Virus record (IMG/VR): IMGVR_UViG_3300035073_000011
Location: 1-43,556 of that record
From: a virus
Length of the DNA: 43,556 nucleotides
Reading direction: 5' to 3' (one strand)
Positions 1 to 43,556 of the stretch are shown here, in pieces. The position numbers and the translations under genes were made by a program. Positions within the stretch are counted from its first letter, which is position 1. Every line of letters begins with the position of its first letter. The notes below the pieces were generated by a model, which saw only the letters and a list, made by a program, of their open reading frames with translations, was not told where the DNA came from and did not search any database.

Positions 1-138
1 CGCGGTTGGGGTAATGGTCAGGCGCAGCCGGGGATGAAGATTGATAACAAAGGCGGCATGATCGTGGTACAGTGGGCTGACGGAACAAAGTTCGACGGTC
101 AGCAAATCGAGGGCGAAGTTGTCCAAGACCAGTCCTGA
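1..138 (+). CDS. 3' end of an unidentified phage gene (partial)
   Basis: The frame is open from the first base to a TGA at 136-138, giving 45 codons that end in ...GEVVQDQS. The protein end is polar and shows no recognisable domain. Its position upstream of the HNH and large terminase genes would suit a small terminase subunit, but nothing in the residues shows this. The following HNH gene starts inside it (TTG at 119), typical of translational coupling. If the two ends of the window join, the frame continues back to an ATG at 43533, which would make a 53-aa protein. Confidence 0.55.
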   Translation, partial: RGWGNGQAQPGMKIDNKGGMIVVQWADGTKFDGQQIEGEVVQDQS

Positions 139-436
139 GTTCAAGGAAATGCTTAAGCGCAATAATAAAAAGCGCTGGACAGAAAACACTGCGCGTGTGA
201 ACGCAATGAAATCTGTAAGGGGTTGTTTGGACTGTGGCGAAAATCACCCAGCTGTCCTTCAATTTCATCATCGGGATGGCTTACAGGGCGGAAAGCGCCT
301 GAACAAGTTTTACTACGGTTCGTGGAGCGTTTTGGAAATAGAGATGGCTAAGTGTGACATTTTGTGCGCCAATTGCCATCTCAAGCGGCATTATGAAGAG
401 GGTACAGGCTTCTTCGGACAGGCAGTAAATGCTTGA
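119..436 (+). CDS. HNH endonuclease upstream of terminase
   Basis: 105 aa. An HNH nuclease fold is shown by a CxxC pair (CLDCG, near residue 36), the central FHHRD motif (near residue 49) and a second zinc pair with the last His, CxxCxxxxxH (CANCHLKRH, near residue 83). The chosen TTG start has GAGGG five bases upstream; an ATG at 149 is the alternative. It overlaps the upstream gene by 20 bases and terL by 8. HNH proteins beside terminases are known partners in some phages, but this one is closely similar to a second HNH gene at 30493-30777 that is not near a terminase, so a selfish free-standing homing-type nuclease is at least as likely. Confidence 0.85.
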   Translation: MSKTSPEFKEMLKRNNKKRWTENTARVNAMKSVRGCLDCGENHPAVLQFHHRDGLQGGKRLNKFYYGSWSVLEIEMAKCDILCANCHLKRHYEEGTGFFGQAVNA

Positions 437-1745
437 CGCCATTTTGGAACCGGAAGATAAGACCGCCGCTCAACCGGTAACAATTCCTTACGTCCCTCGT
501 AAGCACATTCTCCCCATTCATCATTCGCCGAAGCGGATGCAGTTCGTTGTCGCGCACCGCCGCGCGGGAAAAACAGTCGGACTGGTCAACCACATATTAC
601 GAAAGGCGCTCGAGAATAAGCGTCAGATTCCCCCACCCCGTTACGCATATATTGGACCATCATTCGCCCAGGCAAAAGATCTAGTTTGGAGCTATCTGAA
701 GCATTACACTTCTACCCTCCCAAACGTAAAGTTCTCTGAGGGGGAACTCCACGCGACGTTGCCGACGGGCGCGCAAATAAACCTCTACGGCGGGGCCAGC
801 GCTTACGAACGTATGAGAGGGCTATATTTCGACGGTGCGGTCCTCGATGAGTTCCCAATGCTGAACCCCGCCGCGTGGAGTACCGTTATTCGCCCGTGCC
901 TCGCTGATTATAAAGGTTGGGCGGTCGTTTCGGGGACCTCGAACGGAGACGACCACTTCCACGACCTCAAGAAAAAGGCGGAACGGGAACCTGACAGCTG
1001 GGATGTTCACGTCATACCGGTGACCAAGACAGACGCGTTGGACCCGGATGAAGTACGGGAAATGACGCGCGACATGAGCGCTGCGGAATACGCCCGTGAA
1101 ATGCTGTGCGATTTCGCTGCGCCGATCGAAGGGTCTTATTACGCCGAATTGGTGAACGAACTAAAGACAGATGGGCACGTCACGCAGGTTCCGTGGCAGC
1201 CGGAAGCGCTTACGTACACGTGGTGGGATTTGGGGATAGACGATGAAACCGTCGTTTGGTTCGTCCAGCGCATCGGTAAGGCTCTACATGTCGTGGATTA
1301 CTACTCGAATTCCGGTAAAGGATTGGAATGGTATTCACAAATTGTCAGAGGTAAGCCCTATTCCTACGGGGCGCATGTTTTTCCCCACGACGTTAAAGCC
1401 AGAGAGCTTGGAACTGGACGATCTCGGTACGAAATACTTATGGAACTGCTAGGAGACGTAGTAGTTTGTCCGATGCATTCGGTAGAAGACGGTATAAATG
1501 CTGTCCGTGCCGTCTTGCGGCAGTGCTATTTCGACGAAAAGACTACCACCCCCGGTCTTTCGGCGCTATCGAATTACCATCAGACAAAGACAGGGAGGCC
1601 CGAGCACAATTGGGCCTCCCACGCCGCTGACGCATTCCGGTACGGCTCGATGTGCCTGAATATGACTATAGGGATGATTGGAAGTTCCAAAGTAATACCT
1701 CTGAACGGGCCGCTGCGCCGCCGAATTAGAAGGTCGAGGATATGA
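429..1745 (+). CDS. terL: Terminase large subunit (DNA packaging ATPase/nuclease)
   Basis: 438 aa, normal for the family. The protein pumps DNA into the prohead and cuts concatemers. ATPase: Walker A AHRRAGKT (residues 42-49), Walker B GAVLDEF (136-142, D140 E141) and coupling motif SGTSNGD (169-175). RNase H-like nuclease: WWDLG with D267, then H320-D321, and HAADAFRY with D401. The ATG at 429 overlaps the HNH gene stop, and the stop overlaps the next gene by 4 bases. The cos or headful packaging mode cannot be told from this sequence alone. Confidence 0.96.
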   Translation: MLDAILEPEDKTAAQPVTIPYVPRKHILPIHHSPKRMQFVVAHRRAGKTVGLVNHILRKALENKRQIPPPRYAYIGPSFAQAKDLVWSYLKHYTSTLPNVKFSEGELHATLPTGAQINLYGGASAYERMRGLYFDGAVLDEFPMLNPAAWSTVIRPCLADYKGWAVVSGTSNGDDHFHDLKKKAEREPDSWDVHVIPVTKTDALDPDEVREMTRDMSAAEYAREMLCDFAAPIEGSYYAELVNELKTDGHVTQVPWQPEALTYTWWDLGIDDETVVWFVQRIGKALHVVDYYSNSGKGLEWYSQIVRGKPYSYGAHVFPHDVKARELGTGRSRYEILMELLGDVVVCPMHSVEDGINAVRAVLRQCYFDEKTTTPGLSALSNYHQTKTGRPEHNWASHAADAFRYGSMCLNMTIGMIGSSKVIPLNGPLRRRIRRSRI

Positions 1746-1948
1746 CTGAGCCAGTTACCAGCGAACCTATCTTGCAGTTTTTTGCTTATGCGCACCTGCC
1801 GGAACACCTGCAGGAAATATCGGCACCATTTGGTAAAATGGCGGAATGGATTGTTAATAATCTTCCGCGCAACCCAGAACGCACCGTGGCGTTACGCAAG
1901 TTGCTTGAAGCTAAAGACGCAGCAGTGCGTGCTAGGTTGTTCAAATGA
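1742..1948 (+). CDS. Small helical protein, candidate Acb2/Tad1-type nucleotide sponge
   Basis: 68 aa, predicted as a helical hairpin. The conserved-looking core has an aromatic N-terminus (QFFAYAHLP), a middle PFGKMAEWIV helix and the C-terminal block PERTVALRKLLEAKDAAVRA. This resembles a widespread short phage family that, from memory, falls with the Acb2/Tad1 hairpin domain; those proteins bind cyclic nucleotides or cyclic ADP-ribose and blunt CBASS or Thoeris immunity. The assignment rests on recall of family patterns and not on a search. The gene is coupled by 4-base overlaps to terL and portal, so it would be made late, which is unusual for an immune antagonist. A simple virion or packaging accessory role is the alternative. 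Confidence 0.55.
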   Translation: MTEPVTSEPILQFFAYAHLPEHLQEISAPFGKMAEWIVNNLPRNPERTVALRKLLEAKDAAVRARLFK

Positions 1949-4044
1949 ACGTAGTTACGCCTAACCCTCTGCCGCCCCCGACGGAACGCATGTTTGAGAA
2001 CAGCGGCGTCGGAGGTATCGGCAAGAATTCAGGAACTGATGCGAGCGATCCGGACACTTATGAGTATCTGATTCGCGCGTTGATCGACGATGCTAAGAGC
2101 TTTGAGGAGTCCACCCTTGCTCCGGACCGTGAAGAAAACCTCGAATACTTCTACGGCGAAAAGCCGGCGATTGAAAGTACAGATGATGAGGGCAACCCGA
2201 CTAGTTCCTCTGTTGTATCTACAGATGTTCGCGATACCGTCATGGCAATCATGCCCTCCCTTATTCGTATCTTCACCTCTCCGGAACACATTGTTTTCTG
2301 TCAGCCGAACTATGAGGGCCAAGAGGATCTCGCTAACCAGCAGACGGACTACCTGGAATATGTATTCTGGGAGGACAATCCCGGCTTCATGCTCCTCCAC
2401 GACGCATTCAAAGATGCGCTGACCACGAAGACTTGCGTGATGTATTGGTACACCGACATGTCGGAAGAGCCAGTTACGCAAGAGTTTCACAATCTGTCCA
2501 TGGAGGAAATGCAGGTCCTCCTTTCGGAGGGTGCGCAACCCACTGAGGAGCCTGTTCCGGACCCAGAGAATCCCGGCCAGATCGAAAGCGTCACGATGCA
2601 ATGGTCGGTCAAGAAACCGGTCGTGAAGATTAAGGGGGTGCCGCTCGATGAATTCAGAGTTGCGCGCGACGCAAAGTCGGTCGACGACGCCGTTCTTATT
2701 GGCTTCGACACCACCGTTCGAAAGGGACAATTGGTCGCCCTCGGCTATGATGAAGCTGAGCTTGATGAACACACCGGCGTTACAAGATCTTTCTCCACTG
2801 ATCGACAGTTCCGGAATGAGGGATTGGAAGAAACTGCCGTTCTCGAAAACTTCGAGATTCGCTACGGCGAATACTTCATCCGAATTGATAAGGATGGAGA
2901 CGGCATTGAGGAACTTAGAAAAATTTGTACAGTTGGCGATGACCATTACATCCTCGAAGACTACCCCGTCCAGTACGCAACCTTCGCCGTGGGGTGTCCG
3001 GATCCCCGTTCTCATACGTTGGTTGGGGACTGTCCCGCTGATCTGGTGAAGGATATTCAGCGCATCAAGACGAACATGCTGCGAGGCGCTCTAGATTCGC
3101 TGGCGCAATCGATCTGGCCTAGAACAGTGTTCAACGAAATGCTGGTGAGCGCCGATGATGTACTCAATGACGAGATCGGAGCGGCGATCCGCACGAAGGG
3201 TTCTCCGTCGGACACTGTTATGTCACTCACGTCTGAGTTCGTCGGTCAGCCTGTATTCGCCATGTTTGATGCTATGGAGCGGCTCCGGCAACAGAAGACA
3301 GGTATTTCGGACGCGTCAAAGGGGCTTGATCCGAAAGCTCTCCAATCAACTGCACTTTCTGGCGTTGACGCGATTATCAGTGGAGCACAGGAAAGAATTG
3401 AGCTTATTGCGCGGCTTATGGCGGAAACGCTCCTTAAGCCGCTCTTTAAAGGGCTATTACGGGAAATTACAAACTCCCCCAATCAGGAACGCGCTATCCA
3501 ATTGAGGGGCAAGTGGACCAAGGTTAGTCCTTCTACTTTCGACGCTAATATGCGAATATCTGTCAACCCCACTCTCGGAAAAGGGTCGGACATCTCGCGA
3601 CTGATGGCACTTCAGGAAGTGAAGCAGACACAGTTGATGATCATTGAGAAGTTCGGGCTGAAAAATCCAGTCGTTGGGCCGCAGGAAATTTTGAATACGA
3701 TCAACGACATGATGGCGATCGCCAATGTTAAGAATACCTCTCGGTACTTCCGCGCGATCGACGAAGAGACTATGAACCAGATTATGAATACTCCGGACGA
3801 ACCGGCACCGGAAATGATCCTCGCGCAGGCGGAAATGGAGAAGACGCGGGCCAAGGTGGCTGGCGACATTGCTAAGGCGGATCTGGAAGACAAGAAGCTG
3901 CGTTGGGACGATGATTTCCGTCGCGACGAATTGGCGCTTACTAGCATTCTCGAGGCGGCAAAAATCGAGGCACAGTTCGCAGTGGACGTTACGGGGCAGG
4001 AACTCGAAGCAGAGGAGGCTTTGAATGCCCGAGAGACGGAGTGA
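1945..4044 (+). CDS. Portal protein
   Basis: 699 aa, the size of P22-type portals. Portals form the dodecameric ring at the capsid vertex through which DNA passes. The N-terminal half (about 30-200) has the typical pattern DAKSFEES...EYFYGE followed by SSVVSTDVRDTVMAIMPSLIRIF; the C-terminal 100 residues are charged and coiled-coil-like (AEMEKTRAKVAGDIAKADLEDKK), as in portal barrel regions. Position between terminase and scaffold supports the call. The ATG overlaps the upstream stop (ATGA), and the next gene starts 20 bases before this stop. Confidence 0.93.
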   Translation: MNVVTPNPLPPPTERMFENSGVGGIGKNSGTDASDPDTYEYLIRALIDDAKSFEESTLAPDREENLEYFYGEKPAIESTDDEGNPTSSSVVSTDVRDTVMAIMPSLIRIFTSPEHIVFCQPNYEGQEDLANQQTDYLEYVFWEDNPGFMLLHDAFKDALTTKTCVMYWYTDMSEEPVTQEFHNLSMEEMQVLLSEGAQPTEEPVPDPENPGQIESVTMQWSVKKPVVKIKGVPLDEFRVARDAKSVDDAVLIGFDTTVRKGQLVALGYDEAELDEHTGVTRSFSTDRQFRNEGLEETAVLENFEIRYGEYFIRIDKDGDGIEELRKICTVGDDHYILEDYPVQYATFAVGCPDPRSHTLVGDCPADLVKDIQRIKTNMLRGALDSLAQSIWPRTVFNEMLVSADDVLNDEIGAAIRTKGSPSDTVMSLTSEFVGQPVFAMFDAMERLRQQKTGISDASKGLDPKALQSTALSGVDAIISGAQERIELIARLMAETLLKPLFKGLLREITNSPNQERAIQLRGKWTKVSPSTFDANMRISVNPTLGKGSDISRLMALQEVKQTQLMIIEKFGLKNPVVGPQEILNTINDMMAIANVKNTSRYFRAIDEETMNQIMNTPDEPAPEMILAQAEMEKTRAKVAGDIAKADLEDKKLRWDDDFRRDELALTSILEAAKIEAQFAVDVTGQELEAEEALNARETE

Positions 4045-4288
4045 ATATGAACTGGATGAACGCGCCGCCGAGGCGAGGTTCATTCTAAACAACCCGATAT
4101 TCCTTGAGGCGGTAGAAGGCCTTCGGAGTAGGTATATCAAGAATCTCATGAGTTCCGGGATCGCTACGGAACAGGCGATGGTGTCTCACGCAAAGATGGT
4201 AGTTTTGGAAGAATTGATCTCCCAGATAGGGGCGGCCATTACGGACCAAAAAATGACCCAACAGAGGAAGCCTAATTATGGGAACTAA
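4025..4288 (+). CDS. Small conserved protein between portal and scaffold
   Basis: 87 aa, mostly helical. The segment EARFILNNPIFLEAVEGLRSRYI recurs in a small-gene family commonly found between portal and scaffold genes in phages; no function is known to me. It overlaps portal by 20 bases and the scaffold gene by 11, so it belongs to the head-assembly unit. Confidence 0.75.
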   Translation: MPERRSEYELDERAAEARFILNNPIFLEAVEGLRSRYIKNLMSSGIATEQAMVSHAKMVVLEELISQIGAAITDQKMTQQRKPNYGN

Positions 4289-5321
4289 CGGCATGGATGA
4301 AGCCGCGCAGGCTTTCGAAGCAGAGATAGCTACAGAGGGTCCTGCAACTCCTACTCCAAAGGGCGACAAAAGTAGTCCTGCCGAATCTGTGTTTCCGAAT
4401 TTGGGACAGGTTGAAGTCGATGAGGAATCCCCCGAAAAGGGAGGCGGAGACGAAGATGCCATTTATGAAGACGGGGAACCTGAGGCCGAAGAGGACGAAG
4501 AGTCTGAAGAGTCGGATGAAGACGCTGGCGATGATGCAGAAGAGTCTGACGCGGATCTCGAAACCAAGTACCAAATCACGGTCGACGGCGAAGAAGCTGA
4601 AGTAACTGTCAAGGAGGCTCTTGAGGGCTATATTCGCACTCAGACCTTCCATAAGCGCCTTTCGGAGCTAGGCGAGAACCAACAGATACTTCAGAGAGCC
4701 GCCGCTGACGTTGTTCAGAATTACGAACACGCCAAGCACATGATCGACGTGATGGAACACCAGATGAAGGAACTGGTGCCACCAGAGCCGGATTGGGACG
4801 CGCTGTTCAAAAGCGATCCTCAGAAGGCGCGGCACCTCCAGAAGTACTACGATCAAGTTAAGGAATTTAAGACAAACCTTGACAAGCAGCGCTTGGAAGC
4901 TGTTTCGAAGCTCAATGAGCACCAGAACGCCCAGTTACGCACCTACGCGGAACAAGAGTCGCTCCGGTTCTCTCGGATCAACCAGAAGAATTGGGGAACA
5001 GACCCAAAAAAGAAATCAAAGGATTTGCAATCCATGCGCCGGACGGCGCTGCAAGAAGGATTCTCGGAGGACGAAGTAAACCAAGTGTTCGACTCCAGAA
5101 TGCTTATGGTGCTCTTGAAAGCATCTAAGTACGACCGCATGATAGCGGCTCGGCCAAAGCCGGTGACCCGGCAAGTAGCTGGCAAGGCTGTAACACCCGG
5201 ACCGGGAAACAAGCGAACTGGTCGCAAAGGTCTTACAACCGCGATGAAAACCCTCGCCCGCACCGGCAACATCCATGATGCTGCTCCGGTGTTCGATGAA
5301 ATCATACGTCAACAAAGGTGA
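4278..5321 (+). CDS. Scaffolding protein
   Basis: 347 aa. A very acidic N-terminal third (about residues 50-95, dense Glu/Asp runs) is followed by a helical, coiled-coil-prone middle (about 110-260) and a basic C-terminus (about 285-347, rich in Lys/Arg). This layout, together with its place directly before the major capsid gene, is typical of internal scaffolds whose basic end binds the capsid protein. There is no obvious protease motif. Three bases separate it from the capsid gene. Confidence 0.82.
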   Translation: MGTNGMDEAAQAFEAEIATEGPATPTPKGDKSSPAESVFPNLGQVEVDEESPEKGGGDEDAIYEDGEPEAEEDEESEESDEDAGDDAEESDADLETKYQITVDGEEAEVTVKEALEGYIRTQTFHKRLSELGENQQILQRAAADVVQNYEHAKHMIDVMEHQMKELVPPEPDWDALFKSDPQKARHLQKYYDQVKEFKTNLDKQRLEAVSKLNEHQNAQLRTYAEQESLRFSRINQKNWGTDPKKKSKDLQSMRRTALQEGFSEDEVNQVFDSRMLMVLLKASKYDRMIAARPKPVTRQVAGKAVTPGPGNKRTGRKGLTTAMKTLARTGNIHDAAPVFDEIIRQQR

Positions 5322-5324
5322 AAC

Positions 5325-6317
5325 ATGCCTAAGGTAGCAGGTGCGTTCACGACGTATTCGGCGACGGCGAACCGTGAGGACTTGTCAAACGCGATCTACA
5401 ACATCGATCCGTTCGATACCCCTATCGTGTCGTTAGCTCGTCGTCGTAACGTCAAGAACAGGACTTTCGATTGGCAGACCGAATTCAACAAGGCTGTCGA
5501 CCCCAACAATGCTCAGCTCGAAGGTTTTGAGCTGACCCGTTCCGCCGGTCAACCGACGGTGCGGCTTACGAATGTGTGCCAGATTTCCAGCCGCGATGCG
5601 ACTGTTTCTGGCTCGCAGGAAGCGTCCGACGCAGCCGGGAAGGGGTCCGAAATGGGCCACCAGATGGCAATGGCGTCCAAGGTGCTAAAGTCCGACATCG
5701 AAACTATCGCTTCGAGCCGTCAAGCTCGCGTCGATGGCGACGATACCACAACCGCTCGCAAGACGGAAGCAGTCTGTCACTGGATTGCTCGCGCGGTTGA
5801 CAAGCAGGCTGTGGCAGGTGATGCGGTTATTGGAGTAGTCACTGGCCTTCCCACAACTGCTACGGGGGCTTTCGCTGCCGTCGCGGGCGCTTCCCAAGTT
5901 GCTCTCACCGAGGTAATGCTTGGTGATGCGATGGAACGCGCCTACGGAAATGGCGCTCGCCCAGATACCTGGGTTGTTACCCCGGCGATGAAGCGGACTG
6001 TCTCGACCTTCGAAGGCCGTGGTATTTCGCAGGTACTCGTCGGTAAGACGGAAGTTGCGTCGACGGTTGACGTGATCGCTACCGATTTCGGTCGCGTGAA
6101 GGTTATGCCTTCGATGTGGATTCCGGCGGACGTTGGACTTCTACTCGATCCCGATTTCTTGGCTATCGGGTATTTCCGGAACTTCCGGACGTATCAGATC
6201 GCGAAGATCGGCGATGCCGAAACCCGCATGATTCTGGCGGAGTGGGGAATTGAGATGAGGAATCCCCTCGCTCACATCCTCATGAACGGCGTGAAACAGG
6301 GCGCGGTCATTACCTGA
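5325..6317 (+). CDS. Major capsid protein (DUF5309/SU10-like, HK97 fold)
   Basis: 330 aa. It forms the icosahedral shell. The N-terminus (FTTYSATANREDLSNAIYNI, then DPFDTPIVSLA) and the C-terminal FRNFRTYQIAKIGDAETRMI region match the DUF5309 type of HK97-fold capsid protein as I know it. It follows the scaffold gene and is followed at once by a strong terminator, so the transcript ending here would be rich in capsid message. Confidence 0.92.
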   Translation: MPKVAGAFTTYSATANREDLSNAIYNIDPFDTPIVSLARRRNVKNRTFDWQTEFNKAVDPNNAQLEGFELTRSAGQPTVRLTNVCQISSRDATVSGSQEASDAAGKGSEMGHQMAMASKVLKSDIETIASSRQARVDGDDTTTARKTEAVCHWIARAVDKQAVAGDAVIGVVTGLPTTATGAFAAVAGASQVALTEVMLGDAMERAYGNGARPDTWVVTPAMKRTVSTFEGRGISQVLVGKTEVASTVDVIATDFGRVKVMPSMWIPADVGLLLDPDFLAIGYFRNFRTYQIAKIGDAETRMILAEWGIEMRNPLAHILMNGVKQGAVIT

Positions 6318-6331
6318 ACCCCACACCGGCT

Positions 6332-6359
6332 GGAGCGGCGCAAATGCCGCTCCTTTTTT
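6332..6359 (+). terminator. Rho-independent terminator after the capsid gene
   Basis: A perfect 8-bp GC-rich stem (GGAGCGGC with GCCGCTCC) with a 6-nt loop is followed directly by six T residues. It lies 15 bases after the capsid stop. The Shine-Dalgarno of the next gene (GGAGG at 6360) begins right after the T run, so downstream genes depend on read-through or on another promoter. Confidence 0.93.
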
Positions 6360-6369
6360 GGAGGAAGCA

Positions 6370-6684
6370 ATGGCCGTCAAGACCGATATTATGCAGATCA
6401 GCGATGAAAATTGGGTAAACATCGCTACCGGTGAATCGCATGTTGCGCTGTGCATTCAGTACCCGTCCAAGATGCGTGTTATTCTTAGCAGCGACGGGAC
6501 ATTCCCTACGCCGGGCAACCCGGAATTCATGTCGATTTCCAGCGGGACCGATGACTTCACTGGTTTTCGGCTATCCACCTCGTTCGACAATCTAGAGGCG
6601 GGCGACGATATTTTTGTTCGCAACGAATCCGGATTCGATAAGATCATCGTAATCCACGGGAACGTGGAGATAAGGGGAAGGTAA
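6370..6684 (+). CDS. Small structural-region protein, unknown function
   Basis: 104 aa. The ATG at 6370 has GGAGG five bases upstream; an in-frame TTG at 6358 lies inside the terminator T run and is unlikely. The composition suggests an all-beta protein (alternating hydrophobics: [30 protein letters not shown]). The location after the capsid gene would fit a head decoration or fibre-base protein, but no family is recognised. Confidence 0.7.
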
Positions 6685-6836
6685 TGCCTCCGAAATCCAA
6701 AGCTCAGCGTGGTGCAATGTACGCGGCGGCAGCTGGAAAGTCGACGCTAGGCATTCCTAAGAAGGTCGGCAAGGAGTTTGTGAAGTCCGACCCAGGCGGG
6801 AAACTGCCCAAGAAAGTGAAGAAAAATAGAAAATGA
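6684..6836 (+). CDS. Small basic structural-region protein (50 aa)
   Basis: A short gene with an ATG overlapping the upstream TAA (TAATG) and a TGA overlapping the next ATG (ATGA). The product begins [20 protein letters not shown] and is very rich in Lys, with the later segment [13 protein letters not shown]. Short basic proteins of the pattern SKAQ..[10 protein letters not shown]...PKKVGKEF are frequent in phage structural modules. Their role is unknown; nucleic-acid contact is possible from charge alone. Confidence 0.82.
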
Positions 6837-7105
6837 CCGAACTTAGGTCATGGGTCAGGGAAAACCAGACGTTGGTTTACTTTCTGATCGCGCAGGCGCT
6901 GGCTTTCGGTGCTGGCGGCGTTAGTGTGATAAGTTACATGACTAATTTAGAAGCGCGTGTAACTACACTGGAAGTTCGCGGCTCGCCACACTTGGCTGAC
7001 ATAAACACGCGGTTGACGGTGCTAGAAGGTCAAACTAAAGACAATAAAGAGGCAATTGATCGGGTTGTCGAAGTGATGACCAAGAAATTGAATGTGAATC
7101 CATGA
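6833..7105 (+). CDS. Membrane protein with coiled coil, lysis cassette
   Basis: 90 aa. One transmembrane helix (about residues 14-36, [20 protein letters not shown]) is followed by heptad-like helices ([20 protein letters not shown]) to the C-terminus. It overlaps the endolysin gene by 4 bases. This organisation is seen in haemolysin XhlA-like or holin-associated proteins. It could be a holin, an antiholin or an i-spanin-like protein; no separate o-spanin was found. Confidence 0.72.
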
Positions 7106-7698
7106 GATTTGACCGGGCTACGTATTTCGAAGGTGTACGGAACAGCTTGTTTTCTGGGGCGATGACTCAGCAACAAGTGGATGGTCAATCTGTTATTCTC
7201 GGCCTATGGGAGGGCCAGTACACTGGAACGCCTATGGAAGATATGCGCTGGCTTGCTTATATTCTGGCTACTGCTTACCACGAAACGGCCACCAAAATCT
7301 GGCCTATCAGGGAATACGGCCTCGGAAAGGGCCACGAATACGGCGAACCAGACGGAAACGGGAATACGTTCTATGGTCGCGGATTCGTTCAGCTTACTTG
7401 GAAAGAAAACTATGAGCGTGCCTCCGCTATTCTGGGTCTCATTGACGATCGCGATCTTAGTGATTTTCCTGATTTGGCTCTTGACTCCCTTATAGCTGCT
7501 CGCGTTATGTTTCGCGGCATGGCGGAAGGTTGGTTCACGGGGGTTAAGTTGGGCGATTATTTCAACGAGGATACTGACGACCCCATCAACGCCAGAAGAA
7601 TTATAAACGGAAATGACAAGGACGAACTAATCGCCGGGTATTACGACACATTCCTAGAGGCGTTGGAGAACTCCTACGAGCGAGGGCTTGAGATATGA
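7102..7698 (+). CDS. Endolysin, glycoside hydrolase family 19-type
   Basis: 198 aa, a single catalytic domain. It cleaves peptidoglycan at the end of infection. The catalytic segment is AYHETA with E61, followed by the GH19 signature around YGRGFVQLTWKENY (91-104). There is no N-terminal signal peptide, so release through a holin is expected, and two membrane-protein genes flank it. Its location after the capsid gene, not at the end of the late region, is a notable arrangement. Confidence 0.92.
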   Translation: MRFDRATYFEGVRNSLFSGAMTQQQVDGQSVILGLWEGQYTGTPMEDMRWLAYILATAYHETATKIWPIREYGLGKGHEYGEPDGNGNTFYGRGFVQLTWKENYERASAILGLIDDRDLSDFPDLALDSLIAARVMFRGMAEGWFTGVKLGDYFNEDTDDPINARRIINGNDKDELIAGYYDTFLEALENSYERGLEI

Positions 7699-7910
7699 TT
7701 GGCGCTCTTGTAAATCTCATCATTTATCTGCTGGTTCTTGGGATACTGTATTGGATATTGATGTACATAGTCGACAATGTGATCCCTGAACCACCGGCGA
7801 GGATTATAAAAGTGGTCGGGGTCGTCATAATAGCTCTTGTGGCTGTAATGCTATTACTGAGTCTTATCGGCGTAGGCGGAATAAATATGCCGCGCCTGAA
7901 TATACAGTAG
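7695..7910 (+). CDS. Holin-like membrane protein
   Basis: 71 aa with two strong transmembrane helices (about residues 3-27 and 38-60) joined by a short loop carrying EPPAR. Size, two-helix topology and coupling to the endolysin (ATG overlapping TGA) fit a class II holin or a lysis regulator. No sequence family was recognised. Confidence 0.72.
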   Translation: MIGALVNLIIYLLVLGILYWILMYIVDNVIPEPPARIIKVVGVVIIALVAVMLLLSLIGVGGINMPRLNIQ

Positions 7911-7913
7911 AAC

Positions 7914-7942
7914 TTGACACCAGCGCCGGGGCGTGGTATACT
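7914..7942 (+). promoter_or_regulatory. Sigma70 promoter, member of the repeated promoter family
   Basis: TTGACA at 7914-7919, a 17-bp spacer and TATACT at 7937-7942 with an extended -10 (TGG). This is the only + strand copy of a nine-member family. The -10 ends one base before the ATG of the 7944 gene, so RNA would start inside that gene. The promoter therefore probably serves the adaptor and tail genes downstream. Confidence 0.85.
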
Positions 7943-7943
7943 G

Positions 7944-8246
7944 ATGGCAGAATATAAGAGAACGTATCGAGACGACGGCGGTGTTCGCAGAACCTCGATA
8001 TGGGACGACGAAAGGCCTACTGAACTAACTGTTCACACTGAAGTGGACATGACACAGACGATCGAGAATAATAAGATCGTCAGGGAATTGCATCCCCGCA
8101 GGGGCACGAATAAGCTTTTAGCGCGCGGGGTTCCAATGACCGTCATGGAGCGTTCTATCCATGAGAATTGGGATGACGACGACTGGAAGCGTTGGCTAAA
8201 CGATCCAGAGAACGCCGCATTCCGAATTTGGAAAGGACGCGTGTGA
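7944..8246 (+). CDS. Conserved small structural-region protein
   Basis: 100 aa from the ATG at 7944. The C-terminal half contains a pattern I know from many phage structural modules: PMTVMERSIHENW followed by DDDWKRWLNDPENAAFRIW. Function is unknown. The ATG lies immediately after the -10 of the promoter, so this start can only be used on read-through transcripts. A TTG at 7914 is in frame but falls inside the -35 and would add an unconvincing N-terminus. Confidence 0.8.
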   Translation: MAEYKRTYRDDGGVRRTSIWDDERPTELTVHTEVDMTQTIENNKIVRELHPRRGTNKLLARGVPMTVMERSIHENWDDDDWKRWLNDPENAAFRIWKGRV

Positions 8247-8849
8247 ATGACTCCCCTTCAGGAACTAATCGGGACGATCCGTAGCTGGCTCGCTATCGAC
8301 CCCGAAATATACTCAGATGATATTGTTACTAGCTGGATTCGAATGTCAGAGGAGTATCTTTCGGAGGTACTCCGTTGTAAATATATGGTTCAGATCGACT
8401 GGATGAAACTGGTCGAGGGCCGTGTCGAGCTTCCTAAGGATTGGCTGGAACTTGATACGGTCCGATTTTACCCGCAAGGAAAGCCGCTTATTTGGGCACC
8501 TCGCGATGAGTACTATGTTCCGCAATATGATCTCAAGGGTCGATATACTATTATAGGTAATTATATACTGGTTGGCAAAGTTGACGTCACCGACGGAACG
8601 GACATCGAAATTTCGTATTACCAGCGCATTCCTCCGCTGGGCGACGAAACTACTTGGCTGTACCAGTTCAATCCTCGATTATTTACGCTAACAGCGTTGT
8701 GGCACGCTGCAGCATATTCTATTGAAGATTCTCGAATGCCGGTGTGGGTGGAATCCGTACAATCTATGGTGGATACTATCAATAATTCCAACAGATCGGC
8801 GGCTCACCACGGTTCTATCTTGGTTGCAAAACGCAGGAGCTTTGGATGA
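8247..8849 (+). CDS. Head-tail adaptor protein (SU10 adaptor-like)
   Basis: 200 aa. The N-terminal helical part (ELIGTIRSWLAIDPEIYSDD), the middle beta segment with RVELPKDWLELDTVRFYPQG and the C-terminal helix (LWHAAAYSIEDSRM) match the adaptor family that docks under the portal and joins it to the nozzle. The gene follows the upstream stop directly. Order relative to portal, capsid and fibre genes supports the call. Confidence 0.78.
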   Translation: MTPLQELIGTIRSWLAIDPEIYSDDIVTSWIRMSEEYLSEVLRCKYMVQIDWMKLVEGRVELPKDWLELDTVRFYPQGKPLIWAPRDEYYVPQYDLKGRYTIIGNYILVGKVDVTDGTDIEISYYQRIPPLGDETTWLYQFNPRLFTLTALWHAAAYSIEDSRMPVWVESVQSMVDTINNSNRSAAHHGSILVAKRRSFG

Positions 8850-9223
8850 GTGGTCTTTCGGACGCTGGCGAAACTATTGTACTCAATGCGCTACTCGCTG
8901 CGCGGTTCGTGTCGCTTCATATTGCTGATCCCGGTAACGCTGGGGCCGGCGAAGTGGCGGGCGGTTCTTATGCTCGCCAGAGCGCCTCGTTTGCGAACAC
9001 AGGAAGTAACCCTACGATCGCCGCGAACAGTGGCGTAATCCAGTTCCCGGTCGCTACGGCAGATTGGGGAACGGTCACCCATTTTGGTGTATGGTCCGCC
9101 TCTTCTGCTGGGTCATTTCTTGGTGGATGGCCGGTAACTACTCCGAAACGAGTGGATACCGATGATGTTGCAAGATGGGATTCGGGTAAGTTGCAGATAG
9201 CTACGGATGAGATGATACCGTGA
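8846..9223 (+). CDS. Tail-fibre-associated structural protein
   Basis: 125 aa, predicted all-beta. The segments VSLHIADPGNAGAGEVAGG and SYARQSASF, followed by a Gly/Trp-rich half (WGTVTHFGVWSA), recur in small phage tail proteins found next to fibre genes. The exact role is not known. It overlaps both neighbours by 4 bases. Confidence 0.7.
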   Translation: MSGLSDAGETIVLNALLAARFVSLHIADPGNAGAGEVAGGSYARQSASFANTGSNPTIAANSGVIQFPVATADWGTVTHFGVWSASSAGSFLGGWPVTTPKRVDTDDVARWDSGKLQIATDEMIP

Positions 9224-9732
9224 CAGGCGTTGGATCATTTTACGGCGCAGAAGACTATGGCGACGAACTATATTCTTGGAAAGAGAGTGTGGATTTTGAT
9301 GCCGTTAGTCAGATTGTTGTGTACGCCAGATCGCGGATCGGTGTTAGTTTTACTCTTAGTTCCGAATCGATTATTCAGTTTGACACTAATGCGCTGATCA
9401 TTCTAGTAGCGATTATGGAAGCCGATGCGAGTATTGCGTTCTACGCTCGCGCGCCGCTGGCTGGAGAGTTTGTACTCGAGTCTAGCGTTCACATTCCGTT
9501 TGACTATTACAGCGACGAGTTCCTTGGTTACCCGTGGGTTGGCTGGTTGCCTGAAACGCCGCCCGGCGAAAATTGGGTTCCTATTCCGCCCCCGATCGAT
9601 GGGTGGGCACCGATAATTAGCGCCGAGGGGCCGTGGGTGCCCATTCAACCATCTGGATTGTGGAATGCCGTTACTGGCGGTTCCGGTCCGTGGATTCCGG
9701 TAGGACCAGACAGGAGGCCAAACAGTGGCTGA
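9220..9732 (+). CDS. Structural protein with Trp/Pro-rich C-terminal repeats
   Basis: 170 aa. Residues about 105-170 contain five spaced repeats of the form (G/E)xWxPI: VGWLPETPP, NWVPIPPP, GWAPII, PWVPIQP and PWIPVGP. The N-terminal half is a beta-rich segment with no family recognised. It lies between the adaptor-linked proteins and the fibres, so it is probably a tail or baseplate component. Confidence 0.65.
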   Translation: MTGVGSFYGAEDYGDELYSWKESVDFDAVSQIVVYARSRIGVSFTLSSESIIQFDTNALIILVAIMEADASIAFYARAPLAGEFVLESSVHIPFDYYSDEFLGYPWVGWLPETPPGENWVPIPPPIDGWAPIISAEGPWVPIQPSGLWNAVTGGSGPWIPVGPDRRPNSG

Positions 9733-10015
9733 CACCTTAACCCCCGTTCATGCTCTTGTTAAGCCGGAGATTAGCGGCAGCGACGACACGTGGGGCAACA
9801 AATTAAACACTAACTTCGATAAGTTGGACGGGTTCTTCAAATCTGGATTCACTGATCGAATCCAACTAAAGAACGGCGCGAAGATAATTGAGTTCCGTAT
9901 CAACGCTACCGGCGATCTGGAGGTTTATTCTGACGCTACTAAAATAGCTGTTTTAACAATCGCGGGTAAGTTACAAGTTAATGGCGATATAGAGGCATTT
10001 ACGGGATTGGTATGA
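9725..10015 (+). CDS. Short tail-fibre protein
   Basis: 96 aa from a GTG start with a strong AGGAGG nine bases upstream. It begins with the fibre N-terminal motif HALVKPEISGSDDTWG then KLNTNFDKLD, which occurs again at the start of the 11730 gene. The remainder is a short beta-prism-like tail (DLEVYSDATKIAVLTIAGKL). It may be a stub fibre or a connector for the larger adhesin. Confidence 0.72.
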   Translation: MADTLTPVHALVKPEISGSDDTWGNKLNTNFDKLDGFFKSGFTDRIQLKNGAKIIEFRINATGDLEVYSDATKIAVLTIAGKLQVNGDIEAFTGLV

Positions 10016-11730
10016 CTATTCCGGCCACAGGCATAATTAAAATGTCGGATCTGCGGGTGGAATTTATGCCTGCTGGTTCTAACGCACGCGTGACGATCGG
10101 GGAATTTTATCGCGGCGGTATTTCGACTTATGTGCGAAAAAACGCTGTAAATAACACATCTATAAATGGCGCAGCATCTGTGCCGGCTTCTGTTCTAGTG
10201 CCTATCACTAATTTGACAAGGGCTAATCCGGCAGTCTGTACTGTTGATGCGGCTAATATAGGTAAATTCACCAACGGTGATTATGTTTGGATCGCAGATG
10301 CTACCGGCGTAGGATTGCTTGCAGCGAACGGCTATCACATTGTTTCGAGTGTCGGAACTCCTGCTAATACGTTTATACTTACTGGCACAAATACTTTGCC
10401 GCCCTCTTCTAATATTAGTGCCATAACCAAGGCTGTTAACGCAGTTTTTACGATAAGTGCGCCAGCAGGTGAGATCAACAAATACGCTAACGGGATGAAA
10501 GTTTTGATTGCTGGCGCAGTTGGAACTGGTTGGATAAACGTTAACGGCGAGTGGACTATTTCTTCGTGGAATTCCCCGGTCAATACATTTACGCTGGTTG
10601 GAGCAAACACTACGACAGCCGTTGGTACGATGCCAGCCGGAATAACTGTTACGAACGTCGATCCCCAGATTACCAATGTAACGGCGGCTATTGACAAGGA
10701 TAAGAATGGCGCGTCCGGAATCATTAAGTTATCCCAATTTCGTGGCGCGACGAAAGGATGGACGTTTACGAACGCCGCTACTATCGTTGATGCACTTATG
10801 GACGCCCCTTTCGGCGCTGATTGGGGCGCGGATTGGCCTAAGAAATATGTCAATGATGGAACTATAGGCAACACTCCAGCGCAACAGATGGCATTCCGTG
10901 TATTAGGGGCTGGCACTGTTGACCCTGATGATGCTGCTGGGCGTCTTGATTTCATCAATAATGGATTTGTGTCAGCGTGCGGCGGCGCAATCAATGGTGG
11001 CACAGGTAATTATGCCATACAAATATTTTGTAATATACGGGTATACATAACTAATAACGGCACTATTCGAGGCGGGGGCGGAGGAGGCGGCAAGGGCGGA
11101 ACAGGTGGAACAGGTGGGCAGGGGTATTACGTAGCCACTGGAACAGAGTCACCAGCTTATGTAAATCAGGGTTATGAAGTATATGTTTATCCTGGGGGCG
11201 ATCATGGGCAGGTAAAATATTGGTGGGCAAATAGTCTTATTTATCAAAATTATGCGCCTCCGTACACTGCTATCGGCATTGGTGGATACACTTATTATCA
11301 AGGTTCCCTTGTGGTTGACTACGGCAGTTCGTCGCATTGGACTATATATCGCCAATGGCCCTATAACGTTTATACTGGCGGCGGAGCAGGTGGCGGCGGC
11401 GGGAATGGCGGAAAAGGACTGGGTTATGACGGCGCTGCAACGGCTGGATCGGCAGGAGCGAATGGAGCGGCAGGAGGAACTAATGCTGGCGCTGGAGGAG
11501 CTGGGGGAACAGGCGGAACGGGCGGTACGTGGGGAACAGCGGGTAACAATGGCGGCGCTGGAGCTGGTGGCGGTTGGGGAAATTCCCAAGGTTGGGGACC
11601 AGCTGGAGCAGCAGGAGCCGCTGGAGGAGCAGCTGGTTATGCCATTTATATTTCAAGCGGAACGTGGACAGAATTAGTGGCTGGAACTAAGAATGGGCCT
11701 GTTGGTCCAATAGCGTCAACGGCAGGATAA
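10012..11730 (+). CDS. Glycine-rich tail adhesin/fibre
   Basis: 572 aa. The N-terminal 230 residues hold two related beta modules (the motif PANTFILTGTNT near 120 and PVNTFTLVGANT near 190). From about residue 355 the sequence becomes glycine-rich (GGGGGGGKGGTGGTGG), then a tyrosine-rich, Gly-poor insert of about 85 residues, then a second long Gly/Ala run (about 455-550). This pattern resembles polyglycine-II adhesin tips such as T-even gp38 types, in which non-glycine loops contact the receptor. The host receptor is unknown. Confidence 0.8.
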   Translation: MTIPATGIIKMSDLRVEFMPAGSNARVTIGEFYRGGISTYVRKNAVNNTSINGAASVPASVLVPITNLTRANPAVCTVDAANIGKFTNGDYVWIADATGVGLLAANGYHIVSSVGTPANTFILTGTNTLPPSSNISAITKAVNAVFTISAPAGEINKYANGMKVLIAGAVGTGWINVNGEWTISSWNSPVNTFTLVGANTTTAVGTMPAGITVTNVDPQITNVTAAIDKDKNGASGIIKLSQFRGATKGWTFTNAATIVDALMDAPFGADWGADWPKKYVNDGTIGNTPAQQMAFRVLGAGTVDPDDAAGRLDFINNGFVSACGGAINGGTGNYAIQIFCNIRVYITNNGTIRGGGGGGGKGGTGGTGGQGYYVATGTESPAYVNQGYEVYVYPGGDHGQVKYWWANSLIYQNYAPPYTAIGIGGYTYYQGSLVVDYGSSSHWTIYRQWPYNVYTGGGAGGGGGNGGKGLGYDGAATAGSAGANGAAGGTNAGAGGAGGTGGTGGTWGTAGNNGGAGAGGGWGNSQGWGPAGAAGAAGGAAGYAIYISSGTWTELVAGTKNGPVGPIASTAG

Positions 11731-12824
11731 TGGTTGATACGACTACACCGAAATTAGGGCTAGTAAAGCCGGAAATTATGGCTTCCCGCGATACGTGGGG
11801 CGGCAAGCTGAATACTAATTTTGATGTGATCGATAACCTTGCTCCGCTAGCTTCGCCGACGTTTACAGGCGATCCGAAAGCGCCAACACCTGCTACCGCC
11901 GACAACGATACAAGCATTGCTACTACTGCTTACGTCAAAGCTAATTTAGCCACTGTTCCTCCGTTCCCGGAAGCGCCGAACGATGGCAAGCAGTACGCTC
12001 GCCAATCGCTTGCGTGGGCGTCGATCATTGTTCCTCCTAGTACTTCTATTTTGGACACCGCCCCATCTTCACCATCTCCCGGTCAATTGTGGTACGAGAG
12101 CGACAGCGGTGTCCTCTACATCTGGTACAACGACGGCAACTCGTCGCAGTGGGTTCAGGTCGGCGGTGTCGCGTCGGGGCCGAATGTCAGGCAGACGATC
12201 CTCACCGCTCCGACCGGCAACTACGTCAAGCCCGCCGGGCTGCGCTTCCTTGAGGTTACGTGCGTCGGCGGCGGCGGCGGCGCGCAGCCTACAGTTGCGA
12301 CGGCGGCGGGGGCGTCGTCGGCATCGGGCGGAGGCGGGGGTGGCGGCACCTCGATCAAGCTCTATCCAGCCTCCGACCTTGCTGCGACCGAACCCTACGT
12401 CATTGGGGCGGGTGGTACGTATCTCGCGAATGGCGGCAATACGACGTTCAAGGGCTTGACGGGCGGCGGCGGCCAGAGCGGTCCGTCCGGATCGGTGTCA
12501 GGTACGACAGTAACGGGCACGGCCTACGGCAGCGGCGGCGTGGGTTCAGGTGGCGATCTGAACATGCCGGGCGGCTTTGGCGGTTCCGGTATTCGGGCGT
12601 TCAACGGTGTTGTCAACGTGGCGACGCCGGGAATGGCGGGTGCTTCGTGGCTGGCGCAAGGGAGTAGTGCTGCCAACGTTGTGGTATCTTCCGCCTACGC
12701 TAATCAACCCGGCTTTTTTCCCGGTGGTGGAGCGAGCGGTGCCGCCAATGGGGCCAGTCAGGCGCAGACGGCGATTACCGGCGTCGGCGGCGCTGGCTGC
12801 ATCATCCTGAAGGAGTATTTCTGA
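11730..12824 (+). CDS. Tail fibre with glycine-rich tip
   Basis: 364 aa. The N-terminus (LGLVKPEIMASRDTWGGKLN) duplicates that of the 9725 gene and is followed by the common fibre segment SPTFTGDPKAPTPATADNDT. A module with PGQLWYESDSGVLYIWYNDG lies near residue 115. The C-terminal half is rich in glycine (GGGGGAQ, ASGGGGGGGTS, GTYLANGG). Base composition becomes visibly more GC-rich from about 12000, suggesting that the distal part came from another source. Confidence 0.82.
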   Translation: MVDTTTPKLGLVKPEIMASRDTWGGKLNTNFDVIDNLAPLASPTFTGDPKAPTPATADNDTSIATTAYVKANLATVPPFPEAPNDGKQYARQSLAWASIIVPPSTSILDTAPSSPSPGQLWYESDSGVLYIWYNDGNSSQWVQVGGVASGPNVRQTILTAPTGNYVKPAGLRFLEVTCVGGGGGAQPTVATAAGASSASGGGGGGGTSIKLYPASDLAATEPYVIGAGGTYLANGGNTTFKGLTGGGGQSGPSGSVSGTTVTGTAYGSGGVGSGGDLNMPGGFGGSGIRAFNGVVNVATPGMAGASWLAQGSSAANVVVSSAYANQPGFFPGGGASGAANGASQAQTAITGVGGAGCIILKEYF

Positions 12825-13930
12825 TGGCGTTCGACTTCCCGAATAGCCCATCGGAAGGCACCCAGTTCGCCCCGTCAGGCGGCCCGGTCTACGTCTACAC
12901 GGGCGGCGTCTGGCGGATGCAAGGCTCCGGTCAGGTGGTCGTGGTCACCGCCGAGGCGCGCAACCGCCTCGTCAACCCGGCCATGGCTATTAGCCAACAG
13001 TTTGGCACTGGCGGCACAGTGGCAACCGGCGACTACGCGGTAGACCAATGGTCTTTTGTCTACACGAGCAATTCATTTGCTAATCAAGTATCGGGTTACA
13101 CGACACCCTACGGTTCGCCGTACGTGGTTTCGATGGCTGCTATGGCGTCGAAACCGACGCTGGCCGCAACTGATGTAGTGCATCTTTTGCAACCGCTTGA
13201 AGGCATACGCATAGCAGATTGGCTTTGGGGCGTCGGCGGGGGGTTGGAACGACAGGTCGTGCTGGGGTTCCATGTCTATGCATCCCTCGCAGGGACGTAC
13301 TCAGTTGCCGTCCGAAACGCTGCGAAAAATCGCTGTTGGGTCGGCACCTATGTGATCGCAGGTGGCGAAACTTATAGCTGGGTACGCCGCACGTTGGTGA
13401 TCCCCGGTGACACAACCGGCACTTGGCCGATCACCAATGCCAAAGGGCTGGAAATTGATTTCACTTTCGCTGCGGGGGCAAATTTCGTAGCTCCGACGAC
13501 AGGTTGGCAGGCGGGAGCCTTTATTGCAGCGCCGGGGCAGATCAACGGTGTAGCATCAGCAGGCGAATCCCTCATGATTGGCGATGTCGGCCTCTACCTC
13601 GACCCCCTGAAGACCGGTGTCGCGCCGCGCTGGCAGATGCCCGACGAGGCCGAGGAACTGCGGGCGTGTCGCAGGTACTGGCAGAACTATACCAATCTGT
13701 ATAATTCTTTCGCTTACAGCGCCGCCGTAGCATTTTGGGGTTGGTATGTTAACAACGTCCAGATGCGGACTGTTCCTACGCTGTCTTATGCCAATATAAC
13801 CTACAACAATGCCAGCGGCTTAATCGTGGGTCCGCAAATCACGGCGACCAGCTTCACCACACGCGCTAGTACATCGGCGGCAGGGGCCGGTTCGGTGACT
13901 TTTGACGCATTTCTTACTGCGAGGATGTGA
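12824..13930 (+). CDS. Receptor-binding protein/tail fibre tip
   Basis: 368 aa. It begins with a short attachment-like segment (FPNSPSEGTQFAPSGGPVYV) and then a jelly-roll-like beta domain starting RNRLVNPAMAISQ and YAVDQWSF, ending with the pattern PDEAEELRACRRYWQ. I know this order from receptor-binding or tail-fibre proteins of several phages. The DNA is GC-rich compared with flanking structural genes. Confidence 0.8.
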   Translation: MAFDFPNSPSEGTQFAPSGGPVYVYTGGVWRMQGSGQVVVVTAEARNRLVNPAMAISQQFGTGGTVATGDYAVDQWSFVYTSNSFANQVSGYTTPYGSPYVVSMAAMASKPTLAATDVVHLLQPLEGIRIADWLWGVGGGLERQVVLGFHVYASLAGTYSVAVRNAAKNRCWVGTYVIAGGETYSWVRRTLVIPGDTTGTWPITNAKGLEIDFTFAAGANFVAPTTGWQAGAFIAAPGQINGVASAGESLMIGDVGLYLDPLKTGVAPRWQMPDEAEELRACRRYWQNYTNLYNSFAYSAAVAFWGWYVNNVQMRTVPTLSYANITYNNASGLIVGPQITATSFTTRASTSAAGAGSVTFDAFLTARM

Positions 13931-14118
13931 TGGAATACGTCTCGGCAGAGTGGATCACCGACGAGATCACTGGCACCCGCATCATCAAGGCTTTGGGCGA
14001 CGATGGCGTCACCTACTGGGTGTCGAACGCCGACACCGACGTGCCGCCGTGGCCTGATTTCCTCGAAAAGCACGGCCTACGAGCAATTAAAGCACCCCCA
14101 CAAGTGGATCCCGAATGA
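13930..14118 (+). CDS. Small tail-region protein
   Basis: 62 aa from the ATG at 13930, which overlaps the upstream TGA (TGATG); a GTG at 13927 is possible. It contains SAEWITDEITGTRIIKALGD and is acidic and Trp-rich. No family is recognised. Coupled to the receptor-binding gene, it may be a fibre chaperone or cap. It shares that gene's GC-rich composition. Confidence 0.65.
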   Translation: MEYVSAEWITDEITGTRIIKALGDDGVTYWVSNADTDVPPWPDFLEKHGLRAIKAPPQVDPE

Positions 14119-15635
14119 TACCGATTGATATTCCAGCTGGCGTCGTAAACCAAGAGTCGAAGGCTCGTCACACGACGAACTGGCGTGAGGCTCATCTTAT
14201 CCGCTGGGAAGATAATACTATCATTCCTTTCGGCGGCTGGGAAGAGACAACGCTAGGCCCGTTTGCGTCACGCGTTCGTCAGATGCATCGTTGGATGACG
14301 AATGCTGGAATAATGATTACCGCTTATCTGTGCGAGCGGCACCTGTACGTTGATATGGGCGAGAATATTATTGACATTACGCCAACCGACGGGATCGCGG
14401 CTCCGTCCGGGAACAACGGTGGCTACGGTGATAAGAAATACAGCACTCTTAGTTACGGAACGCCGCGCGCTGGCGAGTCAAGGCTTCGCAGCTATACCCC
14501 CACCTATTCCCTCGACAATTGGGGTGACCAGCTTCGCGCAATGACCAGTTCCGACGGGCGCTTGCTTGGATGGGACCCCGCTGCAGCAGCTGGAACGAAA
14601 GCAACGGCAGTCGCAAACGCGCCAATATCCAACCGCATGTTTGTCATCACTCCGGAACGCCATATCATGCTTTTCGGCATGGGCGGCAAAGTGGATCAAT
14701 TTGGGTGGTCTGATCAAGAAGACGATACTAATTGGGGCTTCACCGATATTACCAGCAAGGCTGGTTATTACGATCTGGAACCGTCAGCGCCGGTCGTCAC
14801 CGTTAAGCAGTTTTTCGGCGGTATCATAATGTTCACCGTCAGCACTGCCTACATCATCAAATATACTGGAATGCCGTATATTTACGGGTATTACGAAATC
14901 GGTAAAGTTCCAGTTCCGTTGTCGCCTTTGTCGCTGGCAACAGTCCCCGATGGGGTTATGTGGCCATCTACCGAGGGGTTCTGGATGTATACCGGTTCCA
15001 CTATTCTACCAGTAGAATGCGGCATCTGGGACTGGATCAAAAGAAATATCGATTTTCCCAACTCGTTCTTCCAGGCATACACTATCAATATGTACAACCG
15101 GTCGGAACTGTGGTGGAGCTTCGTTGGGAACGAAGATGAGGCTAATGCTAATTCACGCATTGCGGTGTTTGACTACCGCTCCAAGTGGTGGTCGATGGGC
15201 AGAGTAGGACGCTCCTGCGGTTACACTTACGGCAGCGATCCCTATCCGATTTGCTCCGACGGTACCAAGGTGTATAAGCACGGAATGGTATATAATTACC
15301 CCGGCGCTGAAATGCCGTGGATTGAGACGTTCGTGATGAATCTCAACAGCGGCGATACTTTCGTGACGCTCAACGAAATGCAACCGGAGATCATCGGTGA
15401 TCGCGACATACTGGAATTCAGCCTATTCAAGCAGTACGATCGCACACGGCAAAACACCGAAAAGCAAACCCCAGCTAGGTCTGTTTTCGCTGACGGGCGC
15501 GTCCAGTTCCGCGAGACGGCCAAGGATTTCCGAATGCGCATTCAGGTAGTTGGACCGGGATTTTGGTCGGTAGGGCCTATGTTGTTAGACATAAAGCAGC
15601 GTGGCAGGAAAACAACGGATAAAAAGACGGCATGA
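14115..15635 (+). CDS. Tail nozzle-like protein (P22 gp10-type role)
   Basis: 506 aa, predicted beta-propeller-like with many Trp/Tyr/Gly blocks. Segments such as GVVNQESKARHTTNWREAHLIRW, PDGVMWPSTEGFWMYTG and SRIAVFDYRSKWWSMGRV are typical of phage tail nozzle/stabiliser proteins closing a short tail. Its position after the fibres and before the ejection proteins, and the absence of any tube or tape-measure gene, support this role. Confidence 0.78.
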   Translation: MIPIDIPAGVVNQESKARHTTNWREAHLIRWEDNTIIPFGGWEETTLGPFASRVRQMHRWMTNAGIMITAYLCERHLYVDMGENIIDITPTDGIAAPSGNNGGYGDKKYSTLSYGTPRAGESRLRSYTPTYSLDNWGDQLRAMTSSDGRLLGWDPAAAAGTKATAVANAPISNRMFVITPERHIMLFGMGGKVDQFGWSDQEDDTNWGFTDITSKAGYYDLEPSAPVVTVKQFFGGIIMFTVSTAYIIKYTGMPYIYGYYEIGKVPVPLSPLSLATVPDGVMWPSTEGFWMYTGSTILPVECGIWDWIKRNIDFPNSFFQAYTINMYNRSELWWSFVGNEDEANANSRIAVFDYRSKWWSMGRVGRSCGYTYGSDPYPICSDGTKVYKHGMVYNYPGAEMPWIETFVMNLNSGDTFVTLNEMQPEIIGDRDILEFSLFKQYDRTRQNTEKQTPARSVFADGRVQFRETAKDFRMRIQVVGPGFWSVGPMLLDIKQRGRKTTDKKTA

Positions 15636-15844
15636 GCAGGTATCTACGGGTCCCACAATTTGCTGTTCCGCAGCTATCCCACTTCTTTGAAGAGGTGATT
15701 GGAGCTATGGAGCGCGACCATAATTCTAAGCTAAATAAGGACGAGGCTAATCACTCGTTGCTGCTGATGGCTCCGAATGAGAGCGTCTGGGAAGTAACAG
15801 TGAGCGATACCGGATTGCTGTCAACTACGAAAGTGGCAGGATGA
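15632..15844 (+). CDS. Small virion-region protein
   Basis: 70 aa. It starts with VPQFAVPQLSHFFEEVIGAM and is otherwise polar. Four-base overlaps with both neighbours place it in the late operon. No family is recognised. A head-tail or ejection accessory role is possible from context only. Confidence 0.65.
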   Translation: MSRYLRVPQFAVPQLSHFFEEVIGAMERDHNSKLNKDEANHSLLLMAPNESVWEVTVSDTGLLSTTKVAG

Positions 15845-16212
15845 ACTATAGCGTAACAGATCCGATGATGCGTCGTAAAGTGGAGCGGTGGCTTCACGAG
15901 AACGATGACTGCTATACTTTCGACGACGTGATGCAGATGATCCATGAAGGGAAGTTCCAGACGCACTTGTTTGGCCGTACGTGGGTGTTGACGAGCATCC
16001 ACAAATGGCCGCAGAAGACGTCGGTTCACATCGATTTTGTGGTAGGCGATTTGGGTGAATTTTTTGAGGAACTGCCTAAGCTCTACGAATGGGCTAAGAG
16101 TGTTGGCGCAACTTTGATAACTGGTAGTGGCAGACCCGGCTGGAGGGGATTGCACCCCACCCATTTCGATGGTTGGCGCGTTACTGGTTATACGTACTCG
16201 AAGGATCTATGA
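15841..16212 (+). CDS. Conserved phage protein before ejection genes
   Basis: 123 aa. The pattern of an N-terminal helix (FDDVMQMIHEGKFQTHLF), central beta strands and a C-terminal GRPGWRGL motif (about 98-105) recurs in a conserved phage family placed before the internal virion protein genes. The layout recalls small acyltransferase-like folds, but no cofactor-binding motif is clear. Function is unknown. Confidence 0.72.
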   Translation: MNYSVTDPMMRRKVERWLHENDDCYTFDDVMQMIHEGKFQTHLFGRTWVLTSIHKWPQKTSVHIDFVVGDLGEFFEELPKLYEWAKSVGATLITGSGRPGWRGLHPTHFDGWRVTGYTYSKDL

Positions 16213-16213
16213 A

Positions 16214-17260
16214 ATGACCAGTAAATCGCCGTCGCAAACCACGCAGACCACCAAAGTAGAGCTTCCCGATTGGGTGAACAAAGCTGCAGAAAGCAATTAC
16301 GGACTCGCCAAACAGATCGCTGGTCAACCGTATCAAGCCTACAAGGGAAAGGGCGTTGCCGATGCGTCGGATATGACCAATATGGGTTATGACTGGTTGG
16401 TCAAAAATATTGGCGCATCTGACGATTATTTCCGGGATTCGGGCAACTTGCTCAATCAGGCGGCGGGTCCTCTAGATATTAACAAATTCCTCAATCCATA
16501 CTTGGAGAACGTCGAGACCGGCACGATTAACGCCTCCGAAAGGGCGCGGAAGCTTGCGACGATGCAAGGAGCAGATACCGCTGCTTCCTCCGGCGCTTTC
16601 GGCGGTTCCCGACACGGTGTTGCGGAGGGCGTCACCAACGCCGAATATGGGCGTAACTTGACACAGGAGATAGCGAAGCTCCGTGCGCAAGGTTATGATT
16701 CTGCTACCGCCACGGCTCTAGCCGAGCAGAAGGGTTGGAGAGACACGGCATCGGGGTTGCGAGATACCGGAACACAGCGGCAGGCTTCCATGCTTGCGGA
16801 TGTTGGCGCTCTGGGCGCGGCTGGAGCGGACGACGAAAGGCGGACCCAGAAGAAGATTGATTACGATATCGGTCAATTTAACGAAGCGAAGAACTACGGC
16901 AAAGAACAGCTTAACTTGCTGCTGTCTTCGCTCGGCATGTCGCCGTACGGGAAGACCGAAACGGCCACAAAGACCGGCACGTCGGAACAGGGCGGAACGG
17001 ACTGGGCTTCCACCATCCTCGGCGGGGCCAAGCTCCTTTTCGGTCTATCCGATGTTCGCGACAAAACTGACATCAAGAAGCTAGGCGAGACTAACGAGCA
17101 CGGGTTCCCACTATATTCCTACCGCTACAAGGACGACCCCAAGACGTATCCGAAAGTGGTCGGCCCAATGGCGCAGGACATCGAGAAGAAGCTGCCGCAT
17201 CTCGTAAAAGAAGTCGGCGGCCACAAGACAGTTCCGCTAGGATTATTGTCAAATGGCTAA
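16214..17260 (+). CDS. Virion protein with C-terminal S74-like chaperone segment
   Basis: 348 aa from the ATG at 16214, which has AAGGA eight bases upstream; longer frames to 16127 would overlap the previous gene needlessly. The N-terminal two thirds are helical and Ala/Gly-rich, like ejection proteins. The C-terminus has SDVRDKTDIKKLG, then YSYRYKDD and VVGPMAQDIEKKLPHLV, the pattern of a peptidase S74 intramolecular chaperone. The domain looks short, so self-cleavage is uncertain. Probably an ejection or tail-needle-type protein. Confidence 0.78.
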   Translation: MTSKSPSQTTQTTKVELPDWVNKAAESNYGLAKQIAGQPYQAYKGKGVADASDMTNMGYDWLVKNIGASDDYFRDSGNLLNQAAGPLDINKFLNPYLENVETGTINASERARKLATMQGADTAASSGAFGGSRHGVAEGVTNAEYGRNLTQEIAKLRAQGYDSATATALAEQKGWRDTASGLRDTGTQRQASMLADVGALGAAGADDERRTQKKIDYDIGQFNEAKNYGKEQLNLLLSSLGMSPYGKTETATKTGTSEQGGTDWASTILGGAKLLFGLSDVRDKTDIKKLGETNEHGFPLYSYRYKDDPKTYPKVVGPMAQDIEKKLPHLVKEVGGHKTVPLGLLSNG

Positions 17261-17540
17261 GAGGAAGAGAACTACGCTCAAGAACATGCCCATCAACCCT
17301 CGGGATGACAAGCGGCTAGACCCGCCGCCGGGATTTCATGGGATGGCTCCGCCGATGCGCGGTGATACTTCAGGTTGGGATGTATCGCGCGGTAATATTA
17401 ATGGTTGGGATGTACCGCGCGCTGCTGTTCCGACGGGTTACGATATGTTGCCAAATGAAATCAAAAGGAAGGTACCCAAGAAGAAGAAATTTTCTACGGA
17501 TGAAGGTGCTGGATTGGGGCCGCAACGTAAGGCGTACTGA
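17253..17540 (+). CDS. Small basic virion-region protein with a short repeat
   Basis: 95 aa, rich in Lys, Arg and Pro. A short internal direct repeat encodes SGWDVSRG and NGWDVPRA (about residues 40-57). The C-terminus has KRKVPKKKKFS. It overlaps the upstream gene by 8 bases and the next by one base. No family is recognised; a DNA-associated internal head role is possible. Confidence 0.65.
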   Translation: MAKRKRTTLKNMPINPRDDKRLDPPPGFHGMAPPMRGDTSGWDVSRGNINGWDVPRAAVPTGYDMLPNEIKRKVPKKKKFSTDEGAGLGPQRKAY

Positions 17541-18262
17541 TGGCTTACAAGCTAATCTACAACAATCGTGGGGTTCGAGATCTCCACCTTTCTCCGGAGG
17601 TGGAACGTGCTTATGAACTGGCAGCGCAAGCGGCGGGTATCGACGAAATTCGCGTGGTGTCCGGTGGTCAGGAATCCTCAGGACCGAACCGTACGGGTTC
17701 TCATCGCCACGACGCTGGAGGCGCGGGCGATATTCAGCTGGTCAAGAACGGGCGCGTTCTAGATTTCACCAATCAGGAAGACCTGCCCTACTTCTCCAAC
17801 TTCGTGTCCTCAGCGAAAGGGGCCGGTCTTACTGGTTTCGGCGCTGGCACCGATTACATGGGGAACAGCACGATCCACGCGGGCGGAGGAACATCTGCAA
17901 TATGGGGCGCAGGCGGCAAGGGAACTAACGCGCCGGGTTGGCTACAGAAAGCGTTTGGAACAACAATTAACTCCAATCCTGTTACGGCTCCAGGCGGAAC
18001 TGCTCCTATTACTTCTACTACCACGGCTCCAGCTGCGATCGCTGCCGAGGAACCGAAAAGCCCGTACGCGGACGCTTTCAGCGGGTTGGAAGAAATGATC
18101 GGCGGGTTGCAGGGTAAGAAACCTAAGCAGGAACCTGAAATACAACAACAGGATCGCCCGTCGATCCAGCCGAATACGCCTAATCCACAGTTGGCGCAGA
18201 TGCTTATGAGCCAGTTGCTGAATAAGCCGCGCGGCCTTAGCCTAGGAGGGATGTTTTCATGA
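17540..18262 (+). CDS. Virion-associated peptidase M15-like cell wall hydrolase
   Basis: 240 aa. The N-terminal 135 residues resemble M15/hedgehog-type DD-peptidases: RVVSGGQESSGPNRTGSHRHD with His55/His57, then GAGDIQL with D64, and STIHAGGG with H113 as likely zinc ligands. After a low-complexity linker the protein ends in AQMLMSQLLNKPRGLSLGG, almost the same tail as the next gene. It probably opens the peptidoglycan during DNA entry. Confidence 0.78.
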   Translation: MAYKLIYNNRGVRDLHLSPEVERAYELAAQAAGIDEIRVVSGGQESSGPNRTGSHRHDAGGAGDIQLVKNGRVLDFTNQEDLPYFSNFVSSAKGAGLTGFGAGTDYMGNSTIHAGGGTSAIWGAGGKGTNAPGWLQKAFGTTINSNPVTAPGGTAPITSTTTAPAAIAAEEPKSPYADAFSGLEEMIGGLQGKKPKQEPEIQQQDRPSIQPNTPNPQLAQMLMSQLLNKPRGLSLGGMFS

Positions 18263-19011
18263 CTCCTATGGAAAGCTTCATTCGTCAATACGCCGCGTCG
18301 ATCGGAATGGATCCCGATATTGCCATGCGGGTAGTCCTTTCGGAGGGGGGCGTCGAAAGCTTAACTGATGTTACGCGACAAGCGCTTGGGGCTGGGCCAA
18401 GCGGACGTGAGAAGAGCTTTGGACCGCTGCAGATGAACATAGAAGGCGGGCTTGGCGCTCGTGCTCTGCAACAAAATATCGATCCCCGAAAGGTATCAGA
18501 CGCTTACAGAGCCGTGAAATTCGGGCTGGATGTAGCCAAGAAGGAAGGCTGGGGCGCTTGGTACGGCGCGAAGAAAGCGGGCGTCGACGATTGGGAAGGT
18601 ATCAGTCGAATGGCTAACACAGGGGTTCCTAGACGTATTGGCGGCGCTGGGTCTAGCGCTAAATCTTTTGAACAAACACCAGAGATTCCAATTCCGGACG
18701 CGGCTCCCTCCTCTGTTGTCGCCACGGATACGCCCGCCCCTCAAAGCGAATCAGAGGGGTGGGCGGCAAAATTGAAGGATATCGCGGAAGGCGACGACGC
18801 GCAGGCTCTAGCTGATAACCTTTCGGGCAATGGAGAAGGCTCTGAAGGTACTGGTCTTTATAGTGGAGATCAGCAACTAACTAGCTTGTTGCCGTCGTTG
18901 GAAACAGCCGATGCGGCCCGTGCACAAGCAGCACAAGCTATGATGGCTCAATTGATGATGCCGAAACGCCCACGCGGCTTAACCCTTACAGGAGTTCCCA
19001 ATGCCGTATGA
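18259..19011 (+). CDS. Virion lysozyme/transglycosylase-like protein
   Basis: 250 aa. The N-terminal 120 residues have a lysozyme-like core: VVLSEGGVES with E29 as probable catalytic acid, and SFGPLQMNIEGG (about 54-65). A proline/serine-rich linker follows, and the C-terminus has AQAMMAQLMMPKRPRGLTLTG, shared with the upstream hydrolase. It is likely ejected or tail-borne and acts on the cell wall at entry, distinct from the lysis enzyme at 7102. Confidence 0.75.
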   Translation: MTPMESFIRQYAASIGMDPDIAMRVVLSEGGVESLTDVTRQALGAGPSGREKSFGPLQMNIEGGLGARALQQNIDPRKVSDAYRAVKFGLDVAKKEGWGAWYGAKKAGVDDWEGISRMANTGVPRRIGGAGSSAKSFEQTPEIPIPDAAPSSVVATDTPAPQSESEGWAAKLKDIAEGDDAQALADNLSGNGEGSEGTGLYSGDQQLTSLLPSLETADAARAQAAQAMMAQLMMPKRPRGLTLTGVPNAV

Positions 19012-19372
19012 CGTGTCTAGATCCAATATCCCACAAGCTCCGTACAGCTTCCCTAAGTTTAATCCCGGCGTGACGCTTACGTCGGCTCCGTATCGTCCTA
19101 CTCAACAAGTAATCGGCGATCCGGCGAACGTAGTGAAACAAATAGACATAGCTGCCGCGTTGGCTCCGCCACCTCCGCCGCCTGTTGCTCCGGCAGCAAG
19201 AAATCGGTTCATTGGAGGGGCAATGGATCCGTACTTCCAGGATAATTACGGAAGAGGCGGGCGTACTGGCGGCGGTTACACGACTAGTACCGGAATGGCG
19301 CAGGGCGGTTGGGGCCGTACTTCAACCGGACAGCGGAGTAGTGCTTTCGGTGGGAAAGGCGGGCTGTACTGA
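19001..19372 (+). CDS. Proline/glycine-rich internal virion-region protein
   Basis: 123 aa of low complexity: a polyproline stretch (LAPPPPPPVAPAA, about 54-66) and a Gly/Arg-rich C-terminus (YGRGGRTGGGYTTSTG, GGKGGLY). It overlaps the upstream gene by 11 bases and the next by one. No fold is recognised. Position among ejection genes suggests a minor virion component. Confidence 0.65.
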   Translation: MPYDVSRSNIPQAPYSFPKFNPGVTLTSAPYRPTQQVIGDPANVVKQIDIAAALAPPPPPPVAPAARNRFIGGAMDPYFQDNYGRGGRTGGGYTTSTGMAQGGWGRTSTGQRSSAFGGKGGLY

Positions 19373-21438
19373 TGTCAATCTATGACATAATTCAGGCGAT
19401 ATCGGGCCGAAAGAATGACCCGCTTGAGCAGATGAAGGCGCAGATAATGGCGCATGGGGCTGTTCCGGGGACGCAGCCGGGGCAGGACGCCGGGGGTCAG
19501 CCCGCACCCGGTACGGACCCGAATACGACTCAATCCGTCGAGCAACAGCCGAAAGCGTACCAGTCTCCTCCTGACCTTTCGGCGATGTATCTTGAACTAA
19601 AGGATCGCGATCGCCGCGCCGCTTCGATGGATCAAGGAATGACATTGATCGCGGCGGGACTGGCCCGCGACGAAAATCGTAACCGGATAATGGCTACGTA
19701 CGACAAAGACGGTACGGAGAGCATGAATGCCTCCGATTTAACAGCTATAAACGCCGCACAGAAAGCGCAGCAAGAATATTTGATGCACAATCAGCTGCGT
19801 CTGGCGCTCCCCGCTATTGCTAAGCAGTACAATTTGAGCACCGAAGCCGTGAATATGATGTTTGAGAACGGCACTTTGGAAGAGTACCTCAATCAGGCTA
19901 GCCAACCGCAACGTCAAGTTGTGACGCAGGGTGACAAATCGCAGCGCGTTATAGATTTGCGTGACGCAATGAACCAGCCAAACGCGCCGACGCCCGCTGT
20001 TCCAGGCACAACTCCACCAGCGGAAATTCCGACTGTCGCGGAGGACCAGACGCCTGTTCCACAGCCACGTGTTCCGGGCACGACGCCCCCGGCTCCGGAT
20101 GTTGCTCCGGCTCCTATGGGTGTTGAAGTAGCGGCGGCTCCTCCGCCTGAAGTTGAAATGATTGACGACGGTAAGGGCGGCACGATTGCAGCGTTTAAGA
20201 CTCCGAAAGGATACGTAAACGCCAAGACTGGCGAATTGATCACTGAAATCACAGCGCCGCGCAAGACTAGGGAAGTAACTTTGGCGGATCAGTCTAAGAA
20301 ACTAATATATGAGGATGACAGCACTTTCGTCGACGGCAGCGGAACGTACACCGGTACCGGAGTTCCTGTCAAGATAACATACGAGCCGGGCGCGACAAAG
20401 GGAAGCTTGCGGGCAATGGACGCCAACGGGAAGCCTGTTCCCGAATTAGACATTCCCGGCGGGGAAGATCTTGAATTTAGACAGAATGCCGCTGGTCAGA
20501 CGCAAGCATTTGATAGGAATACTGGCAAGGAAGTTGGCGACCCAATGGGGCCAACTACGGATGTGTCTACCAACGACATGAAGGAGTGGGCGAAAGCATC
20601 AGCGGAAGCAAAAAATCTAGGCAAGCCGTACATGACGTGGGGCGAATACCTCAAGTATATTACTAAGTCGCGCGATCCGAAGCCTTTATCAACGAACGTA
20701 GACGTAAATCCTGAAACAGGAAAGGAAACTGATTTCGGTGAGCCAGAAGCTGGTTATCAATGGAAAAAGGACAAAAATGGCCGCATAATGACGGACGAAA
20801 ATGGTGCTGCCATTCCGGTAATGACTAAGGGCGGCACAGCCGAAATTAAGGCGCAGGAAGCAACGAAAGCGGATGAGGAAGCGGCAAAAATTGCAATGGA
20901 ATCTAGGGCTAACGTAACAGTAGCGGCTGAACAAGCTCTGAAAGCCATGGATGAAAGTGAGGCACATCCTTACACTGGTGCTACTACCGGATTGTGGGGC
21001 GTTGCATCGGGGTTTGTAGATCCTGAAGGACCTCGAAATACTTTGGTTAACGCTGTTGAAACCATGAAGGCCAATTTGGCTTTCGATAAACTCCAAGCCA
21101 TGCGGAATGCGTCTAAGACTGGCGGTGCTCTAGGTAATGTGTCTAACGAAGAACTGGCGTTGCTAAGCTCTACCGTCGCTAGTCTAAATATCGGCGACCC
21201 AAAGGTGTTGAGGGAAAACATAAGATATGTTACTGATATCGTTAACAATGTCCCCGGCGCTGGTAAGAAATATTTGGAAAAGATCCACAATGATCGAGTA
21301 GCGTACGCGAAAGCAAATGGTTTGCCGCCGCCTGAAGATCCGCCTAGCTTGGAAAACGGGGGTACTTTGGACAATAACGCAGCCCCCGCAACAGCGCCGC
21401 CGCCAGATGCGAAGGTTAGGAAGTGGACACCTAATTAA
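19372..21438 (+). CDS. DNA ejection/internal virion protein
   Basis: 688 aa. The helical N-terminus (about 65-180) is followed by a Pro/Ala-rich linker containing VPGTTPPAEIP and VPGTTPPAPDV, a beta-like middle, and a C-terminal helical domain with TGLWGVASGF, LQAMRNASKTGGALG and VSNEELALLSS. This last domain is frequent in phage internal proteins that form the DNA-ejection conduit. It sits next to a second large internal protein and the two wall hydrolases. Confidence 0.78.
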   Translation: MSIYDIIQAISGRKNDPLEQMKAQIMAHGAVPGTQPGQDAGGQPAPGTDPNTTQSVEQQPKAYQSPPDLSAMYLELKDRDRRAASMDQGMTLIAAGLARDENRNRIMATYDKDGTESMNASDLTAINAAQKAQQEYLMHNQLRLALPAIAKQYNLSTEAVNMMFENGTLEEYLNQASQPQRQVVTQGDKSQRVIDLRDAMNQPNAPTPAVPGTTPPAEIPTVAEDQTPVPQPRVPGTTPPAPDVAPAPMGVEVAAAPPPEVEMIDDGKGGTIAAFKTPKGYVNAKTGELITEITAPRKTREVTLADQSKKLIYEDDSTFVDGSGTYTGTGVPVKITYEPGATKGSLRAMDANGKPVPELDIPGGEDLEFRQNAAGQTQAFDRNTGKEVGDPMGPTTDVSTNDMKEWAKASAEAKNLGKPYMTWGEYLKYITKSRDPKPLSTNVDVNPETGKETDFGEPEAGYQWKKDKNGRIMTDENGAAIPVMTKGGTAEIKAQEATKADEEAAKIAMESRANVTVAAEQALKAMDESEAHPYTGATTGLWGVASGFVDPEGPRNTLVNAVETMKANLAFDKLQAMRNASKTGGALGNVSNEELALLSSTVASLNIGDPKVLRENIRYVTDIVNNVPGAGKKYLEKIHNDRVAYAKANGLPPPEDPPSLENGGTLDNNAAPATAPPPDAKVRKWTPN

Positions 21439-24065
21439 TGGCTGAACAATACGACACCAAAAAGTTTCAGTATATTCAGGGTCCTGACAACGAGTACCAT
21501 GAATTTCCTGTAGATATGCCGGATGATCAAGTCGACGCCGAAATGGCGACCCGATATAAGGATTATCAAGCTCCGGTTGAAGTTCCCGACGTTCCCCTTC
21601 AGCCCGTTCCGCAAACGACTCCTTATCCTGAGGGTGATTGGAGAAATGACCCAAGGGTGCAGGCAGATGCAGCCGCAACTGTTAAGCTACTGGAATATGA
21701 CAAATCTCCGTGGTATCATTTTGATACGCCGCCCTCAGCAGAACCAACAGGTCCCATCGAGATACCGCCTGCCGGAACCAAGGGGAAGCGACGTGGGCAG
21801 TTGTTGCCGATAGAAGCGGACTACGTTACCGACGAAACCGGCAAGATGGTTAACACCGGTGATTGGAATTTTGCTGTTCCCGGAATAATACATGATATTC
21901 CGCAGCAGATTGAAACGCTCGGTTCTCACCAACTAGGCACGGAATATACCGACGACGAAATAGGCTCCATGTTGGGTCTAGCTGGTTGGGGCGTAGGTGG
22001 AGACGTTATTGCAGGCGTTGGCAGGGGAGCGAAAACCTTTGCTCCTGAAAAGATTAATAGGAACACCATATACGGCGAGTTGCAGGGTGAAATCAGTTCC
22101 CGCGCTGCTAAAGAGAAGGGAACTCCCAGAGCCACTATATTTAGGCAGGAAGTGGAGAATATTAAGAAAAAGTACGGCAAACAGATGAACCAAGAGCAGT
22201 TGAACAAACTGGATGATATTGTTCGACGCGGCGATACTATGTCTCGCAGAGCTATTGAGGGCGTTGCGGGCTGGAAGGGATTACCAATTGGATTTGATGT
22301 AGGGCTTGCAACTATTGCATCCTCAACGCTACCCATTAAGCCGGGTGTGGGTATAGGAATAATGGGGACCAGAGCCGCCTTTGGGGCGGGTTCCAAAATT
22401 GTCAAAGGCGTGGCAAAAGCAATTAGGGGCAACCGGCTTAAGAAAGATCTGCGGGACGTTAAGAATACTGTAACACTTAGGGGCAAGACCGGCAGGGTTA
22501 CCACCAGCAGCAAGATCAAAGCTGAAAGAGTACGCGATGATTTCCGAGATCATCCCGACACCGCTGTAAAATCTGGCAGGCAGCCGACCGAAGCAGAAAT
22601 AAATGCAACTACCACTCCTGACTACGTTCCGCCGACGCAACCGCGTCCTACCAGTCCCATTTCGCTGGGCGGGACTAAAATGAATATTGGTGAACCAGTA
22701 AGGAAAACAACGGGCACCGATCCAAGATGGTTGTATGATCAACAGCAAAAGCAACAGGCAGCAGCTGCAAGGGCTGAGGCAGATAAATTACGCGCCACGC
22801 CGAACGCGCAGCCGGTGCCGTCTGGTGGAACCGCTACTCCTATTCCTGAGAGATTTGCCAGCGGCGCTACTTCCCCGATACCCAAGGCCGCAGACTCAAC
22901 TATCCAAAAGTTGAAGGAAAGATTCTTTGGTGGAGGCGGAAAAGTAGTTAAGCCTCTTCCAAAAGCTAAGCCTTCGGGCGGTAAAGTTTCTCCAGATGAA
23001 ACTGTCAAATCTTCGGAAATCATAACGCACAAACAAAACGTGAAAAAATTGGCTGAAGCCCAGAAGGAAATGGCGGATGTCAAGAAGCTACCTCGCGGAA
23101 CAGACCGCGATGTAATGATGGATGCTATCCAGAAGCGTATTGACTCTTACGAAGAAAACATCGCTAGAGCGACTGGCCAACTACCTTCGCAAGCTAAGAG
23201 TGTCCTTTCGGAGGCTGAGCATAAAGCCATAGTGGACACCCCGCCAGAGTATCGCAGCTTAGAACAAAAATTAGAAATGGCGAAGAAAAAATATGACGAC
23301 GCTTCGCAGCTGGAAGATTCGGATGCACGCCATTGGGGTAGGGTTGACGCCCGAGTTGAAATAGGTGAGCTAGAAGCGGAAATAGCAAAAAGCAGATTAA
23401 CTCCTGAGGCAAAGGCGGCTCAGGAAAGGTGGGTTGAAACTCAAAGGTTGGCAGCTGAAGCCAAGAAGAACGCTCGTAGCCCACAATCCGTGTTGGACGA
23501 GCAAAAAGCTATAATGGATGTGGAAGAAGCAGTTGCGTCTACGGTGCCAAAGCCTGAGCCGGTCGTCAAACTTATGACTACCAATGCTCAACGCGCCGCA
23601 ATGAGGGAACGGGGTTATACCGACGATGACATGTTTACCATGTCGCCTACACAAATCCACAACATTCTATCTCAGACGCCAAGGGCAGCGCCGAAAACGA
23701 CCCGTGTCAAGAAGGCGGAAGTAGCGCCCCCGACGGAATTCGAACCCGTAATAAAGCAGTCTTCGAAGGGGGTGTCGCTTTCGGGGGTCGCTCCTAAGGA
23801 AACTGTCACAACTCCCAAACAACCGCGCGTGGCCAAGAAATCGGCGGCCAGAGCGGAGAGAATGACTAAGACGAAACGCGTAACTCAGACTGAGGCGAGG
23901 CTTGCCCAGAGAATGGCCGACGAGCTAGCCACTGAGGAAGGTGTTCAGGGCATTGCCGATTACGTAAATAGCCAGAAAAAAGGCGCTCCGCTGGAATTAG
24001 ACGTTCCCGCTAAGCCGAAGAGGCGATCTGGTAAGGCGTCTGGACGGGGGAAGCGCGTCTATTGA
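21438..24065 (+). CDS. Large ejection/internal virion protein
   Basis: 875 aa. The N-terminus has the motif EYHEFPVDMPDDQVDAEMA, common at the start of phage ejection proteins. A hydrophobic glycine-rich stretch (about 285-330, PVGIG-like repeats and GAGSKIVKGVAKAI) could insert into membrane. The C-terminal half is long, charged and coiled-coil-prone, ending in a basic tail (KPKRRSGKASGRGKR). It is the last gene of the late strand and overlaps the convergent helicase gene by 56 bases. Confidence 0.78.
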   Translation: MAEQYDTKKFQYIQGPDNEYHEFPVDMPDDQVDAEMATRYKDYQAPVEVPDVPLQPVPQTTPYPEGDWRNDPRVQADAAATVKLLEYDKSPWYHFDTPPSAEPTGPIEIPPAGTKGKRRGQLLPIEADYVTDETGKMVNTGDWNFAVPGIIHDIPQQIETLGSHQLGTEYTDDEIGSMLGLAGWGVGGDVIAGVGRGAKTFAPEKINRNTIYGELQGEISSRAAKEKGTPRATIFRQEVENIKKKYGKQMNQEQLNKLDDIVRRGDTMSRRAIEGVAGWKGLPIGFDVGLATIASSTLPIKPGVGIGIMGTRAAFGAGSKIVKGVAKAIRGNRLKKDLRDVKNTVTLRGKTGRVTTSSKIKAERVRDDFRDHPDTAVKSGRQPTEAEINATTTPDYVPPTQPRPTSPISLGGTKMNIGEPVRKTTGTDPRWLYDQQQKQQAAAARAEADKLRATPNAQPVPSGGTATPIPERFASGATSPIPKAADSTIQKLKERFFGGGGKVVKPLPKAKPSGGKVSPDETVKSSEIITHKQNVKKLAEAQKEMADVKKLPRGTDRDVMMDAIQKRIDSYEENIARATGQLPSQAKSVLSEAEHKAIVDTPPEYRSLEQKLEMAKKKYDDASQLEDSDARHWGRVDARVEIGELEAEIAKSRLTPEAKAAQERWVETQRLAAEAKKNARSPQSVLDEQKAIMDVEEAVASTVPKPEPVVKLMTTNAQRAAMRERGYTDDDMFTMSPTQIHNILSQTPRAAPKTTRVKKAEVAPPTEFEPVIKQSSKGVSLSGVAPKETVTTPKQPRVAKKSAARAERMTKTKRVTQTEARLAQRMADELATEEGVQGIADYVNSQKKGAPLELDVPAKPKRRSGKASGRGKRVY

Positions 24066-25437
24066 ACACCGACTGGAATATACTCTCCTTTCGCTGCAGT
24101 GCCCTGTTCACCTTATAGTCTAATGAGGTGCCAAACATGTCAATATACAACACGCAGTTGGATGTTTGCCCGTGACGGTGAATGCGGTCCTCAACCTGAC
24201 TTCTATCATCCAAACTATAAGTATTCTCGAAAAAGATCATAGTGGAGCAGCGGTTATCAGGCTCCGGCCCGCCAAGAAGGGTGTGTCCGTACTTCGAGGC
24301 CTTTATCTGCGCGAGCATTACACGGCATTCCGGGCGGTCGTTGAATTTATCCTTCTCCGCTCGTATTTCCTCCTCGCGCATGCCCCCTTGTATGATCGCT
24401 GGTTCGTATTTCCTCAAAACTTCCCTAAGGATGCTAAGCGTATGCCGATGGTGGTAAGCAACCACGACTTTGCCAACCACCTCCTCTTCGATGATCTCCT
24501 TCAAGAGCCGAACTCTGGGGTTGGTGAGGGGATCCACGAGATCTTCCACGCCACCGTCTTCTCGAATGATAAACCCGCTGCTGATTTGCGCGAGTTTGAT
24601 GTACTTCGTAATGGCAGCGTCCACCGATACGTCGTCGCCGTTCTCCAACCACAAGACGAAATCATCTTCCATCTGCTTGTACATGCGCCGCATGTTCGCC
24701 GGCAACTCATACTCCCGTTGCGAGTAGAGCTTGGGCGGCAAGTCGGTCCAATCCGTCTTAGTGGCGCGGAACACGTGCGGGCTAATCAACCCAGCTAGAA
24801 TCTCCTCGTTCTGCGCGCCGATCACCTGCTTCATCTTGAACCCACCCATTCGGCAGAAGGCGGTCTTGAACGCGTAGTAATTTTTGCCATTCAGCTGACC
24901 GATCGCGCGCATCTGACCCCACAGGTCGTGCGGTCCCTGCGTGATCGGTTTTCCCGTTAGAATCCGTCTGAATCTGAATGCCGGAGCCATTCCGATCGCG
25001 GCCACAGTTTGCAGACTGTTGTTGGTCTTCAGCTGGATGCTCTCATCGAAAGTGATCCACGCAGGGCGGTCGTGGATGAACCTGAATATGTAGTCCCGCG
25101 TCTTCTGACTTCGGATTGCTTCATAGTTCACCACCAGCACTGGAGGGACGTCGAAGCTTCGTCGCAGGAAAGCCAGATTTCCATTATCGTCACCACTATT
25201 ATATACATGAACGTCAACGCCAAGATTATGCTTAGTCGCTTCATCGCGCCAGCCTCCCTTGAAGGAGTTGGGGCACACCACTACTTTTCGCTTTACCGTC
25301 CCCCGTTGGACTTCCCGCAGGAAGTCATGGTAGCTTACGAGCGTCTTGCCCAGCCCCATTTCCATAAAATAGCCGAACCCCGGCTTGCCGTCGGAGGCGA
25401 CGAGCGCCGCCTCCTGTACCTTCAGTAATTCAGTCAT
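24010..25437 (-). CDS. SNF2-family DNA helicase/translocase
   Basis: 475 aa from the ATG at 25437; the frame extends to 25515 but would overlap the MazG-like gene further. Motif I MEMGLGKT (25-32), motif II FDES (130-133), motif III-like LTGKPITQGP (160-169) and the C-terminal motif VEDRIHRHGQ define an SNF2 helicase. Such proteins in phage replication modules help remodel replication or recombination intermediates. The 3' end runs 56 bases into the convergent gene. It is the last gene of the nucleotide/replication operon. Confidence 0.9.
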   Translation of the reverse strand: MTELLKVQEAALVASDGKPGFGYFMEMGLGKTLVSYHDFLREVQRGTVKRKVVVCPNSFKGGWRDEATKHNLGVDVHVYNSGDDNGNLAFLRRSFDVPPVLVVNYEAIRSQKTRDYIFRFIHDRPAWITFDESIQLKTNNSLQTVAAIGMAPAFRFRRILTGKPITQGPHDLWGQMRAIGQLNGKNYYAFKTAFCRMGGFKMKQVIGAQNEEILAGLISPHVFRATKTDWTDLPPKLYSQREYELPANMRRMYKQMEDDFVLWLENGDDVSVDAAITKYIKLAQISSGFIIREDGGVEDLVDPLTNPRVRLLKEIIEEEVVGKVVVAYHHRHTLSILREVLRKYEPAIIQGGMREEEIRAEKDKFNDRPECRVMLAQIKASKYGHTLLGGPEPDNRCSTMIFFENTYSLDDRSQVEDRIHRHGQTSNCVLYIDMFGTSLDYKVNRALQRKESIFQSVFNRRASPVQTPYQIASSA

Positions 25438-25828
25438 GGATTGGCGTCCCTTCAGGTGTATTTCTCCAATCGGCGTGGCCTTGATTGCGCAGCGCCACGA
25501 ATATAAGAAAGGCAAAGTTAGCTGTGTCGAACAACTCGATCAGCGTGTTTACGTCTTCCCTGTTTTGCTCAAACTGGTCCACAAACTCCTTTAGTTCCAC
25601 CCGGAGCATTTCGGTCATGCTCGGTATGTCGGTTATTTCGGGGGTGCGCTTATGCGCGTTCATGTGGAGCTTGTATACCATCCCCTGAAAGAACTCTCGC
25701 AGCCGCTCCGAAAGGAGTTCCAGCGACGGCGGGATCTCAACGGATAATGTAGATGTCTTCCGATTTAGGCCCTTGACCCGCAACAATGCCAAAGCTTCCT
25801 GCGCCTGCGATGTCGAATAGGAACTCAT
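25430..25828 (-). CDS. MazG-like nucleotide pyrophosphohydrolase, candidate MazZ
   Basis: 132 aa. An all-alpha NTP pyrophosphohydrolase is indicated by ExxE (E78-E81) and ExxD (E98-D101), with the family segment MVYKLHMNAHKR (50-61) ahead of them. In Z-genome phages MazZ turns dGTP into dGMP for PurZ, and the location next to purZ supports that role. The chosen ATG has GGAG seven bases upstream, so the gene truly overlaps purZ by 92 bases in another frame. A general house-cleaning pyrophosphatase is the alternative. Confidence 0.82.
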   Translation of the reverse strand: MSSYSTSQAQEALALLRVKGLNRKTSTLSVEIPPSLELLSERLREFFQGMVYKLHMNAHKRTPEITDIPSMTEMLRVELKEFVDQFEQNREDVNTLIELFDTANFAFLIFVALRNQGHADWRNTPEGTPIHD

Positions 25829-26762
25829 CCTGTCTCTCCTTATCTAGATAGTTGAGAAAGTTTACAAATACGAAGTCCGGGTCGTTTGCGCGTAGCGCGT
25901 CTTGAAACTGATTCCACGAGAATGTTGCTACTCTTCTGATTCGCTTTGTTACTGTGGTCCACTCCGGATCGACGCCCAGGTCCTTCCAGTCTATTTCGAC
26001 TTGATCGTCGTACCAGTTACCGCTGTGTCCCTCTTCGGTGTTTCCAACTCGAATCGGGAACGTGCGGATCGTCATATAAGTACGGGCCAGCAGCCGGGGT
26101 GGAACACGAGCATCTGCCAACCCTTGCATAACCGTGCATTCGCGGCTGGTTACGTGGGGGTAAAAGTGTGAGTTGATGCCCAGACTAAATCCCTGCGCCA
26201 CTTCCATGAAGTATGGGTGTTCCTCAGGGTGTAGATTATGATTCATGGTGGTTACGTTGGGCGGTGTCTTAATGTTCCAGCCGCCCCAAACTGCATCTTT
26301 ATGCCGAGCGATCTTCAGCATTAGCGCTCCGCCTGTTCCAGACAGCGTGCTTGCTATCCCCGGCGCTCCGGTCCCCCATTCCGCCTCTCTAGCGAATTGA
26401 TCTACAATAGCCGCGTTGGGGTGAATATATATCTTCACCTGAGGGTACCTTTCGGCCTCTTCAAACAGAATAATTGGATCGATCACAGCACCCGCCGAAA
26501 GATAGGCAGCACAGTTCCCGCCCATCAACGTCGTAGCCACCGCGAAGGTGGGCAGCTGTTTTAGTACGTGCTTCTCGCCCTCGTGGTAGAAGGTGTGCCC
26601 GCTGTTGGGACCACCCGAATAGATGGCCCCTCTAAACTCTAAGTTTGTCTCCCGCGCCTTTTCGGCGAGCCAAGCGGTAAGTGCACCCTTGCCTGTAGAT
26701 CCGAACTGCCCATCGACGACGCAATGGACGCCTTCTTTATTGAACAGCGTTTTCTTCACCAT
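25737..26762 (-). CDS. purZ: PurZ, 2-aminoadenylosuccinate synthase
   Basis: 341 aa, shorter than bacterial PurA (about 430). It joins aspartate to dGMP, the first committed step to 2-aminoadenine (base Z). The P-loop is DGQFGSTGKG (17-26): Ser22 stands where PurA has its catalytic Asp in GDEGKG, the recognised PurZ signature. The catalytic His is in GPNSGHT (H56), and STLSGTGGA corresponds to the IMP/dGMP-binding loop. The ATG has GGAG upstream and overlaps the DUF6378 gene by 26 bases. Neighbours (MazG-like, family A polymerase) fit a Z-genome locus. Confidence 0.93.
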   Translation of the reverse strand: MVKKTLFNKEGVHCVVDGQFGSTGKGALTAWLAEKARETNLEFRGAIYSGGPNSGHTFYHEGEKHVLKQLPTFAVATTLMGGNCAAYLSAGAVIDPIILFEEAERYPQVKIYIHPNAAIVDQFAREAEWGTGAPGIASTLSGTGGALMLKIARHKDAVWGGWNIKTPPNVTTMNHNLHPEEHPYFMEVAQGFSLGINSHFYPHVTSRECTVMQGLADARVPPRLLARTYMTIRTFPIRVGNTEEGHSGNWYDDQVEIDWKDLGVDPEWTTVTKRIRRVATFSWNQFQDALRANDPDFVFVNFLNYLDKERQDEFLFDIAGAGSFGIVAGQGPKSEDIYIIR

Positions 26763-27147
26763 TAATCTCCTTCAAGGCTTCCGCAACTGCGCTTTCCACT
26801 TTTTCAACAGCATTGTTGCTGCTAGGATCGAACGGGCGATCGGGTAATTGCATCATACCAGCGAGAGCGGCGTAACCAATGCTGTCGACGAAGTTATCTC
26901 GGTTGGCGGGATCGCCGTAGACAGATCGGGCAATCTTCAACATCTCCATCATTCGCGCCACGTCGTGCGGCCTAACCTCTACGGAGTCGCCGCGACAAGC
27001 AAACACGTGGCCCAAGTAAGATGTCCACAAATCAGCTATCATTTGGAACGAATTTTCGGCGTGGCCGTGAAGACCTGGGCGTTCCTTGCTGATGGTATTC
27101 CCGGCCTTAACTATTAGTTCTACAGCTTTTCTCAAGTCACTACTCAC
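26737..27147 (-). CDS. DUF6378-family protein
   Basis: 136 aa, helical. The pattern HGHAENSFQMIADLWTSYLG (about 27-46), then PHDVARMMEMLKIARS and DNFVDSIGYAALAG (about 82-95) matches the DUF6378 family as I remember it. The spaced acidic residues (E31, D84, D88) in helices recall MazG-type pyrophosphohydrolases, but the function has not been shown to my knowledge. It overlaps purZ and the VRR-NUC gene, so a role in nucleotide supply is a reasonable inference. Confidence 0.75.
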   Translation of the reverse strand: MSSDLRKAVELIVKAGNTISKERPGLHGHAENSFQMIADLWTSYLGHVFACRGDSVEVRPHDVARMMEMLKIARSVYGDPANRDNFVDSIGYAALAGMMQLPDRPFDPSSNNAVEKVESAVAEALKEINGEENAVQ

Positions 27148-27544
27148 TTGCTAGTCTCCCGTGATAAAATTGAATCAGTTGCTCGTTGAAATCCATTTCG
27201 CGCGACGTCACCGAAAAGCAGTCGGTTAGCTTCGCGATCTGGGCAGTCTCGTGAAAGTAAAAGGTATCGTCTTTCCACCCCACGAGAATTGCTATGGCGT
27301 GGCTTGCACCCGCCTTGTTTATCCGGTCCATTTCGATGTACTGACGCGGTGAAGGGGCTAATTGTTGCCCCCGCACCTTCTTCACTTCTGCGAAAAACAC
27401 CGGGCATCCCCATGGAATAAGGATAGTGTCTGGCATACCGACGAGGAACTGATCTTCGATGCGGCGAGCGTAACCGCCCGCTAGTCGCACCGATTTCACC
27501 ATTTGGGCCTTGATCGCTGCTTCGCCAACCCGCCCAAATGTCAT
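27140..27544 (-). CDS. VRR-NUC-type PD-(D/E)XK nuclease
   Basis: 134 aa. The catalytic set is GMPDT (D39) and FAEVKK (E53, K55), with Q68 in SPRQYIEMDR following. This is the VRR-NUC arrangement, used in phage replication modules to cut branched DNA or flaps. It overlaps both neighbours by 4 to 8 bases. Substrate preference cannot be read from the sequence. Confidence 0.87.
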   Translation of the reverse strand: MTFGRVGEAAIKAQMVKSVRLAGGYARRIEDQFLVGMPDTILIPWGCPVFFAEVKKVRGQQLAPSPRQYIEMDRINKAGASHAIAILVGWKDDTFYFHETAQIAKLTDCFSVTSREMDFNEQLIQFYHGRLASE

Positions 27545-27783
27545 CGGTTGTCATCCGCTTGGAAGTCGCCCAGTTGCACCTTGCGATACCACCAATCCGT
27601 TACCTTGAACATGAAGTTCCCGTCGCCATCGCTTTCGTTATGGTCGACTGTACACTTCACAGGCAGCCAATACATATAATGATCTTCGTACAAGGGGATT
27701 GTGACTTCAATCAGCCGGGACTTATCGTTAGACCAGCGGATCTTGCCTTCGAATTCGTGTGTCTCTTCGTTGCGCACTGTCAT
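27541..27783 (-). CDS. Small conserved replication-region protein
   Basis: 80 aa, beta-rich and acidic, with the segments RNEETHEFEGKIRWSNDKSR and KVTDWWYRKVQLGDF. No family is recognised. GGAGGT lies immediately before the ATG, but the promoter at 27790-27818 places the transcription start at about the ATG itself. The gene may thus be read from a leaderless RNA or, on longer transcripts, from the Shine-Dalgarno. Confidence 0.7.
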   Translation of the reverse strand: MTVRNEETHEFEGKIRWSNDKSRLIEVTIPLYEDHYMYWLPVKCTVDHNESDGDGNFMFKVTDWWYRKVQLGDFQADDNR

Positions 27784-27789
27784 ACCTCC

Positions 27790-27818
27790 AGTATATCACG
27801 CCGCGACCGGGCTGTCAA
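27790..27818 (-). promoter_or_regulatory. Sigma70 promoter of the repeated family, inside the polymerase gene end
   Basis: On the - strand TTGACA lies at 27813-27818, the spacer is 17 bp and TATACT is at 27790-27795 with an extended -10 (TGA). It overlaps the last codons of the polymerase gene and would start transcription of the 27783 gene, VRR-NUC, DUF6378, purZ, MazG-like and helicase genes as a unit. Confidence 0.9.
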
Positions 27819-29604
27819 GGGTAGCTTCGTACCGATCTAGTTTCGAGCCGTAAGAGGCTCTAGCCCAATCTGAACCACTGCCCACGTCGAATGGAATGGG
27901 CACCATCAGCTTGAACTCCGTGGCCACGTTTTCCAGCAGGTTTACCAGCTCCGTATTCGGGTGACCGGGGTCGCGCTGCCATAGTACGGAGTCGTGGATC
28001 GACAGCAGCATCTGAATACGATCGGAGTAAGTGTCCTCGTATTGGAACGCTCGCAGCATGCAAGTCTTTATATGGTCGCCACCAGAATTCTGAATGATGC
28101 GGCTAACAGCGCGATAAGAATACGCAATATCACCGCACCTAGCAATACGCCCAAGTATAGAGCGAACATAGCGCTGATCCTTGAACTTCGCGACTGCGGC
28201 GAGCTGGAATTCGCGTATCGCCGGGAAAGCGTCGTGTAGAAACTGGTTATGTAGCTTAGCTGCCTCTGCAACTGAGCACCTCATGTGGTTCGCCAGCGTC
28301 TTCGCCGACATCATGGTGAGCATTCCCATACCAAGTCGCTTGGCCCGGTCACGATCACCCAAGCCCAAGACTTCGTTTGCACGATCGTGAATGTCGAACT
28401 CTCCTGTGCGATATCCGTGTAAGAGACTTGCATCTTCGGAATAATGAGTAAACAGTCGCGGCTCTTGCTGTCGAGCGTCTGCTTCCTCAAGTAGCATACC
28501 TTCATCAGGGACAATAAGTCGGCGTACGACCCTTCCCACGTCCATGTTCCTTTTTGGAAATGCCTGGAGATTCGGATCCGAACAGGAAAGTCTTGCTCCT
28601 GCAACTCCATAGTCATCGGACTTTGATTGGTTAAGAATTGGGTGTACTCGTCCTCCAATGTTATGCGTATCGATGAGGGGGGACATGAATGAGTCACGTG
28701 CCTTCTCCAATCTCCGTACCGAAAGGATAGCCTCCCCGATTTCGTTAGTCTCCAGCCAGCTTTCGGTGAAGGAAGCCGTCCCCTTATCGGTGTGGTTGAA
28801 CATGGCGTCGTCGTAGCCGTTCGCCCGGTAGAGGGCTTCCACCTCCTTGCCAGACCGAGCGTTGAATCCCGCTGAGAAGACGCTGAGCTTCTCCTTGATC
28901 GCCACGTTGATTTCATCGCGGACGCGTGAGGCGTATTCCCCATCAACGCGCAATCCGCGATGGTGCATCCTAGCTAGGTACGGAATAAGATCGCATTCCA
29001 GCTTGTGCACCTTCCGCAGCCCCATTTCGTCCAGTAGAGGCTGTTGCGCCTCCCACAGCGCCAGCGTCGTAATACCGTCGCCCGTGGCGTATTCCACCAC
29101 AGTTGGGTCGTCGCCCGGCATCTTCCAAAAATTCTTCATCTGCTTCTGGTCAGGCAGTCCCCCGAAACGCCGGGCCAGTTCCGCATACATGGCGGCTCCC
29201 TTCTTTCCAGGGAGTCCCCGTCTTTCGGCGCAGGCTTCGAGGCTGTATCCGACGGTGAGATCGTTGATGAGGGCTTCATTGACCATTGTGTCTTCGACAG
29301 GGGCGGTGATCTGTACATTGCAACGAAGAGAAATGCGAAGATCAAAGCCCAGATTATGGCCGACAGTAGTAAAGCCCAGGCGACCCCTCTCCAGAAACGC
29401 CACGGCAAGTGACTTCTCCCATTCTTCGGCGTTGGGAATGTTGCCTCCGCCCTCGTGCCGAACCGGGACGTATAGCGAATGCGATTTATCGGTGATAACC
29501 CATCCGACGACTTTATCTGTGACGGTGAGTCCGGTGGTTTCCGTATCGAATGCCATGATAGGCGCTTCGCGTACGATTTTGAGCGCAAGTTCTGGATCAA
29601 TCAT
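27796..29604 (-). CDS. dpoZ: Family A DNA polymerase, DpoZ-type
   Basis: 602 aa, with a 3'-5' exonuclease and a polymerase domain and no 5' nuclease. Exo I has D20/E22 (FDTET), Exo II VGHNLGFD (D88), Exo III YATGD (D176). Polymerase motif A is EADARQQEPR (D376, E381), motif B R418-x3-K422 and motif C IHDS (D538). Positions equal to Pol I F762, Y766 and E883 are Met426, Thr430 and Ser539. In Z phages the cognate polymerase favours dZTP over dATP; the purZ neighbourhood suggests this role here. Confidence 0.88.
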   Translation of the reverse strand: MIDPELALKIVREAPIMAFDTETTGLTVTDKVVGWVITDKSHSLYVPVRHEGGGNIPNAEEWEKSLAVAFLERGRLGFTTVGHNLGFDLRISLRCNVQITAPVEDTMVNEALINDLTVGYSLEACAERRGLPGKKGAAMYAELARRFGGLPDQKQMKNFWKMPGDDPTVVEYATGDGITTLALWEAQQPLLDEMGLRKVHKLECDLIPYLARMHHRGLRVDGEYASRVRDEINVAIKEKLSVFSAGFNARSGKEVEALYRANGYDDAMFNHTDKGTASFTESWLETNEIGEAILSVRRLEKARDSFMSPLIDTHNIGGRVHPILNQSKSDDYGVAGARLSCSDPNLQAFPKRNMDVGRVVRRLIVPDEGMLLEEADARQQEPRLFTHYSEDASLLHGYRTGEFDIHDRANEVLGLGDRDRAKRLGMGMLTMMSAKTLANHMRCSVAEAAKLHNQFLHDAFPAIREFQLAAVAKFKDQRYVRSILGRIARCGDIAYSYRAVSRIIQNSGGDHIKTCMLRAFQYEDTYSDRIQMLLSIHDSVLWQRDPGHPNTELVNLLENVATEFKLMVPIPFDVGSGSDWARASYGSKLDRYEATLDSPVAA

Positions 29605-29628
29605 TTAGTCCTCCGAAATGAGAAGTGA

Positions 29629-29658
29629 GGGGGAGGAACGCGTGACCTTCCCTCCCCC
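29629..29658 (-). promoter_or_regulatory. Intergenic RNA hairpin before the polymerase gene
   Basis: An 8-bp perfect stem (GGGGGAGG with CCTCCCCC) encloses a 14-nt loop. It starts 8 bases after the stop of the 29666 gene and ends 25 bases before the polymerase start. No U-run follows, so it is more likely an mRNA processing or stability element than a terminator. Confidence 0.6.
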
Positions 29659-29665
29659 GTACGGC

Positions 29666-30496
29666 CTAGAACTTCTTGGCCATATCCTCGTTGATTGATC
29701 CATTGCTTCGCGTGGCGGCTTCCTTTTCCGCCTCGTCGTTCGCGGCCCATTCCATCTCCTTGAACCGGTCGTAGAGCCGGTGGGCGGCGTTCATCGCCTC
29801 CTGCGTCGGGTAACCGGCTGATCGGTAGGTGTAGTTGAAATACGGCCCTTCGGCTCCCTTCTCTTGCACCACTCCCAGTTCCCACAGCTGGGTCCAATGA
29901 GCACCCTGTCGCATTTCGATGCGGTTGTATAGCTGCTGCGTCGGTTTCAGGCTAGATCGGGTGTTGATAACCACCACGGGCGAATAGCCGGGATAGTCGA
30001 CCAGATACCACAGGGTGTTGTATGTTAGGCTCGCGGCGGGGTTCGAGTTGCTGTCACCGGGAACCGATGACCCGAATTCCAGCAGTCCGCTCTCCTTCAC
30101 GCTCCCTTTCGTCGCCCACACCATGGGCTTAGCTATGCCCTTGAGTTTCACCTGGAATTCCATGTTGGGATTGTCCCAATGGATACAATCCATGGAACGG
30201 GCGAGTATACCGCGATCGTCGCCGCGCGGTGCCCAGAGAATGACGCTCTTTCGCACGATGATTGGGATCGCCTTCACCCTGTCGCTCAGGTTCTCTGCAG
30301 CGAGGTTGTGCCAAAAGCACCCCGCCTTGGCGTTATCGTATTCGGTCACCTCCGGCGAAATGGCCTGCAGTAGTTGCAATCGCGGAACTATACGGTCGCT
30401 TTCGTCGAGGTTGCCAATCCGCTCTTTCGTCATGTGCTCGCGGATGTAATCGGGTACTTGCTCTTCTTTGGCTACGATATCGTTACTCATCATCAT
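29666..30496 (-). CDS. Conserved phage replication-module protein, possible SSB-like
   Basis: 276 aa. The sequence has the segments VPRLQLLQAISPEVTEYDN, KAIPIIVRKSVILWAPRGDD and PVVVINTRSSLKPTQQLYNR, a conserved phage family placed between primase and polymerase genes. A single-stranded DNA-binding role is suggested by position and a mixed beta fold with acidic C-terminal half, but no known SSB motif is visible. Three ATG codons in a row (MMM) open the frame; the exact one is not decided. It overlaps the HNH gene stop. Confidence 0.75.
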   Translation of the reverse strand: MMMSNDIVAKEEQVPDYIREHMTKERIGNLDESDRIVPRLQLLQAISPEVTEYDNAKAGCFWHNLAAENLSDRVKAIPIIVRKSVILWAPRGDDRGILARSMDCIHWDNPNMEFQVKLKGIAKPMVWATKGSVKESGLLEFGSSVPGDSNSNPAASLTYNTLWYLVDYPGYSPVVVINTRSSLKPTQQLYNRIEMRQGAHWTQLWELGVVQEKGAEGPYFNYTYRSAGYPTQEAMNAAHRLYDRFKEMEWAANDEAEKEAATRSNGSINEDMAKKF

Positions 30497-30777
30497 CCTA
30501 CTTTCTGGGCGAAGTAGCCCGTTTGCTCTTTGTCATGTCGTATTATGTGACAATTAGCGCATAAAACGTCGCACTTTGCTATTTCTGCGCGTATTGTGTT
30601 CCAAGTTCGGTTAGACGATACTAGTTTACCGATATTACAACCGTTATCGCGGTGATGAAATTGCAATACAATCGGATTTTTGACACCGCAATCAACACAA
30701 CCGGTATCCGATTTGATTGCGAGCAGCCTTTGTTTGTGCTCTTCCCGCATAGTTTGGTGGTATAGCTTCAGGCTCAT
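30493..30777 (-). CDS. HNH endonuclease, paralogue of the 119 gene
   Basis: 94 aa. CVDCG (near 27), VLQFHHRDNG (near 37) and CANCHIIRH (near 76) give the same HNH zinc layout as the gene at 119. Both end in a TG(F/Y)F(G/A)Q(A/K)V tail and both overlap the start codon of the next gene. The ATG overlaps the upstream stop (TAATG). It sits inside a replication operon, consistent with a free-standing homing-type nuclease. Confidence 0.88.
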   Translation of the reverse strand: MSLKLYHQTMREEHKQRLLAIKSDTGCVDCGVKNPIVLQFHHRDNGCNIGKLVSSNRTWNTIRAEIAKCDVLCANCHIIRHDKEQTGYFAQKVG

Positions 30778-31271
30778 TACTTAACTTTCGTAATGCTTGT
30801 ATACGGAGACGTGCTAACTTTGAAGATCGAGTCGGGCAGTTCCGCGCCGGACTCTTCCAGCATCGACTTGGCGAAAGCGGAGAGCGTCGAGCTATTCACT
30901 GTCTCGATGATGATTCCGCCGTGCCCATTTCCGCGCAGCCATTCCAGTCCCTGCTCTTTGTCCAGCATCGTGCAGCCAAATCTGTAGGAGACAGTTACAC
31001 GCCCTACTCCCTCGATTGTGGTTGTCTTAATTCCCTGCTCGCGGAATATGTCAGGGATCTGCTCGCGGGACAGCTTCTCCTCCATTTCATTGAGGGCTTC
31101 ACGCGCCTCTTTGATTTGGGCAGTCGCTAGTCTGAGGTGATTGTAGTGCTTGATCAGCTTGACGTGGTTGTGCTCTGCGAGGACAAAATCATTATCCTCC
31201 CGCACCATTTCGGCCACTTTTTGCAGCTGGAAGCAGATCTCATTTACGGCTGATACTGTATCTTCTTGCAT
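30777..31271 (-). CDS. Conserved phage protein with coiled coil
   Basis: 164 aa. A helical N-terminal part (about 30-75, KEAREALNEMEEKLSREQIP) precedes a beta-rich half with VEGVGRVTVSYRF-like strands and the ending FKVSTSPYTSITKVK. The family is common in phage replication modules, and I know no assigned function. The first gene downstream of the promoter at 31316-31344, with a 38-nt leader. Confidence 0.72.
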   Translation of the reverse strand: MQEDTVSAVNEICFQLQKVAEMVREDNDFVLAEHNHVKLIKHYNHLRLATAQIKEAREALNEMEEKLSREQIPDIFREQGIKTTTIEGVGRVTVSYRFGCTMLDKEQGLEWLRGNGHGGIIIETVNSSTLSAFAKSMLEESGAELPDSIFKVSTSPYTSITKVK

Positions 31272-31315
31272 TTACTTGCTCCGTGTTCTACGCCCGGTCG
31301 TCTGACCGTCTTGAT

Positions 31316-31344
31316 AGTATACCACGGGGCGGGGCAGCTGTCAA
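31316..31344 (-). promoter_or_regulatory. Sigma70 promoter of the repeated family
   Basis: TTGACA (31339-31344), a 17-bp spacer and TATACT (31316-31321) with TGG extended -10, read on the - strand. The predicted RNA 5' end (about 31309) coincides with a CGGTC-loop-GACCG hairpin at 31295-31308. It serves the 31271, HNH, 30496 and polymerase genes. Confidence 0.92.
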
Positions 31345-31346
31345 GT

Positions 31347-31499
31347 CTACCTTCTAACAGGCACTTTATTCAGCGCCCGAATCAGCTTTTCCTTAGTTCG
31401 TTCGTATTCCTTTTCTATTTCTGCGTGATCCATTGGGTCTTTCGCACCCATCATTTCGTGATCACGAACAGCTTTTTCGAAATCTTCAACCAATTTCAT
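31347..31499 (-). CDS. Small charged helical protein (50 aa)
   Basis: ATG at 31499 with a strong GGAGG eight bases upstream and TAG at 31347. The product is highly charged and helical (MKLVEDFEKAVRDHEMMGAK ... EIEKEYERTKEKLI). No family is recognised. Its stop is two bases upstream of the -35 of the next promoter. Confidence 0.78.
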   Translation of the reverse strand: MKLVEDFEKAVRDHEMMGAKDPMDHAEIEKEYERTKEKLIRALNKVPVRR

Positions 31500-31520
31500 T
31501 CTATCCTCCGATACAGGAAC

Positions 31521-31544
31521 GGGGAGGGACTCTACGCCCTCCCC
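31521..31544 (-). promoter_or_regulatory. Intergenic RNA hairpin
   Basis: A perfect 8-bp stem (GGGGAGGG with CCCTCCCC) with an 8-nt loop lies between the 31583 and 31499 genes. It is followed on the - strand by the Shine-Dalgarno of the 50-aa gene and not by a U run. It may be a processing or attenuation element. Confidence 0.6.
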
Positions 31545-31582
31545 GCCATTACCGATCCTGATTAAGCGACTGAGGGGGATCC

Positions 31583-32011
31583 TTAGAACTCGCTGTCAGT
31601 TACGGCCTCACCGGCCTTACCCTCACGGGCTTTGGCGGCGGCACCCGAAAGCACCGGCTTTGCCAGTTCGATCGGGGTCTCTTCGTCATTCAGGCCGATT
31701 GCTACACCGGTCTTCCTGACATTGGTTGCGATCATATTGCGGATCGTCATTCTCGCCCGGCCTTGCGAACCGTGGCGCTTTTCGGCGACCTGACCGCGAT
31801 ACTTGTCGACCTGTTCCTGCGAGACGCCGTTTTTCAGCGCCAGCTCGAAGAACGCCTCGTATTCGAATCCTTCCTTGCCCTTGCACTGGGCATTGATGAA
31901 CTCGGCGAGCGCGTCGGAACCGCCGGCCTTGTAACGGCCCGCGTAACGAGCAGGAACTATCGACTTGGTTGCCTTGACTTCCTTGACTTCAGTCTCTGCT
32001 TGGTCACTCAT
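31583..32011 (-). CDS. Paralogous family protein, copy 1
   Basis: 142 aa. It holds a domain shared with the 35721 and 42681 genes: SIVPARYAGRY near residue 18, LKNGV near 58 and the hallmark QGRARMTIRN near 84. The C-terminus is acidic (GEAVTDSEF). AAGGAG precedes the ATG on a 26-nt leader from the 32044 promoter. Function unknown; an acidic tail in a replication region could point to a DNA-associated or SSB-like role, but there is no direct evidence. Confidence 0.75.
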   Translation of the reverse strand: MSDQAETEVKEVKATKSIVPARYAGRYKAGGSDALAEFINAQCKGKEGFEYEAFFELALKNGVSQEQVDKYRGQVAEKRHGSQGRARMTIRNMIATNVRKTGVAIGLNDEETPIELAKPVLSGAAAKAREGKAGEAVTDSEF

Positions 32012-32043
32012 CGCATTACTCCTTTACTGGTTAGCGATGGGAC

Positions 32044-32072
32044 ATCATACCACGTGGCGACGGGGCTGTCAA
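32044..32072 (-). promoter_or_regulatory. Sigma70 promoter of the repeated family
   Basis: TTGACA (32067-32072), a 17-bp spacer and TATGAT (32044-32049) with TGG extended -10 on the - strand. Upstream of the -35 is the block AAAGTATAC seen also at 34763. It lies between the primase-helicase stop and the 32011 gene. Confidence 0.9.
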
Positions 32073-32093
32073 GTATACTTTCTATTCACGGAA

Positions 32094-34631
32094 TCAGAAC
32101 TTTCCATAGATCGTCTCTTTCCTGCCTTTCCACAGCGGGCGTAGCTTTATAGTGCATTCATTTTTCCCGTGATCGTCGGCAGTGAACTGAAACCTAGGCT
32201 CCATAACCACCGAAATAGCAGCCCCAAATTTATCGTGGATGGTGGCTATCTTATCCGTGAATCGAATGTAGTTTCGGCCTTCCTCCGTATATGTTTCGAT
32301 GATGCCAGCGTCCTTGAACTCAGTCATTACACGCATTCCGTTGATTGGCTGCATGCCTAGTTCACGGCACACCTCGACTACCCTGCGGTTAAGGTCAGCC
32401 GGGACCCACGGGAATGATAGGTCTAGATCTTCGTGAATTCGCCCGTCTTCGATTATGTACTTCGCTACCCGCCTCGCCCACGACATGTTCGAAGCGATGA
32501 TGTCGGAATCGTTGCTGGCGGAATGATCGATTGACTCCACTTCGGTCTTGGTAACCGACATAGTGGAGAAATAATGCATATAATGCTCCATTACAGTTCG
32601 ACTTTTTATAAATTCGTCTAGTTCGATAAACCACGGCTTCAATCCAGCTGCCCACTGTCTAAATTCGTTCTCGCTTAGATGAAGAAAGTCCTTGTCGTAC
32701 GCCTTTATATAAAACAGCGCCCGGTCCTGTACGTTCTGCTGACCTATGTTCATGTCCAGTCTGTTGCTGGCGAACATCAGGCGGGCGTGTATTCGGTAGT
32801 TCCGTGCGGATATGTACTTTTCGGATCCTGACACGTCAATGTTACGTATCAGCTTCTTGATCTCTTCCGTGCTGGAATCCCCCTTAAATCGCGCCTCGTC
32901 CATGAACACAAACATCTTGTCGACGAACGGTTCGATACTGAACGCTCCATCTAGTAGCTTCGGTGACGCTGACCCCCACAACCCGTGAAAAAGCGATTGC
33001 ATAAATGTATTGCCCAGAAACGATTTCCCAACTCCCTGCCCACCGATGATAACAGGCGCTACTTGTTGTTTCGTACCGGGGTGCTGAATTATCCACGCGA
33101 TCCACCTTTTCAGCCATGTGGCTTGGTTTTCGTTGTTTCGTGTCAGATAGCCAAACAGCTTATCTAGGTATTCTTCACACTTTTGTAAAATCTCTGGCTT
33201 CACTACCTCGGGGACCGAAAGGGGCCAGCCCCGCCATGTGTTGAACATAGCTAGCGCGGTTTTATTCTCGTCACTGTCAGGGATAACTTCTCCGATATTC
33301 GTGATTCGATAAATTCCTCCTGGCCCAAGGTCAGGGTATAAGTCTCTTCCGCCAACCCTTTTCCTGAGAGTGGATGATTCAAAAATTTTGAATGCTTCCT
33401 TAGGTTTCCCGCCAACTCTAATAATATCACCCTTATGTCTTCGTTCAAGCTCGTGTCCTTCGTGGACGTATCTTCCAGCAGAACTAAATCGCACTCGATC
33501 GAGATAGTTATTGTCTGATTCGTCATACAGGTACCTTTCGGCGAAATTGGTGAGCAGAGAAACGTCGGAACCCGGCATGAACACCGCGCGCAGCGCCATT
33601 ATCGCATCAACGCCGAAATACTGCTCCATCGCTGGCCAGCCGGGGATCTTCGCGTCGGGGTTCCGGTCCAGCTTTTCGCAGGCGTCGTGGAACGCGCGGA
33701 TTCGCATGTGCTTTTCGTCGTCGGACATGAAATCACATATGAACCCGATCAGGGATTCGGCTATGTCGTCTGTGTCGACGGGACAAAATACGTCCTCGGA
33801 AATGACTTCGTGGTTGTTAACGGACTGACCTTCTCGCACAACACGAGCAAGCCATCCCGCGACTTTTTGGGCGGCAACTTGGCGATTACCTTCCAGCCAG
33901 TGGTTTCGGACCACATAAGCCATCGTCCCGAAAGCAATCGCACGTATAACCTCGTTGAAGGAGACTCTTCTTGGAGTAGTCGCTGCAACCTCATTAAAGC
34001 TCTTCGCTGGACTGTTGTACTTATCGTACCAGACGGAAAGATCATAGACCCCCTCTTCATCCTTGCTCTTGTAAATGGAACCCGGCATGACCGTTTGTTT
34101 TGCTGCCTTGGCCACGTTCTGCGCTGTGATGTTCGTCGGGTACGATCGCAGCTGCGTGTGAAATAACTTGCCGCCTAGTTTGAACTGCTTTGGCTCAAAT
34201 TTAACCAATGTGTCCCAGTTTACTGATTCGTTCTCCCCAAGTTGAACCATCACGTGGGTTGGGATCTTCATCGACGCGCGCCCAAATCGGAACCGCGTAT
34301 CTATATGAAGATGGTCCATCGCCGAAAGGATACACTGGTTGTATTCTGGGTCGTCGGAATCAATGTCAACGTCCATCCAGCCTAGCTGAAGGTTGAAGCC
34401 AGCGTTGGTGAAGCGAGCTTCCTCGTCGTCGATCCAATTCTGCAAGTCCGTGTCGTGGAACTTTGATTCGTACCACTTGGAGTCGAATGGACTCTTGTCG
34501 CTGGTCTTAAGGAAGACCGCGCCCACCTGTATGAAATTGTCGTTGATGTGTTTCGTGATCGCTCGTTGGGTGTTCAGTATGGCTTCGTCAGACGATTTGA
34601 GGACGAATCCCCCCTCGATCTTTTTGAACAC
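32094..34631 (-). CDS. PrimPol-SF3 helicase (primase-helicase)
   Basis: 845 aa. The N-terminus is an archaeo-eukaryotic primase: GWMDVDIDSDD with D87/D89 and RASMKIPTH with H126. The C-terminal half is an SF3/D5-type helicase: Walker A GGQGVGKS (530-537), Walker B FVFMDEA (574-580) and SNRLD after it. It would prime and unwind for the phage replisome. The start is GTG at 34631 with AGGGG upstream, on a leader of about 100 nt that folds strongly (34651-34725). It is the first gene from the 34740 promoter. Confidence 0.9.
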   Translation of the reverse strand: MFKKIEGGFVLKSSDEAILNTQRAITKHINDNFIQVGAVFLKTSDKSPFDSKWYESKFHDTDLQNWIDDEEARFTNAGFNLQLGWMDVDIDSDDPEYNQCILSAMDHLHIDTRFRFGRASMKIPTHVMVQLGENESVNWDTLVKFEPKQFKLGGKLFHTQLRSYPTNITAQNVAKAAKQTVMPGSIYKSKDEEGVYDLSVWYDKYNSPAKSFNEVAATTPRRVSFNEVIRAIAFGTMAYVVRNHWLEGNRQVAAQKVAGWLARVVREGQSVNNHEVISEDVFCPVDTDDIAESLIGFICDFMSDDEKHMRIRAFHDACEKLDRNPDAKIPGWPAMEQYFGVDAIMALRAVFMPGSDVSLLTNFAERYLYDESDNNYLDRVRFSSAGRYVHEGHELERRHKGDIIRVGGKPKEAFKIFESSTLRKRVGGRDLYPDLGPGGIYRITNIGEVIPDSDENKTALAMFNTWRGWPLSVPEVVKPEILQKCEEYLDKLFGYLTRNNENQATWLKRWIAWIIQHPGTKQQVAPVIIGGQGVGKSFLGNTFMQSLFHGLWGSASPKLLDGAFSIEPFVDKMFVFMDEARFKGDSSTEEIKKLIRNIDVSGSEKYISARNYRIHARLMFASNRLDMNIGQQNVQDRALFYIKAYDKDFLHLSENEFRQWAAGLKPWFIELDEFIKSRTVMEHYMHYFSTMSVTKTEVESIDHSASNDSDIIASNMSWARRVAKYIIEDGRIHEDLDLSFPWVPADLNRRVVEVCRELGMQPINGMRVMTEFKDAGIIETYTEEGRNYIRFTDKIATIHDKFGAAISVVMEPRFQFTADDHGKNECTIKLRPLWKGRKETIYGKF

Positions 34632-34650
34632 GCGCTGATTCCCCTAGGTT

Positions 34651-34725
34651 CGGTTGGATTCCCACGGCGTGGGGGGTGGAACGGACCGTCGCCCATGTGT
34701 TCCACCCCCGTTGCAGTTCCAACCG
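34651..34725 (-). promoter_or_regulatory. Structured mRNA leader of the primase-helicase gene
   Basis: An outer 8-bp inverted repeat (34651-34658 with 34718-34725) encloses an inner perfect 11-bp repeat (34672-34682 with 34699-34709, GGGGGTGGAAC arm). The structure begins about 8 nt from the predicted RNA 5' end and finishes 20 nt before the GTG start, so it can influence translation. Possible autoregulatory target. Confidence 0.72.
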
Positions 34726-34739
34726 TAGGAGACAAGACC

Positions 34740-34768
34740 AGTATACCACGCCGGGTGGCGGCTGTCAA
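34740..34768 (-). promoter_or_regulatory. Sigma70 promoter of the repeated family
   Basis: TTGACA (34763-34768), a 17-bp spacer and TATACT (34740-34745) with TGG extended -10 on the - strand, preceded by AAAGTATAC. It is the closest match to the family consensus and drives the primase-helicase leader. Confidence 0.92.
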
Positions 34769-34801
34769 GTATACTTTCAACCGCTCTGAACCTGTAGCCG
34801 G

Positions 34802-35038
34802 CTAAAAATCATCCGATTCCAAATCAGCCGGATTTGCGTTAGTTTTATTCCATACCCTAGCAAGCGTTATCTTCCTGTATACCTTCCCGCGCTGACTCAT
34901 CATGCTAGCTTCTATAGTAGGGTTCGGGTTCCTGTTCCGGTTGTGCTTGGAATGCCAGCGTGTTCGGCATGTTACGTTGCAGAACAGCTGGTTCTTCGCC
35001 TTTTGGAACAGCTCTCGTTCACAGTGTTTGCACTGCAT
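34802..35038 (-). CDS. Small zinc-finger protein
   Basis: 78 aa from the ATG at 35038, which has AGGAG seven bases upstream; the longer frame to 35200 reads through a GC-rich structured gap and is rejected. The N-terminus has CxxC (CKHCERELF), then CNVTC (C24, C28) and a His, a plausible zinc ribbon; the rest is basic and Asn-rich (KHNRNRNPN). A nucleic-acid-binding role is likely; no exact family is known. Confidence 0.75.
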   Translation of the reverse strand: MQCKHCERELFQKAKNQLFCNVTCRTRWHSKHNRNRNPNPTIEASMMSQRGKVYRKITLARVWNKTNANPADLESDDF

Positions 35039-35196
35039 GTTCACTCCTATTAGAAGGGCGGCCCGCCAGCGCGCGTGGGGCGCTGGCCGTGGGGCAGTAC
35101 CGGGTGCCGTATGCATGCCGCTGGCGTACGGGTCCCCGTGGCGCGGCGTATGGCTGCGTACGGACACCCGCCACCCCGCCTGACGTAGCCACCTCC
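35039..35196 (-). other. GC-rich structured gap without a gene
   Basis: 158 bases, clearly richer in GC than the neighbours, with several inverted repeats (GCCAGCG/CGCTGGC near 35068-35087, ACGGG/CCCGT near 35128-35139, CCGTA/TACGG near 35107-35131). The 11-mer GCTGCGTACGG (35153-35163) recurs at 41437-41447. No promoter of the family is present. It may be an RNA element between the 35197 and 35038 genes. Confidence 0.5.
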
Positions 35197-35583
35197 TCAA
35201 TGCTCAGTCCTGTTCCGGTCGAATTTCTCAACTACGTATTCCGCTCCCGGTTCCCCATTCACCTTGTTGATGACTTCGCTGAGGGCGCTGGTTACCTCGT
35301 AGATGAACTTGTTGCTGAATCCCACGAAGTTCTCGCCTGTTCGTATCCCGGTGATCGAGGCTAGGTTCACGATCATGGAACAGACCATGAACACAGACGA
35401 TTCGCAGATGTCGCCCCTGTTCTCTTCGCCGTCGCGTTCGTGGTACATCTGTTCCACTGCGACTATGTACTCACGCAGCGGGGCGTCGATCAGGAACAGC
35501 GACTCATTCGTCGCACCCTCCTGTCTAGCGTGTTCCATCATAAAATCAATGTTTTTGTCGATCGATTCTCGACTGAATGTCAT
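35197..35583 (-). CDS. Unrecognised early-region protein
   Basis: 128 aa, acidic and helical, with LIDAPLREYIVAVEQMYHER in the middle and a hydrophobic segment VFMVCSMIVNLASITGI near residue 65. No HD or nuclease motif was found. It starts within the end of the 35761 gene (38-base overlap) and is followed by the GC-rich gap. Confidence 0.7.
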   Translation of the reverse strand: MTFSRESIDKNIDFMMEHARQEGATNESLFLIDAPLREYIVAVEQMYHERDGEENRGDICESSVFMVCSMIVNLASITGIRTGENFVGFSNKFIYEVTSALSEVINKVNGEPGAEYVVEKFDRNRTEH

Positions 35584-35761
35584 CGCGCTTGTCCTTTTCT
35601 TTTAATTCATCGCGTATTCCTACGAGATCGAAAGTGGTAAATAAACTGAGCAAGTAAGTGACGGCGGAACCAGGTTGGGGGAACCGCCTTGCGAGCTGTT
35701 CCCCCACCTCCACCATCAGATCAAGCTTCAGCTCCTTCGGCGGAACTATTCGCTTTTTCAT
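35546..35761 (-). CDS. Small unrecognised protein
   Basis: 71 aa with a basic N-terminus (MKKRIVPPKEL) and a charged C-terminal half. The ATG has AAGGGG six bases upstream. It overlaps the 35721 gene by 41 bases and the 35583 gene by 38, so three genes are interlaced. No family is recognised. Confidence 0.68.
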   Translation of the reverse strand: MKKRIVPPKELKLDLMVEVGEQLARRFPQPGSAVTYLLSLFTTFDLVGIRDELKEKDKRDDIQSRIDRQKH

Positions 35762-36494
35762 TTTTCCCCTTTGGTGCCTTTGCCGCCAGCCATTCCGGAT
35801 CGGCTTCCCACTTGTCGTTCAGTCCGTCGATGTTCGGGATCAGGATGAACCCGGCTCGAACCACCACCGCCTTCAGGAGGTTGCGGCCCGTCATTCTGAG
35901 CCTCCCCTGCCAGCCGTTCGTCGTGCGGTTGTACTTTTCGAGGCTCACGCCGTTCGCGTTACAGATCGACTCGAACCGGATCAAGTCCGTCTCTTTCTCG
36001 CCCACGCACTGCTCGTTCAGCAGGTTGGCGAGCCAGTCACCGCAATGGGTTGGGTGTCCCATTTCGGCGTAGCGGGCGCGGTATTCCGGCTTCACCACAG
36101 ACCCCGTGGGTTCCGGCTCCTCTTCGTCCGCTGCCGCGTCCCACTCCTCGTTCCAGCGCACGAAGTCGTCGTATTCGTCCTCGTTCTCGCTGTCGTAGGG
36201 GCAATCAGCCGCTGCGAACTTCTGGTGGTAGGCTTCGCCCCCGTCTTTGGGAACCTCTGTTGGCATCAGTGTGCTTATGTCGACGTCTTCCATCGTGGGG
36301 ACAAACTTGGACTCCACTTCCCCGTTCCTGATCTGTTCCTGCATTACGATCATTCGCTCGATCGCTTCATTCGGCGTGGAACCGATGGTGGTTGCGCCGT
36401 GTTCCGGCCAGAACGCTTCGATCTGGTCGTCCTTTTCGGTGAGCATGACGCCGATCTTCGCCGCCTTTTTCACTTGTGTGTGATGTATTCCCAT
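35721..36494 (-). CDS. Paralogous family protein, copy 2, with acidic N-terminal extension
   Basis: 257 aa. Residues about 1-130 are an acidic, Trp-containing extension (DSENEDEYDDFVRWNEEW). The shared domain follows: SVVKPEYRARY near 131, GDWLANLLNEQC near 152, NANGVSLEKY near 178 and the hallmark QGRLRMTGRNLL near 196. The tail is Lys/Ala-rich. GAGGAG precedes the ATG on a 33-nt leader from the 36534 promoter. Function unknown. Confidence 0.75.
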   Translation of the reverse strand: MGIHHTQVKKAAKIGVMLTEKDDQIEAFWPEHGATTIGSTPNEAIERMIVMQEQIRNGEVESKFVPTMEDVDISTLMPTEVPKDGGEAYHQKFAAADCPYDSENEDEYDDFVRWNEEWDAAADEEEPEPTGSVVKPEYRARYAEMGHPTHCGDWLANLLNEQCVGEKETDLIRFESICNANGVSLEKYNRTTNGWQGRLRMTGRNLLKAVVVRAGFILIPNIDGLNDKWEADPEWLAAKAPKGKNEKANSSAEGAEA

Positions 36495-36533
36495 TTCACG
36501 TCTCCTCTGTTCGTAGCACCACGCTACATATTA

Positions 36534-36562
36534 AGTATAGCACGGCGCTGTCCGTCAGTCAA
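36534..36562 (-). promoter_or_regulatory. Sigma70 promoter of the repeated family
   Basis: TTGACT (36557-36562), a 17-bp spacer and TATACT (36534-36539) with TGC extended -10 on the - strand; this copy alone departs from TTGACA in the -35. The RNA 5' end (about 36527) falls at a GTAGC/GCTAC hairpin (36513-36527). Confidence 0.88.
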
Positions 36563-36570
36563 GTATACCT

Positions 36571-37197
36571 TCAGAATTTGTCCAGTATTTCAGTTTCTGC
36601 TCCTTTCAGCGCGTTACTGCTGCTGAGAAGCGACTCCGGTCCTGAATGGAACCATAGTTCAGGGTCGTTCCCATCTAGGTCTTGGTAATACCAGCCGTGT
36701 CGCATTTGTTCGGTTTCAGTCTCTTCCTGATCAAACCACTTAATTACAACGCGATGCGAATATTCGCACTGTTCCGGCTTCAACACGTGGACTCCTTCGT
36801 CCCGGTTCTTCCTTTTCGCCGGTACGGTTTCTTTGTCTGGTTGTTTTCTCCAGTTATCATCAGGAAGCTTTACCTCAGGGTTATTCGATACCTTAGCTAC
36901 TTTCATTGACGCTTCCTCAGTGAGGTAACGCCGTATGAACACCTCGCGGCCCAGAACCTCCAGTTGCTTTCTGACCGCTTTATAATGAACGGAATGCGGG
37001 TTATAAATATGCGCCACAGTTCGACGATCGATACCGAACGCGGCTGCCAGCACCCGCCTGTGAACCCCACTGAGGTAACAAGCGAGCACTGAACAGCGTT
37101 CGTCGAATGTGAGCTTAGGCTCGAACCGCCCCGACCCCCGAAAAATGTGAGGGTACTTACGCAGTTCGTCCATGATCTCTTCGACGGTTTTGGTCAT
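36571..37197 (-). CDS. Helix-turn-helix DNA-binding protein
   Basis: 208 aa. Residues about 30-65 form a helix-turn-helix: FDERCSVLACYLSGVHRRVL followed by AAAFGIDRRTVAHIYN. The C-terminal part is acidic with Trp/Tyr (HGWYYQDLDGNDPELWFH). It is the only clear HTH regulator in the window and ends just before a promoter of the repeated family, so it is a candidate to control these promoters. It overlaps the upstream acidic gene by 4 bases. Confidence 0.8.
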   Translation of the reverse strand: MTKTVEEIMDELRKYPHIFRGSGRFEPKLTFDERCSVLACYLSGVHRRVLAAAFGIDRRTVAHIYNPHSVHYKAVRKQLEVLGREVFIRRYLTEEASMKVAKVSNNPEVKLPDDNWRKQPDKETVPAKRKNRDEGVHVLKPEQCEYSHRVVIKWFDQEETETEQMRHGWYYQDLDGNDPELWFHSGPESLLSSSNALKGAETEILDKF

Positions 37198-37418
37198 TTT
37201 TCCTCTTCTTCCTCCGTTTCGTCGTCTTCTACTTCGATGTCGTCTTCATCGAAATAGGCCACTCCACCCTGTCCGGCAGCGATTGCGTCCTCCAGTTCGG
37301 ACACTTCGACGCCAGCGCCCGATGCCGCTTCGTCCGCGTCCAGACCCACGAAGACCTTTCCATCGGCGTCTTCAAGGGTGTACGTTTCGCCGGTCTGCGT
37401 AACTTTTACGGTTCCCAT
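37194..37418 (-). CDS. Small very acidic protein
   Basis: 74 aa. The N-terminal part is beta-like (VKVTQTGETYTLEDADGKVF) and the C-terminus is almost pure Asp/Glu (DEDDIEVEDDETEEEEEK), a DNA-mimic-like or charge-mimic composition. GAGG precedes the ATG. No family is recognised. It shares the 37464 promoter with the HTH gene. Confidence 0.72.
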   Translation of the reverse strand: MGTVKVTQTGETYTLEDADGKVFVGLDADEAASGAGVEVSELEDAIAAGQGGVAYFDEDDIEVEDDETEEEEEK

Positions 37419-37436
37419 TTGTTCCTCTTACAGCTT

Positions 37437-37461
37437 GGGCGTGGCCGGTTTAGCCACGCCC
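37437..37461 (-). promoter_or_regulatory. Hairpin at the RNA 5' end downstream of the promoter
   Basis: A perfect 9-bp repeat (GGGCGTGGC with GCCACGCCC) with a 7-nt loop lies between the -10 (37464) and the ATG at 37418. The predicted transcription start (about 37457) lies inside its first arm, so it may be an operator as well as an RNA hairpin. Confidence 0.62.
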
Positions 37462-37463
37462 CA

Positions 37464-37492
37464 ATTATAGCACACCGCGTGTACGGTGTCAA
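37464..37492 (-). promoter_or_regulatory. Sigma70 promoter of the repeated family
   Basis: TTGACA (37487-37492), a 17-bp spacer and TATAAT (37464-37469) with TGC extended -10 on the - strand: a full consensus promoter. It drives the acidic 74-aa protein and the HTH gene. Confidence 0.93.
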
Positions 37493-37511
37493 GTCCTGCT
37501 TCTAGCTGCTG

Positions 37512-37802
37512 CTATTCACGGCAGCGAACACGCTGCTTCAGTGCAGGCCAGCCTTCAAAATTGGCTTCATGTGGGACGCTAGTGATTTTGCCTTCTTCCA
37601 CGAAGTCGCACCACTCTTGCGCTTCCGCAACGGAGCGGAACTGCCCGACACACGGCGAACGCCTGCCATCACGCACTTCAGCATCAGTGATCCAGTCAGC
37701 ATCGCTAACCATATAAACAGTGTCGCCATCGCGATTAACAAATGGCTCAATATGGAAGCGACTATAATCTCCGTAATTCCAGCCTTTGTGCTCATTTTTC
37801 AT
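37512..37802 (-). CDS. Unrecognised early-region protein
   Basis: 96 aa from the ATG at 37802, which overlaps the upstream TGA (TGATG). It is acidic and Trp-rich (GWNYGDYSRFHIEPFVNRDG, FRSVAEAQEWCDFVEEGK). The middle has a beta-hairpin-like pattern. No family is recognised. Confidence 0.72.
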   Translation of the reverse strand: MKNEHKGWNYGDYSRFHIEPFVNRDGDTVYMVSDADWITDAEVRDGRRSPCVGQFRSVAEAQEWCDFVEEGKITSVPHEANFEGWPALKQRVRCRE

Positions 37803-37996
37803 CACCCGTTGTCCTCTATTGGTTCATCCGCGTAGTAGTTCGGGTTGTCCAGCACTTCCTTGCGGTAGCGCTTCGTCACCCGCTCATCGAAACAGTCCGA
37901 ACAGGTGCGGACAAGCGGGATGCCTCGCGCGTCGTAGCGCCAGAATGACAGCTTTTCGCTGCCGCAGTTGCAGACCTTCCGTACGTAGTCAGCCAT
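37802..37996 (-). CDS. Small zinc-ribbon protein
   Basis: 64 aa. Two cysteine pairs, CNCG (residues 9-11 region) and CSDC (32-35), with an intervening basic beta stretch (FWRYDARGIPLVRT) give a zinc ribbon. The C-terminus is acidic. It is coupled by 1- and 8-base overlaps to its neighbours. Possible RNA polymerase- or nucleic acid-binding modulator; not more can be said. Confidence 0.73.
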   Translation of the reverse strand: MADYVRKVCNCGSEKLSFWRYDARGIPLVRTCSDCFDERVTKRYRKEVLDNPNYYADEPIEDNG

Positions 37997-38213
37997 TGTC
38001 TGCCTCCTCGCTGGGGAACGTGATGTTCCACTCTTCGGGTGTGATTCCCGTCATCAGAAATTCGCGCTCCTCGTCGTTCAGTTCAGGAAAGATCTCCTGT
38101 ATGAGTGGGCGCTTTTCGCTGGTGTAGGCGGCGATCTGTTCACGCGTCATTTCGTACAGGCGCGTGTGGTTTATGCCAGTTAGCATGCTGGTCATTGTTA
38201 CTGGAATTCGCAT
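37989..38213 (-). CDS. Unrecognised early-region protein
   Basis: 74 aa from the ATG at 38213, which has AGGAG eight bases upstream; the longer frame to 38264 would overlap the previous gene. It has TGINHTRLYEMTREQIAAYT in the first half and an acidic C-terminus. No family is recognised. Confidence 0.7.
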   Translation of the reverse strand: MRIPVTMTSMLTGINHTRLYEMTREQIAAYTSEKRPLIQEIFPELNDEEREFLMTGITPEEWNITFPSEEADNG

Positions 38214-38214
38214 C

Positions 38215-38418
38215 TTAGCGCTCCTGTTTCGCATACCATTCGTCGTACGTTTCGAATCGCTCACCGAAAGGAAGCGCTACGCCGTCAATGGCGTCACACC
38301 TTCCGAACTCCTCGATCGCCCACTTCACATCGTCTTCGGGCAGGTCAAGAATCTGCGCTGTGTTCTTCACGCTGTAGTTCCCTACTACTGCGCCGTGGTT
38401 TGTGTACACTGTAAGCAT
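38215..38418 (-). CDS. Unrecognised early-region protein
   Basis: 67 aa from the ATG at 38418, preceded by GGAG; the longer frame to 38613 has an Arg/Thr-rich N-terminus that is antisense-like shadow of the 38659 gene and is rejected. The protein has ILDLPEDDVKWAIEEFGRCD and ends YDEWYAKQER. The start overlaps nothing and the stop is one base before the next ATG. Confidence 0.7.
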   Translation of the reverse strand: MLTVYTNHGAVVGNYSVKNTAQILDLPEDDVKWAIEEFGRCDAIDGVALPFGERFETYDEWYAKQER

Positions 38419-38419
38419 A

Positions 38420-38659
38420 TCAATCGTCTCCTTCATAGTCGTCGTAATAGCCGCCGGGGTTGTCGTATTCGCGCATTGCCTGTTCATAGATTCGCTTTTC
38501 GCGCGCCGCTGTGTCTTCTGGCGATTCGAGCTGGACGCAACGCGATTCGGGGTAGTCTTCGCGTAGCTGTTCGTACGCCTCCTCGCGTGTGTCCGCTTCG
38601 ACGCCCACGCCAAATTCGCAGCGCGTTTCGTCGAGCATAACTGCCCAGAACCGTGTCAC
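38420..38659 (-). CDS. Unrecognised acidic early-region protein
   Basis: 79 aa, acidic. The N-terminal half (FWAVMLDETRCEFGVGVEAD) could be a beta hairpin followed by a helix (TREEAYEQLREDYPE); the tail is Asp/Tyr-rich (YYDDYEGDD). A 4-base overlap couples it to the upstream gene. No family is recognised. Confidence 0.72.
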   Translation of the reverse strand: MTRFWAVMLDETRCEFGVGVEADTREEAYEQLREDYPESRCVQLESPEDTAAREKRIYEQAMREYDNPGGYYDDYEGDD

Positions 38660-38925
38660 AGTGATTCCTCCACCTTCTTCATCTGTTCCGCTGCCAGCCG
38701 ATTCAGTATCGACTTATGCACCGCCGAAAAAGAAGACCAGAAGTCAGCCACGCAATTCAATCCTATTACATCGTGCGGGCCGATGTCTTCGATATTGGCG
38801 AGGTACTTGGTGTTGTACCGTGGAACACACTCCCAAAGGGCTTCGTACAGGGTCGGTATTACGCCTTCCCAGCACTCAGCCACCTCGTCAGGTGTGATGT
38901 ACTTCAATGCAGTGTGTGGTTTCAT
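38656..38925 (-). CDS. Unrecognised early-region protein
   Basis: 89 aa, mainly helical, with YITPDEVAECWEGVIPTLYE and DFWSSFSAVHKSILNRLAAE. The ATG has AAGGAG upstream (the recurring GGAGAC-type site). It begins a tightly coupled run of five small genes. No family is recognised. Confidence 0.72.
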   Translation of the reverse strand: MKPHTALKYITPDEVAECWEGVIPTLYEALWECVPRYNTKYLANIEDIGPHDVIGLNCVADFWSSFSAVHKSILNRLAAEQMKKVEESL

Positions 38926-38935
38926 TTGTGTCTCC

Positions 38936-39124
38936 TTAGTTCGGCATCACAATGCCAATGGCCTTGTACTTGCCTTGCGCCGCAGCCTCGTGTACTTCGG
39001 CGATTTCTTCATTCGTGGCGTTTTCTACGCCCGGCTTATCCATCACCAAGCGACTCAACGGCGGAAGACCGTGTTCCTCACACTCGTCGTCGATCTCCTT
39101 AAGTAGTTGCATCATAGGTTCCAT
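38936..39124 (-). CDS. Unrecognised early-region protein
   Basis: 62 aa, acidic N-terminal helix (LLKEIDDECEEHGLPPL) and an Ala-rich C-terminal half. The Shine-Dalgarno AGGAGAC lies 7 bases upstream. The structured element at 39151-39191 lies in its leader. No family is recognised. Confidence 0.7.
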   Translation of the reverse strand: MEPMMQLLKEIDDECEEHGLPPLSRLVMDKPGVENATNEEIAEVHEAAAQGKYKAIGIVMPN

Positions 39125-39150
39125 ATTTTGTCTCCTACTGGCTTCGTCAA

Positions 39151-39191
39151 CACCCGCATAACGGGTGGAGGCGAGGGGTCGGACCTCGCCT
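39151..39191 (-). promoter_or_regulatory. Repeated structured RNA element, copy A
   Basis: Two adjacent hairpins in the gap 39125-39200. Hairpin 1 (39169-39191) has an 8-bp stem and the loop TCCGACC (read on the - strand); hairpin 2 (39151-39167) is CACCCG-loop-CGGGTG. It follows a stop codon by about 10 bases and precedes a GGAGAC ribosome site. Copies B and C share the loop and order with different stem bases. Confidence 0.75.
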
Positions 39192-39200
39192 TTCTGCCTG

Positions 39201-39386
39201 TTACTTAGTCTCCGAAAGGTTCACATAGGCGTCGAGGTTCGTGTTGGTTAGGCGCACGCCATTCATAAACGGCACCTCCACGAGGTTCGGGTATCGCTCG
39301 TGGAATTCGTCGATTCGCGCCCACGCGCGCTTCTTGTATTCCGCCTTGGATTCGCCAGCGGTTCGGCCGGTCATTGACTTTATCAT
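39201..39386 (-). CDS. Unrecognised early-region protein
   Basis: 61 aa, basic N-terminal half (AEYKKRAWARIDEFHERYP) and a beta-like C-terminus (NGVRLTNTNLDAYVNL). CGGAGAC lies 7 bases before the ATG. First gene of the 39426 promoter, with a 33-nt leader. No family is recognised. Confidence 0.7.
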   Translation of the reverse strand: MIKSMTGRTAGESKAEYKKRAWARIDEFHERYPNLVEVPFMNGVRLTNTNLDAYVNLSETK

Positions 39387-39425
39387 GTTTGTCTCCGTTT
39401 GTTGGGCGGGTTGGCCCGCACACCG

Positions 39426-39454
39426 AGCATAGCACGGCGCGCGGGCGCTGTCAA
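39426..39454 (-). promoter_or_regulatory. Sigma70 promoter of the repeated family
   Basis: TTGACA (39449-39454), a 17-bp spacer and TATGCT (39426-39431) with TGC extended -10 on the - strand. The RNA 5' end (about 39419) coincides with a GCGGG/CCCGC hairpin (39406-39419). Confidence 0.88.
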
Positions 39455-39461
39455 GTCCTGC

Positions 39462-39692
39462 TTATGCGGGACCGTACGTTTCGGCTCTTACGTCGTGGTA
39501 AACGACGCTCGCTTCTAGGTCGATTGTAACCCTTGGCATCGGCTCTTCTATCTCGCTGAGAAGATCGTCAGGGTGATAGATTTGCCAGTGTTCGTCAGCG
39601 TAGCCAGCGCAGGCCAGCTGAACGAACGGCCGCATTCCCCACAGGCGCTCTAAGCCGACGAGGGTGGTGTTTAGTATGTCGTTGTGGTTCAT
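39462..39692 (-). CDS. Unrecognised acidic early-region protein
   Basis: 76 aa with GLERLWGMRPFVQLACAGYA and a C-terminal beta-like segment (VTIDLEASVVYHDVRAE). AAGGAG-type site upstream (GAGTGAAAC ATG). The stop lies 8 bases before the -35 of the next promoter. No family is recognised. Confidence 0.7.
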   Translation of the reverse strand: MNHNDILNTTLVGLERLWGMRPFVQLACAGYADEHWQIYHPDDLLSEIEEPMPRVTIDLEASVVYHDVRAETYGPA

Positions 39693-39695
39693 GTT

Positions 39696-39977
39696 TCACT
39701 CTCCTTCTATATGTTCAAACTGGTTGCACTCATTCACGTAGTCCCAGAAGATCTCCTCTTCATGTGACATTTCGTCGGGCGGGAACATGTCTCCTTCACG
39801 CAGCTTGTCATCGATGTCGAGCACCGCCGAAACGGAGATCCCCCATTTCTCAGCGGTTATGCGCGCCGCACCGAGCCATTTGGTTGCGACTCCGAGCTTT
39901 TCATCGATGTTCAGGTCTGGGTTCGTGATGGTTCGCACGATCCGCGCCGTTAGTTCTACTTGTTCATCAAATTCCAT
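39696..39977 (-). CDS. Unrecognised acidic early-region protein
   Basis: 93 aa, helical and acidic (EFDEQVELTARIVRTITNPD, HEEEIFWDYVNECNQFEH). The ATG has CGGAGAC seven bases upstream and lies downstream of structured element B. No family is recognised. Confidence 0.7.
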   Translation of the reverse strand: MEFDEQVELTARIVRTITNPDLNIDEKLGVATKWLGAARITAEKWGISVSAVLDIDDKLREGDMFPPDEMSHEEEIFWDYVNECNQFEHIEGE

Positions 39978-40009
39978 TTTTGTCTCCGTTTGGTTGGCTT
40001 CATCAGTAC

Positions 40010-40050
40010 GGGCATAACCCGCAGAGGCGAGGGAGTCGGACCCCCGCCTT
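40010..40050 (-). promoter_or_regulatory. Repeated structured RNA element, copy B
   Basis: Hairpin 1 (40026-40050) has 8 base pairs plus one A-C mismatch and the loop TCCGACT (- strand); hairpin 2 (40010-40022) is CGGG-loop-CCCG with the loop TTATG also seen in copy A. It begins 10 bases after the stop of the 40060 gene. Confidence 0.75.
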
Positions 40051-40059
40051 TCTGCCTGT

Positions 40060-40344
40060 CTAGGCTACGTAATGCCAGTGCCAGCCGCTTGGTGCGGGGT
40101 CGTTAGGTTCTTCAGGATCGGGTTCGCCCGGCATGAGAATCCACTCACCGCTTTCGTTGATGATCGCGAAGTGAGTGCAACCAGCGAGGTCGTTGTCCCA
40201 TTCGCCATCGCTGCCGTGCTTCCCTATAATAAAGACGTCGCGATCTTCCTCGTCGCCGAGCGCCGAAAGGAGCGCAAGCATCCAGCGCGCCTCTTCCAGG
40301 GTGTTCCATCCCTGTTCGTATCCGTCGATGTTCTCCCAGCTCAT
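40060..40344 (-). CDS. Unrecognised Trp-rich acidic early-region protein
   Basis: 94 aa from the ATG at 40344, which overlaps the upstream TGA (ATGA); an earlier ATG at 40368 is less likely. The product is Trp-rich (GYEQGWNTLEEARWMLALL, SGWHWHYVA) with the segment DVFIIGKHGSDGEWDN. No family is recognised. Confidence 0.72.
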   Translation of the reverse strand: MSWENIDGYEQGWNTLEEARWMLALLSALGDEEDRDVFIIGKHGSDGEWDNDLAGCTHFAIINESGEWILMPGEPDPEEPNDPAPSGWHWHYVA

Positions 40345-40517
40345 TCGCTTATCCACTCGTCGCGCCACGCGCTTACTGTGATTGGCTCGTCTTCCGCCGT
40401 GGTAGCGAAGGGCAGCTGCCTTCTCTTGTATTCGACCAGCGCCACTTCGATGCAGGCGAACAACTCCTCGGGTTCAGTCGGTCCTTCGAACTGTATTCCA
40501 ACCCATATCTTCGTCAT
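40341..40517 (-). CDS. Small acidic protein (58 aa)
   Basis: ATG at 40517, one base after the upstream stop, and TGA at 40341 overlapping the next ATG. The product begins MTKIWVGIQFEGPTEPEELF and ends SAWRDEWISE. It is acidic and helical. The translational coupling on both sides supports it as a real gene. No family is recognised. Confidence 0.75.
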   Translation of the reverse strand: MTKIWVGIQFEGPTEPEELFACIEVALVEYKRRQLPFATTAEDEPITVSAWRDEWISE

Positions 40518-40736
40518 CTATTCCTCCATGGTGAAGTCGTTGATCGTGATTGCGTGCTGTTCGCCTGTCTCGTAGTCTTCGACGCTGGCGATTTCGACGC
40601 TGTTGTCACGCAGCGAAATGAGACCGTGCATAACACACTCCACGGCATCTTCGCGCGTCATTCCAGGCGGGGTGGTTCCCATACCGAAAGTGATAGTCAG
40701 TTTCAGCTGGAATTCCGTGCCTGTGTCTTCAGTCAT
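40518..40736 (-). CDS. Unrecognised early-region protein
   Basis: 72 aa with a beta-like N-terminus (FQLKLTITFGMGTTPPG) and an acidic helix (REDAVECVMHGLI). A 4-base overlap links it to the upstream gene. No family is recognised. Confidence 0.7.
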   Translation of the reverse strand: MTEDTGTEFQLKLTITFGMGTTPPGMTREDAVECVMHGLISLRDNSVEIASVEDYETGEQHAITINDFTMEE

Positions 40737-40993
40737 TTAAACCTCCTGTGATTAGCGTGCTTTTCGAGCCATTCGCCAAATGAAGTGATTTCTCTATTCG
40801 GGTGTTCGATTTTATGTGAACGAAGTAATCCACGCAATACGCTCACGTAGGCGGAATCACCCGCATGACGAAACACGTAGTAATCGTGCCACTTCTTGTA
40901 TTTTTCTAGTTCCTTCGAGTCTTTTGACCACGCCGAAAGATGACTACTTATTTCAGCGCGCAAAATTTTTATTAATTCTTCATCTTCGGTCAC
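40733..40993 (-). CDS. Unrecognised basic/acidic helical protein
   Basis: 86 aa, helical and highly charged (ELIKILRAEISSHLSAWSKD, EKYKKWHDYYVFRHAG), with a basic C-terminus. It overlaps both neighbours by 4 bases. No family is recognised. Confidence 0.7.
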   Translation of the reverse strand: MTEDEELIKILRAEISSHLSAWSKDSKELEKYKKWHDYYVFRHAGDSAYVSVLRGLLRSHKIEHPNREITSFGEWLEKHANHRRFK

Positions 40994-41148
40994 TTTGTCC
41001 TCCTGATTCGCTCGTTCAGCCGCTCCTTTGCGTAATGCGCTTCATCGCGCGCCACCTGAAGATCGAATTCCAGTTCGCGTATTCGCTGTTCTAGCTGCTT
41101 GATGTACTCCTCTTTACGTTTACGGTATGCGGCGTAACGACTTTGCAT
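40990..41148 (-). CDS. Small coiled-coil protein
   Basis: 52 aa from the ATG at 41148, which has GGAGGAAG seven bases upstream; a GTG at 41178 lies in the promoter region. Strong heptad-like helix (KRKEEYIKQLEQRIRELEFD, LNERIRRTK). First gene of the 41182 promoter. No family is recognised. Confidence 0.75.
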   Translation of the reverse strand: MQSRYAAYRKRKEEYIKQLEQRIRELEFDLQVARDEAHYAKERLNERIRRTK

Positions 41149-41181
41149 TGCTTCCTCCGTTGGGCGCGTGGTGCGCACACC

Positions 41182-41210
41182 AGTAAAGCACAGCAGGGCG
41201 CTACTGTCAA
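41182..41210 (-). promoter_or_regulatory. Sigma70 promoter of the repeated family
   Basis: TTGACA (41205-41210), a 17-bp spacer and TTTACT (41182-41187) with TGC extended -10 on the - strand. The -10 is the weakest of the family. A GCGC/GCGC hairpin at 41164-41176 marks the RNA 5' end. Confidence 0.8.
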
Positions 41211-41479
41211 GTTATCTTTATGCGCCGAAATGCGGCGTCTAAGGCGGTCAGGCTCCTCGTACGTACCACTTCTCTCCTTACTACTCCCTGTCCTGGGGGA
41301 GGGGGCTATACGGGAGAGAGAGAGGTAGGACAATGTCGGAATAAGTCCTTTCAGTGGTGGTGTAGGCTGAGGAGGACAGGGCTGCGCCCCGCGACGTAGG
41401 GAGTCATAACGAGAGAAGTGGTACGTAGGGCGGCGAGCTGCGTACGGTCCTCGCCGCCCTGTGTTACATTTCGCTGAGG
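41211..41479 (-). other. Noncoding gap with nested inverted repeats
   Basis: About 270 bases hold no plausible gene. A perfect 17-bp inverted repeat (41260-41276 with 41411-41427, arm TACGTACCACTTCTCTC) encloses a second 7-bp repeat (41283-41289 with 41398-41404) and a 9-bp one (41286-41294 with 41373-41381), so alternative stems are possible. A separate perfect 11-bp hairpin lies at 41427-41460 (AGGGCGGCGAG arm, 12-nt loop). The interior has a GA-rich run. It could be a structured RNA, an origin-like element or a DNA cruciform. Confidence 0.7.
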
Positions 41480-41755
41480 TCAGAAGCTACGAACCTCTTC
41501 AACGTACAGAATCCATTCCTCCGTGTCTCCGTATTCGTTGCATTCCGTTCGCCACCAACCGCCTCGGCGTGTTCCGTTGATGAATTCCCTGTATTCCCAT
41601 TCCAGCGAAGCGTCTCTTCCCTCACGAAGCTCTTCGTTCGCCCACTTCACTGCCTGTTCCCAGTTCAGGACGAGGCGTTTCGGCGCCTCCAGAGCCGTTT
41701 CTATGTCGAAGTCCATTCCGCTGTACGCGGGGTATAAAGTGGCTAGAAGTGTCAT
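41480..41755 (-). CDS. Unrecognised Trp-rich early-region protein
   Basis: 91 aa. Trp/Glu-rich with LNWEQAVKWANEELREGRDA and RGGWWRTECNEYGDTEEW, beta-like at the C-terminus. AAGGAG lies upstream of the ATG. The large structured gap follows its stop. No family is recognised. Confidence 0.7.
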   Translation of the reverse strand: MTLLATLYPAYSGMDFDIETALEAPKRLVLNWEQAVKWANEELREGRDASLEWEYREFINGTRRGGWWRTECNEYGDTEEWILYVEEVRSF

Positions 41756-41784
41756 TCGTATTTCTCCTTGTTTCTAGAACTGGT

Positions 41785-42072
41785 TCACTTCACCTTGCGG
41801 ATCATTACGTCGTATTCCTCCAGTGTTCCGATCTCACGAATCTGTTCTTCCAGTTCCGCGAGCGCCGCTTCGTAGCTTGGCCCAGCGACGAGTAGACACC
41901 CTTCGAGTACTTCGATCGGGTCGTCGTGTTCCTCTTTCGCCCAGGCTGTTCCGACCCAGCATTCGAAATCATAGAACGTCTTCTTTTGGGCCTGTTCCAG
42001 CTCGTCGAACAGCTGCGAAACGCTTCGATCGAGGTTCGCTTCCAGTCGTTCCTTTATTCCCTGCATTTCCAT
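41785..42072 (-). CDS. Unrecognised acidic helical protein
   Basis: 95 aa from the ATG at 42072 with GGAG ten bases upstream; an in-frame ATG six bases later is possible. Helical and acidic (SVSQLFDELEQAQKKTFYDF, YEAALAELEEQIREIGTLEE). No family is recognised. Confidence 0.7.
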   Translation of the reverse strand: MEMQGIKERLEANLDRSVSQLFDELEQAQKKTFYDFECWVGTAWAKEEHDDPIEVLEGCLLVAGPSYEAALAELEEQIREIGTLEEYDVMIRKVK

Positions 42073-42341
42073 GGTGTATTCTCCTTGCTTCTAGAATCGT
42101 TTCTACATATATAGGGTGTTCGTCGAGCGAGGTGCTTCGCACATATAGAATGCGCGTGACGAACCTCGAACACGAGACACACTTCTGGCTTTCGCCAGGA
42201 ATTCGAAGCTACAGAGGCCCTTCTCCTTTCTTGGGGCGTGTTGTGAAGCATTTCTTAGCAAGCTAAGCGCTTCTATCACCCGAAGGGTGTGTTCGGGTCG
42301 TAGAAGCGCTTCGCGGCATTCGCGCCGCGAAGGCTTTCTTA
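42073..42341 (-). other. Noncoding gap with strong hairpins
   Basis: 269 bases without a gene. A hairpin with a 9-bp stem (42309-42317 with 42324-42332, loop GCGAAT on the - strand) follows the stop of the 42342 gene by about 10 bases. A larger one pairs 42265-42275 with 42301-42311 (11 bp, AAGCGCTTCTA arm) around an inner 6-bp stem (42279-42284 with 42292-42297). The two are mutually exclusive at 42309-42311. Further inverted repeats (GTGTTCG/CGAACAC) lie near 42117-42173. No U-run and no family promoter were seen. Confidence 0.62.
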
Positions 42342-42596
42342 CTAGCGGTAGAGCGCCGCCAGTTCCTGCTGCTGTTCGTGCGTCTCGAAGGTCAGAGTCA
42401 CTTCGCTAACGAAGCCGCCTCCCTTGATGACGTCTGCGACGTAGGTGTCAATCATTTCGCCGAGCGTCGCCATTCCGCCCTTGGTGATCGGATGGTGTTC
42501 GTACATCACCTTCGCGATGCGCAGGGTGCCGAATGCCGGCTGCACCGGCTCGTCAGCGTAGGCGGGGGCGGATTCGTACTTCGTTGTGTTCTTCAT
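42342..42596 (-). CDS. Unrecognised early-region protein
   Basis: 84 aa with LRIAKVMYEHHPITKGGMAT and a beta-like stretch GGFVSEVTLTFETHEQ. AGGAGAC precedes the ATG. It lies between the two structured gaps. No family is recognised. Confidence 0.7.
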   Translation of the reverse strand: MKNTTKYESAPAYADEPVQPAFGTLRIAKVMYEHHPITKGGMATLGEMIDTYVADVIKGGGFVSEVTLTFETHEQQQELAALYR

Positions 42597-42649
42597 GTTC
42601 GTCTCCTAAAAGAAGCTCACCGGAATGATGAACTTCTCGTAGGAGAGGC

Positions 42650-42667
42650 GGGCGCATTCGCGCGCCC
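42650..42667 (-). promoter_or_regulatory. Intergenic hairpin with GCGAAT loop
   Basis: A perfect 6-bp stem (GGGCGC with GCGCCC) with loop GCGAAT on the - strand, 14 bases after the stop of the 42681 gene. The same loop caps the hairpin at 42309-42332 with different stem bases. Confidence 0.6.
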
Positions 42668-42680
42668 TTCCCCTTTCGGC

Positions 42681-43208
42681 TTAGCGAGTCTCGTTCTTGA
42701 TCACGAACTCGGTCGGCGGAACCAGCGGCTCATCCTGACCGGGCACGTAGAACGCGTTCGCGTCTGCCACGATCTTGCGCAGGACCAAGCAGGCGGTCAT
42801 GCGCAGGCGTCCTTCCCAGCCCTTGCTCTTGTTCGGCCAGCGGATCTGGATCTCGTCCAGCCCGTTCGCCTCGCAGACTTCCTCCAGCCGTGTGATGTCG
42901 ATCTTCTCGCCCTTGGTGAGGACGAGCTTCGCCATCTCGCGGGAGAGCCAGTCTCCGTTCGAGCGCTTGGCTGCCTTGCCTCGCAGACCGGCAGCGATCG
43001 CGCGCTGCTTGTACTTGGTCTTGTACGACGCCTTCACGACGCTGTTGGGCAGCGCGATCTGGTGGTCGATCTCGGCGATCGCGATCGCTTCGGCCTGAGC
43101 CTCTGCTCTCAGATCCTCGAGAATGCGAGGTGCAACTACAGTCACCTCCTCCTGCTGCGTTACGACTGCAACCGAGGCGGCGAGCTGCTTCTTGTTGTTA
43201 CGTGCCAT
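42681..43208 (-). CDS. Paralogous family protein, copy 3
   Basis: 175 aa. The shared domain contains NSVVKASYKTKY (residues 54-65), GDWLSREMAKLVL near 84, CEANGLDEI near 111 and the hallmark WEGRLRMTACLVL near 130. It has a Val/Ala-rich N-terminal extension. AGGAGAC lies upstream of the ATG, downstream of element C. It is the second gene of the - strand region. Function unknown. Confidence 0.75.
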   Translation of the reverse strand: MARNNKKQLAASVAVVTQQEEVTVVAPRILEDLRAEAQAEAIAIAEIDHQIALPNSVVKASYKTKYKQRAIAAGLRGKAAKRSNGDWLSREMAKLVLTKGEKIDITRLEEVCEANGLDEIQIRWPNKSKGWEGRLRMTACLVLRKIVADANAFYVPGQDEPLVPPTEFVIKNETR

Positions 43209-43249
43209 TTCTTAGTCTCCTACGATGTGCGTACTGGCCATCATCAGTG

Positions 43250-43288
43250 CCGGATTACCGGTCAGACGGGAGGAGTCGGACCTCCCGT
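43250..43288 (-). promoter_or_regulatory. Repeated structured RNA element, copy C
   Basis: Hairpin 1 (43266-43288) has a perfect 8-bp stem (ACGGGAGG arm) and loop TCCGACT (- strand); hairpin 2 (43250-43261) is CCGG-TAAT-CCGG. It starts 11 bases after the stop of the 43299 gene. Stem bases differ from copies A and B while the loop is kept. Confidence 0.75.
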
Positions 43289-43298
43289 TTCGGCCTGC

Positions 43299-43484
43299 CT
43301 ATTCGCGTCCCTCCATGCTCTGCATCATGAACTCGTACGTATCGAGTTGTTCCTGCATCTCTGCATCGAACTCAGTGCGGTCCATGAGGAAGCGCTCCCA
43401 TCGCTTCGCCTCTTCGCGCTCGCGCTTCGTATCACGCAACGCTGCATAGCGGTCGCGATAGTGCTCCCTATTCATCATCTTCAT
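43299..43484 (-). CDS. Unrecognised small charged protein
   Basis: 61 aa, very charged helix (REHYRDRYAALRDTKREREE, DRTEFDAEMQEQLDTYEF). The ATG at 43484 has GGAG eight bases upstream. It is the first - strand gene; its promoter must lie in the last 72 bases or outside the window. No family is recognised. Confidence 0.72.
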   Translation of the reverse strand: MKMMNREHYRDRYAALRDTKREREEAKRWERFLMDRTEFDAEMQEQLDTYEFMMQSMEGRE

Positions 43485-43556
43485 GGTCTATCTCCTGTAT
43501 GGGGGTGGCATCATTGCTATCCCCTATCACATATGGTGGTCCGGCGACAGAGCCGT
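43485..43556. other. Divergent-start region at the window end
   Basis: 72 bases. The - strand shows only the Shine-Dalgarno of the 43484 gene; no member of the promoter family is present. On the + strand an ATG at 43533 opens a frame to the last base that, if the ends join, continues into the frame at 1-138. Confidence 0.4.

Follow-up and report, generated by a model that had tools for sequence, protein, structure and literature searches.

The elements of sigma70 promoters are described as following a 'mix and match' logic (PMC2613000), and the extended -10 promoters read by sigma70/RpoD combine a -35 TTGACA and a 17 bp spacer with a TGN whose TG lies one base before TANNNT. Among described phages, the Ochrobactrum phage vB_OspP_OH (Wolominvirus, hereafter OH) shares its layout and gene order with the virus analyzed here; the paper describing OH mentions no promoters (PMC7139368), and we found no reports on promoters of phages with base Z (2-aminoadenine in place of adenine) in the open-access literature searched. 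OH contains 14 TTGAC-N17-TGN sites, and the Z phages related to phiVC8/VP2, ZP6, BUCT555 and SH-Ab 15497 also have TG-extended, near-consensus promoters, mostly with 17 bp spacing and with spacers mostly richer in GC than their flanks. Other sequence blocks accompany them, such as TGYAAY upstream in phiVC8 and the spacer CCCAAYCTATGG in SH-Ab and PSA28, and because these blocks differ the Z-phage promoters are not copies of one promoter.

The window, a viral sequence of 43,556 nucleotides from IMG/VR with no near-identical phage in GenBank, contains exactly nine matches to TTGAC[AT]-N14-TGN-T[AT]NN[CA]T, one on the plus strand and eight on the minus strand. In 200 order-3 Markov genomes the same pattern has a mean of 0.02 matches and a maximum of one. 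An initial annotation had reported nine near-identical sites, all with 17 bp between the hexamers and an extended -10 TGN, and both observations hold at every site; for the minus-strand sites its numbers refer to the final base of the -10, and complete -35 to -10 spans are given below. There are no comparable TG-extended sites with spacings of 14–16 or 18–21 bp in the window. When scored with a matrix built from the sites of relatives, with the window sites left out of training, the nine range from 28.9 to 42.9 bits and the tenth best scores 4.0 (in random genomes the 95th percentile is 13.1 and the highest score 20.5), a gap indicating that the nine are the complete family in the window.

The only plus-strand site (7914–7942; TTGACA-N17-TATACT, spacer ending cGTGg; 37.9 bits) belongs to the structural arm and occupies the gap ahead of an ATG at 7944. 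The others, all on the minus strand, begin with one at 27790–27818 (TTGACA-N17-TATACT, spacer ending GTGa; 37.7 bits) that overlaps the 3' end of polA and is kept in most relatives. Three further sites keep their positions in relatives: 31316–31344 (37.9 bits) precedes a DUF7307 gene at 30777–31271, 32044–32072 (-10 TATGAT; 40.5 bits) an open reading frame at 31583–32011, and 34740–34768, the top-scoring site at 42.9 bits, the primase-polymerase gene at 32094–34631. The site at 36534–36562 has the -35 TTGACT (28.9 bits) and lies before an open reading frame at 35721–36494, and that at 37464–37492 is a perfect TTGACA/TATAAT (12/12; 37.3 bits) before an open reading frame at 37194–37418 and a helix-turn-helix (HTH) gene. 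The last two, 39426–39454 (-10 TATGCT; 35.2 bits) and 41182–41210 (-10 TTTACT; 29.6 bits), precede open reading frames at 39201–39386 and 40990–41178. A scan of the right arm gave seven of its eight sites 10–12 of 12 against the TTGACA/TATAAT consensus, the eighth (-10 TTTACT) falling outside the rule of that scan; in a broader scan all nine sites match at least 10 of 12.

With these hexamers, a spacing within 16–18 bp and TGN, the nine sites have the features of sigma70 extended -10 promoters and are predicted to start transcription by the housekeeping RNA polymerase of the host, about 7 nt downstream of the -10; their placement ahead of early genes and their conservation among relatives support this indirectly. 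They differ from ordinary extended -10 promoters in that the TG is essentially obligatory (9/9) and preceded by G, and in the spacer, whose first 13 bases are 69–100% GC against 53% for the genome. The GC-rich spacer had been recognized in the initial annotation, and the GTG said to end it in all but one case is present, as GTGN directly upstream of the -10, in all nine. Since near-consensus hexamers are kept, the TG adds to the -35 rather than replacing it. An upstream block [GT]AA[AG] at about -45 to -42, proposed earlier as shared by the whole set, is found in eight sites (GAAG at 27790, 31316, 36534 and 37464, GAAA at 32044 and 34740, TAAG at 39426 and TAAA at 41182) and is missing at 7914, which has ACAG; the bases separating the block from the -35 may be GGGG or TATA. 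An A-rich pair near -44/-43 is shared with UP-element promoters, but the window sites have no A-tract, and the A/T tracts that define such elements between -59 and -38 are absent. A search of Rfam gave no matches.

The window encodes PurZ, a 2-aminoadenylosuccinate synthetase and marker of Z synthesis (25737–26762, minus strand; PHROG 1211, E=4.9e-56; 51% identity to OH PurZ), and a family A DNA polymerase with a 3'-5' exonuclease (polA; 27796–29604, minus strand; PF00476, E=8.3e-44), which is linked to PurZ in relatives whose contigs extend to polA. These genes suggest that the virus replaces A with Z. No recognizable match to the dATPase DatZ was found in the window with queries from OH, phiVC8 and S-2L, so that Z in the DNA of this virus, and full Z substitution, remain putative.

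The same promoter family, recognizable by its GC-rich spacer and by the upstream block (about -45 to -42), occurs between early genes in approximately 80 related contigs and in OH, at orthologous early positions; in OH the block is weaker and the spacers are less extreme (0.70 GC). Between -75 and -46 the family sites carry at most 0.16 bits of information, enrichment being confined to [GT]AA[AG] at -45 to -42. A hairpin opening every transcript was considered and rejected (mean folding z of -0.1 over 126 sites), hairpins being present at some loci only. Nor is a generic consensus the whole explanation, as neither the GC-rich spacer nor the upstream block is seen in random phage promoters that share the core.

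PurZ is encoded by all relatives with contigs extending to the locus, and we found no PurZ-less members inside the family, so a contrast had to be drawn from other lineages. We used a scan in which the TG was ignored in selection, requiring a hexamer match of at least 11/12 (or, more loosely, at least 10) and a spacing of 16–18 bp. Across nine PurZ+ proteobacterial phages, TG is present at 56 of 59 sites (window 6/6, OH 8/8, phiVC8 6/6, ZP6 6/6, BUCT555 8/8, VibK300 8/9, SH-Ab 5/6, PSA28 4/4 and VLCpiS6a 5/6). PurZ+ IMG/VR loci outside the family have TG in 106 of 118 near-consensus promoters and 0.86 sites per 10 kb, compared with 2 of 20 and 0.13 per 10 kb in PurZ-less loci anchored on PolA or TerL (Fisher p 8e-13 for TG; p 5e-10 for density, with ~6.5-fold more sites in the Z phages); the PurZ loci are all correlated with one replication-module type, one cluster-level test, on spacers, is modest (p 0.017), and absence of PurZ from the controls was confirmed over whole records for 55. 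For loci with at least three sites, the mean TG fraction is 0.92 with Z and 0.38 without it (p 1.6e-14), and the spacer exceeds its flanks in GC by 0.12 as against -0.015 (p 2e-11); uniform TG also occurs in 6 of the 95 PurZ-less loci of this kind, although these lack GC-rich spacers.

TG-extended promoters are associated with PurZ across lineages. In a tree of terminases, Z phages are polyphyletic, with five changes of which three are forced by well-supported branches, and TG use tracks Z in at least three contrasts. Phages of a single host genus, Stenotrophomonas, differ in the same manner (11/11 TG in the Z+ BUCT555 versus 0/9 in the Z- QH3). According to the initial annotation, a Z explanation would be undermined if phages lacking base Z conserved such sites equally well; instead, PurZ-less relatives and same-host phages lack the design. 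For the Z phages S-2L and Archimedes, from other host phyla, neither threshold yields any site; Theresita lacks sites at 11 or more but has TG in six of seven at 10 or more, and Bennie has TG in only two of four.

We consider it probable that the nine promoters represent a host-sigma70 design adapted to DNA that carries Z in place of adenine. As a physical mechanism, we propose that the 2-amino group, which lies in the minor groove and is exposed on the unpaired bases at -11 and -8 that sigma region 2 reads, weakens -10 binding and opening together with help from the minor groove (A-tract and UP-type). Minor-groove width is set by the 2-amino group of purines (PMC3711457), and base-analogue work (Feklistov and Darst 2011) is cited in PMC8342488. 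Contacts made in the major groove with TTGACA and with the TG of the extended -10 would be unaffected by Z, and would be maximized. The resulting design would combine -35 and -10 hexamers close to consensus, 17 bp apart, with an obligatory GTGN and, putatively, a GC-rich spacer, and would depend little on A-tracts. Eight of the promoters would drive the early/replication arm as a series of units, with one in the structural arm. On balance we also favor, a little more cautiously, the view that Z-phage lineages of Proteobacteria arrived independently at TTGACA-N17-GTGN-TATAAT and a GC-rich spacer because readout of the -10 and of the minor groove is weakened by the 2-amino group, the genome-wide base change leaving a readable regulatory signature. 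The earlier idea that strong promoters offset Z:T pairs stands insofar as unrelated PurZ+ lineages converge on this design; the problem that they offset may be -10 melting, or a loss of minor-groove or -10 recognition.

A phage regulator that binds the [GT]AA[AG] block and coordinates all nine sites, as activator or repressor, is a tentative alternative with perhaps a modest chance of being correct, and could add to a Z adaptation. The candidate is a 208-residue HTH protein (36571–37197, minus strand; PF13518, E=2.4e-4, below the cut-off), encoded in most relatives whose contigs cover the region, in which DRRT(V/I)THIYN is the best conserved segment. The block is, on sequence grounds, lineage-specific, being present in 55% of family sites and 4% of core-matched promoters from random phages, and its distance to the -35 is fixed; in phiVC8 and K300 sites this position is taken by another block, TG(T/C)AA. 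However, the block is only ~4 bp long and is not palindromic, we found no link between it and the HTH protein, and the relatives' matrix identifies no further whole-site copies in the window. A preference for A at -43 extends to the phiVC8 group (84%) and is weaker in controls (44%), as expected for contacts of RNA polymerase alpha or sigma.

It is unlikely that lifestyle accounts for the association, a reading in which PurZ+ phages would be small and virulent, would encode neither a sigma factor nor an RNA polymerase, and would for that reason use maximal host promoters whatever their base. The Z- controls do include phages that may use regulators, phage RNA polymerases or temperate programs, but two Z- phages have clear promoter families of their own that share the -35 and are mostly spaced at 17 bp, PaMx42 with eight sites (1.4 expected) and QH3 with nine (1.7 expected), and neither uses TG at any of them. 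Near-perfect promoters of random phages, selected blind to TG, are TG-extended at 37–41% at every GC level.

Less likely still is a signature inherited from a common ancestor that suits the hosts of the group and is unrelated to Z. These hosts are probably Rhizobiales, as judged by kinship with the Ochrobactrum phage, and a C before TTGAC together with near-consensus hexamers fits alphaproteobacterial RpoD promoters; within the family, where PurZ is universal, the effects of Z and of lineage cannot be separated. Against this, the TG and GC-spacer design recurs, accompanied by different motifs upstream and in the spacer, in PurZ+ phages of Vibrio, Alteromonas, Stenotrophomonas, Acinetobacter and Klebsiella, and Z- phages of Rhizobium and Bradyrhizobium have zero TG-extended near-consensus sites.

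Repressor stoperators like those of Cluster A mycobacteriophages (GGTGGMTGTCAAG), with which the sites share CTTGACA/TGTCAAG, are very improbable: the reverse-complement core CTTGACAGCC is stoperator-like and has five hits at 1–2 mismatches, but 1.6 are expected and 5 of 100 shuffles reach five, the six copies of CTTGACA outside promoters (about four expected) lie in the structural arm, no repressor/integrase module was recognized, and an array of many 13-bp sites in both arms is largely refuted by promoter-free copies at chance level.

The adaptation to Z that we favor bears on how the RNA polymerase of the host handles templates that carry Z for every A (PMC8342488), and the comparison gives a testable answer, that Z phages would compensate through major-groove contacts. 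It may be of use in the design of expression systems for Z-containing DNA, and as a sequence test of real Z use in PurZ+ viruses. These patterns suggest that the rewriting of A to Z in phage DNA dictates how the host RNA polymerase is recruited.

The window carries nine matches, counting both strands, to the strict pattern TTGAC[AT]-N14-TGN-T[AT]NN[CA]T, against a mean of 0.02 in order-3 Markov genomes (n=200). The nine uniform sites that the initial annotation read as strong promoters are thus confirmed, with small corrections to their description. All nine have the exact 17 bp spacing claimed for them, and the spacer does end in GTG as described, although the one exception allowed disappears, as GTGN precedes the -10 in 9/9. 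No TG-extended sites of this type (those with TGN directly before the -10) are present in the window at spacings of 14-16 or 18-21 bp, and a weight matrix trained solely on sites of related phages recovers these nine with scores of 28.9-42.9 bits, every other site in the window staying at or below 4.0 bits. The early/replication arm holds eight of the sites, all pointing leftward; the ninth (7914) lies in the structural arm and points rightward. Spacer bases 1-13 are 69-100% GC in a genome of 53% GC. As promoters, they would represent a variant of the known sigma70 kind.

ATG 7944 (within 7937-7949, + strand) lies two bases past the -10 of the 7914 promoter, placing the predicted start inside that gene's first codons; the first complete downstream gene would be 8247-8849, coding for an SU10-type adaptor. 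At 27783-27818 (-) the polA stop codon forms the TG(A) of the extended -10 and ATG 27783 sits at the expected transcript beginning; in several relatives the start codon of the next gene overlaps the -10 of the polA-end promoter (TAAAATG), and a transcript starting there could not contain that gene in full. A short hairpin (CGGTC-AGAC-GACCG, about 31290-31310, -) coincides with the position where transcripts from the 31316 promoter would begin, and relatives have hairpins of differing sequence there, which suggests compensatory change.

Among about 80 related contigs identified by PolA and primase searches, family promoters occupy orthologous places before the primase, 142-aa ORF and DUF7307 genes, at the polA end, and elsewhere. 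The relatives' whole records contain 3-15 matches to the pattern, and 0-1 when it is read backwards. Combined into a logo, 111 non-redundant sites show [GT] at -45, A at -44, A at -43 (1.07 bits), [AG] at -42 and C at -36, followed by TTGACA, G at -29, a GC-rich spacer, [CT]GTGN and TANNNT. The upstream block is present in 55% of family sites but in 4% of 123 random IMG/VR sites with the same core (CTTGACA-N13-GTGNTATACT), and spacer and flank GC are 0.76 and 0.53 in the family versus 0.37 and 0.37 in the random set; these two features therefore exceed a good sigma70 consensus. A common regulator, suggested by the initial annotation, may read the -45 to -42 block, a candidate being the HTH protein at 36571-37197 with its conserved DRRT(V/I)THIYN segment, although no link was found between this protein and the block.

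The window, a 43,556-base virus record from IMG/VR, codes for PurZ (PHROG 1211), the marker of synthesis of 2-aminoadenine (Z), as well as a family A DNA polymerase, a primase-polymerase, an SNF2-type helicase and a DUF6378 protein. Among named phages it is closest to the Ochrobactrum podovirus vB_OspP_OH (PolA 58%, PurZ 51%, primase 55%, terminase 60%), with which it shares a two-arm layout. The DatZ dATPase is found in OH and in relatives L009, L012, L017, L032, L036 and L039, but queries with DatZ of OH, phiVC8 and S-2L revealed no recognisable homologue in the window (PurZ region 24010-27147); replacement of A by Z is thus likely but not established, and another enzyme may remove dATP, or replacement may be partial. 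Three leftward ORFs (31583-32011, 35721-36494 and 42681-43208), two of them directly behind a family promoter, look like paralogues, judging by a common C-terminal GW/GS-GRxRMT-N motif and by their cross-matches in relatives.

PurZ is present in every family contig reaching the locus, so Z and lineage are inseparable within the family, and we therefore turned to a scan blind to TG (at least 11 of 12 hexamer bases matching, hexamers 16-18 bp apart). Near-consensus sites are TG-extended in 56/59 cases in nine PurZ+ proteobacterial phages and in 106/118 in 83 further PurZ+ IMG/VR loci (40/40 at GC above 0.55), but in 2/20 in 89 PurZ-less loci anchored on PolA or terminase (Fisher p 8e-13 against the PurZ+ loci; PurZ absence verified over whole records for 55 of the 89). 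TG use is thus not equal without base Z. Site density is also 6.5-fold lower in the PurZ-less loci (p 5e-10), and near-perfect promoters in TG-blind samples of random phages are 37-41% TG regardless of GC content. Where a locus has three or more sites, TG use averages 0.92 in PurZ+ (Z+) and 0.38 in PurZ-less (Z-) loci (p 1.6e-14), and spacer GC differs from flank GC by +0.12 in the former and -0.015 in the latter (p 2e-11). Because sampling was opportunistic, all effect sizes in this comparison of Z+ and Z- phages are estimates. At the level of PurZ clusters (55% identity), TG predominates in nine of the 12 that have sites; two are evenly split, and the remaining one has just one site, which lacks TG. 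The spacer effect then has p 0.017. Uniform TG occurs in 6/95 Z- loci with at least three sites, where the spacer effect is absent and whole-record checks found no PurZ. Z phages of Actinobacteria and cyanobacteria agree less closely with this trend: there are no sites in S-2L or Archimedes, 6/7 TG in Theresita solely at a lower threshold, and a mixture in Bennie.

Z+ is polyphyletic in a terminase phylogeny covering 19 phages, with five changes, three of them forced by well-supported branches. The Z- phages P26218 and ctfPj are sister to the window and OH (99/99), Tlacuache (Z-) groups with SH-Ab, PSA28 and VLCpiS6a (93/97), and ct3Et533 (Z-) and rhizobial phages group with BUCT555, ZP6, phiVC8 and VibK300 (81/93). 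The Z+ side of all three contrasts is TG-extended and the Z- side has zero TG-extended sites at ≥11/12; P26218 has one TG site at 10/12. Among Stenotrophomonas phages, BUCT555 (Z+) has 11/11 TG versus 0/9 in QH3 (Z-), and the Z- Pseudomonas phage PaMx42 has 0/8, its eight sites against 1.4 expected indicating that it does use such promoters. The Septimatreviruses PaMx42 and QH3 have their own family, TTGACA-N17, often with CG before TANNNT and with TG absent.

Upstream and spacer motifs differ between Z+ lineages, which argues for convergence on the TG design rather than copying of one promoter. Position -16 favours G in all Z+ lineages (55-89%) and A in control phages. Where the window has its GAAR block, promoters of phiVC8 and Vibrio K300 carry a different sequence, TG(T/C)AA, at about -46 to -42. 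The spacer block CCCAAYCTATGG is common to promoters of Acinetobacter SH-Ab 15497, PSA28 and VLCpiS6a, and promoters of Microbacterium phage Theresita share GTCA within the spacer; both are possible operator sites of lineage-specific regulators.

The association of these predicted promoters with Z is unreported as far as the open-access literature searched shows. The comparisons favour the Z interpretation, which is probable rather than proven. The initial annotation suggested that such promoters could offset harder -10 melting in Z DNA; the link to PurZ is borne out, and the mechanism would widen to include recognition. The 2-amino group lies in the minor groove, where it gives Z:T a likeness to G:C and governs the width of the groove (PMC3711457). 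Sigma factors reportedly respond sensitively to A-to-Z substitution, according to a paper that refers to Feklistov and Darst (2011) for -10 recognition (PMC8342488). Loss of any A/T-rich minor-groove benefit would explain GC neutrality of the spacer, not its GC enrichment. The simplest reading is that Z phages would lose help from the -10 and A-tract and may regain it through major-groove contacts, the major-groove faces of TTGACA and TGN being unaltered by Z.

Follow-up and report, generated by a model that had tools for sequence, protein, structure and literature searches.

We find that the phage represented by the IMG/VR virus record IMGVR_UViG_3300035073_000011 has truly lost DatZ, the dATPase with which Z-DNA phages ordinarily break down the precursor of adenine, while keeping genes for the synthesis and copying of 2-aminoadenine (Z). 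Z-genomes are among the few natural DNA base replacements, and the exclusion of adenine is the less understood half of the process. It is very likely that this phage synthesizes Z-DNA, and we infer a virion DNA with Z and without A. With DatZ gone, adenine must be kept out some other way, and it seems somewhat more likely than not that the gene set is the Z-module of a podovirus related to Ochrobactrum podophage vB_OspP_OH (hereafter OH), in which dATP is excluded mostly by a MazZ-2 of the sequence type that we call B, helped by the polymerase and by PurZ.

The analysed DNA, hereafter the window, is the whole record of 43,556 nt, which is linear and whose ends are possibly slightly incomplete. 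The plus strand carries the structural genes (terminase, an SU10-like portal, capsid, and adaptor) and the minus strand the early and replication genes, and a Pfam scan (ten structural proteins) indicates an SU10-like character for the phage. The minus-strand block runs in the order polymerase, 80-aa protein, nuclease, DUF6378, PurZ, MazG-like protein (mazZ-2), and SNF2-type helicase (Table 1), and the same block is seen in nearly all of the 80 relatives, which are loci from a PurZ search of IMG/VR on partly redundant contigs (79 of them scored below). Within the block, mazZ-2 overlaps the 3' end of purZ by 92 nt and has its own ATG and Shine-Dalgarno sequence inside that gene. Extended −10 promoter-like sites number ten in the window, vs. 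approximately two expected by chance. The primase/helicase is possibly a second, non-selective polymerase. For host assignment, a search of genome contigs returned only five distant MAG contigs.

Table 1. Features of the window that bear on the Z-module, with predicted functions (positions are those of the record).
Feature	Position	Strand	Basis or remark
SNF2-type helicase	24010..25437	-	ATG at 25437 overlaps mazZ-2 stop 25432-25430
mazZ-2 type B, 132 aa, MazG-like all-alpha nucleotide pyrophosphohydrolase (predicted)	25430..25828	-	homology, motifs
AGGAGA Shine-Dalgarno, inside purZ, 6 nt upstream of mazZ-2 ATG	25835..25840	-	
purZ, 341 aa, 2-aminoadenylosuccinate synthetase (predicted)	25737..26762	-	Pfam, PHROG, NCBIfam
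DUF6378 protein, 136 aa, all-helical model	26737..27147	-	DUF6378 E=2e-22
small nuclease-like protein, syntenic with OH gp30	27140..27544	-	phrog_93/phrog_5702
80-aa protein, OH gp29 homologue, first gene of the purZ operon	27541..27783	-	
extended −10 sigma70-like promoter, TTGACA-17-TATACT, head of the purZ operon	27790..27818	-	
family A DNA polymerase + 3'-5' exonuclease, 602 aa	27796..29604	-	PF00476, PF01612
primase/helicase (DUF5906, D5-like), counterpart of OH PrimPol gp22	32094..34631	-	

A sequence-only reading of this DNA had proposed a Z-genome gene set around a purZ with the P-loop GQFGSTGKG, and the gene is indeed intact, with three profile collections in agreement: its product matches PF00709 in Pfam (E=1e-21) and the PHROG PurZ family (E=5e-56), and its best NCBIfam model is amino_Aden_PurZ at 215 bits. 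This score falls under the cut-off of 300 bits, which is a curated threshold and not a biological criterion, so that the window PurZ is a divergent member by sequence. Within the P-loop, Ser22 stands where PurA has its catalytic Asp, and it does so in all 80 aligned relatives (80/80). The closest solved structures are the phiVC8 and S-2L PurZ enzymes, and the dGMP/donor-site residues V241, R240, T273, R280, and R146 of S-2L PurZ correspond to V239, R238, T269, R276, and R153 in the window. Most dGMP-pocket residues defined in S-2L PurZ (PMC8342488) are thus kept, with H203/V204 replacing Y/C. That the purZ product might be an ordinary PurA raising adenylate synthesis in a phage with normal DNA is scarcely credible: the enzyme does belong to the adenylosuccinate synthetase superfamily, but Ser22, the PurZ pocket residues, the PurZ structures and models as best matches, and the synteny with MazZ-2 (and with DatZ in relatives) all argue against it. 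At the ATP/dATP site the residues N301, F302, and N304 are the same as in phiVC8, which makes ATP or dATP the likely phosphate donor; dATP has been reported as the donor for S-2L PurZ (PMC8342488), and its consumption by the window enzyme would remove some dATP.

The MazG-like protein, noticed earlier for ExxE and ExxD motifs in a gene overlapping purZ, was located there with E78xxE81 and E98xxD101, four acidic metal-motif residues that are invariant across the MazZ-2 family. Searched singly, the protein has no convincing match in Pfam, PHROG, or GenBank-phage; it aligns with OH gp33 (pair E=8e-13) and with phiVC8 MazZ-2. Its structural model is helical and confident, and a fold search with it returned only weak MazG/HisE matches (2p06, 2yxh, 7bgm; E above 0.4), which we count as support only. 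The phiVC8-type homology, the four acidic residues, and the neighboring purZ identify the gene as a predicted MazZ-2, and the sequence comparisons support a purZ product that would act on dGMP and be fed by a MazG-like dGTP hydrolase.

The pathway that we propose would begin with MazZ-2 converting dGTP to dGMP, from which PurZ would form dSMP with aspartate; host enzymes would then carry dSMP to dZTP. The family A polymerase of the phage would place Z opposite T, followed by proofreading. For adenine exclusion, we propose that type-B MazZ-2 probably hydrolyses dATP as well as dGTP, with polymerase selection, proofreading, and the consumption of dATP as donor by PurZ as possible aids. There is precedent for dual hydrolysis of dATP and dGTP in DUF550/DUF5664 and in DutZ (PMC12884076).

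No HD-type DatZ had been seen among the genes in the sequence-only reading, and profile searches bear this out. A five-sequence DatZ HMM run against all window ORFs gave nothing better than E=0.18, and a 17-sequence DatZ profile, PF13023, and PF12917 found no match in the window, with the latter three positive in DatZ-bearing controls; a DatZ hidden elsewhere in the record is ruled out by these three profiles and their controls. The interval from purZ through mazZ-2 to the helicase is gap-free in the record, and since the start codon of the helicase gene overlaps the end of mazZ-2, a datZ gene cannot fit between the two; a datZ remnant is likewise absent there, both genes overlapping. Replacements of the PurZ0 type (DutZ, DmtZ, DUF5664) were searched for and none was found in the window. 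The window thus lacks the HD-type DatZ of a Z-cluster of datZ, mazZ, and purZ, the 2021 definition of which was built on phages with both datZ and purZ (PMC8342488). The lack of a detected dedicated dATPase in the window would also suit a partial substitution, in which dZTP is made, dATP is tolerated, and the DNA is mixed A/Z, and E. coli carrying PurZ, MazZ, and DatZ does acquire partial Z, at lower levels without datZ or mazZ (PMC8342488). We regard this outcome as very unlikely, in that the full module and a distinct polymerase are kept in dozens of DatZ-less contigs.

The absence of DatZ is lineage-wide. It extends to 39 of the 79 scored relatives, whose whole records were negative with the same profiles that were positive in DatZ-bearing controls. 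The MazZ-2 proteins of the relatives fall into two types, A (KGRWE...) and B (KxTPT, a one-residue insertion, and ANFAFLAYVALR), which are defined by sequence, base specificity not being readable from it; the window MazZ-2 is of type B. All DatZ-less relatives have type B (39/39), and every one of the 26 contigs with type A keeps DatZ. Ten further contigs combine type B with DatZ, which means that DatZ is not always replaced by type B, and four have DatZ without MazZ-2. The deep-branching contigs L181 and L184 are also without DatZ; in L181 the type-B-like gene is duplicated in tandem (two copies). In the MazZ-2 tree type B forms a single clade (97/89), and in the PurZ tree it appears in at least four places, from which it follows that type B probably moved between lineages. 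We count at least eight changes of DatZ state and at least five of MazZ-2 type, and the five-contig PurZ clade adjoining the window (100/99) contains both type A with DatZ and type B without it.

Corrected for phylogeny, the association between DatZ and MazZ-2 type gives three informative independent pairs, all as predicted (p=0.25), which is not significant because such pairs are too few. Even so, removal of dATP by type-B MazZ-2 would be the most economical account of which genomes tolerate DatZ loss, and the earlier suggestion that the polymerase or some other protein may be responsible for excluding dA narrows to type-B MazZ-2 as the candidate. A fuller version of this reading, which we offer only tentatively, would have one small type-B enzyme both supply dGMP and destroy dATP, spread between PurZ lineages so as to permit repeated loss of DatZ, and act alongside family A polymerases that would form a third Z-copying group, marked by Thr/Ser in place of the helix-O tyrosine.

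It is also important to consider whether dATP could be removed by another, unrecognised phage protein (DUF6378 or one of the small early products) or by a host dNTPase, which we judge quite improbable. The DUF6378 gene, which like the DatZ-bearing isolate OH went unmentioned in the sequence-only reading, lies directly upstream of purZ in the window and in nearly all relatives, and YfbR-like host enzymes do occur in bacteria, as seen in the profile-search controls. Against this, DUF6378 is as common in DatZ-bearing phages and is also found in many phages without PurZ, and its model, with fairly confident helices, has no match among PDB structures. (For the same reason its annotation as a phosphofructokinase in PHROGs/RefSeq is unsupported.) A comparison of 508 gene families across 16 large genomes further found DatZ alone to be present in 8/8 of one group vs. 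0/8 of the other, with no reverse pattern, that is, no family gained where DatZ was lost. Like DUF6378, a 57-aa protein whose gene occupies the place of datZ in the sister clade is an alternative candidate for dATP removal; it is absent from the window.

The polymerase of the block is, as first described, a family A enzyme with a proofreading domain (PF00476, E=8e-44, and the 3'-5' exonuclease PF01612), and its exonuclease motifs (D20-E22, N84..D88, Y172..D176) and catalytic D376 and D538 are intact. Its description as DpoZ-type stands insofar as phiVC8 DpoZ is the closest solved relative in the PDB and phage_DpoZ the best NCBIfam model, but the score is 255 bits against a cut-off of 500. Helix O reads K422...M426...T430 at the positions of Klenow K758, F762, and Y766. 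The Tyr766 position is Thr or Ser throughout the OH-like polymerases, Phe in both DpoZ-1 and DpoZ-2 (PMC8599892), and Tyr in 6/6 phage polymerases without known PurZ in our set. The Thr and the sub-cut-off score indicate a separate polymerase clade and not a textbook DpoZ, and the OH-like polymerases do form their own clade in the tree (100/99); an AU test of whether they descend together with DpoZ-2, apart from other PolA, gave p=0.46. The fingers insertions 2 and 3 of phiVC8-like DpoZ are absent from the window polymerase in alignments, and insertion 1 was rejected as a DpoZ marker, being present also in phage polymerases without known PurZ.

Such an enzyme might exclude dA on its own, through high selectivity for Z and proofreading, with type-B MazZ-2 acting on dGTP only and DatZ dispensable for that reason. 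The distinct OH-like clade, which has T/S in place of the helix-O tyrosine, M in place of Phe762, and an intact exonuclease, is consistent with this, as is the preference of phiVC8 DpoZ by itself for Z (PMC8599892). We nevertheless think it unlikely, since the same helix-O residues recur in DatZ-bearing and DatZ-less members, so that DatZ loss is not matched by variation in the polymerase; at physiological dATP, phiVC8 DpoZ still lets in traces of A (PMC8599892), and Klenow Y766S reportedly has an opened active site and lower fidelity (PMC3121766).

Known PurZ phages rely on DatZ, and PurZ0 phages on DutZ, DmtZ, or DUF5664. A large clade of environmental phages that lacks both DatZ and the PurZ0-type enzymes amounts to a natural knock-out, which suggests that DatZ is dispensable; type-B MazZ-2 offers one compact candidate enzyme, and the unexplored helix O of the clade polymerases may be useful for Z-DNA enzymology. 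PurZ phages in published accounts are mostly DatZ-bearing (PMC12884076), the 2020 paper on OH does not mention aminoadenine (PMC7139368), and in the literature outside subscription papers we came across neither a DatZ-less PurZ clade nor a division of MazZ-2 into two types.

Cyanophage S-2L (PurZ, MazZ-1, DatZ, PrimPol) shares the logic of dGTP to dGMP to dSMP, but has MazZ-1 in place of MazZ-2, DatZ as its main adenine excluder, and no PolA. The PurZ0 phages Wayne and Ghobes (DutZ, DmtZ, DUF5664-1, DpoZ-1) are likewise without DatZ, other enzymes clearing dATP and dGTP, whereas the window has no gene related to dUTPase, NDT, or DUF5664, its PurZ is approximately 30% identical to theirs, and its polymerase belongs to another group. 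The podovirus phiVC8, a Vibrio phage (PurZ, MazZ-2, DatZ, DpoZ-2), shares with the window the donor-site N, F, and N, the MazZ-2 family, and a proofreading PolA. It differs in having DatZ and a DpoZ that carries Phe459 together with the fingers insertions 2 and 3, all of which the window lacks. The nearest isolate is OH (Wolominvirus, NC_070933), in which polymerase, gp29-like protein, nuclease, DUF6378, PurZ, MazZ-2, and helicase follow in the same order, with identities of 51% for PurZ, 58% for the polymerase, and 45% for DUF6378, and with a likewise unusual helix O (Ser). The two part between purZ and the helicase, where OH has gp33 (type-A MazZ-2), gp34, and the DatZ gp35, and the window has type-B MazZ-2 only.

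The place held by datZ in phage OH, the nearest isolate, is occupied in the DatZ-less sister clade by a conserved, roughly 57-aa protein (motif WLEKxYGxxWxxRMEQHI), which lies between mazZ-2 and the helicase gene in the related contig L050 and others and is missing from the window. Other arrangements of MazZ-2, the MazG-like predicted dGTP hydrolase, were also seen among the relatives. In four contigs (L061, L062, L066 and L068) DatZ is retained, yet the stretch from purZ to datZ contains no recognisable MazZ-2. L181, a 58-kb contig in which DatZ was not found, carries two type-B-like MazZ-2 genes in tandem, 3' of a divergent purZ (P-loop GQFGSEGKG) and followed by a ribonucleotide reductase-like gene. 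In L201, a contig assigned by binning to Gottesmanbacteria, an HNH-like extension shares the reading frame of a type-B-like MazZ-2.

PHROGs and RefSeq name the DUF6378 proteins of the window and of OH (gp31) phosphofructokinase. These proteins are short and all-helical, and the name is without support. The window also holds a family of near-identical extended -10 promoters, recognised as sequence matches to the consensus TTGACA...CGTGgTATACT (10 matches vs. 1.9 expected).

Coordinates of the features discussed
Feature	Sequence	Position
DUF6378 protein	window	26737-27147
Tandem MazZ-2 genes	L181	3989-4740
MazZ-2 with HNH-like extension	L201	6957-7808
Extended -10 promoter matches	window	7914, 27818, 31344, 32072, 34768, 36562, 37492, 39454, 41210

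In 43 contigs, among them L028, L050 and the majority of the large sister clade, the phosphate-donor site of PurZ differs: S/H/D replaces N/F/N at the positions equivalent to S-2L N305/F306/Q308. The Asp now at this site resembles the guanine-binding Asp of PurA, and the phosphate donor of these enzymes may have changed from ATP to GTP.
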